64,000 bases of DNA, from assembly GCF_024138165.1 (NCBI RefSeq), contig NZ_CP100004.1, positions 62,001-126,000 on the forward strand, in the 5' to 3' direction. Below the pieces are notes generated by a model. That model worked only from the letters and a program-made list of their open reading frames with translations. It was not told the DNA's origin and made no database searches. The stretch comes from Halorussus vallis. GTDB lineage: Archaea > Halobacteriota > Halobacteria > Halobacteriales > Haladaptataceae. Positions 1 to 64,000 of this stretch are shown here, piece after piece. A program made the translations under genes and the position numbers. How positions within the stretch are numbered: the stretch's first letter is position 1; every line of letters begins with the position of its first letter.

Positions 1-265
1 CACGCGGCTTGGTCGCCCGGTACGCGAACAGGTTCCCGACGACCAGACTACCGTATCCCCAGTCTTTCGCGTAGCCGAGACAGCGCCGGATAGTCGGGTC
101 GTCGTCTGTCTCGTCGGCCGTACTGGGGTTAAGCATGATGAACGCGAGCGTCGGCTTGTTTACGTCCCAGGTTCGGGTCAGTCTGTAGCGGTACTCTCGG
201 TCGTCGCTGAGGACTGCTCGGCTTCGGGTATCTTGAAGCGGGGATTCTTGGGTCTTGTCTTTCAT
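1..265 (-). CDS. DUF1643 family protein (3' part cut by window edge)
   Basis: Eighty-eight residues are visible from an ATG at 265; the gene continues beyond position 1. The text around FIMLNPSTAD, DDPTIRRC and NLFAYRAT matches the hallmark stretches of the DUF1643 family, small proteins of unknown function common on phages and mobile elements. On the minus strand an AT-rich TATA-like box lies at about 292-301, roughly 30 bases before the ATG, which predicts a leaderless mRNA, the usual haloarchaeal arrangement. Family assignment is firm from the motifs; the biochemical role is unknown. Confidence 0.85.
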   Translation of the reverse strand, partial: MKDKTQESPLQDTRSRAVLSDDREYRYRLTRTWDVNKPTLAFIMLNPSTADETDDDPTIRRCLGYAKDWGYGSLVVGNLFAYRATKPR

Positions 266-310
266 GCCGGACGCCTCAGTAATATCTTTCTATAGATATA
301 ATTTTCGAGA

Positions 311-370
311 CTATTCGGGACTGTCATCTATCATCCAGGCCGTCAATTGAGCGCCGATTGTGGTGGTCAT
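311..370 (-). CDS. possible 19-residue coupled micro-ORF
   Basis: An ATG overlaps the TAA stop of the upstream 263-residue gene (TAATG) and opens a 19-codon frame. Only the overlap supports it; the peptide has no recognisable motif. It may be a real translationally coupled peptide or chance. Confidence 0.2.
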   Translation of the reverse strand: MTTTIGAQLTAWMIDDSPE

Positions 371-1161
371 TAGTCGTTCTCTCCCGTGAACTGCTTCAGT
401 CCCGTCTCGACGGCGGAGGTGACGACGATTCGGCCGGGTTCCGCACCGAAGTGGAGTTTCTCGGTCTGCCAGTCGAACATGTATACGAGCGCCTTCGGGA
501 TGTAGAGGCGGTACTGCTCGGTCAGGTTGTCGTCGACGCCGGACTGGTGGGTTTGAACCAGTCGGACGTTCGGCGTGTCCTCGTCGAGCACGTCGAAGTC
601 TCCGACGAGCACGAGGTCGCCGTCCCGGACGGAGACCCGCCAGGCCACGGGGTCGCGTTTCGCCAGCCCGAACGCGTCGACGAACCGGTTCGTGAGGTCG
701 ATGCCGAACTTTGTGTCGAGTTCGAACAGCGACTTGACCATCGGCGCGACGTCGAGCGACTCGCCCGCATTCGCAGCGACCTGTGGGCGGAGTGGGACGG
801 ACGGCCGCGCGTCGATGTAGCCCTCCTCGGGGTGAGAGTCGTATCGGAAGCGAAGCTCGCTCCATTTCTCGATATGGTCGAGCAGGCCGGTCGCGGCCGC
901 GGTGACGGGGTTCATCCGGACGGTCATGCTGTTGTTGCGCTCGTTCAGCTTGAGTCGCCGGACGCCCGCACGTTCCTCGGTCACGGTGGTCGAGATTCGG
1001 TAGGTGAACGCCGACTCGTCCAGGTAGGGCGTGATGGCGACGGGCTGGCTATGGGTGAGGCCGTGGGCGTCTCGGAGTGACTGTCCGAGCACCGCTTCGG
1101 GTTGTCGTCTCGACACCCAGAGTGACCCGCTCGTCTGTTCACGGTCGTCGGAGTCTGGCAT
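370..1161 (-). CDS. hypothetical protein with AbrB-like C-terminal segment
   Basis: A 263-residue protein with no family I can name overall. The C-terminal region (about residues 215-250), with YRLYIPKALV and a following Gly/Ile/Val stretch, resembles the swapped-hairpin DNA-binding strand pattern of AbrB/SpoVT regulators. The middle has an Asp/Val-rich beta section. A weak TATA-like element (AAGATTAAGG on the minus strand) lies about 30 bases before the ATG. It could be a DNA-binding regulator; that is an inference from a short similarity only. Confidence 0.6.
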   Translation of the reverse strand: MPDSDDREQTSGSLWVSRRQPEAVLGQSLRDAHGLTHSQPVAITPYLDESAFTYRISTTVTEERAGVRRLKLNERNNSMTVRMNPVTAAATGLLDHIEKWSELRFRYDSHPEEGYIDARPSVPLRPQVAANAGESLDVAPMVKSLFELDTKFGIDLTNRFVDAFGLAKRDPVAWRVSVRDGDLVLVGDFDVLDEDTPNVRLVQTHQSGVDDNLTEQYRLYIPKALVYMFDWQTEKLHFGAEPGRIVVTSAVETGLKQFTGEND

Positions 1162-1220
1162 TGGAGTTCATTCGATGAGATGCACCCCTCTGCCTTAATC
1201 TTTACTACCTTTTCTGGGCT

Positions 1221-1586
1221 TTAGAGTGTGGTGCCTTCGGTCGGCCCACTCCACGCGCGAATCTCGACCGACGAGAGCGACACCCGCACCGTCTGAGCCG
1301 CCCCGAGTTGCGTCGACGCGAGAAACGCCGTCGCCAGCACCTCCGTCACACCAAGCGTCGGCGACCGGATTTCCTCGCGGTCACAGTCCTCGCGACGACA
1401 ATAGACGCGTGGGAGCGCCCACCGGTCGCTGTCGGCAGGCTTCGTGGCATAGACCGTCACCGGGTGGCCGTCGTGGAGGTCGCGGCCGCACGTCGTACAG
1501 CACGCCGCGCTCGGTCCGAGGCGGCCGACCTGGAGGCCGGTCAAGACCTGCTCGACGCTCGTCTCGGCAGTAAGAGAATCGGTCAT
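1221..1586 (-). CDS. small putative zinc-binding protein
   Basis: A 121-residue protein with two cysteine groups, CCTTCGRDL near residue 30 and YCRREDC near residue 63, spaced like a zinc ribbon. The C-terminal half is Thr/Leu/Val-rich. It lies 8 bases downstream of the 80-residue gene and is probably in the same leftward operon, driven from the divergent promoter near 1882-1893. Function unknown. Confidence 0.6.
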   Translation of the reverse strand: MTDSLTAETSVEQVLTGLQVGRLGPSAACCTTCGRDLHDGHPVTVYATKPADSDRWALPRVYCRREDCDREEIRSPTLGVTEVLATAFLASTQLGAAQTVRVSLSSVEIRAWSGPTEGTTL

Positions 1587-1594
1587 TCTAGGTG

Positions 1595-1837
1595 CTACTC
1601 GCGTAACGTCGGGAGGTGGTACAGCGCGCCGACGCCGTGGCCGTGCTTCGCGAGTTCGTCGCGGAGCACGTCCCAGTCGGTCACGTCAGCGAACCCGGCA
1701 AGGCGGCGGCCGTGGCGGTCCGCGGTCGGTTCGTAGACGAGGAGACCGCCGGTCGTCTCCTCGGTCTGCATTCCCGGCGGAATCCGGGCGGGCTTCGGTT
1801 CGACGCTGGTTCTCGGGGGCTGCTCGGTAAGTGCCAT
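1595..1837 (-). CDS. small hypothetical protein
   Basis: An 80-residue protein of unknown function. The N-terminus is Pro/Arg-rich and probably disordered; the C-terminal half (GFADVTDWDVLRDELAKHG) looks helical. It is the first gene of a leftward operon and is transcribed divergently from the TFB gene; both promoters carry the same ATAAGATAGTAA element. Confidence 0.6.
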   Translation of the reverse strand: MALTEQPPRTSVEPKPARIPPGMQTEETTGGLLVYEPTADRHGRRLAGFADVTDWDVLRDELAKHGHGVGALYHLPTLRE

Positions 1838-1881
1838 TTGGGTTGCCTCGTGTGTAGAGATGTACCCCCGCTACAAGTAGT

Positions 1882-1932
1882 TTACTATCTTATATTGGGT
1901 TTCTACTCGCAAAACCCCGGATAAGATAGTAA
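1882..1932. promoter_or_regulatory. divergent promoter with inverted ATAAGATAGTAA elements
   Basis: The 12-mer ATAAGATAGTAA occurs on the minus strand at 1882-1893 and on the plus strand at 1921-1932, each followed by a TGTA/TAAG stretch and a G-run (GTAGCGGGGGT). The two half-promoters are near mirror images reading away from each other, one to the 80-residue gene and one to TFB. A third copy is at 2909-2920 before the next gene. It is likely a shared activator or operator site that includes or abuts the TATA box. Confidence 0.65.
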
Positions 1933-1979
1933 AATGTAAGTAGCGGGGGTGAATCGGTCTACTTGGGTGCAAGACCCAA

Positions 1980-2900
1980 ATGGCACGACAAATCACAGTC
2001 GAACACCCCCGAGAAGCCCACTCCGGCACCTGTCCGGAATGCGTGGGCACACTCCGAACGACCGGCCACGAAACCACCTGCGACGACTGCGGCCTCATCG
2101 TCGACGACGCGAAAATCGACCACGGCCGCGACTGGCAGTACCACGAAACCGACGACGAAAACCCGTCGCGAACCGGCGCTCCCCGCACCGTCTCGCGCCA
2201 CGACAAGGGCCTCTCGACCGAACTCTACGGCACCTACGACAGCCATGGGACGCTGCTGTCCGCCCGGAAGCGCCGCCAGCTTCGACGGCTTCGAAAGCAC
2301 CACGCGCGTTCGCGCTTCGAGTCGAAAGCCGAGCGCAACCAGTGCTACGTCTTCAACGAGATTCGGCGCATCACGAGCGCACTCGGACTCGCCTCGACCG
2401 TCCGTGACCGCGCCTGTGACCTTTTCCGTTCCGCCCAAGGCGAACGCCTGACCCGGGGCCGGACGCTTGAAGGGTTCGCGACGGCGTGCGTCTACGCGAC
2501 GTGTCGCTGTCTCGGCCTGCCGTGGCAACTCAGCGACTTCGAGACGCTCTCGCGGTGTGGTCCCGAGCAGACGAAGAACGCCTACGGCGTGATGAACGCG
2601 GAGCTGTCCCTGCCGGTGCAACCGGTCGCGCCCCGGGCGTACGTCCCGCGGTACGCGGCGGAACTCGGAGTGAGCGACGAGACGCGGCGTCGAGCGCGGG
2701 CGCTCGTCGAGCACGCCGAGCAGAACGGCTTGGTCGGCGGCCAGCGCAGCGCGCCCATCGCGGCGGCCGCGCTCTACACGGCCGCTCGCGAATCCCCGGA
2801 CGCGTTCGCCCAGGGCGACGCCGCTCGGGTCGCGGAGTGCAGTCGCGCAACGATTCGCAAGCGGTTTCAGGAGTTCGTCCAAGTAGCGGGCCACCTCTAA
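1980..2900 (+). CDS. tfb: transcription initiation factor TFB
   Basis: A 306-residue archaeal TFIIB homologue. The N-terminal zinc ribbon is CPEC (about residue 18) with TCDDCGLIVDD following. Next comes the B-reader-like segment (RTGAPRTVSRHDKGLST), then two cyclin-like repeats with the typical FATACVYATCR and IAAAALYTAAR helices. TFB recruits RNA polymerase to TBP bound at the TATA/BRE. Haloarchaea carry several TFBs, and element-borne copies can redirect transcription to element promoters. The local ATAAGATAGTAA promoters could be its own targets (inference). Confidence 0.95.
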   Translation: MARQITVEHPREAHSGTCPECVGTLRTTGHETTCDDCGLIVDDAKIDHGRDWQYHETDDENPSRTGAPRTVSRHDKGLSTELYGTYDSHGTLLSARKRRQLRRLRKHHARSRFESKAERNQCYVFNEIRRITSALGLASTVRDRACDLFRSAQGERLTRGRTLEGFATACVYATCRCLGLPWQLSDFETLSRCGPEQTKNAYGVMNAELSLPVQPVAPRAYVPRYAAELGVSDETRRRARALVEHAEQNGLVGGQRSAPIAAAALYTAARESPDAFAQGDAARVAECSRATIRKRFQEFVQVAGHL

Positions 2901-2908
2901 AACCCACA

Positions 2909-2927
2909 ATAAGATAGTAACATATTT
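2909..2927 (+). promoter_or_regulatory. promoter with third ATAAGATAGTAA copy
   Basis: ATAAGATAGTAA at 2909-2920 is followed directly by the TATA-like CATATTTA, which lies about 27-30 bases before the start of the 71-residue gene. The element is the same as in the divergent promoter at 1882-1932, so the three transcription units are probably co-regulated. Confidence 0.55.
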
Positions 2928-2952
2928 AGGGCCGGGGTGTATCTGGTAGAGT

Positions 2953-3168
2953 ATGAGCGAGAAGATGCAGACCCCGGGCGACGTGGCATTGAACCTTGAA
3001 TCCCGTGACGACGTTACCCGAGCAGTCTCGACATGGGACGACTGCGACGTGGCGGTACTCGTCGAAGACGGGACGAACATCGCCCCAATCCGACGCGGCC
3101 GAACGGTCGCGGGAATCACGAACTTCGATGCCGCGCCGTACACCTTGGTCGAACTCGACCTGAACTAA
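2953..3168 (+). CDS. small hypothetical protein
   Basis: A 71-residue acidic protein (DDVTRAVSTWDDCDVAVLV, then a short beta-like C-terminus). No family recognised. The first ATG at 2953 is about 30 bases after a TATA-like box, favouring a leaderless start; an internal ATG at 2965 is possible. A tRNA-like minihelix begins 2 bases after its stop codon. Confidence 0.6.
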   Translation: MSEKMQTPGDVALNLESRDDVTRAVSTWDDCDVAVLVEDGTNIAPIRRGRTVAGITNFDAAPYTLVELDLN

Positions 3169-3170
3169 CC

Positions 3171-3209
3171 GCCCCGTGGGAGTAGCGTGGTTCGACTCCG
3201 CGCCGGGGC
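3171..3209 (+). ncRNA. tRNA-like acceptor/T-arm minihelix 1
   Basis: A 39-nt element between two genes. Outer stem GCCCCG 3171-3176 pairs with CGGGGC 3204-3209. Stacked directly on it is a 6-bp T-arm, GCGTGG 3185-3190 with CCGCGC 3198-3203 (one G-U pair), closing the canonical T-loop TTCGACT. An 8-nt linker replaces the D and anticodon arms. The 12-bp coaxial helix equals a tRNA acceptor plus T-stem, the minimal substrate of RNase Z. The next start codon is 2 nt after the 3' strand. It may be cut to give an almost leaderless mRNA (inference). Confidence 0.7.
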
Positions 3210-3211
3210 TT

Positions 3212-3676
3212 ATGCAGACAGCAGCAAACCGAACGACGCTTGCACTCGTCGGGTGTGGTTCAACCAAGCGAGAACAGCTTGCGCCTGCCAGCGACCTCTA
3301 CACGTCGACGTACTTCGCCAAGAAGCGAGCGTACGCCGAAACGTACGCCGACGAGTGGCGTATCCTCTCGGCCGAACACGGCCTTGTCCACCCGGACGCC
3401 GTTCATGAACCCTACGACGCAAGCCTAAATTCGCGCTTGGACGCCTATATCGGAGACGACGCCGTATCGGTATGGGCCGAGAGTGTTAGTCACGACCTCA
3501 CGTCACTCCTCGACGGCGTAGACGAAATCGTGATTCTCGCCGGTCGGGACTACTCCGACCCGCTCGCCGACTACCTCGCGACCGCGCCGCCGACCGTCCG
3601 GTATCCCTTCGAAGGACTCGGCGGGCTTCCCGGCCAGATGAAATGGCTCACCGATAAGCTGGAGACCAATTGCTGA
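3212..3676 (+). CDS. DUF6884-like protein
   Basis: A 154-residue protein starting TLALVGCGSTK and containing FAKKRAYAE, WRILSAEHGLV and VILAGRDYSDPL. This pattern is typical of DUF6884-type proteins found on phages and plasmids; the fold is reminiscent of nucleotide or base-modification enzymes but the activity is not established. The ATG at 3212 is chosen over upstream in-frame starts because it follows the minihelix by 2 nt. It overlaps the next gene by one base (TGATG). Confidence 0.75.
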   Translation: MQTAANRTTLALVGCGSTKREQLAPASDLYTSTYFAKKRAYAETYADEWRILSAEHGLVHPDAVHEPYDASLNSRLDAYIGDDAVSVWAESVSHDLTSLLDGVDEIVILAGRDYSDPLADYLATAPPTVRYPFEGLGGLPGQMKWLTDKLETNC

Positions 3677-4524
3677 TGGTCGCCAAGCCCCCGCTTCCTG
3701 AAGGGTTCGAACTCCCCGAAGCCGTCAACGGCTGGATGCACGACGCAGATTCCAACCGGAACGGCCACGTTTGGACCGGCGAAGACGCCGAGCGATCTGT
3801 CGGCGTGTTCTCGGGAGTTAGTGACCGCGTGTACGTCGCCGTCTTCGACGACCGCGCAGACGGCTTCTGCAACCACATTGACCCGGTTGAACGGTCCTTC
3901 GGAGAGGACGAAACGAAGGCGGAAGCCACAGCGTGGGGCGTCGAGCAAGCAGTCGCGTGGATGCAGCAGCACGCGCCCGAAGCGTGGGACCATCCGGCTG
4001 TGGAAGAAGCCGTCTTCGACCCACCCGTCGGGTTCGTGCTCGACCGTTACTATCTCGAACAGCGCGAGCACATAGTCTACTACCGGCAGGAGGACGCCGA
4101 GAAAGCCGTTAACATGGCGGGCGGCCGAGTTCCGGAGACCGAACCGAGTTTCGGGACACGTGCGTACCTCGTCGTCAAGACGTGGCGCGGCAGCGGGAAC
4201 TCGACCATTGCGCTCGCGCCCTGGCTTCGAGCGCACGACGACGAGATGCACGAAGTGGTGGATACGCCTGACGAGTGTGGCTTGGCGGTTGCGTTGAAGC
4301 TCGCACGCGAGTACGTCTGCGAAGAGACGGGCGAGACGCGAGACGGAGTAGCAGCCGGGCAATCCGACCTCGCGGAGTGGTCCGCGTTGCGTGTCTCTGT
4401 ACCGACTTTTGAGACCCAATTCGGTAGTCTGGCACCGAACGTTTTTAATGCCGGACGCCCGACGGTTTGGTACGGGACTCAGAAACGACAACACAGAATG
4501 CCATTTGGGTTGAGCTTCTTCTGA
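3676..4524 (+). CDS. hypothetical protein, coupled to DUF6884 gene
   Basis: A 282-residue protein with no recognised family. The N-terminal half has a beta-rich section (VYVAVFDDRADGF) and tryptophan-rich helices (AVAWMQQHAPEAWDHP). The last 30 residues look less protein-like and may be read-through. The ATG overlaps the preceding stop as TGATG, so translation is probably coupled. A hairpin (CGACAG/CTGTCG) about 20 bases after the stop may end transcription. Confidence 0.65.
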   Translation: MVAKPPLPEGFELPEAVNGWMHDADSNRNGHVWTGEDAERSVGVFSGVSDRVYVAVFDDRADGFCNHIDPVERSFGEDETKAEATAWGVEQAVAWMQQHAPEAWDHPAVEEAVFDPPVGFVLDRYYLEQREHIVYYRQEDAEKAVNMAGGRVPETEPSFGTRAYLVVKTWRGSGNSTIALAPWLRAHDDEMHEVVDTPDECGLAVALKLAREYVCEETGETRDGVAAGQSDLAEWSALRVSVPTFETQFGSLAPNVFNAGRPTVWYGTQKRQHRMPFGLSFF

Positions 4525-4782
4525 GTCCCTGTTCCGACACTCGACAGCTGGCGCTGTCGGCAGTACCTTATCCGACGCTCTGACGGCACGGGCTACCCAG
4601 TTGAAAGTCTGAAAAGGCGTGTTGGCGGCCCCTCACCTCCGCCGACGCCCGCCACAGTGCTCCTCCTAGAGGAGCAAATGGTAGTAGTACCCCGTCAAAG
4701 AAAAGAATTTCCTAGAAAACTAACACAATAAGGCTTGAGGTCTAAGGTATCGAGAGACTCTCCCGATAACGACACGACCGAC
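4525..4782. other. intergenic region with two strong hairpins
   Basis: A 258-base gap between convergent genes. It holds a hairpin CGACAG-CTGGCG-CTGTCG near 4540-4557 and a 7-bp palindromic hairpin GCTCCTC-CTA-AGAGGAGC near 4657-4673 followed by an AT-rich stretch. Both fit bidirectional terminators. No convincing ORF. The GGCTTGAGGTCTAAGG stretch near 4732-4747 faintly resembles the 9-bp repeats. Confidence 0.5.
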
Positions 4783-5160
4783 CTACGACTCAGATTCGAG
4801 CGCATCCTTCGTCCGCCCCGCGTACATCTGTTCGATGTCCCGCGCGCGAATAGCGAGACTCTCCGCCGGATCGTCGCCACCCGTGCTGTAAGTCCCGAGC
4901 GCGTCTGCGACGAGTTCCGCGTCCTGCCGGGACCGAATCAGTGGTTGGCCGGACGCCTGCCATGCACAGTACAACGTTTCGTTCTCTACGGTCTTCGAGC
5001 GGAGAATGTCCTCGGCGGCCAACTCTTCGACAAGTTCCTGCACGTCTACTGCGTCGGCCTCGAAGAACTCCGCAATCTCGTCAGCGGTCAACATCGGGTC
5101 TGTGGTTTCTCGAAGCGTCGCGAGAACCGCGTCCGCCGTGAGTTCGTCCGACTTCGCCAT
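4783..5160 (-). CDS. putative winged-helix regulator
   Basis: A 125-residue acidic protein. The segment from residue 7 to 65 (ADAVLATLRETTDPMLTADE then EFFEADAVDVQELVEELAAE) has the rhythm of a winged helix: a first helix, a turn, a recognition helix and a beta wing (TVENETLYCAW). It lies 75 bases downstream of the parA partner gene on the same strand and may be the third gene of the partition operon. Confidence 0.6.
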   Translation of the reverse strand: MAKSDELTADAVLATLRETTDPMLTADEIAEFFEADAVDVQELVEELAAEDILRSKTVENETLYCAWQASGQPLIRSRQDAELVADALGTYSTGGDDPAESLAIRARDIEQMYAGRTKDALESES

Positions 5161-5235
5161 TAAGCGAGTGTTCGGCGTACTGCTAGGAAAGCGTTGCTAC
5201 CCATGAATATCCTCGGCGAAAAAAGCGGGGGTCGC

Positions 5236-5646
5236 CTACTCGTCGCGGTCGACGTCCAACCCGCGCGCTTCGAGCACGTACTGAGCGACGAGTTCCGGCC
5301 GATCCGCCGCGATTCGAAGAACAGCATCCCCGATTTCGCGCTTCGCCGCGTTCTTCACGCCGTGCTCGCGCTTCAAGATACGCTTTACGTCCAGGTCGCG
5401 AGCGTCCTCCCAGGCGTCCATCGATTCCTTGCGGCCGTAAATCGCGTGCTGCATGTTGGAATCGTACGGGAACGCCGGTTCCTCTCGCGGGTCCGGTTCT
5501 TCGGCTTCCGATTTCTCTTTCTCCGGCGTCGAGCCCGTCCGCGCTGGTTCGGATTCGCTCTCCGCTGTCGAGTCGGTCGACTGAGCGGAACCGTCATCGC
5601 TCTCGGTCTGCTCGCCCACCGCTTCTTCGAGGTCATCGAATCCCAT
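5236..5646 (-). CDS. putative ParA partner / centromere-binding protein
   Basis: A 136-residue protein. Residues 1-60 are a disordered Ser/Glu-rich tail; residues 65-136 (YGRKESMDAWEDARDLDVKR and onward) are a compact helical domain. It is encoded directly after parA with overlapping stop/start (TAATG). Small genes in this position commonly encode the DNA-binding adaptor that links ParA to the centromere. The long 9-bp repeat arrays just upstream of parA are the obvious binding site. No classical ParB nuclease-like domain is present. The role is inferred from context. Confidence 0.6.
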   Translation of the reverse strand: MGFDDLEEAVGEQTESDDGSAQSTDSTAESESEPARTGSTPEKEKSEAEEPDPREEPAFPYDSNMQHAIYGRKESMDAWEDARDLDVKRILKREHGVKNAAKREIGDAVLRIAADRPELVAQYVLEARGLDVDRDE

Positions 5647-6566
5647 TATCGGGCCACCTCGCCAGACTCGACGATAGCCGCGAGTTCCGCGTAGTAGCCG
5701 AGTTGGTCGCAGTCCACGTCGTAGTCTCGGAGCGGCTGTCCGGCGTCGTGGGCCTTGTCGATGGCCGACCGATGGCGAATCCCCGGTAGCGGTCCCTCGT
5801 ACTCGCCCGCGTCGACAGCCTCCCAGTCCGCTTCGGTGAGTCTCGCGAAGTTTGGGATGAACTTGCTCGCGTTCTCCCGGCCGTTCAGTTCCTTGAGGAG
5901 TTGGCGGTCGCGCGTCGCATGGTCGATACGACCGCTCAGGTCGGTCGGCACGACCGCGAGAATATCCAGGTCGAAGTACTCGCGCGCCTCCTTGACGAGA
6001 CGGTTCATCGTGTTCGACAGCCCGCTCTCGTAGCCGTTCTCCGGCCGGAGCGGCAGGATGATGTTCCCGGTCGCGTACATCGCGTTGTCGTTCAGCTTCC
6101 CGCGGTTAGCGGGACAGTCCACGATGATGTAATCGTAGTCGTCGCCGAGGAGCGGATCGACGAGGTTCTTTTTGAGCCGGGTCGTTCCCATCGTCGCCTC
6201 TTTCAGGTCGCTCTGGACGCTTTCGAGGTCCTCGTGCGCGGGGAAGAGGTCGAGGCCGCCCGCGACGGAGACGATGTGGTCTCGGGGGTCGTCGCCGTCG
6301 ACGATCACGTCCTTCGCGTGGTTATCCTCTTCGTCGTCGGCGCTCGCATAGATGTCCTCGTAGCCGAGGTTCAGCGTCATGTGGCCGTTGTCGTCGAGGT
6401 CGACGACGAGCGCGCGTTCGTTGCGGTGGGCGAGTTCGCGCGAGAGGTTGATTGCCGTCGTGGTCTTGCCGGACCCGCCTTTCAAGAGGTTGATTGCGAC
6501 GGCGCGGGGTTCCGAGTTGATGCTGTCGTACGGAGTGAGTATCTCCGCGTGCGTGTCGTGTGCCAT
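5646..6566 (-). CDS. parA: ParA-type partition ATPase
   Basis: A 306-residue deviant Walker ATPase. The deviant Walker A motif LLKGGSGKTTTAINLSRELA lies near residues 28-47 and carries the signature lysine before the P-loop. VVDLDDNGHMTLNLG follows (Walker A' / switch region), and YIIVDCPANRG is the Walker B region. Family members move plasmids or chromosomes by ATP-dependent nucleoid binding. The gene is followed by its small partner. 9-bp repeats occupy the leader and upstream region, so the operon is probably autoregulated through the centromere. Confidence 0.93.
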   Translation of the reverse strand: MAHDTHAEILTPYDSINSEPRAVAINLLKGGSGKTTTAINLSRELAHRNERALVVDLDDNGHMTLNLGYEDIYASADDEEDNHAKDVIVDGDDPRDHIVSVAGGLDLFPAHEDLESVQSDLKEATMGTTRLKKNLVDPLLGDDYDYIIVDCPANRGKLNDNAMYATGNIILPLRPENGYESGLSNTMNRLVKEAREYFDLDILAVVPTDLSGRIDHATRDRQLLKELNGRENASKFIPNFARLTEADWEAVDAGEYEGPLPGIRHRSAIDKAHDAGQPLRDYDVDCDQLGYYAELAAIVESGEVAR

Positions 6567-6582
6567 TTGGGTTGTGTTATTG

Positions 6583-6630
6583 CCTGCGGTACCTGAGGTG
6601 GCTGAGCCACCTGAGGTACCTAAGGTGCGG
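6583..6630. repeat. 9-bp repeat cluster I (parA leader)
   Basis: Five adjoining 9-bp units of the type GAGGTGGCT / GAGCCACCT / GAGGTACCT in mixed orientation, ending 16 bases before the parA start codon. They could be bound by the partition adaptor and would repress or organise the parA promoter. Confidence 0.75.
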
Positions 6631-6680
6631 TTTTCTGCCGGTACACGCCAGACTGCTCATCGAACCGGTATAAACTTTTG

Positions 6681-6757
6681 CACCTGTGGTGGCTGAGGTA
6701 GCTTAGGCACCTGAGGTGGCTGAGGTGGCTTAGTTGGCTTAGGTGACTAAGGTGGCG
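6681..6757. repeat. 9-bp repeat cluster II
   Basis: About eight tandem 9-bp units, for example GGTGGCTGA, GGTAGCTTA, GGCACCTGA, GGTGGCTTA, GTTGGCTTA and GGTGACTAA, mostly in one orientation. A TATA-like box (GTTTATACC on the minus strand, near 6667-6675) separates it from cluster I and may drive parA. The protein frames that run through here are repeat artefacts rich in Leu-Ser-His. Confidence 0.8.
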
Positions 6758-6884
6758 TGGCTTTGAATTCCGAAAGTCTCGATATTGACGACCAAACGCG
6801 CTGACTCGCTGGTTCTCGGCTATCTGCTCGAAATCGAAAATCGGAGTCAACGATCCGCTTCAAACGAACGAGTTTCCTTGCCAC

Positions 6885-7052
6885 GGTGCCTGAGTCACCT
6901 AAGGTACCCAAGGTAGCTCAGCTACCTTAGGCACCTCAGGTGGCTTAGGTGGCTAAGGTACCGCAGGTTCCTTAGGCTTCTGATGTATGGCACTCACCTT
7001 AGCTACCTCCGGTGGCTTACCTACCGCAGGTACCTGAGGTGGCTGAGGTCGC
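6885..7052. repeat. 9-bp repeat cluster III, probable centromere core
   Basis: About eighteen consecutive 9-bp units in register, mixing direct (GGTGGCTTA) and inverted (GCTACCTTA, GTCACCTAA) orientations. The strict 9-bp period over 160 bp excludes chance. The position upstream of parA and its partner fits a parS/parC-type centromere bound cooperatively by a small DNA-binding protein, similar in principle to the heptad repeats of plasmid pSM19035. Confidence 0.8.
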
Positions 7053-7173
7053 GACGCAAAAATACTCTCTCAGTCTCAGACGGACAACAGCAGGCCTCCG
7101 GCCTTGACGGCTTTGGAGTTCTGCTGTCGCCGGTCGTAGTTGCACGGTCGCCCCTGGGGACACCGAATCAGTG

Positions 7174-7251
7174 GGGACGGAAATTGAATAGGCGTGGGCG
7201 CGTCCATCCCGCTGGCAGTCGGCAGGAGTTCGGAAGAGGACTCCCACCGAC
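7174..7251 (-). ncRNA. structured leader a: minihelix-like stem plus CGCCCACGCCTA stem-loop
   Basis: On the minus strand, a TATA box (near 7283-7290) is followed 35 bases later by a stem GTCGG/CCGAC (7251-7247 with 7222-7218) enclosing a hairpin GGAGT/ACTCC. Next is an 8-bp stem GGGATGGA/TCCGTCCC (7210-7203 with 7181-7174, one G-U) whose loop carries CGCCCACGCCTA (7200-7189). The T-loop is degenerate here. The order matches leaders b-d. The transcript would run into the 9-bp repeats upstream of parA; it may be a small RNA or a long parA leader. Confidence 0.55.
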
Positions 7252-7401
7252 TTCTACGCTACTGGTAGTCATTCAGTCTCGGCTATAAATGTTTCTGGTT
7301 CCCCGGCGTAACCGTCTTTCAGAACGGAACAACCCCGAGAAGTGAACTCCGAGACGGACGTTCAATCGTCGGACTCGGGACCGGAATCTACTCGGTCCCG
7401 G

Positions 7402-7542
7402 TCACGCTCGATGCACTCGCGTTCGGAGCAACTGAATTCGAACCAGATAGTAGGTCGAGAGGAACGCCGTCATGGCCAGCGTCCCGATGAGTAGTCCCCA
7501 AAGCAGGTGGGCGAGATACTCGAAGAACAGCAGTTCGAACAT
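7402..7542 (-). CDS. 46-residue single-pass membrane protein
   Basis: The ATG at 7542 overlaps the stop of the adenine methyltransferase (TGATG). The protein starts MFELLFFEYLAHLLWG and has one long hydrophobic helix (about residues 4-32), then a basic tail (LRTRVHRA). Translation is likely coupled. The role is unknown; small membrane peptides after phage-type methyltransferases are not a family I can name. Confidence 0.55.
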   Translation of the reverse strand: MFELLFFEYLAHLLWGLLIGTLAMTAFLSTYYLVRIQLLRTRVHRA

Positions 7543-8135
7543 CACCGCATACCTCCGAGTTCCGTCTGTGGATGTTCGTTGACGACGGTGCGACCCTCGA
7601 CGACTATGCCGAGTTGGTTGAGCGCGTCAACGAGGTCGCCGGGAACGTCGTCAGCGTAGACAGCGAGCACCAGTTCAAAGCTGGGGTTCCGGTCTTCGCC
7701 GCGGAACGGGATGCGCCCCGGCCCGACGAGACAGAACACGTCCGCAGCGGCCACATGGTCGTGGAAGACGTGGCTACTGGTATCGCAGGGGAGCAGCATC
7801 ACGACGCCATCGACGGTGTCGCGGGCGGCCTCGTTACGAGCCTTCCGTGCCCACTTCTTCTTCTTCGCGTTCCCGTCGCCGTTGCTTGACCACGGCGGAT
7901 TCAGCCACACCCAGCCGTCCCACCCTTGCCGGAGGCCGTCGTTTTCGGTGGTGTACCGCGTGGGCGCGATAGGCTCCAGTTCCGCGCCGGAGGCCGGGTC
8001 GGTATCGAAGCCGTCGACGGCGCGAGCGAGTGGCCGCCAAATCTTGGGCGGGGTCGCGTACTCGTTGTCCGTCGGGTCCTGCTCGTGGCCGAGGCGAACA
8101 CCGTGAGCAGTTGCGTCCGTTGATTGCTCGGTCAT
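7542..8135 (-). CDS. dam: phage-type DNA N6-adenine methyltransferase (Dam)
   Basis: A 197-residue protein beginning MTEQSTDATAHG, with YATPPKIWRPL near the start, WLNPPWS near residue 80 (the NPPY-like catalytic motif of amino-methyltransferases) and a conserved C-terminal FRGEDRNPSFELVLAV block. This matches the phage Dam family (PF05869). It transfers methyl from S-adenosylmethionine to adenine N6, probably to protect element DNA from host restriction. Its 5' end overlaps the m5C methyltransferase frame by about 300 bases. Confidence 0.88.
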   Translation of the reverse strand: MTEQSTDATAHGVRLGHEQDPTDNEYATPPKIWRPLARAVDGFDTDPASGAELEPIAPTRYTTENDGLRQGWDGWVWLNPPWSSNGDGNAKKKKWARKARNEAARDTVDGVVMLLPCDTSSHVFHDHVAAADVFCLVGPGRIPFRGEDRNPSFELVLAVYADDVPGDLVDALNQLGIVVEGRTVVNEHPQTELGGMR

Positions 8136-9906
8136 CTGAAACCACCTCCTCGTAGGACGGGATTTCAGCCTCGGACTCATCAGCGAGACCGCCGCCGAAC
8201 GTTGCGAGACTCGGGTCCTCGGCGGTCAGGACGTGCTTGCACAGGCTCTTCGCCAAATTCACCGGCACCGCATTCCCAATCTGCGCAGTTCTGTCGGTCT
8301 TCGTCCCGGCGATTTCGTACTCGGCGGGGAAGCCTTGGGCCTGCTGGAGTTCGCGCGGCTGGAGCATCCGGTAGCGGACGTCGATGCCCCACGGCCAGAG
8401 TTCCGGGACGCAGAGCGCAAAGCGGTCGCGGCTGGTGACCGTGCCGAGCGGCTGGTCGAGCGACTTCGGCGGCCCCTCGTAGTCGTCGATGAACGGATGA
8501 ACGACTGGTGAGGCGAGTCCTGCCGGACTCTTCGATGCGGTGACCGTCATGAGCGGCCGGTCAACCGCCCGCGTCCGTGGGCGCTGTCCCGGTCGGCCGT
8601 TGTAGAGCGGGCAGAGGTACGGCGAAGAGAGCGCGAAGACGCCGCCCCTCTCGGTCGCGATGGTCGGCATCGGGTCCGTGACGTCGAGCGCCCTGCCACC
8701 GTGCGAGTACCGGACCAGCGACGGCGAGACGAGTTTCGCCCGCGGGTCAGCCGTAATCGTGTGGAACGGCTGGCGACCCGCCGGGTAGAGCGGGTTACTG
8801 TGCAGGCCGCGATAGCGGCCATTCTTCGGCATCACGAGCGAGTGCGTCTCCGTCGTGACGATAGCGTGACCGCCACGCGTCGCAATCGTCGGCACCGGGG
8901 ACTCCTCGACGTCGACCGGATGTGCGCCGTCCTGCTGGCGCAGAAGGTGCGTCGTCGCCATCGCGGCCCCACGGCCGGGGAGCGGCACCAGAAACGGTTC
9001 GTCGGCGATGCTGGCGACCGTCGCAGCGTGCTCGGCAGGGACAATGCGCTCCTCGCGAAGCCGATAGATGTCGTCTTTGCCCAGCGTTTCGAGAACATCT
9101 GCGAACGGAACGGCCGTGTCACCGCAGTGGCGGCGGAGTCCCTCGGCAATACGCTGCATGGTCGAGTTCTTCGGCGGAGTCTTCCGGCCGTCGTCGATGT
9201 CACGGGTCCAAATCGAGCCGCCCAGGTCCGACCAGTCGATAATCTCCGCGGCCGTCCGGTGGTCGGGGAGATCGTCGCGGTCGTCGCTGTGCGTTGGGGC
9301 GGGGAAGGTGACGCTCCCGGCCTGCCGTCCGATGATGAAGAAGCGTTTTCGGGTGGTCGGGTCGCCGTAGTCGGCCGCGACGAGTTGGGTCCAGTCGACC
9401 GCGTAGCCGAGTTGGTTCAGCGCATTTATCCACGCGTCGAAAATCGAACCGTCTCTGACGGGCTGGCCGTCCTCGACGGGACCCCAATCCTGTATCTCGG
9501 GCACGTTCTCGATGACGAACGCGTCGACGTCGAGCTTCTCCAGCCAGTCGAGGACGTGCCACGGCGACATCCGCTTCTGCTCGCTGACTGGCTTGCCGCC
9601 GCGAGCACGACTGAAGTGCGTGCATTCGGGACCGCCGACGAGAAGGTCGACGTCGAGGTCGGCCTGCTCGTCGTCGGCGAGCTTCTGGATGACGTCCGGT
9701 GGGTGGAGTTGCTCGACCTTGCTATGATACTGGTGCGCAGTCGGGTGGTTCGCCTTGTGCGTCTCGATGGCTGGGTCCCAGTGATTGATGGCGGCTTCGC
9801 GGAGTTCGTAGCCAAGTTCCTCGTAGGCCTGTCGGAGGCCCTCGCTGAAGCCGCCTGCACCACAAAAGAGGTCGACGGCAACGATTTCACCAGTAGTTGA
9901 AAGCAC
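7834..9906 (-). CDS. dcm: DNA cytosine-5 methyltransferase
   Basis: The motifs appear in order: DLFCGAGGFSEGL (motif I), GGPECTHFSRARGG near residue 92 (motif IV, with the catalytic Cys), FVIENVPE (motif VI), a long variable target-recognition region containing repeated PLxTxT-like units, and QIGNAVPVNLAKSL (motif X). The GTG at 9906 is preferred: it directly precedes motif I and follows a TATA-like GATAATCTG by about 40 bases. The last ~100 residues lie over the adenine methyltransferase gene and look like frame read-through (Arg-rich). It probably masks sites against restriction. Confidence 0.9.
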   Translation of the reverse strand: MLSTTGEIVAVDLFCGAGGFSEGLRQAYEELGYELREAAINHWDPAIETHKANHPTAHQYHSKVEQLHPPDVIQKLADDEQADLDVDLLVGGPECTHFSRARGGKPVSEQKRMSPWHVLDWLEKLDVDAFVIENVPEIQDWGPVEDGQPVRDGSIFDAWINALNQLGYAVDWTQLVAADYGDPTTRKRFFIIGRQAGSVTFPAPTHSDDRDDLPDHRTAAEIIDWSDLGGSIWTRDIDDGRKTPPKNSTMQRIAEGLRRHCGDTAVPFADVLETLGKDDIYRLREERIVPAEHAATVASIADEPFLVPLPGRGAAMATTHLLRQQDGAHPVDVEESPVPTIATRGGHAIVTTETHSLVMPKNGRYRGLHSNPLYPAGRQPFHTITADPRAKLVSPSLVRYSHGGRALDVTDPMPTIATERGGVFALSSPYLCPLYNGRPGQRPRTRAVDRPLMTVTASKSPAGLASPVVHPFIDDYEGPPKSLDQPLGTVTSRDRFALCVPELWPWGIDVRYRMLQPRELQQAQGFPAEYEIAGTKTDRTAQIGNAVPVNLAKSLCKHVLTAEDPSLATFGGGLADESEAEIPSYEEVVSDDRAINGRNCSRCSPRPRAGPDGQRVRDPAQDLAATRSRRRRLRYRPGLRRGTGAYRAHAVHHRKRRPPARVGRLGVAESAVVKQRRREREEEEVGTEGS

Positions 9907-10101
9907 GGGACAAAACCGGAACCGATACTGACCCACTCGGTGCAGATTATCGACGAAGACGCGACTGGCTACGAAGACTCTTCTGAGAAGTGCGCTGTTT
10001 CTGATAGGATGGCGGAGAATCACGGACGAAACGCGAGAACGAGCGACTACTGACGAGTGCTGCGGCTCACCGTTTTGCTACCACGAAAAGGCGCTCAGGC
10101 G

Positions 10102-12282
10102 TCAGCCGAACTCCGCGTCCGGGAACTCCAAGTTCAGACTGAGGCCACTGAGGACGCGCCGGTCAAGTTCGTCCAGGTACGTCGCCTGCTTCACCACGAT
10201 CTCGTCATCGTCCCGGTCGGGACTCTGGTCGGCGACCGCCGTGTTCAGCATCACCCACCCGTTGTACAGCAGGTTCTCCATCATCCAGAGGAACCGCCGG
10301 TAGCCGAGGTCGCGTGACCGCGTCTTGGCCGCGAACGTCCCTTTCTTGTCCCGGAACGCCGTCTCCACGCCCCACCTGTCACGGTAGAGCCGACCGATTC
10401 CCCACGCCGACCCTTCCGGATCGTGGCCGATGGGGTTCTCGTCCGGGTCGATCCCGGCGCGGTCAACGCTCTTGCTCGTGATGATGCAGAAGTAGTCGAT
10501 CTCCTCTTCGTCCTCGTGGGGCTCCTCGATGGCCTGGTCAAGCGTCAGCTGCCCCTCGGCGACATCCTCCTCTTCGTCGTCGCCGAAGTCATCGAGCGTG
10601 GTGTCTGGTTCGTCCTCTTCGTCGTCCTTCTTCTTGTGGTCGGGAACGCTCTTGAAGTCCTTCTCCAGCCCCACGAGCGTCGTGTTGTGCGTGCGGCGGC
10701 GACCGCTACTTGACAGCGTCCAGTTGCTGTCCCAATCCGCGCGGCCATCGAAGCCTTCGACCGTGTCCTTCACCGCGTCGGTCGCGCCTTTCCGAATCGC
10801 GTAGTCACAGCCGCACTGGCGGATGTACCGGCATATCTTCGTGTCCACGAACTCGGCGTCGGCCATCACCGTGTCGATGTTCACGAGCTCCCGAGCGCGG
10901 TCAAGGATGTACCGAACGCCCTGGAACTGGTCGTTCGGTGGGAGGTACGACAGGGAGGCGATGATGAACGCCCGTCCGTTGATTTTGATGGTGCCCTGGA
11001 GTTCCTTCCAGGCGTAGCCGGTATCGAGGTGGCTCTGCTTGTGGACGCCAACCGGCGGGTCGCTCTTCACCGAGGAGTGGCGGCTGTGGTCGTGCGTGGT
11101 GTAGTCGATCCGGAGGTTGAACGTGTCGTCTTCGTCGATGACCTCCTCTTCGTCCCGAAGCCACTCTATCTGGCGCTCAATGGCGTCTTCCGTCCTGAGG
11201 TGCCACGTCGCGGTCTCTCCCTCCGGATTGTGTGGGTCGATAGTCCATTCCTCTTCGAGGGCGTCGCGGAGATCGCCGGTCACGAGGTGCGGGTCTACGA
11301 GGTCGTGCGGCGGTATCCACCGCGCGCCGTAGGCGTCGTGATCGTCCTCGTAGTAGCCCTCGATCTTCGTGCGTTCGACGTTCCGAACTGTCCGTCGGAA
11401 CGTCTGTGGAGTGAAGACGCCCCACTCTTCGGTGCCGTCTTCGCGCTCCTCGATCAGGCCGTAGTCCTTGCCCATCCGACTGATGCCTTCTTCCGCGTAG
11501 TCGTTCCGCCGGCACATGTGCGCCCCGGCGTCGGTGATGAGGTCGCCGTCCCACTCGAAGGAGTCGTCACGGTCGTACGAACAGACGTCCCGGATGATGT
11601 CGGCCTGGATGGTGTAGGCGTCCTCCTTGATTCCCTGCTCCATCTCGCCGATGGGGTCTACGTCAGGTTCGTCGGCGGTGTGGTCGGTGATGAGGTTGTC
11701 GCGGATGTTTTCCGCAGTCTCCAGCTCGTAGTCCTCGGCCTTCACCGCGCACTCGGCGGCCATGTACCGGACGTGGTCGCGGAAGCCGGGACGTACGCGC
11801 GTCATCCACTGCTCCCGGAGCGTCCGCTCGCTCGGTGTCTCGCCGTCGAAGCCGAGGCTGGTGGCGAGGTCGTCGTTCTCGTCCAGGCGGTCGGCCAGTT
11901 GCTCCCAACTGACAACGGAGTAGCCGTCGGAGGGCGCGATGAGGCGGTAGATCCACGCGCACACCATCGGCTTGAAGTCGTAGTCGGAACCGGGCTTCAG
12001 GTCGTCCTCGGGGACGGCGTCGATGAGCGGCGGCCTGATGACGTCGGTGACGTCGTCGTAGCGGTCGGCGAGTTCGCCGCGGAGGGCTTCGATTGCGCCG
12101 TCAAGCGAATCGAGATCGAGGTCTTCAGGAGAGTTGTCCGGAGCGTCGTCGTGCGGTTCCCGCACCGTCTTCTCGGGAACTTGTTCGGGTGGGGCGTAGA
12201 GGTCGTCAGAATCGTTTTCGGCGATGGCCTCGACCAATCCATCGGGGTCGTCCCGGGTGTCTTGGTCGGGGCCTTTGTCCAT
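10102..12282 (-). CDS. IS4-superfamily transposase, unusually large
   Basis: A 726-residue protein. The motif YRDRWGVETAFRDKK near residue 630 fits the Y-(2)-R-(3)-E-(6)-K signature of IS4-type DDE transposases; the earlier DDE aspartates probably lie in YTTHDHS and VMADAEFVDTK. A very acidic insertion (KKKDDEEDEPDTTLDDFGDD and following) splits the catalytic core. The N-terminal 300 residues resemble no usual IS4 part. A TATA box (CTTATAAACC, minus strand) predicts a leaderless start. No terminal inverted repeats are visible, so this may be a domesticated or immobile copy. Confidence 0.8.
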   Translation of the reverse strand: MDKGPDQDTRDDPDGLVEAIAENDSDDLYAPPEQVPEKTVREPHDDAPDNSPEDLDLDSLDGAIEALRGELADRYDDVTDVIRPPLIDAVPEDDLKPGSDYDFKPMVCAWIYRLIAPSDGYSVVSWEQLADRLDENDDLATSLGFDGETPSERTLREQWMTRVRPGFRDHVRYMAAECAVKAEDYELETAENIRDNLITDHTADEPDVDPIGEMEQGIKEDAYTIQADIIRDVCSYDRDDSFEWDGDLITDAGAHMCRRNDYAEEGISRMGKDYGLIEEREDGTEEWGVFTPQTFRRTVRNVERTKIEGYYEDDHDAYGARWIPPHDLVDPHLVTGDLRDALEEEWTIDPHNPEGETATWHLRTEDAIERQIEWLRDEEEVIDEDDTFNLRIDYTTHDHSRHSSVKSDPPVGVHKQSHLDTGYAWKELQGTIKINGRAFIIASLSYLPPNDQFQGVRYILDRARELVNIDTVMADAEFVDTKICRYIRQCGCDYAIRKGATDAVKDTVEGFDGRADWDSNWTLSSSGRRRTHNTTLVGLEKDFKSVPDHKKKDDEEDEPDTTLDDFGDDEEEDVAEGQLTLDQAIEEPHEDEEEIDYFCIITSKSVDRAGIDPDENPIGHDPEGSAWGIGRLYRDRWGVETAFRDKKGTFAAKTRSRDLGYRRFLWMMENLLYNGWVMLNTAVADQSPDRDDDEIVVKQATYLDELDRRVLSGLSLNLEFPDAEFG

Positions 12283-12339
12283 ACCGGGGACATGTCTCTC
12301 TTGGTTTATAAGCTCTGCTCCGCGTGGAGTAAGGGAAGC

Positions 12340-12573
12340 CTACTCGGGAATCCAGTACGAGACGCGGTTCTCTGTGTGTTTCTTCTTGGAGAGTTCGCCC
12401 TCTTCAACCAGGGAGTCAAGCCGTCGTTGAACCGTCCATCGGGAGGCGTCAGGGAAGACATCGACAAGGTCTGAGACGATGTAGGGCTCGCAGCGATTCA
12501 TCTCTTCGAGAACCTGCTGCGGCGTCGGCTCCTCGGGTGTCCGCGGCACATTGTTGCTGTCAGTCTCGGGCAT
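12340..12573 (-). CDS. winged-helix DNA-binding regulator, probable operon repressor
   Basis: A 77-residue protein. YIVSDLVDVFPDASRWTVQR then LDSLVEEGELSKKK form a classic wHTH with a basic recognition helix, and YWIPE is the last beta strand. The gene is divergent from the 12700-17906 operon; the intervening 126 bases hold four TGCACC-N4-GGTGCA-like palindromes, two of them around its own TATA element (AATAAAGG near 12604-12611). Autoregulation and repression of the operon are inferred from this layout. Confidence 0.75.
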   Translation of the reverse strand: MPETDSNNVPRTPEEPTPQQVLEEMNRCEPYIVSDLVDVFPDASRWTVQRRLDSLVEEGELSKKKHTENRVSYWIPE

Positions 12574-12582
12574 CCTTATAGA

Positions 12583-12693
12583 TGCACCATGTGGGGCAAC
12601 GACCTTTATTCTTCCCCACACGGTGCAGAATAGGCTGCCGTCCGTTCTGCACCACACGGGGCAAAACTTATGTGGTCTGCACCACACGGTGCA
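12583..12693. promoter_or_regulatory. four palindromic operators in a divergent promoter
   Basis: 16-bp sites occur at 12583-12598 (TGCACCATGTGGGGCA), 12612-12627 (TTCCCCACACGGTGCA), 12648-12663 (TGCACCACACGGGGCA) and 12678-12693 (TGCACCACACGGTGCA). The first lies between the TATA and start of the wHTH gene and the second abuts its TATA. The last two bracket the rightward TATA-like CTTATG. Two further sites at 17913-17957 have the same spacing. They are probably bound by the neighbouring wHTH protein. Confidence 0.75.
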
Positions 12694-12699
12694 TATACA

Positions 12700-12933
12700 A
12701 TGAGCGTTCCAGCCTACGTCGAAGGAAAAGACCTCAGCCGCTACGCGGATGAACACGGAATCGAGAAGAACACGCTCGTGCGGTCGAAGTGGGACAAGGC
12801 GACCTACCAGGCCGTCAAAGTCACCGACACGTACGTCGCCTTCGACAACGGCGAGAAGCACACCCACCGCGACCTCGCCAACTCCGTGGAGAACGGCACC
12901 ATCGAGGTCATCGGCCAGCGCTCCACGAGGTAA
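12700..12933 (+). CDS. small protein, first gene of zinc-ribbon operon
   Basis: A 77-residue protein (MSVPAYVEGKDLSRYADEHG, later VKVTDTYVAFDNGEKHTHRD). The ATG at 12700 is 7 bases after an operator and about 30 after the TATA-like element, consistent with a leaderless start. A helical first half and a beta-rich second half suggest a small DNA-binding or Tudor/KOW-like fold, but no family is certain. Confidence 0.65.
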   Translation: MSVPAYVEGKDLSRYADEHGIEKNTLVRSKWDKATYQAVKVTDTYVAFDNGEKHTHRDLANSVENGTIEVIGQRSTR

Positions 12934-12935
12934 CG

Positions 12936-13220
12936 GTGAGCGCCACCAGCCAATCCGTCGAACCGGAGCAGTTCGTTGGAAGCAGCCACGACCTGGAGAC
13001 TGGCGACGAGATCATCACGAACTACGGCGGCTCGTTCGACTCGTGGGGCAAGACGGTCGAAGAGCAGCCCGAGATGGGCGAAGACCACGAGGACTGGTTC
13101 AAGGTCAAGGGCGATTGGGACGGCGCTGCCTGCTACGACCTCTGGTACAGCTTCCGAACCAGCAAGTGGTACATGAGCCGGAACGCGCAGACCGAGAAAG
13201 TTCACGTCTACAAGGTATGA
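12936..13220 (+). CDS. small hypothetical protein
   Basis: A 94-residue acidic protein starting at GTG 12936, two bases after the previous stop. It is rich in Trp and Tyr (DSWGKTVEEQPEM, DWFKVKGDWDGAACYDLWYS), with a globular beta-type pattern. No family recognised. It overlaps the next ATG by four bases (ATGA), so it belongs to the coupled operon. Confidence 0.6.
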   Translation: MSATSQSVEPEQFVGSSHDLETGDEIITNYGGSFDSWGKTVEEQPEMGEDHEDWFKVKGDWDGAACYDLWYSFRTSKWYMSRNAQTEKVHVYKV

Positions 13221-13462
13221 CGGCGGAGAAAGAGATCGTCTACGTCACGGGCGGGCACAACGGGGGCGGCGGCCCGACGATCCACACCGACGAAGACTGC
13301 CCCACCGTCAGGAACTCCCGCGTCGTCAACCCGCGGCCACGCGATGTCTACCCCGACGACGTGGACGTGTGCGACGTCTGTTCGGGCGCTGTCGATACGA
13401 GCAATCAAGACCACTCGGCCTACCGCGCGTTGAAAGCGGCGGCCAAGGAGGCGTCCGACTGA
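13217..13462 (+). CDS. small zinc-binding protein
   Basis: An 81-residue protein with HTDEDCPTV and VDVCDVCSGAVD, a Cys/His set that could hold one zinc (C-x-n-C-x2-C), after a short N-terminal strand (EIVYVTGGHNGGGGP). Its ATGA overlap with the upstream stop makes translation coupled. Function unknown. Confidence 0.6.
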   Translation: MTAEKEIVYVTGGHNGGGGPTIHTDEDCPTVRNSRVVNPRPRDVYPDDVDVCDVCSGAVDTSNQDHSAYRALKAAAKEASD

Positions 13463-13463
13463 G

Positions 13464-14126
13464 ATGGTCACTCGTGAGCATGTCCTTCGGGAACGTGAGT
13501 TCGAGCGGCTTCTCTTAGGCGCGGGGCGGCTGCCCGGGACGGATCGGATCGAGGCCCGTGCCGCCGTCCTCATCATGGGCCGACTCGGGCTTCGGGGCGG
13601 TGAACTGATCCACCTCTCGGAGTCGTGGATCGACTGGCGACACCACCTCGTACGCATTCCTGAGCACGACTCGTGTACGAAGGGGCGCGACGGCGGGCCG
13701 TGTGGCTCCTGTCGGCAGGCCGCCGAACAGCGCCAACAGCACGGCGATGACCGGCCAGTAGAGGAGATCGTCGAAGACTACTGGCAGCCGAAGACCGACG
13801 CGGCTGTCCGCGACATCCCGTTCGACTGGAGTGTTCGTGTTGAGGTCGCGCTGGAGGAGCTCCTCGATGAGTTCGACGGCTGGCCGACGTCGTTCTCTAC
13901 GCTCCAGCGCCGACTGGAGTGCTCGCTCGAAGCGGCACCGGGGCTGTCGGAGGACGCGACGACGGTTCACGGCCTTAGAGGGACTGCGGCGTCGTACCAC
14001 GCCGGGAACGGGCTGGAGATGCAGTCGCTGAAGGGGATGTTCGGGTGGCGGGACAACAAGACGCCGAACAAGTACCTCAGCATCGACGGCGAGATGGTTC
14101 GACGCGGGCTTCAAGAGGTCTACTGA
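13464..14126 (+). CDS. tyrosine recombinase, catalytic domain only
   Basis: A 220-residue phage-integrase family protein. GLRGGEL carries the first Arg (about R44) and KTDAAVRDIP the Lys. VHGLRGTAASYHAG gives H169 and R172, GWRDNK gives the Trp (about 194), and NKYLS provides the nucleophile Y204. The usual N-terminal SAM-like core-binding domain is missing. Between strands there is a Cys insertion (CTKGRDGGPCGSC) that could bind zinc. It is followed at once by four tRNA-like elements, which may include its attachment site. Confidence 0.88.
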   Translation: MVTREHVLREREFERLLLGAGRLPGTDRIEARAAVLIMGRLGLRGGELIHLSESWIDWRHHLVRIPEHDSCTKGRDGGPCGSCRQAAEQRQQHGDDRPVEEIVEDYWQPKTDAAVRDIPFDWSVRVEVALEELLDEFDGWPTSFSTLQRRLECSLEAAPGLSEDATTVHGLRGTAASYHAGNGLEMQSLKGMFGWRDNKTPNKYLSIDGEMVRRGLQEVY

Positions 14127-14145
14127 GATGCAGCGAGTGAACGTC

Positions 14146-14185
14146 GCCCTGGTCGGCGTACGTGGGTTCGATTCCCGCGCAGGGC
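14146..14185 (+). ncRNA. tRNA-like element A (minihelix)
   Basis: A 40-nt element 19 nt after the recombinase stop codon. GCCCTG 14146-14151 pairs with CAGGGC 14180-14185. Stacked on it, CGTGGG 14161-14166 pairs with CCCGCG 14174-14179 around the T-loop TTCGATT. A 9-nt linker takes the place of the D and anticodon arms. It has the same 6+6 bp architecture as the elements at 3171 and 57360. Confidence 0.7.
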
Positions 14186-14189
14186 TTCT

Positions 14190-14368
14190 GCCCGCACTGT
14201 GGTGGAGCGCGACACGAGTACCACGCCGTTGGGGGCGAGAGACACGGCGAATCCAAGCCAACGGTCGCCCCTTCGCCGATGTTCCCCATGACGGGGCGCG
14301 CCACACGGCGCTAAGGCGACGGGTGGGAAACGGTCGCGTGCTGCCGGGTTCGACTCCCGGGGCGGGCA
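14190..14368 (+). ncRNA. tRNA-like element B with large internal insertion
   Basis: Acceptor GCCCGC 14190-14195 pairs with GCGGGC 14362-14367, with A14368 in the discriminator position. T-arm CCGGG-TTCGACT-CCCGG spans 14344-14360. A D-arm-like stem GTGG/CCAC follows the acceptor. Instead of an anticodon arm there are about 110 nt of further hairpins, such as CCGTTGG 14225-14231 with CCAACGG 14258-14264. It starts 4 nt after element A. It could be a tRNA-like structure carrying a guest RNA domain or intron, or a degenerate tRNA. Confidence 0.55.
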
Positions 14369-14371
14369 CTC

Positions 14372-14542
14372 GGATGGATAGCTCAAGGGTAGAGAGGATG
14401 ACTCGCGTCTGCCCCCGTAGATTACCCCCGACAGGCTGGCCGGGAGACGCGCCCGATGTTGCCCCCTGTCGGTGTGGAAGAGCGGCTCCGTTCCCACGGA
14501 GTGGCGCATCGCAACGTGCGGGTTCGAGTCCCGCTCCATCCA
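14372..14542 (+). ncRNA. tRNA-like element C, closest to a true tRNA
   Basis: Perfect 7-bp acceptor GGATGGA 14372-14378 with TCCATCC 14535-14541 and discriminator A14542. T-arm GCGGG-TTCGAGT-CCCGC lies directly adjacent. The D-arm TAGCTCAAGGGTAGAG contains the conserved GG and A positions. An anticodon stem GATG/CATC can form (14397-14400 with 14507-14510), but roughly 100 nt separate the strands, containing an 8-bp helix CCGACAGG/CCTGTCGG and a hairpin CTCCGT/ACGGAG. This fits an intron-bearing tRNA or a tRNA mimic; the anticodon cannot be assigned safely. Confidence 0.55.
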
Positions 14543-14544
14543 TC

Positions 14545-14687
14545 GGGCCACATGGGAGTGGCCGCCCGAATCAACTGAGTCGTGGGATGTCCCGCAGCTG
14601 GAGGACGCTCCAGTTAGTCCGCGAGGGAGAGGGACTACCCCACGGTGAAGAAACGGCGGTGAGCGGGTTCGAATCCCGACTGGCCCA
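14545..14687 (+). ncRNA. tRNA-like element D
   Basis: Acceptor GGGCCA 14545-14550 pairs with TGGCCC 14681-14686, then A14687. T-arm CGGG-TTCGAAT-CCCG spans 14664-14678. The interior holds hairpins CTGGAG-GACG-CTCCAG near 14598-14613 and TAGTCC/GGACTA near 14615-14637. The element starts 2 nt after C, so A-D are packed end to end, as in processed tRNA arrays. The next gene starts 28 nt downstream. Confidence 0.5.
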
Positions 14688-14715
14688 TTGGGTGGCGACC
14701 TACGCCGTGATTAAC

Positions 14716-15333
14716 ATGAGAGAAGCAGAACCACCGGAAATTTACGGTTCAGTCGAACTACCAGAGGAAGAGAAGGGTGGGGAGTGCTCGCTCTGGCGTG
14801 AAGATACTGAGGAGTACAAGCCCTGTGGAAACGAGATCGAGTACGTCTTCGTCCACGCAGCTACCAACCGCGAGGAAGACGATGAGCGCCGGAACTGTCT
14901 CGCCTGCGAGCGGTGCGTGAATATCGTCGCTCCTGAGCCGAAGCTGGTTGCCGACGGCGGGTTCTCCACCATCGCATCGGAGGGGGACATCGTCGTGAAC
15001 ATGACCAACGACGAACTTTCCGGCAACTGGAAGTCAGACCTCGAAAATGGAGAGGTTGCTACCTTCGACACAGAACGGTTCCCGGACGGCGTCGAGGACG
15101 GCGACCGAGTCTACTTCGAGGCTGGTGGCCTTCTGTATGCGCAGGCGACCATCCGAGAAGTCGGAGACGAGTCAGTGTGGGCGACGGGTGCTATCCGACT
15201 CCGCGTCACGGCTGATTCACCGGTCGAAGTTCCTGAGGGCGGCTTCGCCCGGATCGAGGAAGACGGCGCGCTCCCGGCGTCCGACCGGAACATCAGCTCG
15301 GACACTGTCGTCGATACGGAGGCTTCTCGATGA
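14716..15333 (+). CDS. hypothetical protein with Cys cluster and PUA/ASCH-like C-terminus
   Basis: A 205-residue acidic protein. The N-terminal half has ECSLWRE, KPCGNEIEY and CLACERCVN, a probable zinc site. The C-terminal half (GDRVYFEAGGLLYAQATIRE, then WATGAIRLRV) resembles a PUA/ASCH-type beta barrel, a fold that binds RNA or modified bases. Start 14716 is the first ATG after the tRNA-like array. The last codons overlap the next ATG (ATGA). A role next to structured RNAs is possible but only inferred. Confidence 0.6.
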   Translation: MREAEPPEIYGSVELPEEEKGGECSLWREDTEEYKPCGNEIEYVFVHAATNREEDDERRNCLACERCVNIVAPEPKLVADGGFSTIASEGDIVVNMTNDELSGNWKSDLENGEVATFDTERFPDGVEDGDRVYFEAGGLLYAQATIREVGDESVWATGAIRLRVTADSPVEVPEGGFARIEEDGALPASDRNISSDTVVDTEASR

Positions 15334-15848
15334 AAGAGCATCTGAACAGTTACTGCAAGGGCTGTGACCAGTTCTCGGCACCACACCGCAGACGTGACGA
15401 CGGTCAGTGGGTCTGCGAGGACTGCGGCCACCTCGTGGAATGCTCCGATCCACAGTGGTCGGACAACTGCGACGGCGATCTCACGACGGAATACGAAGTG
15501 AAGAAAGGGCTCTGTGAGGGTTGCATGGCCGTCATCGACTCTTGGAGCGAGGACGGCGATGTGGACGACGGCCCGGAACAGGAGAAGCTGGTAACGGACG
15601 GCGGCACGGAGTTTCTCCAAGACCCGCTCGATGAACTGGTCGGGGAGACGCACATCGCCGTCGAATGCATGGTTCCAGAGACGGCCCCGGAGTTCTGCGA
15701 CGGCTGGTGCGAGTCGTACAACCTCGAAGACCCCGCTTACAAGGACGGATACGGAAAGATTCACCTGCCGGGCGTTTCGTTGGAGTGTGGCGAGTGCGGG
15801 CAGATGCACGACTTCAAAATCAACGGTGTGGGGGTGCATTTCCCGTGA
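15330..15848 (+). CDS. multi-zinc-ribbon protein
   Basis: A 172-residue protein with four Cys pairs: YCKGCDQ, VCEDCGH, LCEGCMA and LECGECGQ, plus CDGWCES. This predicts two or more zinc ribbons joined by acidic linkers. It is coupled to both neighbours by four-base overlaps. Proteins of this kind often bind nucleic acid or act as small regulators; no precise family. Confidence 0.65.
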   Translation: MKEHLNSYCKGCDQFSAPHRRRDDGQWVCEDCGHLVECSDPQWSDNCDGDLTTEYEVKKGLCEGCMAVIDSWSEDGDVDDGPEQEKLVTDGGTEFLQDPLDELVGETHIAVECMVPETAPEFCDGWCESYNLEDPAYKDGYGKIHLPGVSLECGECGQMHDFKINGVGVHFP

Positions 15849-16234
15849 GCGCGACTGATCGGTACGCGGGTTGGGTCTGCGACGGGTGTGGGAAGCACGT
15901 CACCGGAACGATGCCCGTCGATCAGTGTTCGGACTGCGGCGGTCGCTGGTTCGAAGCGACGCCCGACCGCCTCGCCTGTGATCGGTGCGGCAACGAGGAC
16001 GCCAGCCGAGTCTTCAACTCCGACCACAACCGGCTCTGCAAGGACTGCATCGCCGAGGAGAACATCAGTATGTACGGCGACCGCCTCGCAGACGCCGCGA
16101 AGATCATGCGTGGCGAGGCCGACGAACTGGCCGCCCGCGACGACGTGGACGACCACCTGACCGACGTTATCGAAGGCCTGCGCCATCACGCAGACGAGGT
16201 CGAGGAGTTTCTTCAGGAGGAATACTATCGATGA
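15845..16234 (+). CDS. zinc-ribbon protein with helical C-terminus
   Basis: A 129-residue protein from GTG 15845, whose GTGA overlaps the previous stop. WVCDGCGK, QCSDCGGR, ACDRCGNE and LCKDCIAE form two treble-clef or ribbon zinc sites. Residues 75-129 form long acidic helices (ADAAKIMRGEADELAARDD and HHADEVEEFLQEEYYR). Function unknown. Confidence 0.65.
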   Translation: MSATDRYAGWVCDGCGKHVTGTMPVDQCSDCGGRWFEATPDRLACDRCGNEDASRVFNSDHNRLCKDCIAEENISMYGDRLADAAKIMRGEADELAARDDVDDHLTDVIEGLRHHADEVEEFLQEEYYR

Positions 16235-16401
16235 GCCTTCACGAGTGCCCACGATGTGGCCACGAGACCGCAACCAATTCGACCACTGCGGGAGCGTTCG
16301 AGGTGCCGCCGACGCTGTACTGCGTCCACGGCGAAGAGGCAGTAGAGATGGATCTCGTTTCAGAAGCAGACCTTCTGGAAGAGGCGATGGTCGATGTGTG
16401 A
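16231..16401 (+). CDS. 56-residue zinc-ribbon peptide
   Basis: MSLHECPRCGHETATNS, a short linker, LYCVHGEEA and an acidic helix. ATGA overlaps the preceding stop. One CxxC plus a Cys/His pair could coordinate zinc. Part of the coupled series of small zinc proteins. Confidence 0.6.
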   Translation: MSLHECPRCGHETATNSTTAGAFEVPPTLYCVHGEEAVEMDLVSEADLLEEAMVDV

Positions 16402-16564
16402 GGTGACCGTTGAGGGCGAGTGCCCCGCGTGCGGCACCACCGTCCGTTACACCGGCCACGTCCCCTACAACTACCTCTGCGGGGACTGCGGAGGCGAACG
16501 CCCCCACGCGGATGGCGTGTACGCCGACGAAAACGGAGTTCTTCACTACGAGGAACCAGCATGA
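16394..16564 (+). CDS. 56-residue zinc-ribbon peptide
   Basis: Starts MCEVTVEGECPACGTTVRY and continues with LCGDCGGERPH. Two CxxC pairs about 18 residues apart form a complete zinc ribbon. It overlaps the gene before by eight bases and the metallopeptidase gene after by four, so it is surely read as part of the operon. Confidence 0.65.
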   Translation: MCEVTVEGECPACGTTVRYTGHVPYNYLCGDCGGERPHADGVYADENGVLHYEEPA

Positions 16565-17100
16565 GCCAGCGCGTCGGCATCAACTACGAGCGAGACGGTC
16601 GGGAGGTTCGCGGTCTCGCCGCCTGGCGTGTTCTCGAACACTTCGGCGGGCAAGCCGACGAGGACGTGCTGGAGAGCGTCAAGCAACGCCTTCCGGTCGC
16701 ACTCAAGGACTTCCCGGCGCTCGCCCACGAGACCATCAACGTCGGTGTCCTCTACGAGAACGCGGACGCACAGGCGCAGGCGTTCGGCTACAATCGACTC
16801 ATCTGCCTGCCACCAGACGAACACACGACGAACATCACGCTCTGGCACGAGCTCGGCCACGTCGCTATCCGCGTCCGTCACGAGAACGGCGAGGACGTCG
16901 CCAAGACCAGCGAAGAGTTCTGCTCGATCTACTCTGTCGCGCGGATGCCGCCCAAGGTGATCGACGAAGATCGCGTCCCCTACCTCGGTGAGCCCGGCGT
17001 CCCGCGAGAGGAGTGGCCAGAGATTTGCCAGCGAGCGCTGGAGTACCGGGAGAACAATCGGAACTACATCCAGCAGTGCAAGGAGTGGCTTGAGATATGA
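16561..17100 (+). CDS. ImmA/IrrE-like metallopeptidase
   Basis: A 179-residue protein with LWHELGHVAI at about residues 94-103, the HExxH zinc-peptidase motif, followed 20 residues later by SEEFCSIYSVARM, whose Glu can be the third ligand. This layout matches the small gluzincin-like ImmA/IrrE peptidases that cleave phage-type repressors during stress or induction. The wHTH repressor and repeated operators of this operon are a natural candidate substrate (inference). Confidence 0.75.
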   Translation: MSQRVGINYERDGREVRGLAAWRVLEHFGGQADEDVLESVKQRLPVALKDFPALAHETINVGVLYENADAQAQAFGYNRLICLPPDEHTTNITLWHELGHVAIRVRHENGEDVAKTSEEFCSIYSVARMPPKVIDEDRVPYLGEPGVPREEWPEICQRALEYRENNRNYIQQCKEWLEI

Positions 17101-17115
17101 GCGGGGTGATTCATC

Positions 17116-17379
17116 TTGAGCAACTGTGAACTCTGCGGCGTCAACGAGGCTGTTCACCGGCTACCTCAGGATTCGCGCGAGGACTTAGCGATCTGTGATG
17201 ACTGCGCAGTAGGGCGGCGCGAAGAGGTCGTTGAGGATGTCTACGCCGACGAGACCATAGAGTTCCCGTTCGCGGAGACGACCATAGAATTAGAGGCAGG
17301 CGGGCGACGGTGGGAAGGGTCGCCGGAAGAGTTCAAAGCACTTCGTGACCGTCTGAACGAGGTGGAGTTCCGTGACTGA
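17116..17379 (+). CDS. small zinc-binding protein
   Basis: An 87-residue protein from a TTG start (17116), with CELCGVNEAVHRL and AICDDCAVGRR forming a zinc ribbon, then an acidic beta-helix tail. The TTG start is accepted because the first CxxC follows at once. Its end overlaps the next GTG by eight bases. Confidence 0.6.
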   Translation: MSNCELCGVNEAVHRLPQDSREDLAICDDCAVGRREEVVEDVYADETIEFPFAETTIELEAGGRRWEGSPEEFKALRDRLNEVEFRD

Positions 17380-17647
17380 ACAACCCGTTCAGGAAGCCCG
17401 CTGTCGGTGTTGTGGTAGCTTTTGCGGCCACGGCACAGATCCCGACTACTGCGGCTCGTGCATAGAAGCTGGTGAACCCCCCGAGGACTGGACACACCCG
17501 GCACAGCGCCGTGTGGAAAAAGGCACTCAGCTGAACTGGAGCCGCCCGAACCTGATGAAGCTCCGCGGCTACGAGTTCGAGGAGATCGTGCCGTGGGGCG
17601 AGCTCATCGAGGAGATGCAGGCGGGCGACACCCCGTCTTCGAAGTGA
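17372..17647 (+). CDS. small zinc-binding protein
   Basis: A 91-residue protein from GTG 17372. CRCCGSFCGHG and YCGSCIEAG provide a Cys-rich N-terminus; the C-terminal half (LMKLRGYEFEEIVPWGELIE) is helical. One more member of the zinc-ribbon series. Confidence 0.6.
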   Translation: MTEQPVQEARCRCCGSFCGHGTDPDYCGSCIEAGEPPEDWTHPAQRRVEKGTQLNWSRPNLMKLRGYEFEEIVPWGELIEEMQAGDTPSSK

Positions 17648-17648
17648 A

Positions 17649-17906
17649 ATGGCGTCCACGAGTCCAGGCGATACGTGGGAGTGCTACGAGGGTCGCGCGG
17701 ACGATCCAGACCACGACTGGCCGGAGAATCCGTTCGGCGACCGCTACGTCCGGTTCCATGCTGTTGTTGCCGAAGTCCACGACGACTACGTAGCGCTGAC
17801 TGTGACGCGGCGGAATCGTCACATTAGTGCGCCAGAGCCGACCAGCGAGATCGCCAAGAGCGCGAAGACACTCGAAGCCGATCCACGATGGGAGCGCGTG
17901 GAGTGA
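17649..17906 (+). CDS. small hypothetical protein, last gene of operon
   Basis: An 85-residue protein (WECYEGRADDPDHDWPENPF, then FHAVVAEVHDDYVALTV), probably a small beta fold. Starts two bases after the previous stop. It is followed by a second set of TGCACC palindromes at 17913. Confidence 0.6.
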   Translation: MASTSPGDTWECYEGRADDPDHDWPENPFGDRYVRFHAVVAEVHDDYVALTVTRRNRHISAPEPTSEIAKSAKTLEADPRWERVE

Positions 17907-17912
17907 TTTACT

Positions 17913-17957
17913 GCACCACGCGGGGCAAGACTTTAGGGAACGCACCACTTGGTGCAG
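17913..17957. promoter_or_regulatory. second operator pair flanking a TATA-like box
   Basis: TGCACCACGCGGGGCA 17913-17928 and CGCACCACTTGGTGCA 17942-17957 flank ACTTTAGGG. The layout copies the operator pair at 12648-12693 almost exactly (centre spacing about 30). It marks a promoter controlled by the same regulator, reading rightward into 18018, or a termination or silencing boundary. Confidence 0.6.
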
Positions 17958-18017
17958 AATAGAGAACAGGAACCTGATAGGAATCATTCCTGAGACTGGC
18001 AACAACCACGCAAGAAA

Positions 18018-18095
18018 ATGACTCAAGATGACACGAACGAAACAGAACAGACTTCCGGATTTGACCCGCTTTCAACTACTGTTCACGCTCGGTGA
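18018..18095 (+). CDS. possible 25-residue acidic peptide
   Basis: ATG 18018 opens MTQDDTNETEQTSGFDPLST and stops at 18095. It lies downstream of the operator pair at 17913 and is very acidic like other peptides of this element. No other support. Confidence 0.3.
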   Translation: MTQDDTNETEQTSGFDPLSTTVHAR

Positions 18096-18113
18096 TGTCC
18101 GTAGACTGCTCGG

Positions 18114-18251
18114 TCACGCCGACCCCTCCCGCTCATAGTCGGTGTCTACTGAACGGTTCAAGACCTCGAATGGCTGTTCCGTCTCATTCGTATGCTCGTT
18201 GCTCTCGCTATCGCCAGTCGAGTCGCTGGCGTTGGATTCGCGGTTGTGCAT
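18114..18251 (-). CDS. 45-residue acidic peptide after structured leader b
   Basis: MHNRESNASDSTGDSESNEH and a further acidic stretch ending at 18114. The ATG is 15 bases after the closing strand of stem-loop b. Extremely acidic and probably disordered. A TATA box at 18390-18398 would transcribe leader b and this ORF. It might be a leader peptide, or a small protein interacting with basic partners. Confidence 0.45.
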   Translation of the reverse strand: MHNRESNASDSTGDSESNEHTNETEQPFEVLNRSVDTDYEREGSA

Positions 18252-18265
18252 TGCTGTGTCTCCGT

Positions 18266-18314
18266 GCTCGACGCGCGAGGACAAGGTAGGCGTGGGCGCG
18301 TCCCGGCGTCGAGC
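18266..18314 (-). ncRNA. CGCCCACGCCTA stem-loop b
   Basis: On the minus strand a perfect 8-bp stem, GCTCGACG (18314-18307) with CGTCGAGC (18273-18266), closes a 33-nt loop that contains GGGACGCGCCCACGCCTA. The core 12-mer is at 18298-18287. The stem sequence is unrelated to those of the other copies while the loop is conserved, as expected for a protein- or RNA-binding loop. Confidence 0.65.
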
Positions 18315-18319
18315 GTAGT

Positions 18320-18362
18320 CCCCTCCGGGGAATCGAACCCCGGCATCGTGCGCCAGCAGAGG
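18320..18362 (-). ncRNA. tRNA-like acceptor/T-arm minihelix b
   Basis: Minus strand: CCTCT (18362-18358) pairs with AGGGG (18324-18320, one G-U), and the adjoining 6-bp T-arm CCGGGG-TTCGATT-CCCCGG lies at 18343-18325. A 14-nt linker replaces the other arms. The TATA box GTTTATATC is centred 32 bases upstream, so the transcript should begin within a few bases of the element. Confidence 0.7.
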
Positions 18363-18389
18363 CGTCGTCTCTCGCTTCCCGCGGTACTT

Positions 18390-18398
18390 GATATAAAC
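18390..18398 (-). promoter_or_regulatory. TATA box for leader b
   Basis: GTTTATATC on the minus strand, about 32 bases upstream of the 5' strand of minihelix b and just after the end of the upstream gene. Predicted transcription start is near 18366, which gives an RNA starting at the minihelix. Confidence 0.6.
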
Positions 18399-18408
18399 CT
18401 CAGCAGGG

Positions 18409-19299
18409 CTACCGGCGAGCGGCGAGGTCGCCGAGCACTCGTCGGACTCGGCCCCGGACGCGCCGAACGGCCTGTCCGCACGTCGCCCGCGCCCTGTCCG
18501 TGTAGCTGGCCGCACGCCCGGCAACCCTTCGTGCGCGCTCGCGGACGCGCTCGCCGAACGACGGGTCGACCACGCGGGGCGACCACCCGCACCAGTCACA
18601 GCCGCCGACCGACTCGTCGTACACCGTCCCGCAGCGCCCGCACGTCTCCGGCGTCGCGACGTTCGGTCGCACGGTTCGGAACTCGTTGCGGAGCAGATCC
18701 GGCCGCGGCAGTTCGACCGCGTAGAACCCGTGGCCCTCGTACAGGCGCGTCCGGTAGAAGACACAGGATTCGAGTGTCCGCCGTCTCTCGTCGCTGTCTG
18801 ACTGGGTTTCCGGCCAGAGGTTGCCGATAGCGAGCGTGCCCGTGTGCGCTCTCGTCGACGCGACGTACAGGCCGCGGTGGTACGCGGCCTTGATGTGGGC
18901 TTTCAGGCCCTCGAAGTCGCGCGCCCAAAACCACCACGTCTCCGGGGCGTCCTCGACGATGAACGCCGCCATCTCCTCGGAGAGACACCGCGTCACGACG
19001 GTCCACGATTCGAGGAGGCTTTGCAGAACTTCTCGCGAAACGTACCCGTCGCGGTGAGTCTGCCTGCCGAAGTCGTCTTCGCCCGACTCGTACCAGTAGA
19101 ACTGCTCGCCCTCGCGCGTGTCCGTCGGGTCGTACTGAACGAACGCCGTCGCCGTGTTCCCATAGAGCGTGTTCGACTCTCGGTAGAGCTGTAGGCAAAC
19201 CGGATACTCGCCGATAAGCACCGCCGGCGGTCGCTCGACGCCACCGGGTTCCGTCGCTTCTTTCGGTTCCGAAAGTTCCGAAACACTGCGTTCGAACAT
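18409..19299 (-). CDS. hypothetical zinc-ribbon protein with basic C-terminus
   Basis: A 296-residue protein. The ATG at 19299 (MFERSVSELSEPKEATEPGG) is chosen because upstream in-frame sequence covers other features. The N-terminal 200 residues are a globular domain with LYGNTATAFVQYDPTDTREG and WWFWARDFEGLKAHIK. CGRCGTVYDESVGGCDWCGW near residue 225 is a zinc ribbon. The last 60 residues are an Arg-rich helix that may bind nucleic acid or membrane. Confidence 0.6.
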   Translation of the reverse strand: MFERSVSELSEPKEATEPGGVERPPAVLIGEYPVCLQLYRESNTLYGNTATAFVQYDPTDTREGEQFYWYESGEDDFGRQTHRDGYVSREVLQSLLESWTVVTRCLSEEMAAFIVEDAPETWWFWARDFEGLKAHIKAAYHRGLYVASTRAHTGTLAIGNLWPETQSDSDERRRTLESCVFYRTRLYEGHGFYAVELPRPDLLRNEFRTVRPNVATPETCGRCGTVYDESVGGCDWCGWSPRVVDPSFGERVRERARRVAGRAASYTDRARATCGQAVRRVRGRVRRVLGDLAARR

Positions 19300-19322
19300 A
19301 GTGACTTCCGACTCGCTAGTCG

Positions 19323-19421
19323 TCACGGCCCCAGGATTACGCGGCAGATTTTCTCGGGGAACGGTTCTTCTCGCTCGTCGGACTCGGACGGGTCGTCCGA
19401 AGTGGTCTCGGTCGATGTCAT
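19323..19421 (-). CDS. 32-residue acidic peptide after structured leader c
   Basis: MTSTETTSDDPSESDEREEP and twelve more residues, ending CRVILGP. The ATG is 13 bases after stem-loop c; the ORF ends 23 bases before the next gene. Its composition resembles the 45-residue peptide after leader b. It may be a leader peptide or antitoxin-like small protein. Confidence 0.45.
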   Translation of the reverse strand: MTSTETTSDDPSESDEREEPFPEKICRVILGP

Positions 19422-19434
19422 GTGTTGGAATTGG

Positions 19435-19493
19435 CCCGAGACAGACCAAGAGCGGAGTCGAGTAGGCGTGGGCGCGTCCCGGTCTCTCTCGGG
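19435..19493 (-). ncRNA. CGCCCACGCCTA stem-loop c
   Basis: Minus strand: CCCGAGAGAGACC (19493-19481) pairs with GGTCTGTCTCGGG (19447-19435), 12 of 13 positions. The 33-nt loop starts GGGACGCGCCCACGCCTA; the core is at 19474-19463. This is the longest stem of the family. Confidence 0.7.
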
Positions 19494-19496
19494 GAG

Positions 19497-19548
19497 TCTC
19501 GCCTTCGGAATCGAACCGAACCCACCGTGGGGCGACCACGCGACGAGA
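19497..19548 (-). ncRNA. tRNA-like element c with an extra arm
   Basis: Minus strand: a 7-bp acceptor TCTCGTC (19548-19542) with GGCGAGA (19503-19497, one G-U), then a hairpin CGTGG/CCACG (19540-19526), then T-arm TTCGG-TTCGATT-CCGAA (19520-19504). This is the canonical 7+5 tRNA acceptor/T geometry with one arm instead of two. Stem-loop c begins 3 bases later. Confidence 0.7.
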
Positions 19549-19576
19549 GATGTGCGCGACAGCGGGGAACGTTGGC

Positions 19577-19891
19577 CTACTCGGTTTCACCTCCGAGCGA
19601 CATCTCGGCCGCGTCGAACGCTTCCGGCAGTGAGTTCGGCGCACCGCGCTCGACCGACCACTTCGACGGCGCGTCCATGTCGCTCGTCGCGGCGAGTTTC
19701 ACGTACTCGCCGAGCGCGCCGTTCGTGAATCCGTACCCCCGGACTTCCAACGTTCCGTGCTCATCGTGGACGAGCGTATCGCCGACGAGCAGGCGCGCGC
19801 CCGCGACGATAGCGGGGCCGGTCAGCCACGGCAACGCAAACTCGGACCGTGGTCCCGTCGCGTCGGTCAGCGACGATTTCGACTGACTCAT
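19577..19891 (-). CDS. hypothetical protein
   Basis: A 104-residue protein, MSQSKSSLTDATGPRSEFAL, with a beta-rich centre (VAGARLLVGDTLVHDEHGTL, EVRGYGFT). No family recognised. It overlaps the upstream gene by four bases and ends 28 bases before tRNA-like element c. Confidence 0.55.
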   Translation of the reverse strand: MSQSKSSLTDATGPRSEFALPWLTGPAIVAGARLLVGDTLVHDEHGTLEVRGYGFTNGALGEYVKLAATSDMDAPSKWSVERGAPNSLPEAFDAAEMSLGGETE

Positions 19892-20556
19892 TCGACCCAC
19901 TCCGGCAGGTCGTCGCCGTCGCTCCCGACGATTCTCGGTTCGCGGTCGTCAGCGGGGTATCGTACGAGGTCGCCCGTTGCGGGGTGGTCGCGTTCCGAGA
20001 ACTCGGCCGACGTTGGCACCCAGAACCCACCGAGCGGGTGACTCTCCGGTGCGCGCTCAATGAACAGGTAGCCCTCGGCCTCCGCGTGCGACTCGACCAG
20101 ATGGTACTCCTGCCGAACGAGATTCGGATACGTCTCGACGTACTCCTCTGGCGCACACTCGTCGCTCCCGCAGAGCAGCCAGCCTTGCCAGAGTCGCCAG
20201 TTGTCGTCCTCTTCGACGGTCGTCCCGCACTCGACGCACTCCTTGGGCCACGTTACCCCGAAGTTGTGCGGCTTCTCGCGGCCGGTTCGCTCGCGGCACC
20301 GCTCGTCGAACTCAAGCAGCGAAAGCGCCGAGTCCGCGTTCTCGTTCTGGCCTGTGGTGACACCGCCGTCTGCCCGTACTGGACTCTCCTCTTCACGGAT
20401 TAGGCGGTACGTACCAGGCTTGTCGCTCCCGCCGACCGTGAACCCGCCCTCGGCCGCCATCGCGCCGAGAACGGCTGACATATCGTCACCGTCGTCGATT
20501 TCGATGAACGCAACCTGCTCACCCTGGTACGTGTCTTTTTCCGGTTCAGCAGGCAT
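19888..20556 (-). CDS. hypothetical protein with zinc-ribbon
   Basis: A 222-residue protein from ATG 20556 (MPAEPEKDTYQGEQVAF). ECVECGTTVEEDDNWRLWQG then LCGSDECAPEEY give Cys pairs suggesting one zinc site near residue 120. The surrounding parts are acidic and beta-rich. The start overlaps the upstream gene by eleven bases. Function unknown. Confidence 0.6.
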   Translation of the reverse strand: MPAEPEKDTYQGEQVAFIEIDDGDDMSAVLGAMAAEGGFTVGGSDKPGTYRLIREEESPVRADGGVTTGQNENADSALSLLEFDERCRERTGREKPHNFGVTWPKECVECGTTVEEDDNWRLWQGWLLCGSDECAPEEYVETYPNLVRQEYHLVESHAEAEGYLFIERAPESHPLGGFWVPTSAEFSERDHPATGDLVRYPADDREPRIVGSDGDDLPEWVE

Positions 20557-20953
20557 CGGTCTGCTCCTGTAGGTCTTCCGCGAGACGCTCGAAATGCCGC
20601 CCCTGCGCTCGGTCGATGTGGTCCCCGTACTGTTCGATTTCAGCACACTCCCGCAGAGCGTCGACAACCTTTCCCCAGTCGCCACGGTCAAGCGTTGCAC
20701 TCGCCGTATCGGTTTCTTCCGCGAGTCCGAGGAGGTCGAAGCTTTGCGCGTTCCCGTGTCCGTCGTCGTGAAACACGACTGCGACTTCGACTCCGTTGCC
20801 ATACTCTCGACTAGCCCGATCCACGGCACGCTGGAGAATGTCTCCATTTTCCGTTTCGGAGAGCCACTCCGATTCACAGGGGAGACTAGCTCCGAACCCG
20901 TTTTCCCGGGGAGTAATAGTCCCTTCCACCGGGAATGGCGTCTCGATGCTCAC
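20546..20953 (-). CDS. hypothetical protein
   Basis: A 135-residue protein (MSIETPFPVEGTITPRENGF). The middle has VEVAVVFHDDGHGNAQSFDL and the C-terminus a helical DALRECAEIEQYGDHIDRAQ. No known family. Overlaps the PadR gene by four bases. Confidence 0.55.
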   Translation of the reverse strand: MSIETPFPVEGTITPRENGFGASLPCESEWLSETENGDILQRAVDRASREYGNGVEVAVVFHDDGHGNAQSFDLLGLAEETDTASATLDRGDWGKVVDALRECAEIEQYGDHIDRAQGRHFERLAEDLQEQTDAC

Positions 20954-21330
20954 GCGTCGAGGTCCTCTAATTCGTTCAGTTTCTCGGCGTCTCGGGCGTG
21001 TTCGTTCACGAGCACACGCTTCGCGTCGGCGGTCAGCGCGTACTCATTCGTCCGCCGGTCGAGCTGGCTCTTTTCCAGAAGCCCGGCGTCAACGAGCGCG
21101 TCGAGATTCGGGTAAAGGCGGCCGTGGTTGACCTCCTCGTCGTAGTACTCTTCGAGGTCGGCCTTGATTCCGAGGCCGTACCGTGACCCGCCGCTCGCCG
21201 CGATGACTTTCAGCATCGCTTGTCGGAACGCGGTGCTCCGCCGGTACGCGAGCGTGAGACCTGCGGGCGCGTCGTCGGTGTTCGTGGTCGATTCGTCTGC
21301 GTCTGTCGATTGGTGGTGTGCTTCGGACAT
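20950..21330 (-). CDS. PadR-family transcriptional regulator
   Basis: A 126-residue protein. The winged helix covers residues 25-105: AMLKVIAASGGSRYGLGIKA, LEEYYDEEVNHGRLYPNLDA, LVDAGLLEKSQLDRRTNEYA, with the typical PadR helix spacing and the wing residues RRTNEYALT. The ATG at 21330 is preferred over the upstream in-frame start because it lies just after leader d. It is preceded by 9-bp repeats, a tRNA-like minihelix and a CGCCCACGCCTA stem-loop. Probably regulates the leftward cluster. Confidence 0.85.
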   Translation of the reverse strand: MSEAHHQSTDADESTTNTDDAPAGLTLAYRRSTAFRQAMLKVIAASGGSRYGLGIKADLEEYYDEEVNHGRLYPNLDALVDAGLLEKSQLDRRTNEYALTADAKRVLVNEHARDAEKLNELEDLDA

Positions 21331-21342
21331 ACTGTCCTCTCG

Positions 21343-21396
21343 CCACCGGAAACGCACTCCAGATAGGCGTGGGCGCTGAGCGCACGTTTCGGGTGG
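21343..21396 (-). ncRNA. CGCCCACGCCTA stem-loop d
   Basis: Minus strand: CCACCCGAAACG (21396-21385) pairs with CGTTTCCGGTGG (21354-21343) with one mismatch in 12. The loop carries CAGCGCCCACGCCTATCTGG, with the core at 21375-21364. It ends 12 bases before the PadR start codon. Confidence 0.7.
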
Positions 21397-21401
21397 ACAT
21401 G

Positions 21402-21455
21402 GCCGATTCTGGACTTGAACCAGAGGGGTCGGGCGACCCTCGCACCTGCGTCGGC
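21402..21455 (-). ncRNA. tRNA-like element d with extra hairpin
   Basis: Minus strand: GCCGA (21455-21451) pairs with TCGGC (21406-21402); an internal hairpin GGGTCG-CC-CGACCC follows; then T-arm TCTGG-TTCAAGT-CCAGA (21424-21408). One unpaired A separates T-stem and acceptor. Stem-loop d begins 5 bases later. It sits in the PadR leader. Confidence 0.65.
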
Positions 21456-21489
21456 TAAGGTACCTGAGCCACCTGAGGTGGCTGAGGCG
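21453..21489. repeat. 9-bp repeats upstream of PadR
   Basis: Four units in register (GGTACCTGA, GCCACCTGA, GGTGGCTGA and GGCGGGCGA-like) directly before the tRNA-like element. Same 9-bp family as beside parA, suggesting that the partition DNA-binding protein also controls this operon. Confidence 0.65.
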
Positions 21490-21597
21490 GGCGACTTCTT
21501 CTTGTAATGCGTATTGATATTCAACCTACTTCAATTTTATCATGAGGATATAACTTAGTCGTTGAAAGACTACCTGAGAACTCCCACGGACAGAAAC

Positions 21598-22191
21598 TTA
21601 GAGCGGTTCGGGGAGCCAGTCGCCGGACTCAGCCGGACAGCCCTCGTCGTGGCCTCGTTTCGAGTTCGTCCGCAACCACCCACACTCACAGACCGACTCC
21701 TCAGCGTGACTCCGAAGCCCTCCCGCGAGCGTGTTCGTCCGGGATTTCACTGCTTCGGCTAGCGTCTCGGAGGGATACTTCGGCTTTTTCAGGTCGTCTG
21801 CCGCCCCGGTCTGAAACCAGTCGCCGTCTTCCGTCTGTGTCGGCGATACACCCGAATAACCACCGAGCGGCGTCTCGACCGGCGGTGCATACACCATGCC
21901 GAGATACGTGGTTTCCATCTCCTCGTACTCCCACTCCTCGTGCGGTCGCGTCGCGTACCCTCCGATGAAATACCGCGTCACCGCGAGCAGCACGCATGGG
22001 AGGTCGCGGTACATCCAGGAGTCGAGCGGCACGTAGTCGAGCGCGGTCGGAACAGCGTATTGGTCGTTGCTCCGGCCCTCCATCGTCCATCCCGATACGC
22101 TTCCCTCCGGCCGGTCGGCAAGACCGTTCGCCAAATCGTCGAGCGAACACGCTCTCTCGTCGGTGGTTCGCTCCGTCGCTGAGGAATTCAT
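21598..22191 (-). CDS. hypothetical protein
   Basis: A 197-residue protein. The central part (DYVPLDSWMYRDLPCVLLAV, TRYFIGGYATRP) is hydrophobic/beta; the C-terminus has VCECGWLRTNSKRGHDEGCP, a single Cys-rich zinc knuckle. It overlaps the radical SAM gene by four bases. Last gene of the 27.6 to 21.6 kb leftward operon. Function unknown. Confidence 0.6.
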   Translation of the reverse strand: MNSSATERTTDERACSLDDLANGLADRPEGSVSGWTMEGRSNDQYAVPTALDYVPLDSWMYRDLPCVLLAVTRYFIGGYATRPHEEWEYEEMETTYLGMVYAPPVETPLGGYSGVSPTQTEDGDWFQTGAADDLKKPKYPSETLAEAVKSRTNTLAGGLRSHAEESVCECGWLRTNSKRGHDEGCPAESGDWLPEPL

Positions 22192-23258
22192 CGGTCCTCC
22201 TGGTAGGCGTCGAGCGCCGACGGGAGCGGCGGCAGTCCTTCGTCGGGTGTGTCACGTCCGGCAAACGCCTCGGGGGACTGGCGTTCCCGCCACGCCTGAA
22301 GCCAGCGTTCACGCTCACCGTCGACGGTCGCGACGAGTTGCTTGTCCGGCCACAGATGAATCGGCACGTCGAGTTCTTCCGCGAGTTCCTGTACCCACTG
22401 GAAGTGCTGGCAGGCGTACTCGACCCACTGCTCGCGACCCCGGAGTCGCGCCAGCGCCGCGCCAAGGTCGTCTTCGCCCGCACTCCAGGCGGCCTCCACG
22501 GTCATATCGAAGTTCGCCCCACGCGGATTGATGGGTTCGTGGAAGACGACCGCCGGGTCGAGCGCGCTGATTCGCACCATCAGCTCACGAAGATCCGCGC
22601 GGTCCATCGTCGGATAGGTCGGACTCATTGAGACGAACACCGGAACGCCCGCGTCCGCGAAGCGTTCGAGACCCCGGAGTCTCGCATCCGGAGAGGGTGC
22701 CCGGCGCTCTACCGCGCCGAGTTCGTTCGCGTCGAGCGAGTTAATCGACGACCCGACGATAACGTGCTCGCCCGCCTCTCGAAACGTATCCAGGTGACGG
22801 ACGGCGTTCAAGGGATTCCGTGTCAGGACTCGCGCGTAGTGGCCATGCTCAGCGAGCGTTTCGACCGCTGCCCGCGTGATGTCGCCCGCTCGCCTATCCA
22901 TGTAGCAATCCGTCGAGAACGACAGTCCAACGATTCCACAGCCGTTCTCGGTCCGCTTCCACGTCCGCTTGCGGTCAAGCAGACCGGGTAGTTCCTCCGG
23001 GATGGTGTCCCGGTAGAGGACGTACTCGCCCCATTCCTGCTGGCTGTCCGCGACGTCGGCGTGCTCGGCCAGCATCTCCCCGCGTGTCCGGATGTTCGGC
23101 GTCGCAGGTACGTAGCAGAACTGGCAGCCGTGCCGACAGCCGGTCGCGACGTTGATAACGTAGTCGCAGAGGTGCTTTTCCGACAGCGCCGATTTGGAGA
23201 GAATCGTCTTCGTCGGGTCCTCGGCAGTCCGAACCTCTACCGATTCGATTCCGTTCAT
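22188..23258 (-). CDS. radical SAM protein, spore-photoproduct-lyase-like
   Basis: A 356-residue protein. CRHGCQFC at residues 41-48 is the CxxxCxxC site for the [4Fe-4S] cluster that cleaves S-adenosylmethionine. GIVGLSFSTDCYM, VLTRNPLNAVRHLDTF and VIVGSSINSLD follow the TIM-barrel pattern of SPL-type and Rv2578c-type radical SAM proteins. It could repair or modify nucleic acid. It sits between an ASCH/PUA-like protein and a small zinc protein in a coupled operon, which supports a nucleic-acid or RNA-modification theme. Confidence 0.82.
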   Translation of the reverse strand: MNGIESVEVRTAEDPTKTILSKSALSEKHLCDYVINVATGCRHGCQFCYVPATPNIRTRGEMLAEHADVADSQQEWGEYVLYRDTIPEELPGLLDRKRTWKRTENGCGIVGLSFSTDCYMDRRAGDITRAAVETLAEHGHYARVLTRNPLNAVRHLDTFREAGEHVIVGSSINSLDANELGAVERRAPSPDARLRGLERFADAGVPVFVSMSPTYPTMDRADLRELMVRISALDPAVVFHEPINPRGANFDMTVEAAWSAGEDDLGAALARLRGREQWVEYACQHFQWVQELAEELDVPIHLWPDKQLVATVDGERERWLQAWRERQSPEAFAGRDTPDEGLPPLPSALDAYQEDR

Positions 23259-24070
23259 ACCCTTAGCACCTCCGGGCGCTTCTCGGTGTCAAGATACGTG
23301 AACCCGCGACTCGGTGCGTCCTTCGGCAGGTCGGCGTCCACGCGCTCTAGTGGCGAGAACCAGATGCGGCCCGATTCAACGTGGTCGATGATACCACCGG
23401 CAACGATTCGGCCGTCGTTCTCGAACCAGATACGCTGGCCGTGCCGTGTCTGCCGGGACGTCCCATTTACTGTCCAATAGCACAGGTGGTCGTCGGGGAC
23501 GTTCTCGGCGAGTTTGTGGTCGATCTGTTCCTCGGTCGCGTGTACGAGTACGTCGCGGTAGTCGTCGGCGCTCATGTGAGTGAATTGGTCGGTGGTGTTC
23601 GGTCCGAGGTCGCGTTGGTCTTCGTCGTCGCCGTGCGTCCCACGGAACCCGAGGTCACGGACCGTATAGCCGTCGTGCCACTCTATCGAACTCTGGCACG
23701 CCGACAGTTCCGGGTAGGTGTTCGTGTTCGCGCGGCCGTTCTCGGCAATTTCGAGGTCTGCGAGTTTCCGCCGATTCTGCGAGTCCATACGGTGCTCGTA
23801 TTCGAGAATCATGTAGGCTTCTGCGAACCACAGGGCCTCGGGCTCCGAGCGCGCGGCCACTCGGTAGTAGTTCGCTTCCGGCCCACACTTCGGCGGTGCT
23901 TGGACGCGAGAGACGAGATACACGTTGAACTCGTCGTCCACGGAGTCATCGGGATGCACGTCCGGGAACGCGAAACACTCCGGACACGTCTCGTGGTCGA
24001 ACAGCCAGTTCTCGCGCGTCTCAAAGGCTTCGCCGCACGTTGAGCAAGTCGTTTCGGTGTAGGTGCTCAC
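23255..24070 (-). CDS. zinc-ribbon protein with ASCH/PUA-like domain
   Basis: A 271-residue protein from GTG 24070 (overlapping the previous stop as GTGA). TCSTCGEAFETRENWLFDHE then CPEC forms a zinc ribbon at residues 9-35. The C-terminal 110 residues, with HLCYWTVNGTSRQTRHGQRI, VAGGIIDHVESGRIWFSPLE and GFTYLD, follow the ASCH/PUA-like beta-barrel pattern. Such domains read RNA or modified bases. Directly followed by the radical SAM gene. Confidence 0.65.
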   Translation of the reverse strand: MSTYTETTCSTCGEAFETRENWLFDHETCPECFAFPDVHPDDSVDDEFNVYLVSRVQAPPKCGPEANYYRVAARSEPEALWFAEAYMILEYEHRMDSQNRRKLADLEIAENGRANTNTYPELSACQSSIEWHDGYTVRDLGFRGTHGDDEDQRDLGPNTTDQFTHMSADDYRDVLVHATEEQIDHKLAENVPDDHLCYWTVNGTSRQTRHGQRIWFENDGRIVAGGIIDHVESGRIWFSPLERVDADLPKDAPSRGFTYLDTEKRPEVLRV

Positions 24071-24477
24071 GCCCAAGTCACCTCCTCGTCGTCTCCGACC
24101 GGTTCGAACTGTTCGAACTCGCTCGACAGACGCACGCTCCCTCGATGGACGTACGGAAGCCAACCCTCTAACCAACACCAGGCGAACGGGCGACCTGCGG
24201 TCGTCCTGTCCCACGCGCCGGTCGGATACCGCGAGACGCCCTCCCACTCGCCGAGGTCCGGGCGGTAGCGAAGCCAGAACTCCGAGTCCGTCGTGCCGTA
24301 GATGTAGAGCGCGACACGGCCCTCGGTCGCTTCAAGACGATTCAGCACGTCCTCGGGCCGGAGGTCGCCCCACTCGGCAACGCCATCTTCGGCGTCGAGC
24401 AGCGGTGTCTCACCCTCGGGGACCGCCCGCGTCGCTTGCAGGAGTTCGCGAGCGGTCGGCGCTCGTTCAGAATCCAC
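24067..24477 (-). CDS. hypothetical protein
   Basis: A 136-residue protein from GTG 24477 (VDSERAPTARELLQATRAVP). The centre EGRVALYIYGTTDSEFWLRY is beta-rich and the C-terminus has FAWCWLEGWLPYVHRG. No family recognised. Overlaps its upstream neighbour by eleven bases and its downstream neighbour by four. Confidence 0.55.
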   Translation of the reverse strand: MDSERAPTARELLQATRAVPEGETPLLDAEDGVAEWGDLRPEDVLNRLEATEGRVALYIYGTTDSEFWLRYRPDLGEWEGVSRYPTGAWDRTTAGRPFAWCWLEGWLPYVHRGSVRLSSEFEQFEPVGDDEEVTWA

Positions 24478-24862
24478 CCTCGAACACCTCCCCGAGTTGG
24501 TCGCGAAGGTCGTCTTGGGCCGCTCGGAATCCCTCTCGCTGCTGTAAGTCGACGTCGTACTCCAAGTCGGCGCGGTCGGACGGCGGCACTTCGTCGACGA
24601 GCGCCTGAACGCCATCCTCGTGCGGGACCGCCGGGTCCGTCACGAACACGACGTGCTCCTCAACGATTCCCTCGGTCCCACAGGAGAGGCACTCGGCGGT
24701 CCACCCGACGCCCGGCGAATCCCACGCTTCGACGAACCGGCAGAGGCCGCCACAGCCCTCGTGAATCTTCGCCCAACCAGCGGCGAACGTCCGCTTGTGC
24801 CCCCACTCGCTGTAGTGCTCGTAGGGGTCCTCGTGGTGGCGGTCGAAGGTGCGCTCGCTCAT
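24467..24862 (-). CDS. hypothetical zinc-binding protein
   Basis: A 131-residue protein. CGGLCRFVEAWDSPGVGW and AECLSCGTEGIVEEH supply four Cys for one zinc. The C-terminal half is an acidic helix (REGFRAAQDDLRDQLGEVFE). Starts two bases after its upstream neighbour. Function unknown. Confidence 0.6.
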   Translation of the reverse strand: MSERTFDRHHEDPYEHYSEWGHKRTFAAGWAKIHEGCGGLCRFVEAWDSPGVGWTAECLSCGTEGIVEEHVVFVTDPAVPHEDGVQALVDEVPPSDRADLEYDVDLQQREGFRAAQDDLRDQLGEVFEGGF

Positions 24863-24864
24863 GG

Positions 24865-25098
24865 CTATTCCAACACCTCCGTCGGCCGCTCGTCAGCGAG
24901 ATAGTCTACGTCAGCGCCACAGTTCGGACAGACTTCGAACCGATTCAAGAGGACGCCAGCGCCTTCCTCGCTGTTCGTGGCTTCAAGTTCGATTTCGAAA
25001 CACCCGTTCGGACACTCCATGACCGCCGTCACATCAACGCGGTCGGTCGCGTGCCAGTGGCCCGTCACAAGTCCCTCCGATAGATTCGCGCCGTACAC
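24865..25098 (-). CDS. small zinc-ribbon protein
   Basis: A 77-residue protein. VMECPNGCFEIELE and FEVCPNCGADVDYL form a zinc ribbon separated by a beta hairpin. It overlaps the acetyltransferase gene by 34 bases. Unknown role. Confidence 0.6.
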   Translation of the reverse strand: MYGANLSEGLVTGHWHATDRVDVTAVMECPNGCFEIELEATNSEEGAGVLLNRFEVCPNCGADVDYLADERPTEVLE

Positions 25099-25664
25099 TC
25101 ACAGATACCAGGACAGTCCGGGCATTGGTCCCGGTCGTTCGTCTCGCCGTAGTAGCCCTCTACCTCTACGACAGGCCGGAATCCATACGCTTCGAACAGT
25201 GCGCTACTGTCGTGGTGGTCGTTGCGTAGCCACGACGTGCCGAACACGCGCTCGACGCCATACTCGGCCAGCCACGCCAGCCGGTTCTTGAACAGACGTG
25301 AGCCGATACCGCGACTCTCGAAGCCCTGCCGGACAATCCCAACGTGCATGATACCCGAATGCCGGTCGAGCAGGTCGTCAACGTACCCGCCATCGTAGTA
25401 CGACTTCCGGACGTACTTGTGGGCGACCGACGCACACAGGCCGACGCCGACGATCTGCTCGCCGGTCGTCGCCACAACCCCATACACGTGCTCCGAATCG
25501 TCGTCAACCGCGCGTTTGACCCACGCGTCCGGTTCGCCGGGAACCGGTGGGTTGCCACCCCACCGACTCACCCACAGACGTTCAGCTTCGAGCACGTCGT
25601 CGGCTTGTATCTCGCGGAGATAGACGGCCGTTGGCGCAAGCCCCGGCATGGTGCCGGTGGTCAT
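25065..25664 (-). CDS. GNAT-family acetyltransferase
   Basis: A 199-residue protein. QGFESRGIGSRLFKNRLAWL near residue 113 is the acetyl-CoA pyrophosphate-binding motif A (Q/RxxGxG/A), preceded by the beta strand GIMHVGIVR and followed by VERVFGTSWLRN. The C-terminus adds a short Cys cluster (CPDCPGICEC). GNAT enzymes on phages acetylate proteins, tRNA or antibiotics; the substrate cannot be told from sequence. Confidence 0.85.
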   Translation of the reverse strand: MTTGTMPGLAPTAVYLREIQADDVLEAERLWVSRWGGNPPVPGEPDAWVKRAVDDDSEHVYGVVATTGEQIVGVGLCASVAHKYVRKSYYDGGYVDDLLDRHSGIMHVGIVRQGFESRGIGSRLFKNRLAWLAEYGVERVFGTSWLRNDHHDSSALFEAYGFRPVVEVEGYYGETNDRDQCPDCPGICECTARIYRRDL

Positions 25665-26278
25665 TCAAGTAGCTCCGTCTCGGCACTCACGACCCGCTTG
25701 AACGCGGTCGTGTCACCGCCGTTGTCCGGGTGGTTCTCTTTCTTCAACTCCCGCGCGGCCGCCTTGATGACGCCCTCTGGCGCTTCCGGCGCGACCCCGA
25801 GAACCTCGTGCGGTTCCTTCTCGTCGGCCGGTGGTCGAGCGACCACCATTCCGCGGTCGTCGTCTCCCGGCGGGAGTCGAGCGTTTGCGAACTCACTTTC
25901 TCCGGTCGCCACCGGCCGGTTCTCCATCTTCCGTTTCTCACGGATGTAGAGGTAGAGCGTCCGAATGTTGTCGCGGAGACCCGAGTAGCGGTCGCACGCC
26001 ACCGCGTACTGTTCGCCGTCCATCCGCCAGCGAGCCACCGCTCCGGGGTCGTCCGGCGAAGCGTCCGCGTAGGGATAGCGCGGGTTCTCTTTCTGGTGTT
26101 CCGCACCCGTCGAGAGTCGCCAATCATCCACTCCGACGCGTTCGAACTCGTCGGCGAGGTCGTCGATGGACTGCCGAAGTGACTTCTTGAAGCGGTTGTT
26201 TCGCGTTTGTTCCGCCGCAGGGGTTCGGTCGAATCCGGTCGGCCAGTCTATTCTACTTTCCTGTTTAGTTTGTTGCAT
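25661..26278 (-). CDS. J-domain protein
   Basis: A 205-residue protein. The C-terminal 55 residues (EPHEVLGVAPEAPEGVIKAA, RELKKENHPDNGGDTTAFKR) are a DnaJ domain with an intact HPD motif (near residue 184), which stimulates Hsp70 ATPase. The first 150 residues are unique and probably hold the client or nucleic-acid binding part. J-domain proteins of this kind occur on viruses and plasmids and may recruit host DnaK. ATG 26278 starts MQQTKQESR. Confidence 0.82.
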   Translation of the reverse strand: MQQTKQESRIDWPTGFDRTPAAEQTRNNRFKKSLRQSIDDLADEFERVGVDDWRLSTGAEHQKENPRYPYADASPDDPGAVARWRMDGEQYAVACDRYSGLRDNIRTLYLYIREKRKMENRPVATGESEFANARLPPGDDDRGMVVARPPADEKEPHEVLGVAPEAPEGVIKAAARELKKENHPDNGGDTTAFKRVVSAETELLE

Positions 26279-26279
26279 A

Positions 26280-26765
26280 TCAAGTATCCTCCTCGCCCTC
26301 GCTAACTTCGGTCGAATCACCCTCGTACGCCCAGATGTACGTCTTGACGCGGCCGCTGGCGTCCATCTCATTCGCTATTTCGGCCGCTATCGAGTCGAAC
26401 AGCAAGGCGTCGCCCCAGTTATCGCTCCGAGAGTCGAGTAGCTGGCCGTCGATACGCACCGTCTTCAGTCGCGCCGACTCCTCGCCGTCGTCGTACTGGA
26501 ACGTGAACAGCCACTCGCGGCCGGACTCGTCGGTCGCCTGAACCTGGACGCTCACGTGCGCAGTCCACATCCGGTTCGCCTTGCTCGCTGTAATCTCGAA
26601 GTCGCCCGCGGGCGAGACGAGACGCGACCCACACGCCGGGCACTCCCCAGGGTGCGGTCCTGCTCCGAGGTAGTCGTACTCGTGGCCGCACGCGAAGCAC
26701 GCGAGCGCCGGAGCTAGCGCTCCGGCCGTCCGGAGCGTCCGGAAGTACGCACGGTTAAACTGCAT
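26280..26765 (-). CDS. zinc-ribbon protein
   Basis: A 161-residue protein from ATG 26765 (MQFNRAYFRTLRTAGALAPA). CFACGHEYDYLG and CPACGSRLVSPAG form a C-terminal-type zinc ribbon at residues 22-50; the rest is a beta-rich domain (WLFTFQYDDGEESARLKTVR). Overlaps the gene before it by eleven bases. Function unknown. Confidence 0.6.
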   Translation of the reverse strand: MQFNRAYFRTLRTAGALAPALACFACGHEYDYLGAGPHPGECPACGSRLVSPAGDFEITASKANRMWTAHVSVQVQATDESGREWLFTFQYDDGEESARLKTVRIDGQLLDSRSDNWGDALLFDSIAAEIANEMDASGRVKTYIWAYEGDSTEVSEGEEDT

Positions 26766-26937
26766 ACTTCGTCGACACCTCCCGGTCGCCCTCGGCGGTC
26801 GCCTCTTCGCCGTCCCTGCCGAGTTTGTCCGCAACAGCTTGGCAGTCCGGACAGACGAGCGACCGGTCTTCGTCGCCGAGGTCACGGTGCTCTCCGTCCC
26901 GCTGGTTCGTCCGCCCGCGGCAGATTCCGCACTGCAT
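26755..26937 (-). CDS. 60-residue zinc-ribbon protein
   Basis: MQCGICRGRTNQRDGEHRDL, then SLVCPDCQAVADKLG. Two CxxC pairs form a complete ribbon. The start codon overlaps the stop of the 176-residue gene. One of many very small zinc proteins on this element. Confidence 0.6.
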   Translation of the reverse strand: MQCGICRGRTNQRDGEHRDLGDEDRSLVCPDCQAVADKLGRDGEEATAEGDREVSTKYAV

Positions 26938-27467
26938 CACTGGGCCTCCAGCGTTGCCTGCTGGAATCCTACCGCGGGCGTCGACGGCTCCCGGTGGAGG
27001 TACGCCGCCTCGATTTGGCTCTCGCCAACCCACTTCCCCGCGAACGACGACTCTAAATCGTTGCGGGTGTTCGCTCGGGTTTGCAGGCGCTCGATGGCCG
27101 TTTCGATAGCGGCCGCGTCTTCGTCGATGTCGCCCGCCCGGACCCTCGCGAGTTTGTTCTGCATCCGGTCGCGGGCGACGAGTAGCTGATGGACTTCGAG
27201 CACGCCAGCACCGCGGAGTTCGTACGCGTGCGTCGTCTGTTCGTTCTCGCGCGTCACCCGGGCGAGCACGCCACCGGTCCCGGTCGCGGTCGCGCCGCAG
27301 AGGTCGCGCTCGACCTCCGGACTGACGACGAGCAGAACGGCGTTCGTCCCGTCGAGCAGTTCCCAAAGCCGGTGGCAGAAGTCCGGGTTTCGGCCGTAGG
27401 TGTTCGCGAACGCTTTGGCTGACTCACAGCCGGTCGTCACGCCGCTGTCGCGGAGCGACCGATGCAT
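26937..27467 (-). CDS. hypothetical protein
   Basis: A 176-residue protein. FCHRLWELLDGTNAVLLVVS and LEVHQLLVARDRMQNKLARV, with DAAAIETAIERLQTRANTRN, are helical, possibly coiled coil. No family recognised. Coupled on both sides by one-base overlaps. Confidence 0.55.
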   Translation of the reverse strand: MHRSLRDSGVTTGCESAKAFANTYGRNPDFCHRLWELLDGTNAVLLVVSPEVERDLCGATATGTGGVLARVTRENEQTTHAYELRGAGVLEVHQLLVARDRMQNKLARVRAGDIDEDAAAIETAIERLQTRANTRNDLESSFAGKWVGESQIEAAYLHREPSTPAVGFQQATLEAQ

Positions 27468-27646
27468 CAGTCGCCACCTCGCGGCGTTCGGCGGGTGCGT
27501 TCGGCAACGAACGCGGTGTCCGTGGTTTCAAAATCGTATTCGGTGTGCTCGTAGACGACCTCGTAGTCGCGTTCGGGGTCAATACGAGCCGTCCACTGGT
27601 CTGGTTGTGCCGCTCCCGCAGGAGCGGTCTGGTCTGACATTGACAT
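27467..27646 (-). CDS. 59-residue protein, first gene of the leftward operon
   Basis: MSMSDQTAPAGAAQPDQWTA, then EVVYEHTEYDFETTDTAF and a basic tail. Its stop overlaps the next ATG (TGATG). Stem-loop e lies about 70 bases upstream, between it and the probable promoter. Function unknown. Confidence 0.55.
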   Translation of the reverse strand: MSMSDQTAPAGAAQPDQWTARIDPERDYEVVYEHTEYDFETTDTAFVAERTRRTPRGGD

Positions 27647-27716
27647 TGTGCATCCGTCCGGGAAGCCGACAGGATTTGTTCGGGTATGCGTGCAAGCACG
27701 TAGGCCGGGAGTTCCC

Positions 27717-27749
27717 GCGACGTAGGCGTGGGCTTCTGTTTTTCGTCGC
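27717..27749 (-). ncRNA. CCCACGCCTA stem-loop e in operon leader
   Basis: Minus strand: GCGACG (27749-27744) pairs with CGTCGC (27722-27717), and the 21-nt loop holds AGCCCACGCCTA (11 of the 12 core bases). It is followed by the small hairpins CGGG-AACT-CCCG and CGTGC-TT-GCACG. It lies in the leader of the 27.6 to 21.6 kb operon. No tRNA-like minihelix is visible here. Confidence 0.55.
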
Positions 27750-27862
27750 AGGGTCCGACCGTCGGTCTTCCCTTATCACCCTCATTTCAGGCAGGTGTAA
27801 TAATACTTTCCCTCCGTCAGTCGATGAAGGGTTTATATGCGACGCATGAGAAGACAGGGGTA

Positions 27863-28138
27863 ATGGACGACCGGGACGGCACCGCCGACGAGAACACACA
27901 CTCAGGCTACTACGAGACAGACCCCGACAACGGCCGCATCACTACAAAGTACCCCGACGAAGCCTTCATCCAGGCCGTCGAAGCCCTCGAATTCGCCTCG
28001 ACCGGCGACGTCGCTCGCGAAGTCGGTTGCGACCGAACCACTGCCCTCCCGCGACTCGAAGCTCTCGCAGACCACGGGAAACTCCAAAAACTCGAATCCG
28101 GCTCCGGATTTCACTGGAAATCGGGTGTGGACGAGTAG
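27863..28138 (+). CDS. winged-helix transcription regulator
   Basis: A 91-residue protein. FIQAVEALEFASTGDVAREV, GCDRTTALPRLEALADHGKL and QKLESGSGFHWK form a standard wHTH. The TATA box TTTATATGC ends about 25 bases before the ATG, so the mRNA is probably leaderless. It is divergent from the leftward operon of 27.6 kb and may control it. Confidence 0.78.
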   Translation: MDDRDGTADENTHSGYYETDPDNGRITTKYPDEAFIQAVEALEFASTGDVAREVGCDRTTALPRLEALADHGKLQKLESGSGFHWKSGVDE

Positions 28139-28304
28139 TCCATCAGTAGTAGGTAGTGCGGTTTCTTACATCAGAATCGTTTGCGGAGACATTGCTCAAT
28201 GCAGAGCGTAAGTCTATCGTTGGGGAGAATGACGAATACGGGGGTATTCAGCCATAATTGTTTTACTTCTCTTTCACGGAGCGTGGTAGTGAGAATGTGA
28301 TAAG

Positions 28305-28550
28305 ATGGGGGACATTTCTCTGGCGTGGACCTTATCTATAAAATGGCCCCGTGTATACTTAGCGGTCACTTTGATTGATATCGGGTTGCTCATTGTACTA
28401 TGGTCCCTAAGGTCACACCTGTCGGAATCGTTCAAACTATCCATAGTCGGGTTTATGGTAGTCTGTTATCTTCTACTAACCATACTCTACTATTGGCAGG
28501 TCTTTGTGCGCAGACGGACAGAAGAGGTCTTAGTCGTAGATAAGCGGTAA
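28305..28550 (+). CDS. small two-helix membrane protein
   Basis: An 81-residue protein with hydrophobic segments VYLAVTLIDIGLLIVLWSL and LSIVGFMVVCYLLLTILYYW and a charged tail (VRRRTEEVLVVDKR). Base composition is clearly lower in GC than its neighbours, suggesting recent acquisition. Function unknown. Confidence 0.6.
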   Translation: MGDISLAWTLSIKWPRVYLAVTLIDIGLLIVLWSLRSHLSESFKLSIVGFMVVCYLLLTILYYWQVFVRRRTEEVLVVDKR

Positions 28551-28631
28551 ATTTGCACCACGAATTGAGCAATACAGCTGAATCAGTTACGTGCTACAGG
28601 CTGAACAAAGAAACCGGTCTACTAACTACTG

Positions 28632-29900
28632 CTATTCTGCAACCACGTTCTCTAAGTTCGCGATACTCTCGTGCGCGCCGTAGAACTCAACCTGTTGACT
28701 GAGCGCGCCGAGCACCGTCTCGACCTCGTACCCGCTCAGCGGATGGACCTTCGGACTCCCCTGGCCGTCTTCCGTGTGCGCGTCGGTCAGCCCGAGTTTG
28801 TCGAGTCGGTTCAGGTGGTTACGCGCCCACCGCTTCGAGACGGCGTCCTTCCCGCCGTGGTTGACGATCCGCTTGTACCGCTTGTAGACCCGTGCCGTCG
28901 ACGGCGCTTCCATCCCGTCCGCGATGAGCGTCACGAGTGCGTACGCAATCGCTTGCCCGTTGTCGTCGAGCTTCCGGAGCAACCGCAACACCTGTTCTTC
29001 GCTGTAACGTTCCTCGGCCTCTCGCACGTGCTCGGCAGTGACTTGCTCGGCCTGCTCGCGGTACGCGAGCTTCCCGGCCTTGCTCAGTACGTCGAGGGCT
29101 TTCCGAGCGTCGCCAGCGCCGTCCGCCGTCGAGACCGCCGCGGCGAGCGGAATCACATCGTCGGCCAGCACCTCGCTATCCAGAACGAGGCCCTGGCCCG
29201 TCTCGACGAGTTCCGTGTCCCGGAACGCCACGTCCGCACGGTGTTTGAGAATCTGGCGGAGCTGGTTCGCGTCGTAGGGGTCGAACTGAATCTCGGTCGG
29301 ATTGAACGACGACTCCGAGTCCGAATCAAGGTCCTCCATTATCGAGGCGTCGGAACTCACCGCGACGAGACACGGCCGCACGGTATCGAGGAACTCGTCG
29401 GTTGACCGCGAGAACTGGTAGACGAACTCGTCTATCGAGTTCGACCGCGCTATCTCGTCGAGCACGAGCAGCAGAATCGTCTCCTCGTCTTCAGTGCCGA
29501 GGCTGTCGAGTTCCTCCCAAAGCGTCTCGTACACGTCGTGTGAACCGCGTTTCACCTTCTCGTGCTTAAAGCGGAACTCGTTGATGACGAGACGGGCGAG
29601 ATCCGTGTCGTTCTTCGCGTTCGTGCAATTGACGCGTGCAGTAACGAGGTCTGTTTGGACACCCTCGGCAGTCTCGAATCCGTCGAGTGCTTTCCGGATG
29701 GTTTCGGTTTTCCCCGACCCGTTCGGCCCGTAGATAACGATGTCGTCGGGGAGGTCGCCCCAGTAGATGTCCATCAATTCGTCGGTGAGTCGGTCCCATT
29801 CGTCGTCGCGGCCGACGAGTGAGTCCGGCGAATACTGCTCTCTGAGCGCGTCTCGGTCCCGGAAGACCGAGCTACGCGCCTTTTTGTCTATGGCGTTCAT
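28632..29900 (-). CDS. orc1: Orc1/Cdc6 replication initiator
   Basis: A 422-residue AAA+ protein. YGPNGSGKTETIRKAL near residue 57 is Walker A; TILLLVLDEIARSN near 145 is Walker B. The C-terminal 110 residues, with LVTLIADGMEAPSTARVYKR and NHLNRLDKLGLTD, form the winged helix that binds origin repeats. The adjacent region 29960-30410 holds nested inverted repeats typical of its origin. A TATA box (GGTATAAATAA, minus strand) gives a leader of about 25-30 nt, ending GGGCTAACAAGCAG before the ATG. Confidence 0.93.
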   Translation of the reverse strand: MNAIDKKARSSVFRDRDALREQYSPDSLVGRDDEWDRLTDELMDIYWGDLPDDIVIYGPNGSGKTETIRKALDGFETAEGVQTDLVTARVNCTNAKNDTDLARLVINEFRFKHEKVKRGSHDVYETLWEELDSLGTEDEETILLLVLDEIARSNSIDEFVYQFSRSTDEFLDTVRPCLVAVSSDASIMEDLDSDSESSFNPTEIQFDPYDANQLRQILKHRADVAFRDTELVETGQGLVLDSEVLADDVIPLAAAVSTADGAGDARKALDVLSKAGKLAYREQAEQVTAEHVREAEERYSEEQVLRLLRKLDDNGQAIAYALVTLIADGMEAPSTARVYKRYKRIVNHGGKDAVSKRWARNHLNRLDKLGLTDAHTEDGQGSPKVHPLSGYEVETVLGALSQQVEFYGAHESIANLENVVAE

Positions 29901-29901
29901 C

Positions 29902-29914
29902 TGCTTGTTAGCCC
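29902..29914 (-). promoter_or_regulatory. orc1 start-region 13-mer shared with origin hairpins
   Basis: The last bases before the orc1 ATG read GGGCTAACAAGCAG on the minus strand. The 13-mer GGGCTAACAAGCA is identical to the loops of the two hairpins at 30536 and 30593 on the plus strand. It is probably a translation or transcript control site. Confidence 0.6.
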
Positions 29915-29959
29915 TTCGTCTTTCCTTTCAGAAGCAATGTTATTTATACCTTTGGAGAA

Positions 29960-30410
29960 ATTAGTTCCGCCAATTCCACGACCCCCTTTTCGGTTCCGCG
30001 GGTTCCGGTTGTTCCGAAACGGCGTTCTCGGTTCCGGAAGAACACGGGAAACGGCGGGAAATTGACTGCCGTCCCGCGGTTTCACGGTGAACGAACCCCC
30101 CTCCCCCTACCCGTTCCGAAAGATTGGCGCGGCCGAACGGGTGGTCGAAGACCACCCATTACATCCAGCTACAGCACAGCAAAACCAAGCCTGGTTTGTT
30201 GGTTTACGGTTATCGTTTCAACTCTAACCTCATAAAGGTTTCCCCGCCAATAGTTCGTCTCGCAGACCCCGACCCTCTCCCGGACGAATGTTTCGGAACG
30301 GGTGGGGGGAAGGGGGTCTGTCACGTCCCAAACCGCCAGACGGTGGCCGATTTCAGCCGAAAACCCCGGTTCTTTCAGAACTGAGAACGGGGTTTCGGAA
30401 CTCGCGGAAG
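29960..30410. other. replication origin with nested inverted repeats
   Basis: The inner pair is TTTCGGAACGGGTGGGGGG at 30291-30309 and its near copy reading left at 30101-30121, each extended by a G-run and GTCAC/GTTCAC. The outer pair has GAGAACGGGGTTTCGGAAC at 30383-30401 and its inverted copy at 30011-30029. Between the inner pair lies an AT-rich stretch (about 30145-30250) suited to unwinding. Oppositely oriented G-run origin recognition boxes flanking an AT-rich element beside orc1 is the standard haloarchaeal origin plan. Confidence 0.8.
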
Positions 30411-30535
30411 TGGTTTCACGTCACTCCCCACGACACCGCGGCTCTCGTGGTCCTGCTGCTCGACGATCTCCCGACTGTACCGACTCGACGATTCGCGGAG
30501 AACCAGCTACCGCTCAGGTTCGGAACGGATGCACC

Positions 30536-30569
30536 CGAGGTCAGTTTTGGGCTAACAAGCATGACCTCG
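30536..30569. ncRNA. origin hairpin 1 with GGGCTAACAAGCA loop
   Basis: CGAGGTCA 30536-30543 pairs with TGACCTCG 30562-30569; the 18-base loop is GTTTTGGGCTAACAAGCA. GAACC follows. The second hairpin downstream has the same loop end but a different, still perfect, stem. If transcribed leftward, the loop is antisense to the orc1 start region. Confidence 0.65.
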
Positions 30570-30592
30570 GAACCCGGTTGGACGGAGAGTCC

Positions 30593-30626
30593 CGTGACCG
30601 ATTTCGGGCTAACAAGCACGGTCACG
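30593..30626. ncRNA. origin hairpin 2 with GGGCTAACAAGCA loop
   Basis: CGTGACCG 30593-30600 pairs with CGGTCACG 30619-30626; the 18-base loop is ATTTCGGGCTAACAAGCA, then GAACC. Four of the eight base pairs differ from hairpin 1 in both strands, so pairing is conserved while sequence is not. Confidence 0.65.
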
Positions 30627-30650
30627 GAACCAGTCAATGTCTGACCGGGA

Positions 30651-30697
30651 CGCGCCCACGCCTAAATGGGTACGTGCGTGCATTCGTAGGCATGCAC
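30651..30697 (+). other. CGCCCACGCCTA copy f and adjoining hairpin
   Basis: GGGACGCGCCCACGCCTAAA is centred at 30653-30664, directly after the two origin hairpins. A hairpin GTGCGTGC 30674-30681 with GCATGCAC 30690-30697, loop ATTCGTAG, then TTTT, follows and could terminate rightward RNA. No stem enclosing the 12-mer is evident in this copy. Confidence 0.5.
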
Positions 30698-30976
30698 TTT
30701 TCACACTAAAAGGTTTGCATCCGAAACGCCTGTTTTCGAAAGTTAGAGGCTCTATAACCTCTGTTTTCTAGTCGCCAAGCGAACCCTTGACGACTTAATA
30801 ATCCCTTAACAGACCTTCAAGGTCGGCAAAAGTTCATTGATGGACTCACACCGACTTCAATACCGATATTTTACTAGTTCTCGATACTCTCTAATCGCAT
30901 GACGGCGTCGGAGTAGACGGATTATTTCTCAACCAAGGGGATTATTAGGAACGTATCCGAACCGGCTAGCAACTGA
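30698..30976. other. intergenic region before RHH gene
   Basis: No convincing ORF. AT-rich. It contains a minus-strand TATA-like element (GGTTATAGAG near 30752-30761) that could drive leftward RNA through the hairpins. A plus-strand AT-rich box (GGATTATTAGG near 30939-30949) lies about 30 bases before the RHH gene. Confidence 0.45.
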
Positions 30977-31276
30977 ATGCCCGAAATCAAAGCCTCCATA
31001 GACGAGGAAACACTTCAGGAACTCCGAGAGCGGTATCCAGACGCGATGAGCGACGCCGAACGGTTTCGAATCATTCTCTCGGTCAACCGTGACTACGAAC
31101 GCATTCTCCGGAGTAGCGCGAAAGAAGCGTTCCTCGAAGGCGGTATCAGCGACCTCGAAGACGAAGACGTACTCGAATCCGCTATCAAAGACGCCGTGAA
31201 AGAACTCATTCTGGAATCCGACCAGTTCGACTTCGAAGATCTCGCGCGACTCACCCAATCCGAGGACTCTGAGTAA
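30977..31276 (+). CDS. ribbon-helix-helix-like DNA-binding protein
   Basis: A 99-residue protein whose first 40 residues (MPEIKASIDEETLQELRERY, PDAMSDAERFRIILSVN) fit a ribbon-helix-helix: a short strand, two helices and a turn. The acidic C-terminal half may mediate oligomerisation. Next to the origin, it may control copy number or partition. Confidence 0.6.
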   Translation: MPEIKASIDEETLQELRERYPDAMSDAERFRIILSVNRDYERILRSSAKEAFLEGGISDLEDEDVLESAIKDAVKELILESDQFDFEDLARLTQSEDSE

Positions 31277-31320
31277 CCGTCATCCCCCGCGTTCGGTCTT
31301 TTCTCAGGCAACTTTAAGTG

Positions 31321-31386
31321 TTATAAACTAGATTGGTAGGGTAAGCCCGCACGCGCCCACGCCTAACATCGGTACGCCGCGGGCTT
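31321..31386 (+). ncRNA. CGCCCACGCCTA stem-loop g at a transcript start
   Basis: TATA box TTATAAA 31321-31327, then a perfect 8-bp stem AAGCCCGC 31343-31350 with GCGGGCTT 31379-31386, enclosing ACGCGCCCACGCCTAACATC and 8 more bases. The hairpin CTGG-CCGGGA-CCAG follows. Leader of the gene at 31516; the predicted transcription start is close to the stem. Confidence 0.65.
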
Positions 31387-31515
31387 GGCCCTGGCCGGGA
31401 CCAGAAAGCCCGTGGCACGCACGTCGGAGACACCGACGCCGCCCTACGGGTCTTACTACCGACAGTAGTCCGTCTCGACCGGGATTCGCCAGCAACGCGT
31501 ACCGCGGACCTGTCA

Positions 31516-32076
31516 ATGCCAGCAGACACGAACGTAGACACATCACATCCACGCGACAATGCATCGACTTCGACCTCACCGTTCACCCGCGAGAACTGGT
31601 GGGGGAACACCGAAACCACCGACCGCGAAACCGGCCACGCGGAACTCCCAGGGACCTCCATCGAGGAGTACAAAGCCCACACAATCCTCCGGTCGGGCGC
31701 GCACCTGCTCTGTCCCGAGTGCATGCACCACCACAAGCGAACGAGCGTGCTCTCGGACCCGAGCGAGTACGTCCCGAAGGAAGTCGAGACATCCTTTGGG
31801 ACCGTCGAACTCCACGTTCTCCGGCATCGCCGCCGCGTCTGCCCGCACGAGGAGTGCGGGTACGTCTCGTTCGGCGGCGTGGTCGCGGATCGCCCCGCCG
31901 CCGAGTTCATGGCGCTTGTCGACGAGGTGCTCGACGCGCTCGACATTCCGCCGAACCGCGAGCGGAAGCTGCGGAGTGACGCGAAAGCCCGGAAAAATCG
32001 CGGCCGACAGCACGACACCGACATCATGGAGGCGTTCGTCCACGACCTCCTGAACCCCGAATCGGCTTCCGACTAA
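31516..32076 (+). CDS. hypothetical zinc-binding protein
   Basis: A 186-residue protein. LLCPECMHHHKR (near residue 66) and RVCPHEECGYVSFGG (near 108) form a zinc site. The N-terminal 45 residues are Ser/Thr-rich and disordered; the C-terminus is helical and basic (RERKLRSDAKARKNRGR). Its 130-nt leader contains stem-loop g. Possibly a DNA or RNA binder; no family known. Confidence 0.6.
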   Translation: MPADTNVDTSHPRDNASTSTSPFTRENWWGNTETTDRETGHAELPGTSIEEYKAHTILRSGAHLLCPECMHHHKRTSVLSDPSEYVPKEVETSFGTVELHVLRHRRRVCPHEECGYVSFGGVVADRPAAEFMALVDEVLDALDIPPNRERKLRSDAKARKNRGRQHDTDIMEAFVHDLLNPESASD

Positions 32077-32119
32077 CCCCGACTTCCGACCACGATTTCC
32101 TTACCCGAGTCCCGTACAG

Positions 32120-35100
32120 ATGCACGTCGAGTTTTCACCCCGCCAGCACCGCCTGACAGCCATCCTCCTGACCGCGACCCTCCTGTTCGGGGGTGTCGCA
32201 CCCGCCCTTGACCTGGGGTTCGTCGGGACGGCGAGCGCCGCGAGCACATCGCCGGAGTGGTCCGCACCGACGAGCGTCACCACGGCCGTCGCGACGGACG
32301 GTATGGGGAACGTCTACGTGAACGACGACGGCGGCGACACGCTCAACGACGGCATAATTCGGAAGTACAGTCCGGACGGAACACAGCTCTATGAGCGGAC
32401 GATTTCAAACGAACCCTTCAACACGCTCGCGGCATCGAACAGCACGCTCGCGGTCGCCGCGTCCCCGAGCGGATTCGACGCCGAACCGAACTCGGCGTAC
32501 CTGATGTCGCTCTATCCCGAGAATGGGAGCGTCAATTGGTCGAAGAACGGAAGCGACTGGGGTGACGTGGCGGTTCACGACGACCTCGTTGTTGGCTTGA
32601 ACCGCTCCGGACGGACGGTCGAAGCGTTCGACGCCGAAACTGGCAGCCGCGAGTGGTCGTACTCCTACACCGGGAGTACGACCGGCGGTATCGACACGCT
32701 CGCGGTCGACCACCAGCGCGAACTCGTGTACCTCCCCGTCTCGGACGGCCAGATTCACGAACTCTACGCCACCAACGGCAGTCGCTCGCGCGCGTACACG
32801 CCGCCCGCGGACGTTCGGCGCTTGCTGTTCGACGAGCGGAACCGCCGTCTGCTCGCCCGATACGATTCGACCGGTTCGGTTCTCGGCGTGCTGAACGTCA
32901 CGGATGCGGCTTTCGTGCACGAGACGAACGTCACGCTTCAGGGCGGGACGAAGGGATGGGCGTTCGACGCGTACTCGGAGACGTTCTACCACGGCGCGTA
33001 CAACGGCGGCATCCCGAAACTCTGGGCGTACAACCTCTCGGACCTGGGCAACCCCGTCCACTACGACACGCTCAATACGAGTTTCACGCCACACTCGATA
33101 GCGGCGTACAGCACTGTCGGCGCGAACACGACGCTCGCCATCGGTACCCAAAGCGAGTTGCATGTTTACGACTCCGGCCAGCAGGCCCACGCCATTCCGG
33201 AACTGGCTTCCGAGAATTCGATTTCGGGTGTCGTCCGTACCGAGACGGGCGCTCCGTGCCGGAACTGTACGGTGCGTGTTATGGCGGTGAACTACTCGGC
33301 GCTCGACGTCGCGCCCGACGAATACCGCGAGCGCGCCGACGAACTCCTCGCGCGGGCGCGGAACATGACGCCCGACGACTGGCAGTCGAACCCCATGCTC
33401 ACCGGACCGGACGGCCGCTACGCGACCGCGAGTGCCGAGTTCGTGGCTATTCACACCGAAAGCGACTGGAACCCCGGCACGTTCCTCCGGTCGGGCGTCG
33501 CCGACCTCCGAAAAGACCCCTCGCTCGGCACACCGCGCACGCACGTTCCCGCGGGCGAACCGGTCGTCCTCTCAGTCCATGACCCGTCGCGGTCGCCGTT
33601 CTATCAGGACGACATCGACGAGGACCTCCGCGGCGTCACGACGAGCGAGACTATCGTCGTCGAGCAGGTCGGTCCCGGCAATAGCACGCTCGACGAGTAC
33701 CACGTCGAAACTAAGCCTCGCATTACGACGATCGCGGGCAAGACCCACGAAGTCGCACGGCTCTCGCTCGACCAGGGCTTCTACCGCCTCCACCCCGAAA
33801 GGTCGTCGGTGTCGGTGCCGCTGACGGTCGGCGACCCCCGGGAAATCGCTTCGGGGTACGCCGCGGATCTCCGCGACCGCGCGAACCGACTGTCGAACCA
33901 CGCGAAGTACGTCCAGGGCCTCCGCGACCAGCAGACATTCGCGCCGCTCACCGCGACGACCGACGACGAGGGCCGATTCTCGCTCTCGGTCACGGACGCG
34001 AACCTCAAGCGCGCGGGCGTGGTCGCCTACCGCGCACCGGACGGTTTGAAGACGGACCCTCGGAACGTCTCGCTCGCCAACATCCGCACGTTCTACGAGG
34101 AGACGAACACAACGGCCTCGCTCTACTTGCCGACCGACGCGACGACCGTTGACGTGCCAACGTCGAACGTCACCGTTCGCGTCCGGGAAGCGTCGACGCC
34201 ACCGTTCCTGTCTACGGGACGGTACGCGGACCTCTCGGCGCTGCTCGCCGACTACCTCCGAAACCAGTCGTTCGCCGACCTCCCTCCGGCGCTCCAGCAG
34301 CGCCTGAACAACACGACGCGCGACCGTCTCGAACCCGTCTACCAGCGTCTTGACGCGCTTGCCGAGCAGAACGACCAACTGCGCGACCGCTACGAAGCCC
34401 TTCTGCGCGACCAGGACAAACGGACGATAGACGTGACGGTCGGAAACGCGACCGACGCGGACCTCCGCCAGCGAATTCAGGCACTCCGCCAATCGATAAC
34501 CGAACTCCGGGATTCGCTCGACATCGGAAACGTCGGTGTACGCCCCGGCGACGACTCTGTTTCCTCCCAAGCGACGTTCGACGCACCACTCTCCATCGAG
34601 CAGGTGACGGTCCTCGGCCACTGGTCGAACGGCACGTCGTTCGTCGTCCCCGAGCAGTACGTCTCACTCGACCAGCACACCGTCTCGGACGTGGGCCTTC
34701 GCTCAACCACCGTTCACGTCGCCGACTATCCGCTCACCGCCTCGGACTCTGCCGCGCTTCGCTTCGAGTACCGCGTCGCCACCCCGGACGACCTCGGCAC
34801 CGCGAGCGCACAGGCGACGAATCCCTCGCTCGATGGCGACTTGCCGACGCTTGCCAGCATCGACCTCTCGACGCTCGAACCCGGCCCGAACGAAACCGTC
34901 ACCGTTGACGCGAACCCCGAATCCGATTCGACGTTCCGGCGCGTCACGAGCGCCACCGTCTACGGACCGACGGGCGCGGCGGTCGCCACGTCGAACATCA
35001 CGCACGGCGACACCTTCACGTTCGACACCCAGGGCGCAGGCCGGTACGTCGTTCGTGTCCATATCGCGTCGACGGACGGCGCGTCGGTCGTCGAGACCTT

Positions 35101-35608
35101 CCGTCTCACTGCCGACTTGACGAACCGGAACCGCCCGCCGAGCATCCGCGCCGTCAGCGGCCCCACGGGAACCTACGCACTCGTCGGCGACGGCTTCGAG
35201 GGCGGCACTGTCGAACTCAGCCGAAGCAACACCGCAATTTCGGTCGTCGGCCAGCTTCCCGCCGACGCCCGCCCACCGTCGACGACCCACGTCTACCTCT
35301 CCTCGGTCCAACCCGGCCGGGAACCCGACCTCTCACTCCGCTACGTCCGCGGCCGCGACCACCGTCCGCTGAACTGGACGGTCGGCGTGACGATCCACTC
35401 GAAGGCCGTGAGCGAGAACGCACTCCTCTACCGCGGCGACTCACCGATTACGGACGAGGGGACGATGTACGGTGAGTACGACCGACGCTTGAACGGGACA
35501 GTTGTCTCGACGTACACCGACACGGACGGGACTGTTCGAGTGCAGACGGTGAACTCGCCGACGTTCTGGGAGCAAGCCGTCTACCGAATACGCACGCTGT
35601 TCGGATAA
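32120..35608 (+). CDS. giant secreted surface protein 1
   Basis: A 1162-residue protein. A Sec signal peptide (residues about 10-40, LTAILLTATLLFGG to TASAAS). Residues 45-370 show repeated GVLNVTD/LAVDHQRELVYLPVS units typical of a PQQ/Kelch-like beta propeller. SISGVVRTETGAPCRNCTVR near 370 starts a carboxypeptidase-regulatory-like beta sandwich. Residues about 720-800 are a coiled coil (QRLDALAEQNDQLRDRYEAL). Ig-like domains follow. It has many N-glycosylation sequons. The gene at 42103 is a paralogue over the whole length. Probably exposed at the cell or particle surface. Confidence 0.75.
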   Translation: MHVEFSPRQHRLTAILLTATLLFGGVAPALDLGFVGTASAASTSPEWSAPTSVTTAVATDGMGNVYVNDDGGDTLNDGIIRKYSPDGTQLYERTISNEPFNTLAASNSTLAVAASPSGFDAEPNSAYLMSLYPENGSVNWSKNGSDWGDVAVHDDLVVGLNRSGRTVEAFDAETGSREWSYSYTGSTTGGIDTLAVDHQRELVYLPVSDGQIHELYATNGSRSRAYTPPADVRRLLFDERNRRLLARYDSTGSVLGVLNVTDAAFVHETNVTLQGGTKGWAFDAYSETFYHGAYNGGIPKLWAYNLSDLGNPVHYDTLNTSFTPHSIAAYSTVGANTTLAIGTQSELHVYDSGQQAHAIPELASENSISGVVRTETGAPCRNCTVRVMAVNYSALDVAPDEYRERADELLARARNMTPDDWQSNPMLTGPDGRYATASAEFVAIHTESDWNPGTFLRSGVADLRKDPSLGTPRTHVPAGEPVVLSVHDPSRSPFYQDDIDEDLRGVTTSETIVVEQVGPGNSTLDEYHVETKPRITTIAGKTHEVARLSLDQGFYRLHPERSSVSVPLTVGDPREIASGYAADLRDRANRLSNHAKYVQGLRDQQTFAPLTATTDDEGRFSLSVTDANLKRAGVVAYRAPDGLKTDPRNVSLANIRTFYEETNTTASLYLPTDATTVDVPTSNVTVRVREASTPPFLSTGRYADLSALLADYLRNQSFADLPPALQQRLNNTTRDRLEPVYQRLDALAEQNDQLRDRYEALLRDQDKRTIDVTVGNATDADLRQRIQALRQSITELRDSLDIGNVGVRPGDDSVSSQATFDAPLSIEQVTVLGHWSNGTSFVVPEQYVSLDQHTVSDVGLRSTTVHVADYPLTASDSAALRFEYRVATPDDLGTASAQATNPSLDGDLPTLASIDLSTLEPGPNETVTVDANPESDSTFRRVTSATVYGPTGAAVATSNITHGDTFTFDTQGAGRYVVRVHIASTDGASVVETFRLTADLTNRNRPPSIRAVSGPTGTYALVGDGFEGGTVELSRSNTAISVVGQLPADARPPSTTHVYLSSVQPGREPDLSLRYVRGRDHRPLNWTVGVTIHSKAVSENALLYRGDSPITDEGTMYGEYDRRLNGTVVSTYTDTDGTVRVQTVNSPTFWEQAVYRIRTLFG

Positions 35609-35620
35609 TCAAAATAGGAT

Positions 35621-36181
35621 TCACTCGTCATCTTTAATTGGGAAGTCGAGATCGTCGAGTTCTCCTTGGTGTGCTTCAGCTTCCTCTCTCCGTGAATCAT
35701 AGGCCCGCTCAAGCGAGTCCATATTCTGGAATCTCTCGTTAAACTTCTCCATATCGTTCCGCAGGTGTCGGAAGTTGGTCTGAATCGCGCCTATGCGGTC
35801 TTGGATTTTATCATTAATATTCGGTGTGTCCCGCGGAATATCGAAGCAAAGGCGACCATCTTCAACGTAGCAATCATAGTATGCAACTTGGCTGCTAGAA
35901 GGGTTCCACCGGAGTTGCTGCTCATCCCCTTCGAAGGGGATGCGTACGACCAGAACCTCACGATTACGCTTTGTCTGTTTGACGCCGTCCTGATTTTCGA
36001 AGTCCAGTTCCGGCAGGTCGAAGGAGTACTCGGCAATCAAATCGTCAAGGTACTCATCTTTATCGTCTTCCAGAATTTCATCGTAGTCAGCACTTCGGAC
36101 AGAATCATGCATTTTATGCTCTCGACTGCGCCGGATTTCGAGTATCGACGTTTCGCCGAAAACGTTGAATGTGCGAGTCAT
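35621..36181 (-). CDS. hypothetical protein, low GC
   Basis: A 186-residue protein. EYLDDLIAEYSFDLPELDFE and VLVVRIPFEGDEQQLRWNPS are followed by a helical C-terminus (IQDRIGAIQTNFRHLRNDME), a possible coiled coil. Codon use is AT-richer than its neighbours; opposite orientation to the surface-protein genes. Possible recently acquired cargo. Confidence 0.6.
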   Translation of the reverse strand: MTRTFNVFGETSILEIRRSREHKMHDSVRSADYDEILEDDKDEYLDDLIAEYSFDLPELDFENQDGVKQTKRNREVLVVRIPFEGDEQQLRWNPSSSQVAYYDCYVEDGRLCFDIPRDTPNINDKIQDRIGAIQTNFRHLRNDMEKFNERFQNMDSLERAYDSRREEAEAHQGELDDLDFPIKDDE

Positions 36182-36390
36182 TGAACTTCTATTGTAATTA
36201 ATCCGACTTCAATTCTCTGTTTTCGCAAGTGTAGACCTTACGCACGATATCTCCGTCCAGGTCGGTCACTCGGTTCTGATTCACGAGACGAAACTGCATG
36301 CAACTATTATCAAAATGAATCACTTCCATATGATGCAGAACTCATTATTTCCAAAAGACCTTTCACTTAGAGGGTAATCAAACCGCAAGA

Positions 36391-36999
36391 ATGCAAGCAA
36401 GGACACTCCTCAGCACTGCCCTCATGGCACTTCTCCTCGTAAGCGTCGCGACAGCCAGCGGGCCGCCACAGACAGACCTCCACCTCACCACTGGAAACGC
36501 CAGCACGACAGCCGGGAACACTGCTACGCTCATAGTCACAGCCACGAATACTGGCAACCAGACTATCGGTGGAAATTATACACTCACCGTGAACAACTCA
36601 ACACTCCCCGACGGCTGGCAGGCGGATATCTCGAATCAGACGCTCGTCCGTGGGCCATTCAAATCGAATGAATCCCGATCAACCACGATTCGAGTTTCGG
36701 TCCCAGCGAACGCTTCGGTCGGCGATACGACAATTCAGCTTTTGCTCTCCTCGGGTGAACGCGTGTGGGCGAATGCAACTGCTGACATAACGGTGCAAGA
36801 TTCTACGGACCCATCGACATCATCAGATAGCGATAGCACTGAATCAGACGATTCCACGGAGGTAAGTGGCGGTGGTGGCGGGTTCGCGGCCGTAGCAGCC
36901 TCAAGCTCGCAACCGTGGTGGGCAGTACTACTCACCCCGGAAGTCGGCGGTGTGATAGTAGTCTTGCTTGCCTTGTTGTTGGTGTTGAGGGATAGATAG
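36391..36999 (+). CDS. secreted protein with C-terminal membrane anchor
   Basis: A 202-residue protein. Signal peptide (residues 5-23, LLSTALMALLLVSVATAS), one NEW3/CARDB-like Ig domain (DLHLTTGNASTTAGNTATLI to ADITVQD) with sequons, a Ser/Asp/Gly-rich spacer, then a C-terminal hydrophobic helix (VGGVIVVLLALLLVLRDR). The tail is of archaeosortase-substrate type in layout, but no PGF motif is present. Surface protein. Confidence 0.7.
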   Translation: MQARTLLSTALMALLLVSVATASGPPQTDLHLTTGNASTTAGNTATLIVTATNTGNQTIGGNYTLTVNNSTLPDGWQADISNQTLVRGPFKSNESRSTTIRVSVPANASVGDTTIQLLLSSGERVWANATADITVQDSTDPSTSSDSDSTESDDSTEVSGGGGGFAAVAASSSQPWWAVLLTPEVGGVIVVLLALLLVLRDR

Positions 37000-37031
37000 T
37001 TACCCCAGAATCCAGGTTTCCGTAAAGGGAA

Positions 37032-37466
37032 TTAGAATGGCAAACTAACTGCGCCGACTTCAATGAGCAGTTGGAAGTTTCCCCAGAATAGCAGGTAGTT
37101 CCCGACGACCGCGCCACCGACGAGAACTAGACGGTACGGCTTCGGGAAGACATGCCAGATGAGCGTGACGATGCCGAGCATCACCGCTTTCTTCGGGAAG
37201 AGTGTCCAGGGGCCAAAGGCATCGAGCAACCACCGCGTGAGCGCAACTGACTCGTAGAGACCGTCATAGGGACCACCGAAAACGGGAGTGACGCCGATGA
37301 GCGTTGTGAGTACGTCGCCGAGTCCGAAGAGGATTGCGAGTGTCCAGAGGCCGAGTTCGAGGTATCGGAATACCTGCGCGTGCGATTCTACATATTCCCA
37401 AATTGGATCTCTGTCTGAATCGTATATTACCCCCCAGGAATGAGTGTCGCCAACTTTCCCTCTCAT
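37032..37466 (-). CDS. integral membrane protein
   Basis: A 144-residue protein with about three hydrophobic segments (LGLWTLAILFGLGDVLTTLI, AVMLGIVTLIWHVF, LVLVGGAVVGNYLLFWGNF). The ATG at 37466 (MRGKVGDTHSWGVI) is preferred over an in-frame upstream start that overlaps the pilin gene. Lies downstream of the pilin on the same strand; unknown role. Confidence 0.6.
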   Translation of the reverse strand: MRGKVGDTHSWGVIYDSDRDPIWEYVESHAQVFRYLELGLWTLAILFGLGDVLTTLIGVTPVFGGPYDGLYESVALTRWLLDAFGPWTLFPKKAVMLGIVTLIWHVFPKPYRLVLVGGAVVGNYLLFWGNFQLLIEVGAVSLPF

Positions 37467-37506
37467 CTTTGCTAAAAGAAAGCGACCGCCTAAAAGTCCT
37501 TTCCTC

Positions 37507-37974
37507 TTAATTCGCCTGGTACTCTCGAAGCACGCTGGACGTGCTCCCATCATCGGAAGTCCAGACGACTTTGATTGTCACGTCGGGGCCCCACGTAGAG
37601 GGTGTATTGCCGGATTTTAGCGTGACAGATTCTCCCGCAGTGATTTCTTTGTCATTTCCATTCCAACTGTCAACGAGACTTGTAGAGCTTGAATCATCGC
37701 CACCGACTACTATCTTCATATTGCCGGTCATCAACTTTTCACCGCTATCATGATTGATGGTAATCTCTGCATCGTTTGCAGCGAACGACCCCGACTGATC
37801 CATAGTAATTGAAGCAGTAGGTGCGGTGGTCTGTATGTTCTTTCCGAGCCCGAGGACGAACGTCCCGATTACTGCGGCTAATATAACAGTAATGGCGACC
37901 ATTAATATCACGCCAATCACGGGCGAAACTGCGCGTGCTTCTGACCACTTCGCTTTGAGTTTGTCGAAGTTCAT
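37507..37974 (-). CDS. type IV pilin-like protein
   Basis: A 155-residue protein with a class III-type signal: basic residues, then ARAVSPVIGVILMVAITVIL and AAVIGTFVLG, the hydrophobic N-terminal helix of archaeal pilins (DUF1628/archaeal pilin N). The rest is a Ser/Thr/Asp-rich beta domain. Pilins are processed by PibD and assembled by PilB/PilC. No assembly genes are visible here, so it would use the host machinery. Confidence 0.8.
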   Translation of the reverse strand: MNFDKLKAKWSEARAVSPVIGVILMVAITVILAAVIGTFVLGLGKNIQTTAPTASITMDQSGSFAANDAEITINHDSGEKLMTGNMKIVVGGDDSSSTSLVDSWNGNDKEITAGESVTLKSGNTPSTWGPDVTIKVVWTSDDGSTSSVLREYQAN

Positions 37975-38282
37975 GTTCTGTGTTTCTCCGTTGTCATTGC
38001 ACGTTCTCACTGACGAGAATGGCCGGACGCTTTAAGCACCATGCCGAGCAATCTTTGCTCGTCGGCGCGGAAGACCAGTCATAGCCGCCCCGGTCCGGCA
38101 CTTCTCTTCAGGTCGTACGTGCTTACCTCGGGGCTTCACAGCTATATTATATAAACGCTTCCCCATGTGAAAATACAATTACCTGAGAAGAGACTCCCAG
38201 AAAACCGAGATAAAACATACCACACAACCGACTACAATCGAACGGGACCGTTTAAGACACACGCACACGTACCTCTCAGACA
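37975..38282. other. divergent intergenic region between pilin and HNH-repeat gene
   Basis: It holds a strong AT box (ATTATATAAAC 38145-38155) that reads leftward to the pilin, with a roughly 150-nt leader. That leader can form GCCCCG/CGGGGC (38134-38129 with 38092-38087) and GAGCA/TGCTC hairpins. A plus-strand TATA-like GTTTAAGAC near 38247 lies 30 bases before the gene at 38283. No ORF seen. Confidence 0.45.
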
Positions 38283-38855
38283 ATGAGTACCCCGGCGTCT
38301 TCTGACCCCGGCGACGGTGGCGATTCCACGCCCGAGACACTTCGTACGGGCCTCCAAGCCCTTGCTGCGCGCCTTGGCAAAACACCCACCGTCGTCGAAA
38401 TGCACAAACAGGGTAACTTCCACCCCGAACAGTACGTCGACGCCTTCGGGTCGTGGGACGACGCGCTCGAAGTCGCGGGTCTCGACCCCGATGAAAGTAA
38501 GAACCAAATTTCCGAAATCGAACTCCTCGCAGAACTCCAGCGACTCGCCCAAGAACTCGGCCACTCCCCGACTCAGGAGGACATGAAAGAGCACGGGAAG
38601 TACGCCGACAACACCTACAAACTCCGGTTCGGCACCTGGAACAACGCACTCCAAGAGGCGATGCTCGATACAAACGATATATCGGAGAAGGACTTGCTCC
38701 GAGAGCTTGAACGCGTCGCAGACGAACTCGGCCGCGTCCCCACAGCGGCGGAGATGGCCGAGCACGGCGAGCACGCGCCCGCGACCTACCACCGTCGATT
38801 CGGTTCGTGGATGAACGCGCTCGTCGAAGCAGACTTCTCGAACGTCGAACTATAG
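38283..38855 (+). CDS. homing-endonuclease-associated-repeat protein
   Basis: A 190-residue protein built of three repeats of about 55 residues, each with LGKTPTVVEMHKQG / LGHSPTQEDMKEHG / LGRVPTAAEMAEHG followed by YVDAFGSWDDALEVAG-like text (FGSWxxAL). This is the HNH/homing-endonuclease associated repeat, a small helical DNA-binding unit. No nuclease motif is present, so it is probably a DNA-binding regulator. A TATA-like box 30 bases upstream suggests a leaderless mRNA. Confidence 0.82.
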   Translation: MSTPASSDPGDGGDSTPETLRTGLQALAARLGKTPTVVEMHKQGNFHPEQYVDAFGSWDDALEVAGLDPDESKNQISEIELLAELQRLAQELGHSPTQEDMKEHGKYADNTYKLRFGTWNNALQEAMLDTNDISEKDLLRELERVADELGRVPTAAEMAEHGEHAPATYHRRFGSWMNALVEADFSNVEL

Positions 38856-38896
38856 CATCTCCTGTTCTCAATGTCTACACCTTCTCAGAGGAGACG

Positions 38897-39271
38897 ATGA
38901 CGGATGGACCGAGAGAGTACGACCGAGAGTTCTCGACGCCACACGAACACCGAGTTCGGCGTCGGATCGGGTACAGTCACGACCACGGCGAAGTGACGCG
39001 ATTCGTCGTGCAGTTAGAGTACAAGCTGGACGACCGGTGGGCTGAAATCGTCCGGTTTGACCACGACCCTGCGAGCGACTTCGGCCACGACGTTTCAAAG
39101 GAGGGCGTTCACATGGACGTGTACCGCGACGGTGAGAAGATCCAGTCGGAGGAGGTCTTCCCGCCGATGCCGCCGGACGAGGCGCTGACGTTCGCCGAAG
39201 AACACTTGAACCAGCACGCCGAACGATACATCAAGAGGTTTGAGGAATGGCACGGGATCAGGAACCTATGA
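38897..39271 (+). CDS. small protein of a possible two-gene pair
   Basis: A 124-residue protein (MTDGPREYDREFSTPHEHRV). RFVVQLEYKLDDRWAEIVRF and SKEGVHMDVYRDGEKIQSEE form a beta-sheet core. It resembles short haloarchaeal proteins often paired with a tiny partner. Overlap of four bases with the next ORF suggests a toxin-antitoxin-like or regulatory pair; no catalytic motif is evident. Confidence 0.55.
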   Translation: MTDGPREYDREFSTPHEHRVRRRIGYSHDHGEVTRFVVQLEYKLDDRWAEIVRFDHDPASDFGHDVSKEGVHMDVYRDGEKIQSEEVFPPMPPDEALTFAEEHLNQHAERYIKRFEEWHGIRNL

Positions 39272-39405
39272 CGGACGATGAACTCACGGAGTTCGAGAAT
39301 GCGATGGACGAACAGGCCGAAGAACTCCGCGAAGCCCTGGCGGAAGACCTCGGTAAGGACCCCGAGGACTACCGCAAGCGCCCGATTGCTGACGGCGGCG
39401 AGTAA
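39268..39405 (+). CDS. 45-residue acidic partner protein
   Basis: MTDDELTEFENAMDEQAEEL, then REALAEDLGKDPEDYRKR. A single acidic amphipathic helix, coupled by ATGA to the preceding gene. It could be an antitoxin-like partner. Inferred only from gene arrangement. Confidence 0.5.
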   Translation: MTDDELTEFENAMDEQAEELREALAEDLGKDPEDYRKRPIADGGE

Positions 39406-39722
39406 CTCAGTCGCCTCGGACGTTGGCCTCTAAGGCCTATTCCGTCGGTGAACTGTCGGAATCTTTTTCCAGCAGGCGCTTATAAGAATGTGTAACTGCT
39501 GAATCGACTGGTCCGAGCGGATACTGTCTGTACCGGTGCATCCCTGATAGGGGATGTGACTCTACGGGCGTAACACTCCCCGCGCGGGAGGGCCACCGTC
39601 GATTCGGTTTTGCGTAGCACTGCCTTTCTAGCGAACCCTCGTACTGCTTGGAGTCACCGCTGTCCTATCCTGTCGGACTCTGAGCGTCCCGCTGGCGATT
39701 CGAACCACGACAGAATCCTACC
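39406..39722 (+). other. long structured leader of the subtilisin gene
   Basis: A TATA box (GCTTATAAG near 39480-39488) lies 235 bases before the ATG, so an unusually long leader is predicted. It contains the hairpin CATCCC/GGGATG and ends with a stem CTGTCG 39670-39675 with CGACAG 39708-39713 that encloses GCTGGCGATTCGAACCA, reminiscent of the tRNA-like minihelices but with a poor T-stem. The ATG follows after 9 nt. Confidence 0.45.
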
Positions 39723-41324
39723 ATGTCAAGACCGTACTCCACCCTCGTAGTCGTACTGCTCGTCCTCGTGAGTGCCGTTGTGCCCGCGAGCGCTGCACTC
39801 GGACTCAACGACACTCCGAGTATCGAGACGGCCGAACACTACGGACAGCCGTCATTCGTCGTCACGTACTCGGACGGCGGCCTCACAGACCTCCGCGAGT
39901 GGGCGAGCAAGCGTAGCGAGCGAAAACTGATTCGGTACGACAATGCGAGCGGGACGGCGACGGTCGCCGCGCCACGGGTCGCCGTCGACGCGGGCTTGCT
40001 CAACCGCGTGCTGAGTGTCCGGTCGCTCGACGACCTCAGCCGCCTGTCGAGTAGGAGTCTCCTTTCGTCGCAGGGCTACATCAAGCACGTCCAACCGAAC
40101 TACGTCCACTCGCTCGCGAAGCCTATCGAGGTCCTACGAGACAAGTCGAACGCCTCGATTCCGACGCAGGGTTGGACAGCATTAGACGACCCCAAGTATC
40201 CTCTGAACGGCGTGGCATTCTCCGGGGACGCGAATAAGACGACGATGGCTGAGTCACGCGCGATTCTCGGCGTCGATAACGTCTCCGCGAATATCGACGG
40301 AACGGGCGTTCTCGTAGCGAACATCGACACGGGAACCAACACCGCAGACGGCCTCGTGTTCGGGAACGGAAGTTCGGGGTCGGAAATCCGGATTTCGAAT
40401 GCCTCGAAGAACTTCATCACGAACACGACGGTTGAGCAGGCGGGATGGGACGCGATTGCTGACGGAAACGGCCACGGGACGTGGACGAGTTCGGCGGTTG
40501 CTGCGAATACGTCGAACGACTCGCACGACGGCGTTGTGCCGGGCGCTCGACTGCTCGTCTTGAAGGCGCTTTCGGACGATGGCAGTGGGTCGACGTCGGA
40601 TATTGCTGAGGCGATTCGGTACGCGGCCGACCAGAACGCCGACGTGGTTACGATGTCGCTTGGTTCGCCGGTGTACGACGAGGCAATCGTCTCGGCCGTC
40701 GAATACGCGTACGCGCACGGGGTTGATGTGGTGACGGTCGCGGCCGGGAACAGTCGATTCGCGCGAAGTCCTGGTATCGCGTCACCGGGAGACGCGCAAG
40801 ACGTGATTACGGTCGGCGCGACGAACGGCAGTGAACCATCGCACGCGGCGAGCGCGTACTTCTCGCAGTACGGCCCTGACAGCGGGGCGACGGACCTCTC
40901 TACTGGGATGTCGCGCGGTGCGAGCATCGACGTGGTTGCGCCGGGAATGGCGACCGTCGTGCGCGTTCCCGTTGAGGATAGTAGTCGGACGAAGCTCTCG
41001 AAGCTCTCGGGGACTTCGATGGCGACCCCGATGGTCGCTGGTGGTGCGGCGCTCCTCGTCGACGCACACCCGTCGTGGGAGAACAAGACGTTCCGCGACT
41101 GGATTCGAGACGGCGCGGTCGCCGTCCCTCACGCGGCTGAGACTGAGGTTGGACACGGGATGTTCAACGCCGCGAATTCGATTTCGAAGACGGACCCGAA
41201 GACCGAGCAGGAGGGCGCGATGACCAAGGCCGCCGAGCGTCGTGACGATTTCCAGCGGGCTCTCGCGGGCGATACGTCGTGGCTTCCGTTCTCGGTCGCA
41301 CCCGTCATCGCAGAAGGAGTCTAA
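39723..41324 (+). CDS. secreted subtilisin-like serine protease (halolysin type)
   Basis: A 533-residue protein with a signal peptide (residues 8-24), an inhibitor-like propeptide to about 130, and the S8 catalytic domain. The triad is Asp in VLVANIDTGTN (about 201), His in GNGHGTWTS (about 250) and Ser in SGTSMATPMVAGGAALL (about 432). Unlike classical halolysins there is no large C-terminal extension. Located beside the giant surface proteins, it may process them or host S-layer proteins. Confidence 0.9.
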   Translation: MSRPYSTLVVVLLVLVSAVVPASAALGLNDTPSIETAEHYGQPSFVVTYSDGGLTDLREWASKRSERKLIRYDNASGTATVAAPRVAVDAGLLNRVLSVRSLDDLSRLSSRSLLSSQGYIKHVQPNYVHSLAKPIEVLRDKSNASIPTQGWTALDDPKYPLNGVAFSGDANKTTMAESRAILGVDNVSANIDGTGVLVANIDTGTNTADGLVFGNGSSGSEIRISNASKNFITNTTVEQAGWDAIADGNGHGTWTSSAVAANTSNDSHDGVVPGARLLVLKALSDDGSGSTSDIAEAIRYAADQNADVVTMSLGSPVYDEAIVSAVEYAYAHGVDVVTVAAGNSRFARSPGIASPGDAQDVITVGATNGSEPSHAASAYFSQYGPDSGATDLSTGMSRGASIDVVAPGMATVVRVPVEDSSRTKLSKLSGTSMATPMVAGGAALLVDAHPSWENKTFRDWIRDGAVAVPHAAETEVGHGMFNAANSISKTDPKTEQEGAMTKAAERRDDFQRALAGDTSWLPFSVAPVIAEGV

Positions 41325-41328
41325 GGAT

Positions 41329-42093
41329 ATGAGTCAGGTTTCTCGACGACAGTTCCTCCGAGCGACAGCCCTCGCTGGAACCGTTACGGCCGTAGGGAGT
41401 ACGCACGTTCATGCCGACCACGGTGAGCATCAACCGGACCACGTTTCGGTGACGTTCGACCGAGTGTTTCTCGAATCCTACCAACCGCGTCTCGACCTCA
41501 CGGCGGTCAAGACGAACCCGGAGGACACTCTCCCGAAAGCGATCTACGGATGGAAGGCATCGAGTCCCGAGCATTCGACGGACGTCGCCGTGTTCTGGAC
41601 TGCCTATTCCTTTCAAGCAGGCCTCTCACCGTTCGGGCATGACTCGCACCTCGGCGACCATGAGCCGGTCTACGTGTTCGTCGATGACGAAACGGGCGAG
41701 GTCCGAGAGGTCATCTACAGCGCGTACCACTGGCTTCGCGGCCGGGCGACAGTACCACCGCTCTATGACGGGAGACACCCCGAGGCGACGGTAGTTAGCC
41801 CGTGGCACCAGTACTCGCTCGGAGCAAGTCCGGAAGCGGAGTTCGTCTCCGTCGAAGACCTGCTCGATGTCTTCAACAATTGGCTTGACGATGGCCTTGA
41901 AGACGACCTGGCTCCTGGGACTGCACGGAATCCCTGGAAGATGTCCGGACGGTCTGGCCGCCGTCACTGGTGGCGGGAAGGACGAGACGGAGTGAGCATG
42001 AACAAGCTGTTCTATAGTTCGATGCTTAGCATCAGCGGGTTAGTTCCTGGTATCGACATCGGCGGTGCGAGCGCAAGCGACAACACGGAGTAA
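41329..42093 (+). CDS. Tat-exported protein
   Basis: A 254-residue protein starting MSQVSRRQFLRATALAGTVT: a twin-arginine signal (SRRQFLRA) and hydrophobic stretch. The mature part (HVSVTFDRVFLESYQPRLDL to VFVDDETGEVREVIYSAYHW) is beta-rich with no cofactor motif; several His residues (HADHGEHQPDH) could bind metal. Only five bases after the protease gene, so probably one operon with it. Confidence 0.7.
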   Translation: MSQVSRRQFLRATALAGTVTAVGSTHVHADHGEHQPDHVSVTFDRVFLESYQPRLDLTAVKTNPEDTLPKAIYGWKASSPEHSTDVAVFWTAYSFQAGLSPFGHDSHLGDHEPVYVFVDDETGEVREVIYSAYHWLRGRATVPPLYDGRHPEATVVSPWHQYSLGASPEAEFVSVEDLLDVFNNWLDDGLEDDLAPGTARNPWKMSGRSGRRHWWREGRDGVSMNKLFYSSMLSISGLVPGIDIGGASASDNTE

Positions 42094-42102
42094 ACTACAA
42101 AC

Positions 42103-45100
42103 ATGTTAGAAGAACCCTGGTTTGAGAGTGGTATCGTTATCGGAATGCCCAACACCGGTTTGACGGTCACCGTCGCCGCGGCCGTGTTCGTCCTGGGCCT
42201 GCTCGCCGCCCTGGTCGCCTCGAGCCGCGACCCGCGAGCCCTGGCCGGCCGTGCTAGATTCATGGACTGGAAACTACCTCGCAAAGCCCTTTCTCTCGTT
42301 TTCTGCCTGTTTCTCATTACCAGCGGTATCGGGCCGTTCGTTCATGTTTCCCCGACTGACACGGCAGAAGCTCACGGGACTTCAACGATAGACTGGCAAA
42401 ATTCTCCAATGGATGGAGATTACATGGATTCGGCATATGATAAGCAGAACAAAACCGTCTTTGGTGCGTCTAACTCTAAAGTAGTTGCTATAGATGCCGA
42501 GACTGGTTCTTATAAATACAATATTTCCACAGGAGAAGTTTATGGGGTATCCTACGAGGGGAATTACCTCTATCTAACATACAGGGCCAGTACCATAGGA
42601 ATATATGACGCGTCAAACGGACAATTTGTGAAGAACATCTCTATAAAACAGAAATACATAAGAGCAATAGAGGTTTCGGACTCCGGAACTATATTCTTCG
42701 CAGGTCAATCAAACATAACGGCAATGAACCAGGATGGTTCAGTAAAATGGACTAGCCCAACTGGGGACTGGGGAAGGGAGCTCGTTTACTCAAAATCGGA
42801 TAATCGCGTATATCTTGCGTCTGATGCCGGTATCTATGCAGTTAACGCTACTGATGGCTCTCGAGAATGGGTCTATAGCCCTTCGACAATTCAGTATAAG
42901 ACTCTCACTGTTGATTCCACAGGAGTCTATTTCGGCGGGAGAGACGGGAATCCGGTATATATCGGGGGCGTAGATAAATCGGGTAATCAACTGTTCTCCG
43001 ACCAAATAGCTTCGGCGGGGGAACAACCAAGGGGTATGCGAAAATTTGAAGAATTCCTCTACTATGGCCTTCAGTCGGCGTCTGAAGTTCATGCCTATAA
43101 CGTTTCGTCTCAAGGAGTCGCACACGCATATACCGGACTGGCGAACACCGACCAAACGGGCGAAGCGATTGAACGGGGCGGTAACGTACATTACGTTAAC
43201 TTCGGGATTGATTCGGTTGGGTCACTCGATACGGGGCACGTCGCGTCTTATTCGTCTCCGGTTTCGGGGACTGTCAGTGATTCATCCGGCAACCCAATTG
43301 CTCAAGCGAATCTGACCATCACGGATACATCTGACAGTTCCGAAGTGTTCTCAGGCCAGTCGAACAACACCGGGGAATTCTCTGCCCAGCTTGAAGATGG
43401 CGACTACCGTCTAACCGCAAACAAGAACGGCTACGTAGAGTTCTCAAAGACGTTCACAGTCTCGGGCAGTCCAAAGACCGTGGACATCACGCTCACCGCG
43501 AAGCAGACGATTTCGGGGACGGTCGTTCACTGTTCAGACGGTCAAGCGATAACTCGCATCCAGCAGGGTTCTGACGCTACGTGCCCGACTGTCTCGAACG
43601 CGACGGTCGAAATCTGGGCGGTGTCGCACGCGAACATCACGCCTGAGGGCGTCCAGTCGAAGTTCGACCGTGCGAAGGAACTCCTCGAACAAGCAAAGAA
43701 TCCGAAACCACCGAACTTCCGGTTGAACCGCACACTCACCGGACAAACGGGCATCTTCCGCAACACGAGTAAGCTCTACCCGGCGCTCTACACCCAGGAG
43801 GACATGGGGACTGCGCCGTGGGTGTCCGACAGCGCGGATCTCCGAACGCCTCGACTCCAACTCCCTGCTGGTGAACCCATCATCGTCACAGCCTGGAATC
43901 CCGAGAGGGGCGGCGTTGGCTGTGGTGTCGGTGCGTGGGTGACGAGCAACGAGTATAACTGCCAGCTTCCGGGCAAGCATGTTCGGAATGGGAAGGTAGT
44001 GTTCCAGCGCGTTGACCACCTCGGAGATGAAGTCGGTAGTCCGCACGAGGTTGCGTTGTCGAAAACGAAGGGTGGCGGGCTCGGCGACCCGAGTAGCCTC
44101 AAGTACGGCCGGACGCGTCTCTCGGCAGGTTTCTACGAGGTCACGGTCAATAAGGACGGCAAAGAAGCCGTCTCGTATCCCGTGGTTGTCGGCAGTCCGA
44201 ACGAGGTCGCTGAGACGATTCAGAAGGACCTCCGGAATGACGCGAACCAGTTGACAGAACAGGCGAAACAAACTCTCCAACGGCTCCAGTCAGGGAAGTT
44301 CGAGCGTATCACTGTCCAGGCGGATGAGAACGGGAAGTTCTCGTATCAAGTCGACGACCCGATGCTGAAGACGGTGGCTGTTCAGGCGTACAAGGGAGGG
44401 CAGGTTCTCGAAGACGCGAAGAACCCGTCGATGGAGCGGCTTCGAACGGTGATGGAAAACGGCGGCTACAACGGCTCCGTCTACATCTCTACGGAAGTCG
44501 AGACGGTTCGTGTCGAGAACGCCCAAGGCCTCACAGTCGAGACGCGCGAACTGTCTGCGCCGCCGTTCTACAATTCGTCACTGTTCAACCAGTCGTGGAC
44601 GGACTTCCTCAAGCAACTCCGGAATCAGTCGTTCTCGGAGCTTCCGGCGTTCCTACAACAGCAGTTGAACGGGACGTCGCGCGAGCGTCTCCAGCAGGTC
44701 TACGAGCAGTTGAACCAACTGACGAAACAGAATGACCGGCTTCGCGACCGCTACGAGGAACTGTTGAATCGCCAGAACCAGGACATCAACGTCGAAATTA
44801 ATGGGTCGGACGCGAGCAATGAGGAGCTCCGTCAACGGATTCAGGCGCTCCAGCAGACGATTACGGAACTCCGAGATACGATAGAGGTCGGCGACGGAAG
44901 CACGAACGTCGGCCAAAACGCGGTGACGGCGATCCGGACGTTCGGTGCGGACCTCACGAAAGACCAAGTGGTCGTAACCGGCCACTGGTCGAACGGGACG
45001 TCGTTCGTGGTTCCCGATGAGTACATCACGCTCGACCAGAGTACGACGACGAACATCCCTGGAGTGAACTTCGGGACGACAACAGTGCGTGTGGAGGACT

Positions 45101-46047
45101 ACCCGATTACGGAGTCGGACCCGGCGGGCCTATCGTTCTCGTTCCGCGTTGCTGGCGAGAACGGAATTGGCAGTGCAACGAATCGTCTCTCCAACCCGCA
45201 CGCGGAGGGTGAACCCCCGAAGATATCGAGCATCGACCTTTCGACACTCCGACCGGGGCCGCAGGAGACGGTCGCTGTGGCAGTGAATCCGGCCGAGGAC
45301 TCGTCGTTCCGGCGCGTAACCGGTGCGACGGTGTATGGACCAAGTGGTGCTGAACTGAACACGTCGAACGTCTCAGAAGGCAATCGATTCACCTTCAAGA
45401 CCAAGGGCGCGGGCGTGTACTCGCTCCGAATCGGGATAGAGACGACGGATGGGACGCAGCACGTTGAGACGTTCCGGCTATCGGCCGCAAAGAAGAGCGA
45501 GGCGCGACCGCCGAGCATCCGCGCGAAGAGCGGTGTCGTCGGCGTCTACGCCCTCACAGGCGATACGTTCCAAGACGGAAGCATCGACGTCGAATCGAAC
45601 GGTCAGTCAGTGAGCATCGTCGGCCAACTCCCCTGCGAGGTGGATGCACCGTCGAGCGTTCACGTCTACACTGAGAGTGTCCAACCGAGTAGCACCGCAA
45701 CGACGGAGATTCGGCTCGTTCGCTGTGGCGACCACCGCGAACTCAAGCGCCACGTCGAAGTGACGGTTCACGGGAAGGCACTCTCGGAGAACGCGCTCGT
45801 CTACCGGAACGGAGAGCCACTCACGATGGACGGAAGCACGCGATACGGCCAGTACTCCATCTCAGCGAACGGGACAGTCTACGAGACGTACACGGACGCG
45901 AGCGGGACGCTAACGCTGAAGGTGAACAACGACCCCGGTTACATCGACCGACTGCTCTTCAGCCTCAACAAGCGCGTTTCGTTCTCGATGCCGGACGTCC
46001 TCAGCTTCACAACCGTACCGAAGCTTCCGGACGTTTCTGCGAACTAA
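42103..46047 (+). CDS. giant secreted surface protein 2, mosaic composition
   Basis: A 1314-residue paralogue of the protein at 32120. It has two N-terminal hydrophobic segments (about 18-41 and 58-78), then a propeller-like domain, CarboxypepD-reg-like beta sandwiches (VSGTVSDSSGNPIAQANLTI), a coiled coil (LNQLTKQNDRLRDRYEELL) and Ig-like domains; the C-terminal two thirds align with paralogue 1. The propeller part (about 42390-43150) is markedly AT-rich with different codon use, so this domain was probably exchanged by recombination. A start at Met 54 (42262) is an alternative. Confidence 0.75.
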   Translation: MLEEPWFESGIVIGMPNTGLTVTVAAAVFVLGLLAALVASSRDPRALAGRARFMDWKLPRKALSLVFCLFLITSGIGPFVHVSPTDTAEAHGTSTIDWQNSPMDGDYMDSAYDKQNKTVFGASNSKVVAIDAETGSYKYNISTGEVYGVSYEGNYLYLTYRASTIGIYDASNGQFVKNISIKQKYIRAIEVSDSGTIFFAGQSNITAMNQDGSVKWTSPTGDWGRELVYSKSDNRVYLASDAGIYAVNATDGSREWVYSPSTIQYKTLTVDSTGVYFGGRDGNPVYIGGVDKSGNQLFSDQIASAGEQPRGMRKFEEFLYYGLQSASEVHAYNVSSQGVAHAYTGLANTDQTGEAIERGGNVHYVNFGIDSVGSLDTGHVASYSSPVSGTVSDSSGNPIAQANLTITDTSDSSEVFSGQSNNTGEFSAQLEDGDYRLTANKNGYVEFSKTFTVSGSPKTVDITLTAKQTISGTVVHCSDGQAITRIQQGSDATCPTVSNATVEIWAVSHANITPEGVQSKFDRAKELLEQAKNPKPPNFRLNRTLTGQTGIFRNTSKLYPALYTQEDMGTAPWVSDSADLRTPRLQLPAGEPIIVTAWNPERGGVGCGVGAWVTSNEYNCQLPGKHVRNGKVVFQRVDHLGDEVGSPHEVALSKTKGGGLGDPSSLKYGRTRLSAGFYEVTVNKDGKEAVSYPVVVGSPNEVAETIQKDLRNDANQLTEQAKQTLQRLQSGKFERITVQADENGKFSYQVDDPMLKTVAVQAYKGGQVLEDAKNPSMERLRTVMENGGYNGSVYISTEVETVRVENAQGLTVETRELSAPPFYNSSLFNQSWTDFLKQLRNQSFSELPAFLQQQLNGTSRERLQQVYEQLNQLTKQNDRLRDRYEELLNRQNQDINVEINGSDASNEELRQRIQALQQTITELRDTIEVGDGSTNVGQNAVTAIRTFGADLTKDQVVVTGHWSNGTSFVVPDEYITLDQSTTTNIPGVNFGTTTVRVEDYPITESDPAGLSFSFRVAGENGIGSATNRLSNPHAEGEPPKISSIDLSTLRPGPQETVAVAVNPAEDSSFRRVTGATVYGPSGAELNTSNVSEGNRFTFKTKGAGVYSLRIGIETTDGTQHVETFRLSAAKKSEARPPSIRAKSGVVGVYALTGDTFQDGSIDVESNGQSVSIVGQLPCEVDAPSSVHVYTESVQPSSTATTEIRLVRCGDHRELKRHVEVTVHGKALSENALVYRNGEPLTMDGSTRYGQYSISANGTVYETYTDASGTLTLKVNNDPGYIDRLLFSLNKRVSFSMPDVLSFTTVPKLPDVSAN

Positions 46048-46224
46048 TCCGCAACTACAGTTCTACGAGATTCCGAACCAACAGAGTGTGAGAGCCATGT
46101 TTACGAATCCACGACAGAACCACCTCCGGTACGAGACAGGTGGAGTACCCCCGCCTCCGAAACTGGCGGCCATACTCCCCAGTGAATCATCTTCTGACCA
46201 TCCCAATTCCGGCAGTCTTCAGCA
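46048..46224. other. spacer before secreted-protein cassette
   Basis: 177 bases with no convincing ORF or strong hairpin; contains no obvious TATA box. Probably a leader or read-through region from the surface-protein gene into the cassette. Confidence 0.35.
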
Positions 46225-47211
46225 ATGAGCAACAGCAAGACCTACGTCAAGAAGTTCGTCGCACTCGCCATCGCCGCCCTCCTCGTCACGGGCGGTATGC
46301 AGGGCGCACTCGCGGCGAAACCCAGCATCGACACAGAAACTACGAACACGACCTCTACCTCCGAGATTACGGATGGGTCGGTCATCGATGTTCGCAACGG
46401 TGCGAACGCGTCGGACTACCACTCCATCCAGTACACCGCCGACAGTGAGAACTCGAAACTCAAAGTCACGCTGAACGGCAGCAAGGAAGGTGACGCCGTG
46501 TTCTACGCGAACAGTTCGGCAGAGGTCGTCGACTCCGCGTCGAACACGTACAAGGTGAACTTCTCAGAAGTGGAGCTCGCAGACGTTCCGCGGAAGGTGA
46601 ACCAGAACGTCACGCTCGACTTCACCATCATCAACAATACGGCGGCGGCCAACTCCGACACGACGACCATCCAGGTCACGCTCCGAAACGGCGCGAACAA
46701 CAGCGTCGTCTACGTCTCGGACTTCGACGTCGAGGATTCGAACGACATCGAGACGTTCAACAAGAACACGACGATTGCGGGCCTCACGATTCCGTTCACG
46801 ACGAAGGACTACTCGCAGATCTCCGACCTTGACCGGAACGTGAATGGGAGTGCGACGGACGTGACGGTCGTCTTCGGTAACGGCACGGTCGCAGAAGACT
46901 ACTCGAACGCGGTCGCGAGCGATGCGTCGGAGGGCGACTGGCTCATCAGTCAGGCATCGCTGCTCAGTACGACGCCCGTGAAGGTCTACAACGAGGAAGC
47001 GCCCGACAGCGTTTCGGACGGCGATAGCTACGGTGTCTACTCGTCGGATATCGGCGGCCAAGCCGGTATCACGTACGAACTCGGTGAGACGTTCGAGGAC
47101 GAGGACGAGGTGACGGTGAACTCGTTCGGGAACAAGAACTACGGGTTCTCCTACAGCCTCCTCAAGTCGTTCGGCGCGCTCGACGCCATCAAGGCCGCGA
47201 GTTTCTGCTGA
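46225..47211 (+). CDS. secreted protein, candidate structural component
   Basis: A 328-residue protein with a Sec signal (KKFVALAIAALLVTGGMQGA, cleavage near ALAAK). The mature chain is Thr/Asn/Asp-rich, beta-type, with many sequons (NTTS, NGSK, NSSA). A hydrophobic C-terminal end (FSYSLLKSFGALDAIKAASF) may anchor it. First gene of the rightward membrane cassette; could be a major surface or particle protein. No family identified. Confidence 0.65.
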   Translation: MSNSKTYVKKFVALAIAALLVTGGMQGALAAKPSIDTETTNTTSTSEITDGSVIDVRNGANASDYHSIQYTADSENSKLKVTLNGSKEGDAVFYANSSAEVVDSASNTYKVNFSEVELADVPRKVNQNVTLDFTIINNTAAANSDTTTIQVTLRNGANNSVVYVSDFDVEDSNDIETFNKNTTIAGLTIPFTTKDYSQISDLDRNVNGSATDVTVVFGNGTVAEDYSNAVASDASEGDWLISQASLLSTTPVKVYNEEAPDSVSDGDSYGVYSSDIGGQAGITYELGETFEDEDEVTVNSFGNKNYGFSYSLLKSFGALDAIKAASFC

Positions 47212-47214
47212 ACG

Positions 47215-47475
47215 ATGGCTGGAAGTAAACGTAGAGATGCGGCCGTTCGCTTCGGCGGCGGCCTGTTCTACTATCTTGCGTTCATACTCGTCGCACCGAT
47301 CTTGTTCGGTGTGTCGATACTCTGGTTCCTCGTCGACGTTCTCTACCAGCTTGTTACTGGCAAGGAGGGCTTGAGCGACGACGGTATGGTGCCCCGAGCG
47401 TACAGGAAGACGCAGGGCACCGGGACGTGGGCGTTGTTCGGTGATTCCGACAGTCCGCGTTGGGGCCGGAAGTAG
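47215..47475 (+). CDS. small membrane protein
   Basis: An 86-residue protein with one or two hydrophobic helices (GGGLFYYLAFILVAPILFGV, SILWFLVDVLYQLVTG) and a polar tail. Starts 3 bases after the secreted-protein stop. Part of the cassette. A tRNA-like minihelix lies 31 bases after its stop. Confidence 0.6.
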   Translation: MAGSKRRDAAVRFGGGLFYYLAFILVAPILFGVSILWFLVDVLYQLVTGKEGLSDDGMVPRAYRKTQGTGTWALFGDSDSPRWGRK

Positions 47476-47505
47476 CACCGACACCAGTAGTACCCCTACC
47501 TGAAA

Positions 47506-47549
47506 CCCATCTTTGGAGCAGTTGGTCTGGTTCGACTCCGGACGTGGGC
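47506..47549 (+). ncRNA. tRNA-like acceptor/T-arm minihelix in cassette
   Basis: T-arm GTCTGG 47525-47530, loop TTCGACT, CCGGAC 47538-47543 (one G-U). Stacked acceptor CCCAT 47506-47510 with GTGGG 47544-47548 (one G-U). A 14-nt linker. It lies between the membrane protein gene and the next secreted-protein gene, whose ATG is 16 nt downstream; a natural place for RNA cleavage. Confidence 0.6.
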
Positions 47550-47565
47550 GTTATAGACTGTTATC

Positions 47566-48207
47566 ATGATACAGGTACATCCCAGATTCGCGAGTATCGT
47601 TTTCGCCGTGCTCCTCGTGTCGAGTGCGGTCGCAACACCAACCCTTGCCGCTGAAGAAGACGATAATTTCTTTGACGGTCTTGTGAGCGACGACGATGGG
47701 CCGAGTCTGCTTGAACGTGCCGCGGTGAAAGCCGCCGGGATTTCGGGGTGGTTCGCTCGCGCGGACTTCCCCGGCTTCGGGAGTGACGAGTCGGGGAGTG
47801 CGATCGAGTACGCGAATGATTTCCAGTCGGAGTTCAATTCGAACAACAAGAGTATCGAGTCGTATGCGAGCGAGCGACTGAACCCCACAACTGGGTACGA
47901 TACGTTCGCGGTGTACTTCCACGACAAGAGCGGCGCGAACGTGACGCGGTACGTTGTCGCGGACGTGTCGAACGGAAGCTGGTCGAACGCCCGTGTCGTC
48001 GCGTCGACGAATCGGAGTGTCGACCACTGGATTTCGGCGGACTGGTACGCGAGCAAGCACACCGCCGACGAGTTGGATACGTTCGTCGAGGAGTACGCGG
48101 AACTGAACCAGGGCCTCACGCGGGGCTACCAGCTAAAGCTCGTCGCGAAGTACGGGAGTGGCCTTGAGAGCGACATGTGGGCGCGGAATCGGAGTGACTC
48201 GGAATGA
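47566..48207 (+). CDS. secreted protein
   Basis: A 213-residue protein. Signal peptide (FASIVFAVLLVSSAVATPTL, cleavage near LAAEE). The mature chain is acidic with helical ARADFPGFGSDESGS and a beta-like YDTFAVYFHDKSGANVTRYV. No family recognised. Overlaps the next gene by four bases. Confidence 0.6.
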   Translation: MIQVHPRFASIVFAVLLVSSAVATPTLAAEEDDNFFDGLVSDDDGPSLLERAAVKAAGISGWFARADFPGFGSDESGSAIEYANDFQSEFNSNNKSIESYASERLNPTTGYDTFAVYFHDKSGANVTRYVVADVSNGSWSNARVVASTNRSVDHWISADWYASKHTADELDTFVEEYAELNQGLTRGYQLKLVAKYGSGLESDMWARNRSDSE

Positions 48208-48461
48208 ATCTCGATAGAATACAGCGACGGAACGGGATGAATCGGCTTGGAATGCATGTCCTTCTCTTGCTCGCGGTTTCGATCATCGTCTGGCTAGGGA
48301 TAACAACACGGGCATGGCCGGTGTTTGACGCGGGCCAGTTCATCTACGAGCATATCCAAATCGTCCCCCCGGAGTTCGAGGACGGCCTCGCTCAAGTCCT
48401 TCTCGTCGACGTGGTGTTCGTGTTCGTCGAACTCGGCTTCTATCTCGGAGGTGACGCCTGA
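48204..48461 (+). CDS. small two-helix membrane protein
   Basis: An 85-residue protein with hydrophobic segments at residues 16-35 (GMHVLLLLAVSIIVWLGITT) and 66-82 (VLLVDVVFVFVELGFYL). Coupled to both neighbours. Unknown role in the membrane cassette. Confidence 0.6.
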   Translation: MNLDRIQRRNGMNRLGMHVLLLLAVSIIVWLGITTRAWPVFDAGQFIYEHIQIVPPEFEDGLAQVLLVDVVFVFVELGFYLGGDA

Positions 48462-48994
48462 TGCCGTTTGACGATGACCGTCGAGAGAAGTCGAAACAGC
48501 ATCGTGAAGCCGCCTATTCGCGGTGGGAGAACACCACGGACCATGTGAAACGCAAGTCACGAGAGGGCGTGACGGACGCGCTCATATTCGTGCTGGGACT
48601 CCCGATGACCCTGTTCGGGTTCCTCGCCCGACAGACCGTGGGGACGTGGCGGCGGACTCGCGGATTCCTCGGATGGATTACGCTAGACCGCTTGATGCCG
48701 TCGGGGTTGGCGGGCGCGATTCAGGAAGTAATCGACCTTCTCCCGAAGGCGCTTGGACTCCGGGGGACGCCACGCACGAAGCAGTTCTCGGCGGCTGTGA
48801 TTCTCGGTGTGCTCGCGTATTTTGCGACGTTCCTGACGGGTGGCCTGCTCATCGGCGCGGCGGTGGTTCTTACGCTCATGGTGGTTGTCGCGCTCGGTCG
48901 GAATATCCCGTTCGTGAATCGGACGTGGCAGGACACGACGGCGAAACTCCCCGTCAAGAACGACTACGATATTATCGGGTGGGAGCGTGACTGA
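48461..48994 (+). CDS. membrane protein
   Basis: A 177-residue protein: charged N-terminus (REKSKQHREAAYSRWENTTD), a hydrophobic segment around ALIFVLGLPMTLFGFLARQT and another pair at AAVILGVLAYFATFLTGGLL and IGAAVVLTLMVVVALG. Starts on the last base of the previous stop. Possibly an assembly or channel component. Confidence 0.6.
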   Translation: MPFDDDRREKSKQHREAAYSRWENTTDHVKRKSREGVTDALIFVLGLPMTLFGFLARQTVGTWRRTRGFLGWITLDRLMPSGLAGAIQEVIDLLPKALGLRGTPRTKQFSAAVILGVLAYFATFLTGGLLIGAAVVLTLMVVVALGRNIPFVNRTWQDTTAKLPVKNDYDIIGWERD

Positions 48995-48996
48995 TT

Positions 48997-49314
48997 ATGC
49001 CTGACCTCCGTCAACGACTCCGCGGAAGCGGAAGCGTGGACCGTGACGTGTTCTCGGGGCGCTCGATAGCGAAGGGCGTCTCGATAGGGTTGTTCTTCGC
49101 GCTTGTGCTCGTGTTCCTCGTGTTGAGTGTGGCCGCGAATTCGGTCGTTATCGTCGTTTTCGCGGGCGTCATCCTCAGCCAGTTCCTCTACGTGGTTCTC
49201 CCGATTCAGCGAATCCGGGGGAAGGCACATCGACTGTGGACGGGTGAGGCGGGGGAGGACGCCTACGAGGACGCACAGTCCTATCGCTCGAAGGCCTGGG
49301 GGTGGTTCAAGTGA
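48997..49314 (+). CDS. small membrane protein
   Basis: A 105-residue protein. Two adjacent hydrophobic helices (GVSIGLFFALVLVFLVLSVA, VVIVVFAGVILSQFLYVV) between charged ends. It is the third consecutive small membrane gene in the cassette. Overlaps the next gene by four bases (GTGA). Confidence 0.6.
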   Translation: MPDLRQRLRGSGSVDRDVFSGRSIAKGVSIGLFFALVLVFLVLSVAANSVVIVVFAGVILSQFLYVVLPIQRIRGKAHRLWTGEAGEDAYEDAQSYRSKAWGWFK

Positions 49315-50243
49315 CTGCTCGAAATCCGGCGGTCGCGCTCGCGGTCATGCTCGTCGTCGCGTCGATTACAGCGGTCGTTCCGGCGACGCCCGCCCGCGCA
49401 GGCGAGTCCGAGAGCCAGTGTTCGAACATGGTCGTGCATGATGCCTTCCGGTTCGATAATAGTACGGTGGAGAAGGCACGGAATTCGTCGGCGACCTCCA
49501 CAGTCTCGAATACGGAAGTCACCATCGAACAGGCAACCGGGTTCATTCGAGTCTCGGCGGAGAACCCGAATGGGTACTGTAACGAATTCCACGTCCGTCT
49601 CGACAAATCCATCGTCTCGCCCGCGGAACTCGGGTCGGTTGATTCGAACGACGGGAATTACTCGGCGGACTGGCATGCCACCCGTGACTTCTCGCGGAAC
49701 GAGACGTACACGGAGGTTGTGTTAACGCTTCCCGCCGGAACCAAAGCCACGTTCGCGCCCTCCGAACTCCGCGTGAAATCGCTGTCGTGGACAGGGAAGG
49801 CTGAGAGCGCCGGGTCCGAACTGTTCGGGAACATCAGTCTCCCGGACTTCTTCGGGTCGGACGACCTCGAACAACGCACCTACGATTTCTCGCCGGAGGG
49901 CGCGAACAACTCGACGATTATCACGGTCGCGCTCTCGAATCAGTCGGACGGCCGGAGCATCGACGAATGGCAGGCGTCCTACCGCACGAGTCCGGACGGC
50001 GAGTGGTCTCCCGTCTCGAAAGAGAGCACCGCGCCCGTGTTCTACCGGAAGACCGACAGCGAACACGTCCAGTTCATCTTCAACGATGCGAACGCGACCG
50101 TCGAGTTCACGGCGAATCCAACGTTCACGGACAAAGCCCGCCACTCGTGGCGGAGCTACGACTTCGGACTCGACCGACTCAAAGGACTCGTGAACATCTC
50201 AAATCTATTCTGGATACAGCCCCCGAGGAGCCTGATAGCATGA
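49311..50243 (+). CDS. secreted protein
   Basis: A 310-residue protein from GTG 49311. Signal peptide (PAVALAVMLVVASITAVVPA). The mature chain is beta-rich with many sequons (NSTV, NSSA, NETY, NNST). The C-terminus DRLKGLVNISNLFWIQPPRS may dock to membrane. Possible surface component coupled to the following small membrane gene. Confidence 0.6.
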   Translation: MTARNPAVALAVMLVVASITAVVPATPARAGESESQCSNMVVHDAFRFDNSTVEKARNSSATSTVSNTEVTIEQATGFIRVSAENPNGYCNEFHVRLDKSIVSPAELGSVDSNDGNYSADWHATRDFSRNETYTEVVLTLPAGTKATFAPSELRVKSLSWTGKAESAGSELFGNISLPDFFGSDDLEQRTYDFSPEGANNSTIITVALSNQSDGRSIDEWQASYRTSPDGEWSPVSKESTAPVFYRKTDSEHVQFIFNDANATVEFTANPTFTDKARHSWRSYDFGLDRLKGLVNISNLFWIQPPRSLIA

Positions 50244-50491
50244 GTGGAACGTTCGACAAGATCGTCTTCGGCCTCGCGGCCGTCGCGTTCCTACCTGCGG
50301 TCTTGGCGGGCGGCGGATTCATCATCGCGTTCGTGCTCGCCGTGTCGGTCGTCGTGGGCGCGTACGGCGGCCGTGAGGGCCTCGATTTGCTGAAGAAACA
50401 GCACATCGGGTCGAAGGCTGGCGCGCGACGGCGAGACGTACAGGACGCTATCAGTGGCGACAGTACGGACGATACCTGGGGGCGAGAATAG
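50240..50491 (+). CDS. small membrane protein
   Basis: An 83-residue protein with two hydrophobic segments (IVFGLAAVAFLPAVLAGGGF, IIAFVLAVSVVVGAYG) and a basic then acidic tail (KAGARRRDVQDAI). Four-base overlap upstream and abutting downstream gene. Confidence 0.6.
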   Translation: MSGTFDKIVFGLAAVAFLPAVLAGGGFIIAFVLAVSVVVGAYGGREGLDLLKKQHIGSKAGARRRDVQDAISGDSTDDTWGRE

Positions 50492-50779
50492 ATGGAGCCG
50501 ATGTACTTCATCCCGATAGCCGTTCTCGTCGCGGTCGTCGTTGGCAATCTGCTGTTCGGCCGCTATTCGGGCGGGTCGCACACGCTCGCGGCGACGTTCG
50601 GCCTCGTGCGGAACGTCGGGCTTGCGCTCGTCGGGATTCTCACGATGATGGGCGGCACGTGGTTTCACATTGCGGTCGGCATGACGCTGTTGACCGCGAG
50701 TTGGTATCTCGGCCGCGGCCACGCCTCCCGACTTGACGGTACGAACAGCGGAAGCCTCCGCGGGAAACTCAACGGCTAA
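50492..50779 (+). CDS. small membrane protein
   Basis: A 95-residue protein with about three hydrophobic helices (MYFIPIAVLVAVVVGNLLFG, NVGLALVGILTMMGGTWF, VGMTLLTASWYLG). The start ATG directly follows the preceding stop. Unknown. Confidence 0.6.
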   Translation: MEPMYFIPIAVLVAVVVGNLLFGRYSGGSHTLAATFGLVRNVGLALVGILTMMGGTWFHIAVGMTLLTASWYLGRGHASRLDGTNSGSLRGKLNG

Positions 50780-50805
50780 ATGCACACCCCCGCATCTGTC
50801 GGGGC

Positions 50806-50864
50806 GACGTCGCGTCGCTCCAACGTCTTTTTCTCGCGGTCGGGATTCTAACCGGGTTCGAACT
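50806..50864 (+). other. weak tRNA-like stem before membrane gene
   Basis: CTGTCGG and CCGACAG (about 50806-50812 with 50858-50864) form a 7-bp stem that encloses CGGGTTCGAACTC, a T-loop-like string without a proper T-stem. The gene at 50903 follows after 38 nt. Possibly a degenerate member of the minihelix family. Confidence 0.3.
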
Positions 50865-50902
50865 CACCGACAGTACGCGGAATCAACGACAATTCACGAA
50901 CC

Positions 50903-52078
50903 ATGATTCACGAATCAATAACGAAGCTTCGGCAGACGTATCGAGTGGTAAACCGGAAAGCGGTCGCGGGTGACCTGTTCGGGACGATGGTCGCTATCGT
51001 CCTCGCGTATGTAGTCACGGAATACCTGACGCTGTGGGAGGTCGGCAGTGGCGAATGGTCGGTCGCAGACCTCGGATTCTCGACCGGGCTACTGTCGACA
51101 GTCGCCCTCGGAATCATCGCTGCATTCATCGTAGCACCGTTTTTCTATGGCGTCTGGCAACTCGTCGACCGGCGGTATGGCGACCAACGACCCTTACTCC
51201 AAATAGTCGGCGTTTGGGCCGTCACGGGACTCATCGTGCCGGCCGTTGTAGTCGCTGTCTACATCCTCTCGGATTTGGACGGTATCGCCCGACTCATTAC
51301 GTCGCCGGAACTCATGCAGGTCGCCACCGAAGCGTGGGAGTCGTTCACCACGGCCGCCGGGAAAACCCTCTGCTTGTCGCTGTTCCCGTCGCTGTTCACG
51401 GGCGTCTACCACCGCTTCTCGACCGGCGACTGGACGGTCCGAACGCGACGCTTCCACGTGACCGTCGCGGTCGTCCTTGTGGTCCTCGTCGCGGCCGTTG
51501 GTGCGTCTGCAACGCTCTCACCGACGAGCGAGACCGCCGAATCCAGCACCGACATTAGCGTCGCTGACCCGTCCGACCCGGCGGCGTATGGGGACGGACT
51601 CTACGGGCCGAGTTTCGACCCGGCGGAGAATGTAAACCAGTCCTACGGCGAGTACCAGTCCGGCACGGTCCTCGCGTGCGGTTCTATAGACTCGCCGAAA
51701 GCCGTCGAATCCTACACGCCAAAACAGACGTACGCTGGCCCGAAGAACTTCGAAATCGCTCCCGGTCAAATCAATACCGAGAGCAGTGTCGTCACGCTCG
51801 ACACTCGGTACTCCGTCCGTTTGACAGACTGGGCGCTTCGGAACGCGACAATCATCAACAGCGGATACTACGGTGAGAATCCTACGGACCACAATTACTG
51901 GGTTGGGACGACCTCCTACGACGAACCTGGTGGGTATGACGATATCCACGACGGGCTTCGGGTTCCGATGGAGAACGTCGAATCAGTTCACGTCTACGTC
52001 GACGTAGTTCGGGACGGCGAGATTCACCGCTACGTGACCGCGGTCTGCCCGAACGGAGGAGGTTCCGGTGGCGCTTGA
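50903..52078 (+). CDS. polytopic membrane protein with exterior domain
   Basis: A 391-residue protein. About four N-terminal transmembrane helices (GTMVAIVLAYVVTEYLTL, TVALGIIAAFIVAPFFYGVW, IVGVWAVTGLIVPAVVVAVY) plus one at VTVAVVLVVLVAAVGASATL, then a 180-residue exterior beta-rich domain with sequons and the end VCPNGGGSGGA. Layout resembles a membrane-anchored receptor or assembly scaffold; no family known. Confidence 0.65.
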   Translation: MIHESITKLRQTYRVVNRKAVAGDLFGTMVAIVLAYVVTEYLTLWEVGSGEWSVADLGFSTGLLSTVALGIIAAFIVAPFFYGVWQLVDRRYGDQRPLLQIVGVWAVTGLIVPAVVVAVYILSDLDGIARLITSPELMQVATEAWESFTTAAGKTLCLSLFPSLFTGVYHRFSTGDWTVRTRRFHVTVAVVLVVLVAAVGASATLSPTSETAESSTDISVADPSDPAAYGDGLYGPSFDPAENVNQSYGEYQSGTVLACGSIDSPKAVESYTPKQTYAGPKNFEIAPGQINTESSVVTLDTRYSVRLTDWALRNATIINSGYYGENPTDHNYWVGTTSYDEPGGYDDIHDGLRVPMENVESVHVYVDVVRDGEIHRYVTAVCPNGGGSGGA

Positions 52079-52343
52079 AGGCGAAGGCACCGTCCAGGGC
52101 GTCGGCCACACGGACAACATCCAGTTCTACGTCCCGAAGGACGTGCGCGCCGACTCCTTACAGGTGTTCGACCCCGGCGACGAGTTCGTGGTCCGCGTCC
52201 TCCCGCACTCGGGCCTGCTACTCCGACCGCCCGACGTCGACGTATCATTCGCCACGCTCCTCGCGGCGCTCGGAGAATCCCCCGACCGCTTCGCCGACAA
52301 CTGCTCGCTCACCGCGACCGACCTCAAGGAACTAACCTTATGA
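52068..52343 (+). CDS. small soluble protein, SpoVT/AbrB-like strands
   Basis: A 91-residue protein from GTG 52068. VGHTDNIQFYVPKDVRADSL then FVVRVLPHSGLLLRPPDVDV resemble the AbrB-type swapped hairpin (strand, IP/VPKDVR turn, strand). Overlaps the membrane gene by eleven bases. Perhaps a small DNA-binding regulator of the cassette. Confidence 0.55.
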   Translation: MALEGEGTVQGVGHTDNIQFYVPKDVRADSLQVFDPGDEFVVRVLPHSGLLLRPPDVDVSFATLLAALGESPDRFADNCSLTATDLKELTL

Positions 52344-52948
52344 GTTACACGCCCACGCCTACGGTACGCCAGCAGACTCGCCAGCAGAGCATCGACTACC
52401 TACAGAACGAGTTCCGACTCTCGCTCGGGTACGTCACGGACGCCGAACTGAAATCGGACATCATCGACTGGATGACCCGGAGCGACCAACTCCCGGAGTC
52501 AACCGTGCTCGACTATATCGAGCGGCGGCTGTCGGACCTCCGGAGTCGCGACGACGGCACGCACGTCTCTCAGTTCGATATGTATCGGTCAGGCGACGAC
52601 GGGACCGCGGAGTTCCCGGACGCCTGCCAAGGCTGTACGCACTACGGGACGCGGTGTCCCGTGTTCTGTGGGACGACCCAACAATCACAGCGCGAACAGC
52701 TACAGGACGAACTGGTCGATGAACCCCCGGCGCGAGTCAAGAATCAGTATCGGTCGTTCGCCCAACGCAACGACTGCCACCGGATTCCGGCGTTCATCGC
52801 GGAGTACGAGGACCGCTACAAAGATCTCACGCGGGAAGGCTGGGAACTATACCGGCGTCTCGACACGGACGTTGGACACACGGACGAACAGTTAGAGGGC
52901 GAGTCGCTCGCGTCGGACCCGTCGACGGAGGCGGTCGCCGATGACTAA
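52340..52948 (+). CDS. hypothetical protein with Cys cluster; CGCCCACGCCTA in its first codons
   Basis: A 202-residue protein. MSYTPTPTVRQQTRQQSIDY, a helical region, then ACQGCTHYGTRCPVFC (near residue 93), four Cys that could hold zinc or Fe-S. The first codons contain the 12-mer CGCCCACGCCTA at 52350-52361, the only copy inside a clear coding frame. Coupled to both neighbours. Confidence 0.6.
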   Translation: MSYTPTPTVRQQTRQQSIDYLQNEFRLSLGYVTDAELKSDIIDWMTRSDQLPESTVLDYIERRLSDLRSRDDGTHVSQFDMYRSGDDGTAEFPDACQGCTHYGTRCPVFCGTTQQSQREQLQDELVDEPPARVKNQYRSFAQRNDCHRIPAFIAEYEDRYKDLTREGWELYRRLDTDVGHTDEQLEGESLASDPSTEAVADD

Positions 52949-53969
52949 CACAACGCTGATTCTCGGCGGTGTCGCCGTGCTCATCGTCGTCCTGGTGCTC
53001 GTCGCTATCGACCGATGGGGTGTCTTCGAGTCCGACGACGAGAACGCGAACTCCGGGACAGAGCGACTCCGCCAAGAGGCTGAACGCGAGTACGACGACT
53101 ACACCGTATCGATATTCAAGAAACATAAGACGCTCACCCTACCGGCGAAGGTTCTGACGGTGTGCGTCTCGCTCATCTTCGTCGGTGGCCTCGCCTACGT
53201 CTATCTCACCTTGAAGAACGGCGCACCGGTCGAATTACCCTACGCGAACGCGATGCAGCAGTTCGCCGTCGTCGCCGTATCGTTCTTCGTCGGCGTCGGG
53301 TACGCGAATCGGCGGGAGCGCGGGCGTCTCGAAATCATCCACGAGGACCGCGACGGCGAAGTCCGGAAGTCCGAGACGAAGTACTTCCGGCCGAGCGAGA
53401 TGGAGGCCGACCGCGACGGCAACCCCATCGTTTACGAGACGTTCCGCACGCGGATTCTCGGCCTGTTCGAACGCCGGAAACTCGCCGTACACGACCGCGA
53501 ACTCCGCGGGAAACGCGCGATTCTCCACGACAAGATTGCTCACGAAATCCCCTCTCACGCGACCCAGATCAGGGATAACGAGTGGGTGATTCTCACGACT
53601 CAACGGAAAACGACCGAAAACCCCGACCAGAAAGCCGCGGACTACCGGTACGCGCCGCCGATTCAACTCGACTACGAGTCCTACGTGAAACAGCGCGAGC
53701 GCGTCCAGAAGATGGAGATGAAGTACGATTCCATGAAAGCACAGCTAGCCGAGACGGAACAGGAGGTCCGGCGGCTCAGCGACCGCCTAGAAGCGAAGGA
53801 CACGGACGTTCGGGAGAGCTTCAAGAACGACATGCTGGAGATTCTAAACACGCTCCAGCAGACTTCCGCAAAGTACACGGTGAAACAGGACCGTGGGCGA
53901 GAGCGACAGCCACGGAGTCAGCGCGACATCGAGGAGTTGAACGGCGACGGAGAGGGGGTGTCGGCGTGA
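52941..53969 (+). CDS. membrane protein with long coiled coil
   Basis: A 342-residue protein. Three hydrophobic helices (residues 5-22, about 70-90, and AMQQFAVVAVSFFVGVGYAN) followed by a soluble domain (DRDGEVRKSETKYFRPSEME) and a coiled coil at about 250-310 (QKMEMKYDSMKAQLAETEQE, VRRLSDRLEAKDTDVRE). Possible scaffold that links membrane to the downstream ATPase. Confidence 0.65.
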   Translation: MTNTTLILGGVAVLIVVLVLVAIDRWGVFESDDENANSGTERLRQEAEREYDDYTVSIFKKHKTLTLPAKVLTVCVSLIFVGGLAYVYLTLKNGAPVELPYANAMQQFAVVAVSFFVGVGYANRRERGRLEIIHEDRDGEVRKSETKYFRPSEMEADRDGNPIVYETFRTRILGLFERRKLAVHDRELRGKRAILHDKIAHEIPSHATQIRDNEWVILTTQRKTTENPDQKAADYRYAPPIQLDYESYVKQRERVQKMEMKYDSMKAQLAETEQEVRRLSDRLEAKDTDVRESFKNDMLEILNTLQQTSAKYTVKQDRGRERQPRSQRDIEELNGDGEGVSA

Positions 53970-55216
53970 CCCGACGACTCCTCGTCTCGGTCCTCTTGGT
54001 ATTCGCCGTGCTTGTCTGTCCCGTTGGGGCTGTCACCGCGAGCGATTCGGCGAGTACGCCAGCGCAAACCGTGTTCGATTCGCCGCAGTACGCCGTATCG
54101 GTCCAAGAGGCCGTGAACAATTCGACGGCCGGGCCGACGACTGCGGGGTCGGTGCGTATCTCGCCGGTTCAGTACGACGAGAAACACCTCGGCGTCACCG
54201 TCGCCGACGCTGACGCGGTGTTCAACACGACAGGCCCGCACGCGCTCTTCTCCGTCTCGGAGCGCGTGAAAGCCGCCCGTATCAGCCAACAACCGGCGAG
54301 CGCCACCGTGCTCGCTGGCGGACGACAGGTTCTCGTTGAGTACGAGGACGACGCCGCACCGTCCGGCGAGCAGTCGCTCTACCAGCTCGAACTGTACTTC
54401 GAAGACGGCAGCCAAAAGACCGTCTCGCTGTACGCGAAGAAGACGGGCGTCTCGGTCGCAGCGTCGGACCTCGAATCGTACGCACCCGTCATCGAGGAAC
54501 TACAAGACCGCGCCGAAGAACACGGCTACGAGACGAATCCTGACGCGCTTCTCGACTATATCTCGTGGGTGAACGAGCGCGCGGATCTCGTCGAAGGCTG
54601 GCTGTCACAGAAGGCCGCGCAACTCGCGGCGTTGATGCTGGCGCTCGCGATGAACTGGTTGTTCTGGCTGTTGTTCCTCGCGGGTGTCGCGCTGCTCGCT
54701 CAGTACATCCGCAAGAAGTTCGGCGGCCTGCTCGACGTGCTTGAGAACGACTCGGGGAAGTCCTACCGGAAGCGCAAGGACCTCGCGATTCAGTACGAGG
54801 AGCAAAAGCAGAGCGCCGCCGAAGAATCACTCCGAGAGGTGAAAGCGGTCGGGTCGGACGACGTGTACTGGGAGGACGCATTCGGCGCGCGCTCGCCGAA
54901 GGACCTCGCGGACCTCGCCGCGCGCGGTGTGCATCGGCGCACGACCGACGGGCTTGCACAGGAGCACGCGGGCGTCTCGGACCTCGACGTCGACTCGATA
55001 GGGACGCCTGATTGCTGGCTGAACGGCGTGCTCCGCCAGAACCGAATTTCCTCCCCCCGGCACGCCTTGAGCGAACTGAAGGCCGCGTGCGAGCACATGG
55101 AGACGAAATGGAGTATGGGCCACGTCTACCGGGAGGCCCGCGACGAGTGCGCGCAGTTGATTCGCGAACTCGACAAGCGCCGTGAGACGCCCACCGTCTC
55201 CGGAGGGAGCGACTAA
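53966..55216 (+). CDS. secreted/membrane protein with cytoplasmic domain
   Basis: A 416-residue protein from GTG 53966 (GTGA overlap). Signal or first helix (LLVSVLLVFAVLVCPVGAVT), an exterior beta domain (residues 25-170), a long hydrophobic segment (ALMLALAMNWLFWLLFLAGV, ALLAQYI) at about 215-242, and a charged cytoplasmic domain (RKRKDLAIQYEEQKQSAAEE onward). A type of topology seen in transfer or particle-assembly proteins. Confidence 0.65.
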   Translation: MTRRLLVSVLLVFAVLVCPVGAVTASDSASTPAQTVFDSPQYAVSVQEAVNNSTAGPTTAGSVRISPVQYDEKHLGVTVADADAVFNTTGPHALFSVSERVKAARISQQPASATVLAGGRQVLVEYEDDAAPSGEQSLYQLELYFEDGSQKTVSLYAKKTGVSVAASDLESYAPVIEELQDRAEEHGYETNPDALLDYISWVNERADLVEGWLSQKAAQLAALMLALAMNWLFWLLFLAGVALLAQYIRKKFGGLLDVLENDSGKSYRKRKDLAIQYEEQKQSAAEESLREVKAVGSDDVYWEDAFGARSPKDLADLAARGVHRRTTDGLAQEHAGVSDLDVDSIGTPDCWLNGVLRQNRISSPRHALSELKAACEHMETKWSMGHVYREARDECAQLIRELDKRRETPTVSGGSD

Positions 55217-55509
55217 TGTTCTCTGACCGATTCCGCCAACGCTTGCACCCTCGGGCGGTACAGTTCGCTATTGGTTTTATGGCGATAAACGTGCTCGGCG
55301 GCCTCTTTCATTCAGTGTTCCTCGTTTGGCTACTCGGCCTTGACGCGTTCAAGCCGTGGATGTACGCCGCCGTTATCGCTATCGACATCCTCAAACCGTT
55401 CGCGTATCCGTCTCAGACGACGACGGCCGCCTACGCACTCGCGACCGTCGTGGTCGCAGGGTGGTACGCCCGCCAGTATCGTGGTACCGGACAGGGAGGG
55501 AGCGACTAA
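55216..55509 (+). CDS. small membrane protein
   Basis: A 97-residue protein with three hydrophobic segments (FAIGFMAINVLGGLFHSVFL, WMYAAVIAIDILKPFAY, AAYALATVVVAGWY). Its ATG starts at the last base of the previous stop; its stop overlaps the next ATG. Confidence 0.6.
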   Translation: MFSDRFRQRLHPRAVQFAIGFMAINVLGGLFHSVFLVWLLGLDAFKPWMYAAVIAIDILKPFAYPSQTTTAAYALATVVVAGWYARQYRGTGQGGSD

Positions 55510-57005
55510 TGCGACGACCACGCCTCTCGGGTCTGCTCGGCCTGCCGAGACGGACCGCAGGCGGTCTCGCGTCGGCGTTGGTGTCGCGGGTTGCCGGACC
55601 CGGCGGATCGTACACGACGCGCCTGCTCGTCGGTCTCGTCGTCCTCCTTGGCGCGGTGAGTCTCACCGGCTTGTTCGTCGCGCTCACGTCTTCGATGGAA
55701 ACCTCGGGGTCGAGCGTCCCGTTCCTCACGACGATGCTGGAATGGGGTACGAACGGATGGGGGTACGTCCTGGTCGCGCTCATCTTCGCGCGGTCGAGTC
55801 TCTGGGGCTTCCGGAAATCCCTCGTGCATCTGGCCGCGCGCAAGACCGGCTACGACACAGGGACTATCGAACGACTCGCGGCCGAAGCCCGGACGCCCGA
55901 CGGTGCGACTCGCGTGCTCGCGCTCTCGTCGGACTCCATCGAGGAACTCGCACAGAACCTCCGCTGGGGGTTCGACGGACGGAACGAACGTATCAAGGCC
56001 GAAATCGAGGAGACGGAGTACGTCGACACGGAGTCGTGGTGGTCGCGGGCGCTTACCGTCGAGTGGCCGCGAGACGACAACGAGCGCGCGCTCTCGGGGC
56101 CGGAACGCATGAAGTTGTTCCGGATGGACCTCGCGAGCGCGTTGAACACCGACGACGTGCTGTGGCGGTTCGCCGTCCCCGCGCTCGTCGTGTTCGTCCT
56201 CGAAGTGCTCGTCGTTCGGGTATGGGTCGTTTGGTGGCTGTACCTCGTGCTTGCGTCGGTCGCGTTGTTCGTCGCGGCACTCGGGTACGTCACGGTGAAA
56301 TGGCGTCGCCATCGGCGTCTCGACACACTCCGTGCGGACGCGACTGCCAACCAGTGGGACGAGGTATCCGTCCTCGTCAAGAAAGCCGAGACGGACGAAC
56401 TCACCATCTTCTACGGCTTTCTCGCAGGTCGGGTGTATGCGAGTGACGACCCCGACGGACTCGCTCGCGTGCTCGCTGAGCGCGCTCACCAGCGCGCGAA
56501 CGGACTCCAACCTGCGCCCGCGCTCGAAGAGCGGAACGCGTGGTGTCTGAAACGCTACCTGCCGTCGCTCGCGTCGTGGCGGGAGAACGTCGAGAAGCCC
56601 GCCGTCATGGACGAACTCGTTGAGACGGTGCGGCGAGCGCCGGACGGGATTATCGCGAAAGACCACCTCGTCGACGCGGTGGTCGAACACGACCGCCGGT
56701 ACATCTGGCGGGGCTTGCGGTTCGTCGGGTTCGGCTACGACCCGGAACTCATTGCGGAAGCCTACGAGGAACTCGTCCCACAGGCGCTCGTCGAGGAGAC
56801 CGTCAGGGTGACGGGCGGGAACGGCGACGAGTCCGAGCGCACGGTCGTTCGACTCCGGACCGAACCACTCCCGAAGAACACCGAGCAGCTCCGCGCGGCG
56901 TTCTCACAACGGTTCCACGCCCGCGACGACGAGAGCCGGTACGACCTGCCGGAGTTCGAAATCCAGGAGGACGCCGACCGGTTCGTCGTTCCCGAGCGAA
57001 CGTAG
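55509..57005 (+). CDS. large membrane protein of the cassette
   Basis: A 498-residue protein. Two N-terminal helices (LLVGLVVLLGAVSLTGLFVA, NGWGYVLVALIFARSSLWGF), a soluble segment, two more helices near 220-260 (FAVPALVVFVLEVLVVRVWV, LYLVLASVALFVAALGYV), then a 230-residue cytoplasmic domain with wHTH-like VRRAPDGIIAKDHLVDAVVE. Its position directly before the ATPase region suggests a membrane partner of it. Family unknown. Confidence 0.65.
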   Translation: MRRPRLSGLLGLPRRTAGGLASALVSRVAGPGGSYTTRLLVGLVVLLGAVSLTGLFVALTSSMETSGSSVPFLTTMLEWGTNGWGYVLVALIFARSSLWGFRKSLVHLAARKTGYDTGTIERLAAEARTPDGATRVLALSSDSIEELAQNLRWGFDGRNERIKAEIEETEYVDTESWWSRALTVEWPRDDNERALSGPERMKLFRMDLASALNTDDVLWRFAVPALVVFVLEVLVVRVWVVWWLYLVLASVALFVAALGYVTVKWRRHRRLDTLRADATANQWDEVSVLVKKAETDELTIFYGFLAGRVYASDDPDGLARVLAERAHQRANGLQPAPALEERNAWCLKRYLPSLASWRENVEKPAVMDELVETVRRAPDGIIAKDHLVDAVVEHDRRYIWRGLRFVGFGYDPELIAEAYEELVPQALVEETVRVTGGNGDESERTVVRLRTEPLPKNTEQLRAAFSQRFHARDDESRYDLPEFEIQEDADRFVVPERT

Positions 57006-57096
57006 TTCGCCTACTCTCGCTCTTCCAGGTACAGACACATCGAGACGATTCGGTCAGTACGGACTCAAACCAGTGCTTACCAAAAATCTCGGAGGT

Positions 57097-57297
57097 TTAG
57101 ACGACCGCGATTCCGTGTTTGGTGAACAACGACTTGATGTCAGTCGGAAGGTGGGGTTCTCCGAGGGGCTTCTCTCCGCCAAAGGCGGTGAACCGAACGA
57201 CGTTCGGCGAGAGGACCGTGAAAAAGTGGGAGGCAAGGCCGTCGCGGACCTCAATGAAGTCGCGTTCGTTTTCAGGGCAGTGGGGTATTACTCTCAT
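57097..57297 (-). CDS. 66-residue leaderless small protein
   Basis: MRVIPHCPENERDFIEVRDG, LASHFFTVLSPNVVRFTAFG and a C-terminal helix. The palindromic TATA box 57323-57334 lies 30 bases before this ATG on the minus strand, giving a leaderless mRNA, and serves the minihelix transcript on the other strand. No family recognised, but promoter geometry and residue pattern support a real gene. Confidence 0.55.
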   Translation of the reverse strand: MRVIPHCPENERDFIEVRDGLASHFFTVLSPNVVRFTAFGGEKPLGEPHLPTDIKSLFTKHGIAVV

Positions 57298-57322
57298 ACC
57301 TCAATCTACAATTCTCACAGGC

Positions 57323-57334
57323 GGTATATAAACC
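57323..57334. promoter_or_regulatory. shared bidirectional TATA box
   Basis: GGTATATAAACC reads as a good haloarchaeal TATA box on both strands (GGTTTATATACC on the minus strand). Leftward it predicts a start at the ATG of the 66-residue gene; rightward it predicts a start near 57354, six bases before the tRNA-like minihelix. Confidence 0.6.
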
Positions 57335-57359
57335 ATTGTGGTTGTTTGAACTTCTCCCA

Positions 57360-57401
57360 CCCTCGTAAGGACGCGTGAGCGGTTCGACCCCGCTCCGAGG
57401 G
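57360..57401 (+). ncRNA. tRNA-like acceptor/T-arm minihelix at a transcript start
   Basis: Acceptor CCCTCG 57360-57365 with CGAGGG 57396-57401, and directly stacked T-arm GAGCGG 57377-57382, loop TTCGACC, CCGCTC 57390-57395. All 12 pairs are Watson-Crick. An 11-nt linker. The TATA centre is 32 bases upstream and the next ATG is 4 nt downstream, the cleanest example of the family. Confidence 0.75.
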
Positions 57402-57405
57402 CCTG

Positions 57406-57735
57406 ATGGTAAAAATTTCTCTCAGCATAGTCGTACTGCAAGCACTTATCGACGACCGAACCGTCGAAATCCAGTGCGCGAAGAACCACGGGTTCCACAT
57501 CGTCGCCGACGGCGTGCGGATCGCCAACGACAACGCGAAGGGCGGACTCCCGATAGAGCACTTCGAGTACCCGTTAGAGCGCGTCGACCTCTCGGCGGAC
57601 GCCGAAGACCTCTGCGTCGAACTGAAACGGCGGTCGAAGCGCCGCAGGCATCGTCGCCGGATGGAGCGCCTGAACACCGAAAGCCACTGCTTGGCTGAAG
57701 GCGAGGAACTCCCAATTCCGCGTCCGAGCGAATAG
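57406..57735 (+). CDS. small protein behind minihelix
   Basis: A 109-residue protein. The first half (VKISLSIVVLQALIDDRTVE, CAKNHGFHIVADGVRI) is beta-type; the centre ELKRRSKRRRHRRRMERL is very basic and probably binds nucleic acid. It lies between the tRNA-like minihelix and the 9-bp repeat array before the ATPase gene. No family known. Confidence 0.6.
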   Translation: MVKISLSIVVLQALIDDRTVEIQCAKNHGFHIVADGVRIANDNAKGGLPIEHFEYPLERVDLSADAEDLCVELKRRSKRRRHRRRMERLNTESHCLAEGEELPIPRPSE

Positions 57736-57738
57736 CCT

Positions 57739-57896
57739 ACGGTCCCTCAGCCACCTCCGTCCCCTGAACCACTGTAGGAACCTTAGGTACCTTAGCCACC
57801 TAAGCCACCTAAGCCATCTAAGCTACCTAAGCCACCCCAGGTACATACGCCAGCGAAGCTACCTCAGCCACCGAAGCCCCCACAGCCACCATAGCC
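57739..57896. repeat. 9-bp repeats running into the ATPase start codon
   Basis: About a dozen consecutive 9-bp units of the type CCTAAGCCA, CCTTAGCCA, TCTAAGCTA, CCTCAGCCA and CCATAGCCA, ending with the ATG itself. Opposite main orientation to the parA-side array. No TATA box fits between repeats and start, so the promoter is overlapped by the array and should be controlled by its binding protein. Confidence 0.8.
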
Positions 57897-60275
57897 ATGT
57901 CTACGTTCGACAAAATTCAGAGTCAAGACGACACGTCGGCGGCCGTCGCCGCCGAGAACAAGGTCAAGAAACGAATCCGGGACCGACTCCGCCGGGAGAA
58001 CCGCGAAGTCGAAGCCGAGGTCCGCTCGATCATCTCGAAAGCCGAGGAAGCCCTCGCCGGAGAGAGCGAGCACATCCCCGAGAAACTCCTGGGGAAACTC
58101 CATTGGTACCTCTGGCTCGACCCTGACCGGGCCGAGGTCCTCCATCCGCAGAACGACGACCTCGCTCGCAAGTATAAGCGGTACTTCCAGCGGTGTCACG
58201 TGGACCGTGAGCGCGGCATCCGACCCGACCCCCAAGAGGAGTACAAGATTCTCAACGAAGTCGCGAAGGCGCTCGGGTATCAGTCCTCCGTGACCGACCG
58301 CAGCCAGTACGCACCCGTTCGCCTCGAAAGCATCGACGAACCGGGCGCGAAGTCAGTCGAGAACCCGACTCCAATCGGACGGCGACGGATCGGCCACGAC
58401 GACCCCGCTGACCCCGAGGACCGCGCGGTCGAAATCCCACATCAATCCTGCGACCACATCCTTGCGGTCGCCCTCCCCCGGAGTGGGAAAGACTCGACGC
58501 TCGCCAGCATCGGGAAGAATCTGTGGGACGAACACGGCTATAGCTATTTCTCGATTCTCGACGACGGCCGGATGGAGACGCCGATGCTCGCCATTCCGAA
58601 CGACGAGAAGGTGATTCAACAGAACCTCGAACGCTTCGGACAAGAACCGGATGCCTTCGACGCCGAGGTGTTCGTCCCCGCGATGGACGGCCTCCCCGAG
58701 CGCCTCCCGCAGAACTTTACACGGTTCAGCATCGGCATCGACTCGCTCACTCCGCACTTGATTCTCCGACTTGCGGGTGTCACGAAGAGCGACGAGACGG
58801 TCGAAGCGCGAATCAAGCAGGCGCTCGACGATACACTCGCCGGAACCGGTCAGGTGACCGAACTCGTCGCGCGCCTGCAAAGCTACGCGAAGCAGATGGA
58901 GGCGACTATCGAGTGGACCGAGATTCACGAGCGTCAGTCCGGTAAGCATGAGACCGAGACGTATACGGCGAACTTCCAGATGGACGCCGAGGACGCGCTG
59001 AACACGGCCGCCCAACGACTCGGCCAACTTGCGGGCGAAGGCCTCGTCACGTCACCCGACGCGGTGACGAATCTCGACATGCAGAAGGTCATCGCACGCC
59101 AGGAACAGGCGGCGGTGCTCTGCTGTAATTTCCTGAAACAGGGCCAGGAGGCGTTGAAGTACACGATTATGGACCTCTGGCTTAGACTCATCTATCAGGC
59201 CCGAGACGACAACCCGCGACTGCCGCGGGTCTGCCTGGAGATTCGCGAGTTGAAGAACGTCGCACCGTCGAAACTCGCCGACGTGCGGTACAAGGACGCG
59301 ATAAAGACGCTCCAGCAGACGATTTTCTTCATCTCGACGCAGGGCGGGTCACGCCGGATTCTGATGCTCGGGAGTACGCAGAAGCTGAACGACGTATACA
59401 AGCCCGTGCGGTCGAATATGGCGACGAAGATACTGCTCCGTCTCGGTGAAGAGGAAATCGAGACTCTCGACCGGTCGTACCACTTCGACTATCGGCAGAA
59501 GGACCAACTCGCGGAGTTCTCCATCGGCCAGGGCATGATTCTCGCGGGTGGGGAGGCGTACTGGCCGATAGACCTCCGAGGAGCACCGTGCGGGCTTGGA
59601 CTCGGCGACCAGCACTGGTTCGACCGCTACGGCCGCGCGTGGGGCGCTCGCGTCCGCCAGAGCCTGAACGACTACTGGAACACGAAACACAGCGACAGCG
59701 AGTGGTGGGTACACGTCCCCGACGCGGAAGTCCGCGAGATGGACGACCCGCCGAAAATTGGGGATACGTACTCCGAGTGGTACCTGCTCTCCGAGGATTT
59801 CCCCGACGAGACGGAGCGGGAGGACGTCGACCGCGCGCTCATTCGAGACGTGCTTGAGAACCGCCGCGAGTATCCGGTGAAGACGGACCTCTCGCTCGCG
59901 GAGACGGGCGCGGGCAACCGCCAGCGCGACCTCTCGATAGCGCCTGCGGACCCCGAGGATAGCGGTGTAGACGACCTCGCCGAGGAGTTCGGCGTGCCGC
60001 AGGACGTGCAGCCGTGGCTGGCGGACCGAACGCGGCCCGGCCGCCAGCGGATGGTCGAAGCCTGCCGCATCCTCCAGGAACACGGCCCGTTCCAGTGGTA
60101 CAAGGACATGGACGAATTCCTCTCGTATCCCGAGTCGACGATGCGGAATTACGTCGAACCCGAGGGCCTCGAACCCTGTTTCGACACCTCTGGGTCGAAG
60201 ATAAAGCTGACACCGGTCGGCGAGCAGGTGGCGAACATCGAGTGGGAAGTCCTCGAAGAAAAACTTAGAGCGTAA
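57897..60275 (+). CDS. coupling-protein/HerA-like P-loop ATPase
   Basis: A 792-residue protein. ILAVALPRSGKDSTLASIGK near 187-206 is Walker A (GxxxxGK variant PRSGKDST). RVCLEIRELKNVAPSK near 445 occupies the Walker B place but has Glu without the usual DE pair. LMLGSTQKLNDVYKPVRSNM near 490 fits the sensor region of VirD4/TraG/HerA ATPases. A C-terminal wHTH (MRNYVEPEGLEPCFD) follows. Probably moves DNA or protein across the membrane with the preceding cassette, in conjugation-like transfer or particle packaging. Confidence 0.75.
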   Translation: MSTFDKIQSQDDTSAAVAAENKVKKRIRDRLRRENREVEAEVRSIISKAEEALAGESEHIPEKLLGKLHWYLWLDPDRAEVLHPQNDDLARKYKRYFQRCHVDRERGIRPDPQEEYKILNEVAKALGYQSSVTDRSQYAPVRLESIDEPGAKSVENPTPIGRRRIGHDDPADPEDRAVEIPHQSCDHILAVALPRSGKDSTLASIGKNLWDEHGYSYFSILDDGRMETPMLAIPNDEKVIQQNLERFGQEPDAFDAEVFVPAMDGLPERLPQNFTRFSIGIDSLTPHLILRLAGVTKSDETVEARIKQALDDTLAGTGQVTELVARLQSYAKQMEATIEWTEIHERQSGKHETETYTANFQMDAEDALNTAAQRLGQLAGEGLVTSPDAVTNLDMQKVIARQEQAAVLCCNFLKQGQEALKYTIMDLWLRLIYQARDDNPRLPRVCLEIRELKNVAPSKLADVRYKDAIKTLQQTIFFISTQGGSRRILMLGSTQKLNDVYKPVRSNMATKILLRLGEEEIETLDRSYHFDYRQKDQLAEFSIGQGMILAGGEAYWPIDLRGAPCGLGLGDQHWFDRYGRAWGARVRQSLNDYWNTKHSDSEWWVHVPDAEVREMDDPPKIGDTYSEWYLLSEDFPDETEREDVDRALIRDVLENRREYPVKTDLSLAETGAGNRQRDLSIAPADPEDSGVDDLAEEFGVPQDVQPWLADRTRPGRQRMVEACRILQEHGPFQWYKDMDEFLSYPESTMRNYVEPEGLEPCFDTSGSKIKLTPVGEQVANIEWEVLEEKLRA

Positions 60276-60292
60276 TACAGTTTATTGAGACG

Positions 60293-61267
60293 ATGAACGA
60301 CCAACAGCACACCCATAACCCTGACGGCCTCGAAGCACAGTTCGGACAGTTCTTCCGACGCTACTACAGCGACGAAATCGGCAACCTCGCCCGGAACTAC
60401 CCGACCGACCGAGCGTTGTACGTCGATTGGACCGACCTCTACCAGTACGACAACAGTCTCGCCGACGACCTGCTCTCAAACGGCAGCCAACTCCGCGAGT
60501 ACGCGGAAGAGGCGCTTCGAAACTACGACCTCCCCATCGACGTGAGTCTCGGCCGCGCGAGCTTTCGCGTGCGGAACCTCCCGGACGAAGCAACGTTCGA
60601 CGTGGGCGACTACCGCGTCTCGGACCTCGGAAGTCTGCTCGCAATCGAGGGCGAAGTCGTTTGGTGTTCGGAAGTCGAACCGTTTGCCGAGGACGCTGCG
60701 TTCGCCTGCCAACGGTGCGGCACCCTGACCTACATCCCACAGTCGTTCGGCGACCTCCGCGAACCCGCCGAATGCCAGGGATGCGAGCAACAGGGACCGT
60801 TCACCATCAATCAGAAGCAGTCAGAACTCGTCGATTATCGGAAGCTCAAGCTGGAAGCCGTCGACAGCAATCTTGCCGATCCGCCGACGCTCGACGCTGC
60901 CGTAAAGGAGGACCTTGTGGACCGCGTGGGGCCGGGCGACTTCGTGACGGTCGTCGGCGTCTACAAGACGCTCCCGCAGCAGGACGACTGTATCTTCGAC
61001 ACCTACGTCGACGTGTGGGACATCGACCGCGACGTCGACGCGAAGGCGGATAAGCTTTCGAAGTCGGCGCTCGAAGACCGAATTCTCGCATTCGTCGAGG
61101 GCGAACAGGCGAGTGACGAGTTCGGCGTCCCCCAACAGGCGGTCGTCGACGACCTCGCCAACGAAGGTGTCCGGGAAGAAGAAACGACGGACAGAATCGC
61201 CGAGTTGGTCGAGGACGCGAACGAACCGTTAGACGAAATCGGCGGTGGCCGGTTGATGATGCGGTAG
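60293..61267 (+). CDS. stand-alone MCM N-terminal domain protein
   Basis: A 324-residue protein. VSDLGSLLAIEGEVVWCSEV, ACQRCGTLTYIPQ (near 138) and ECQGCEQQGPFTI (near 161) match the OB fold and zinc finger of MCM helicase N-terminal domains. DYRKLKLEAVDSN and GDFVTVVGVYKTLPQ follow the family. The AAA+ ATPase part (Walker A, B, Arg finger) is absent; a C-terminal winged helix (FGVPQQAVVDDLANEGVREE) follows directly. It may load or block the host MCM at the element origin. Confidence 0.82.
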   Translation: MNDQQHTHNPDGLEAQFGQFFRRYYSDEIGNLARNYPTDRALYVDWTDLYQYDNSLADDLLSNGSQLREYAEEALRNYDLPIDVSLGRASFRVRNLPDEATFDVGDYRVSDLGSLLAIEGEVVWCSEVEPFAEDAAFACQRCGTLTYIPQSFGDLREPAECQGCEQQGPFTINQKQSELVDYRKLKLEAVDSNLADPPTLDAAVKEDLVDRVGPGDFVTVVGVYKTLPQQDDCIFDTYVDVWDIDRDVDAKADKLSKSALEDRILAFVEGEQASDEFGVPQQAVVDDLANEGVREEETTDRIAELVEDANEPLDEIGGGRLMMR

Positions 61268-61268
61268 T

Positions 61269-61925
61269 CTACAGCGCGTAGGTCGGCATGTACTCATGGC
61301 CGGTGTCCGCGGCGTAGAGGGCAATGTTCGCCTCGATGTCCGATTCTGTGTATTTGAGAACCGTCTGCTCAAGCGCGTCCCACTGTTCACGGCCGTCCTC
61401 CGGAAGCGACTCGATGTACTTCGGTGCGAGTTCCTCGCCGAATCGCGTGTTGTCGAGTTTCGCACCTTCCCACGTGGTGACGCACTCGGGAATCTCGTAG
61501 TAGTCGAGTGCTTCTTCGAGTGACGGCCATTTCTTGTTCATCTCGTCGGCGATGGGTTTGCGGATTTCCAGCAGGTCGACGTGCTCGCTCGCGCACGCAA
61601 GCGTTGGACAGTCCGAGAACCCGAGCGCCTCGATTTTGTCGCCGAGGAATGTGAGGTCGAAGAAGTCCGCGCCGTAGGAGACGAGTGCTTCCGGGTCGCG
61701 GTCGTTCAGCCACTCGTAGGCCGACCGAATCACGTCAGTTTCATCGCCGACGACGTTCTTCCGTGAAAACATCGTCACGTCGGCGTCGTCGCTGCCGAGT
61801 TCGTGGTAGCCGACGCCGATGGCTATGAGGTCGTCGGAGTCGCCGTCAAACCCGCTTGTTTCGATGTCGAGAGTGCCGATGCTGTCGTAGCATTTGTCAG
61901 CAGGGAGGTTCAGTTCGAACATCAT
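61269..61925 (-). CDS. DEDD 3'-5' exonuclease (RNase H-like)
   Basis: A 218-residue protein. IGTLDIETSGFDGDSDDLIA is Exo I (DIE). VSYGADFFDLTFLGDKI is Exo II with the Asp. LKYTESDIEANIALYAADTG is Exo III with YxxxD, making it DEDDy type. It resembles the exonuclease domain of B-family polymerases and RNase_H_2 proteins. Probably trims DNA or RNA ends in replication or repair. Convergent with the MCM-like gene. Confidence 0.85.
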   Translation of the reverse strand: MMFELNLPADKCYDSIGTLDIETSGFDGDSDDLIAIGVGYHELGSDDADVTMFSRKNVVGDETDVIRSAYEWLNDRDPEALVSYGADFFDLTFLGDKIEALGFSDCPTLACASEHVDLLEIRKPIADEMNKKWPSLEEALDYYEIPECVTTWEGAKLDNTRFGEELAPKYIESLPEDGREQWDALEQTVLKYTESDIEANIALYAADTGHEYMPTYAL

Positions 61926-61990
61926 TTTATTCTGTCAGTCGGACTAATTAGTTCTTACTGTAAGGCGTCCTCTCAGCGGGCGCTGTCACG

Positions 61991-62068
61991 CGCCTCAGCC
62001 ATTCCACGTCCGGATACCTCAGCCACCGTAGGTAGCTTAGGCACCTTAGCCAGCACAGCCAGCGCGCC
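61991..62068. repeat. 9-bp repeats upstream of exonuclease gene
   Basis: Units such as CCTCAGCCA, CCGTAGGTA, GCTTAGGCA, CCTTAGCCA and GCACAGCCA in register, 66 to 143 bases upstream of the exonuclease start. Fourth location of the 9-bp family. Confidence 0.65.
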
Positions 62069-62268
62069 GAGAAACACCGGCTCCGTCCGGTCGTCCACTC
62101 GCGAGCGCGCCCCCTTACGCACTATCAACTAGAGTCAACCACGACTAGAAGAAATCTGAACCTGAGACGTACACTTTGGTGTTCGGCGGCGGAGTCTATC
62201 GTGTCCTCCAGGGACGGTCACAACAAGACGAATCTTTCAGCTCGACCAACAGAAATAGCGGGGTTACT
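62069..62268. other. intergenic, nothing clear
   Basis: Between the 9-bp repeats and the 78-residue gene. No convincing ORF, promoter or strong hairpin seen; moderate AT content. Confidence 0.3.
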
Positions 62269-62505
62269 TCAGCGGTCGGACTCGTCGTTCTCGCCCTGTA
62301 ACTCGCGGTCTATAATCGCGTCAACCGATTGACCTCGCCCGATGACAGGCGGCCCCTCTGCTTCGACCTCCCGCGGCGTTAAGAACGAATACTTCCGCGC
62401 AAGGTCGCGGTCTGAACAGACTCCCCACGCGTACAAGAGCAAGTCGTCACGATTCACTCGCTCCCACTTCTCCTCCGGAACGTACTCGCCCTCCTCTCGA
62501 CCCAT
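62269..62505 (-). CDS. small hypothetical protein
   Basis: A 78-residue acidic protein (WERVNRDDLLLYAWGVCSDR, DLARKYSFLTPREVEAEGPP). Helical, no family recognised. Confidence 0.5.
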   Translation of the reverse strand: MGREEGEYVPEEKWERVNRDDLLLYAWGVCSDRDLARKYSFLTPREVEAEGPPVIGRGQSVDAIIDRELQGENDESDR

Positions 62506-62578
62506 ACACCGAGCACGTTCCCCGAAAGCATAGCCGTACCTCGAACCAACTACTATCCGACAGAGAAGTAGTTGAGAT

Positions 62579-63217
62579 TCACAGTGAGATTGTTCTACCC
62601 TCTCCCTCTACTTCTTCGATTGAAACCTCTGCGTCTTCGGTATAGGCCCACTTATCTACCGTTTCCCCCTCATTAGTGAACGCTTGTTGATTCCATACGA
62701 CGTGAAGCTGAAGCTCAGAGGGCGAGAAATTCTCGGCAATTTTGTTGAATACCCAGCCATCTACCTTCTTGCCGGGATATACACCGCTTGTAGCATCATT
62801 TTCATAGAGAGAGTTCCGGTACGTCTGGAGCTTCTTTCCCTCAACAATGTATCTCTCGGTTATGTCGTCCCTCATCCCCCCATCATCAACTCGTTCGCCT
62901 TTATAGTAGAGATCTATTGCATCCCCCGATGGGCCTGTCGTCGGAAATTCCTGTTCTGAATCGCCGTTGTGAACTACACTTAGATGAGTGAGAAGAAACA
63001 CGGCCCCTGACTCAGTATGTAGTTTTTGCTTATTTCTTCCGTAAACGCGCATTAGAGAATCCGTCAAGACGTATTTCGTAGGGGTAAACTCCACTCCGTT
63101 ATGTGTCGAAGAGTCCCCAACTTTCCGGTTCTGGAGCATCCCGCTTATAGACGAGCAACCGGCAATAGAAGCAGTTCCCATTCCCGTGATGGTTGCTAGA
63201 AGCTTTCGTCTGTACAT
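62579..63217 (-). CDS. Tat-type lipoprotein, low GC
   Basis: A 212-residue protein starting MYRRKLLATITGMGTASIAG followed by CSSISG: a twin-arginine-like signal ending in a lipobox (IAGC), so it is exported and lipid-anchored. The mature chain (VLTDSLMRVYGRNKQKLHTE, GAVFLLTHLSVVHNGDSEQE) matches the DUF4352-like beta-sandwich style. The base composition is much lower in GC than its neighbours, suggesting recent acquisition. Confidence 0.7.
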   Translation of the reverse strand: MYRRKLLATITGMGTASIAGCSSISGMLQNRKVGDSSTHNGVEFTPTKYVLTDSLMRVYGRNKQKLHTESGAVFLLTHLSVVHNGDSEQEFPTTGPSGDAIDLYYKGERVDDGGMRDDITERYIVEGKKLQTYRNSLYENDATSGVYPGKKVDGWVFNKIAENFSPSELQLHVVWNQQAFTNEGETVDKWAYTEDAEVSIEEVEGEGRTISL

Positions 63218-63283
63218 AACACCGAATTGCTGTATCTATATAAGTATTTTATCCTAATCGGTAAGTTCGATAATCTGTATCTT

Positions 63284-64000
63284 CTATGAGTACCGAACGT
63301 CGAACTCCTTGTACGCCCGCAGTTGCTCGTGGAACCCACGTCGCGTATCCAGTAACGCACCGTCTGAACCCCCGGTTTCAGTCTCCGGGAACGCCACGTC
63401 AACGTCCGAGAGAACATCGTCCTCGTCGACGCCCCGGATCTCGTCGCGCAGCTTGTCTCGCTTGGTTTCGATTTTCAGTTCTCGGCGGACCAATTTCTCT
63501 TCATGCCGGAGGTCTTCAAGGGCCTCGCGCGCCTGTCGGAACTCACCATGTAGGCGACGCTCGTACTTGTCGAGTGCGTCATCGAGGACCGTGAGCGCAG
63601 CGTCAATCGTGTCCTCGTGCTGTTCGAACGCGTCGAACAGTCGCCACTCGGCCTCTCGGCGCGCGTCGTCGACAGCCTGGTCGAGACGGTCGCCGAGGTC
63701 TTGGTCGTAGTACCGGTCGAGCACGTCCCGGAGCGCGTCCCGGTACGCTTCGGGGTGGCGGGCTTCGAATGCGTTGACCTCCACGGGATCCATGTCGTCG
63801 GCGTACTCGGCGAACGTATCCTTCTGGCGCTCGTAGGCGAGCGCGCCCGGATTTCGGTATTCCAGGCCGGACGGGTCCTTCGCCGGAGTCCCTGGCAGGT
63901 CGTACTCGACGACCTGCTCAAGCGTGAGCGCAGCGTGGTGGACGTAGGCTTCAACGTCGTGAAAGGCCGCCTCGATTTCGAGTTTCCGCGCTGCCGAGAC
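63284..64000 (-). CDS. hypothetical helical protein, 5' end beyond window
   Basis: 239 residues are visible with no stop up to position 64000, so the real start is outside. Rich in charged helices (RDVLDRYYDQDLGDRLDQAV, ALEDLRHEEKLVRRELKIET), probably coiled coil, with the internal ATG at 63793 not the true start. No family recognised. Confidence 0.6.
   Translation of the reverse strand, partial: VSAARKLEIEAAFHDVEAYVHHAALTLEQVVEYDLPGTPAKDPSGLEYRNPGALAYERQKDTFAEYADDMDPVEVNAFEARHPEAYRDALRDVLDRYYDQDLGDRLDQAVDDARREAEWRLFDAFEQHEDTIDAALTVLDDALDKYERRLHGEFRQAREALEDLRHEEKLVRRELKIETKRDKLRDEIRGVDEDDVLSDVDVAFPETETGGSDGALLDTRRGFHEQLRAYKEFDVRYS

Follow-up and report, generated by a model that had tools for sequence, protein, structure and literature searches.

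Hairpin leaders with a shared loop sequence and tRNA-like t-elements on a pR1SE-family plasmid of Halorussus vallis

Haloarchaeal mRNAs are mostly leaderless, and to our knowledge leader control of archaeal plasmid and virus genes is little known. In Haloferax, a t-element located before 5S rRNA is cut by tRNase Z and RNase P, according to the passages of PMC4326828 that cite Hoelzle 2008 and 2012; t-elements of mRNA leaders may already figure in those two papers. Haloviruses of the HF1/HF2 group have intergenic repeats and odd tRNA-like genes, as reported in extracts of PMC8707807 and PMC7230728. The pR1SE-like plasmids (apHPVs, PMC10818511) have core genes in common with the plasmid studied here, among them those for a 792-aa protein and a subtilase, and in the portion of that description covered by a word search neither tRNA nor leader is mentioned.

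We analysed a 64,000-nt stretch of Halorussus vallis DNA (the window), which corresponds to positions 62001-126000 of contig C5 (130,675 bp) in a genome of 5.05 Mb; coordinates without a contig name are window positions. The plasmid belongs to the pR1SE family, carrying its conserved core block with the subtilase and the 792-aa protein. Relatives of the window protein at 57897-60275 were found in 27 of 391 genomes and on 14 PLSDB plasmids, one of which is pR1SE from Halorubrum lacusprofundi; the phage collection had none. The plasmid also encodes a TFIIB-type transcription factor (TFB; 1980-2900, +), which could confer its own promoter preference.

Distribution of the 12-mer on the plasmid

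The original prediction listed seven exact copies of the 12-mer CGCCCACGCCTA and one copy with a single mismatch, and we re-located all eight in the window at the same coordinates and on the same strands. Its chance expectation of 0.01 agrees with our shuffle estimate once this is scaled to exact matches; when up to 2 mismatches were allowed, the window held 16 matches, compared with 7.9 in dinucleotide shuffles. Across the whole 5.05-Mb genome there are 12 exact matches, ten on C5 and two on the chromosome (3.96 Mb), both of the latter in genes and translated as Ala-His-Ala-Tyr. The two ends of C5 (C5:1-28198 and C5:102479-130675) form a 28.2 kb terminal redundancy of 99.97% identity, probably because the assembly of a circular plasmid overlaps itself. 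This end repeat implies a circular replicon of about 102.5 kb, with window 40479-64000 present again at the contig start, and because of it the ten C5 copies represent nine unique ones. The 12-mer is concentrated on the plasmid, with nine unique copies in ~102 kb versus the two coding copies on the chromosome, and matches in other members of the genus look like chance matches in coding sequence.

Leader hairpins and their loop on two elements

Six window copies lie in clear hairpins whose stems differ, as had been claimed (7189, 18287, 19463, 21364, 27723 and 31354), and the copy at C5:51335 likewise sits in the loop of a clear stem. The hairpin at 7174-7210 (−; stem GGGAUGGA/UCCGUCCC) has a TATA box ~90 nt upstream, no t-element and no ORF close downstream. 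The hairpin at 18266-18314 (−) stands directly behind a t-element and is followed by an ATG; the C5:51335 leader is a paralogue of this leader, 87% identical to it. At 19435-19493 (−; stem CCCGAGAGAGACC/GGUCUGUCUCGGG) a short ORF follows, and at 21343-21396 (−) a gene for a PadR-family regulator. The one-mismatch copy AGCCCACGCCTA is enclosed by a 9-bp stem, CCUGCGACG/CGUCGCGGG (27714-27753, −), and the hairpin AAGCCCGC/GCGGGCUU at 31343-31386 (+) has TATA-like boxes that put the start near its base and a 186-aa gene downstream. Apart from the one PadR-type regulator, genes behind 12-mer leaders are short or uncharacterised, and most 12-mer sites are incomplete, missing a t-element, a TATA or a clear gene. 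The expectation that the 12-mer points toward its downstream gene held at 18287, 19463, 21364, 27723 and 31354.

The stem is weak or absent at the other two window sites. The exact copy at 30653-30664 (+) carries a GGGACG extension, has no convincing stem and lies near the Cdc6 gene and origin-like repeats. The stemless exact copy at 52350-52361 (+) falls within the coding start of a 202-aa gene, ten bases past the ATG, and is probably a chance or separate occurrence. A second loop-like repeat, GGGCTAACAAGCA, is present beside Cdc6 in three exact copies (29902-29914, −; 30549-30561, +; 30606-30618, +), with 0.43 expected at 2 mismatches. Both plus-strand copies lie in long stems of different sequence, and these repeats are possibly origin elements.

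We assessed the stems by holding the 12-mer fixed, shuffling the flanks 2000 times and summing the longest stem over 14 sites on two elements, the plasmid and the relative described below. The observed sum was 110 bp, compared with 86.4 +/- 4.5 bp after shuffling, and none of the 2000 shuffles reached 110; chance copies of the 12-mer in the genus (n=14) had a mean stem of 5.5 bp. The case for the stems rests on this sum because single sites vary, and the stems at C7 49963 and C7 62967 were, taken singly, no better than shuffles. Across sites the loop sequence is kept while the stem sequence changes.

These results bear on whether the 12-mer acts as DNA. A plasmid transcription factor could bind the double-stranded 12-mer downstream of promoters, with incidental hairpins, and it would account for the clustering of copies near promoters and the Cdc6/origin region and for the stemless copies at 30653 and 52350. 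In addition, several regulators are encoded on the plasmid, and only the other 12-mer element shares its small winged-helix protein. We nevertheless consider a DNA operator unlikely, as the stems are longer than expected and change in sequence, the orientation is fixed relative to the gene, and the 12-mer lies inside the predicted transcript, directly behind a tRNA-like structure. The proposal that the 12-mer is an RNA-level motif of mRNA leaders is well supported by the variable-stem hairpins, by their placement between promoter TATA and ATG, and by conservation on a distant relative that extends to the leader of a homologous gene. The first reading of these leaders overlooked that, at several sites, a mini tRNA-like structure stands immediately upstream.

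The distant relative emerged from a search of related genomes for the motif within leaders, as had been proposed. We searched 391 class-level genomes for the 15-mer GACGCGCCCACGCCT, and found it in leaders only in the window genome and in G167, from another haloarchaeal family; four other genomes have one match each, apparently in coding sequence. Contig C7 of G167 (80.4 kb) has three copies of GACGCGCCCACGCCT and a fourth with the core CCCACGCCTG, and all four can form hairpins with new stems. C7 and the window plasmid have a syntenic core with mostly 25-50% amino-acid identity, and the same loop core is found in leader hairpins of both these distantly related elements. The hairpins at 27723 and at C7:52288 are counterparts, each followed by a short ORF (DQWTARI and DKWTAQI, respectively) and then by homologous genes, which indicates that at least one leader kept its loop and hairpin while the surroundings diverged.

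Beyond these two elements, which are the only 12-mer carriers among 24 family members, further searches gave no comparable leader. A T-arm combined with the 12-mer was found in no haloarchaeal leader among viral and GTDB contigs, the GTDB matches all being bacterial, and a 17-mer had eight matches in viral contigs, none with a matching hairpin by eye. BLAST of the 12-mer in plasmids returned no haloarchaeal match, and a de novo scan for a comparable loop repeat in other pR1SE relatives returned just CRISPR-like arrays and noise. Such regularly spaced CRISPR-like repeat arrays are present on the pR1SE-family-bearing contigs G198:C49, G389:C4 and G101:C2.

t-elements before hairpins and start codons

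Just before the 12-mer hairpin at 18287, 19463, 21364, C5:51335 and C7:62967 ends a structure composed of an acceptor-like stem, a short linker and a perfect T-arm (5 bp, loop TTCRANT). In most of these mini tRNA-like structures (t-elements) the linker is too short for an anticodon arm, which is absent. At 18320-18362 (−) the t-element reads CCTCT-linker-CGGGG TTCGATT CCCCG-AGGGG, and at 19499-19535 (−) TCGCC-CCACGGTGGG-TTCGG TTCGATT CCGAA-GGCGA. The structure at 21401-21455 (−) has an acceptor, a GG-containing arm, a short hairpin and a T-arm (TTCAAGT). The same acceptor and T-arm architecture, with a TTCRANT loop and no anticodon arm, precedes both host 5S rRNA genes (CCGAC-GTTGGACATAGTT-CGCGG TTCGATT CCGCG-A-GTCGG, then the 5S gene). 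ARAGORN called no functional tRNA gene in the window or in C5:1-60000. No known Rfam family matched at its gathering cut-off, and matches up to E 10 were at chance level alone.

The window has further t-elements away from the 12-mer. One at 3171-3209 (+), without a 12-mer hairpin, is followed by TT and then by the start codon of a DUF6884 gene (ATG at 3212). At 47506-47548 (+), a t-element-like T-arm with a 5-bp acceptor lies 17 nt upstream of the start codon (ATG) of a 213-aa gene. A mini t-element at 14146-14185 (+; GCCCTG...CAGGGC) is the first in a row of tRNA-like structures that reaches ~14690. Within this row (14146-14690, +), one tRNA-like structure has an acceptor of 7 perfectly matched bp, GGATGGA/TCCATCC, and, where a normal anticodon arm would be, a long insert; an ORF at ~14716 follows the row.

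We found 24 T-arms with an acceptor of at least 6 bp and a short linker in 24 pR1SE-family elements (1.63 Mb), compared with 0, 0 and 0 in Markov controls; pR1SE itself has two T-arms with 5-bp acceptors. A fixed GCCC/GGGC pattern has 24 sites, spread over 18 of 292 genomes, compared with none for the reversed control. The t-elements covary: among 32 of them, changes on both sides were seen at 9 of 10 pairs, with a score of 0.92 compared with 0.18 after shuffling. As this set was selected for pairing, its 100% paired figure holds by construction, and the evidence lies solely in the variety of pair types. The counts come from concatenated paired segments, as MAFFT did not align the raw mini-tRNAs correctly. 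A small number of the t-elements may fall within genes or be genuine tRNAs.

T-arm sequences are common integration sites, which raises the possibility that the 12-mer copies were left behind by a transposable element, mark its ends, or arose from tRNA genes as attachment sites. We regard such an origin as extremely improbable, since every T-stem and acceptor is different, with covariation between paired positions, and the printed contexts contain no target-site duplication. The flanks are unrelated between copies except for one paralogous pair, which likewise rules against a transposon scar or MITE.

t-elements also occur in tailed haloviruses. Those of HHTV-2 and HRTV-24 are absent from the annotation and stand ahead of a hairpin and then an ATG. 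The annotated start of HRTV-24 gp125 falls within a t-element (L045:2585-2628), and the ATG ~30 nt past the t-element is the likelier start. In apparent bacterial phages (e.g. L051, L075, L098, L132, L139 and L160), mini tRNA-like structures whose linkers include ATGGTCGCAGG were seen, without a control, shortly before ATG, and these may represent a wider phage leader type.

That the hairpins in the halovirus leaders have unrelated loops would suit a simpler account, in which the leaders are processing or stabilising devices only: the t-element is cut, the hairpin protects the new 5' end, and the loop persists through recent copying, as the recent paralogy of the 18287 and 51335 leaders might suggest. 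We give this account little credence, as the loop is identical across unrelated stems, including at sites without a t-element, and has been retained on an element whose proteins are mostly 25-50% identical to those of the window plasmid.

Predicted message ends, the loop's possible partner and known systems

The mini tRNA-like structure upstream of the hairpins sets the likely mechanism. Cleavage of the t-elements in these leaders is likely by analogy with the Haloferax t-element, and host tRNase Z, together with RNase P, would make this cut and so set the mRNA 5' end. The host 5S gene presumably starts about two bases past its acceptor. t-elements end two to four bases before an ATG at window 3171-3209 and in G205, G144 (17881), G389, G254 (58009), G386 and G062, and under the same spacing rule the 5' ends of their mRNAs would coincide with or adjoin the AUG, making these mRNAs leaderless. 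At the 12-mer sites, the cut is predicted to leave an mRNA that starts one to four bases before the hairpin. At two sites that lack a t-element (31354 and C7:56061), a TATA box would instead start transcription near the hairpin base, from contexts assessed by eye. A trans factor would then recognise the displayed loop, GGACGCGCCCACGCCUR, and may set the translation or stability of these messages as a group; an RNA-binding protein is the likeliest candidate.

Two proteins are common only to the two 12-mer elements among the 24: a DUF7718 protein (76% identity), encoded at 38897-39271, and the small winged-helix protein, whose gene is at C5:28324-28659. Fold searches with both gave no significant match and no obvious RNA-binding fold, and across 24 elements their tracking of the motif makes them weak candidates for the trans factor. 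Alternatively, the loop might pair with another loop or an antisense small RNA: 12 unpaired, GC-rich nucleotides would be well suited to a kissing contact, and the 7189 locus, with no close gene, may be a free-standing RNA. We find such pairing improbable, more so than a DNA operator: pairing of the loop with rRNA, SRP RNA and RNase P RNA was no better than that of shuffled loops, and the suggested complement in a small RNA did not materialise, as no antisense stood out on the plasmid and neither plasmid had a convincing shared site.

Taken together, the best explanation, which we think somewhat more probable than not, is a pR1SE-family leader hairpin with an invariant loop that is read in trans, with a t-element cut upstream. 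More tentatively, and short of what we would call probable, host-cut tRNA-like leaders may give leaderless or hairpin-fronted mRNAs on haloarchaeal plasmids and viruses in general, one plasmid lineage having added a fixed loop for a plasmid-encoded factor, which would amount to a post-transcriptional regulon of a vesicle-transmitted element. A fixed loop on differing stems near mRNA fronts points to an undescribed gene-control signal, and the invariant loop gives a way to look for an RNA-binding regulator in archaea. If a host rRNA-processing signal is reused ahead of numerous plasmid and virus genes, expression of mobile elements would be linked to tRNA processing enzymes. At several genes, the predicted cut ~two bases past the acceptor would put the AUG right at the 5' end so created.

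Each known system matches these leaders in part. mascRNA of MALAT1 (RF01684), a substrate of RNase P and tRNase Z, likewise uses a tRNA-like fold as a cutting signal in a longer RNA; 18318-18363 matches this family weakly (E 9.3) and, at a score of 17.9 versus a cut-off of 42.5, is not a member. In extracts of their descriptions, HF1/HF2-group haloviruses are similar in being compact, with intergenic control elements and unexplained tRNA-like sequences, whereas their repeats are AT-rich promoters, and a t-element and hairpin leader as in HRTV-24 and HHTV-2 is undescribed in those extracts. The Haloferax t-element has the same acceptor, short linker, perfect T-arm and missing anticodon arm, in the form that also stands before both host 5S genes; here, in contrast, it is found in plasmid and virus mRNA leaders, where it adjoins start codons or a loop-conserved hairpin.
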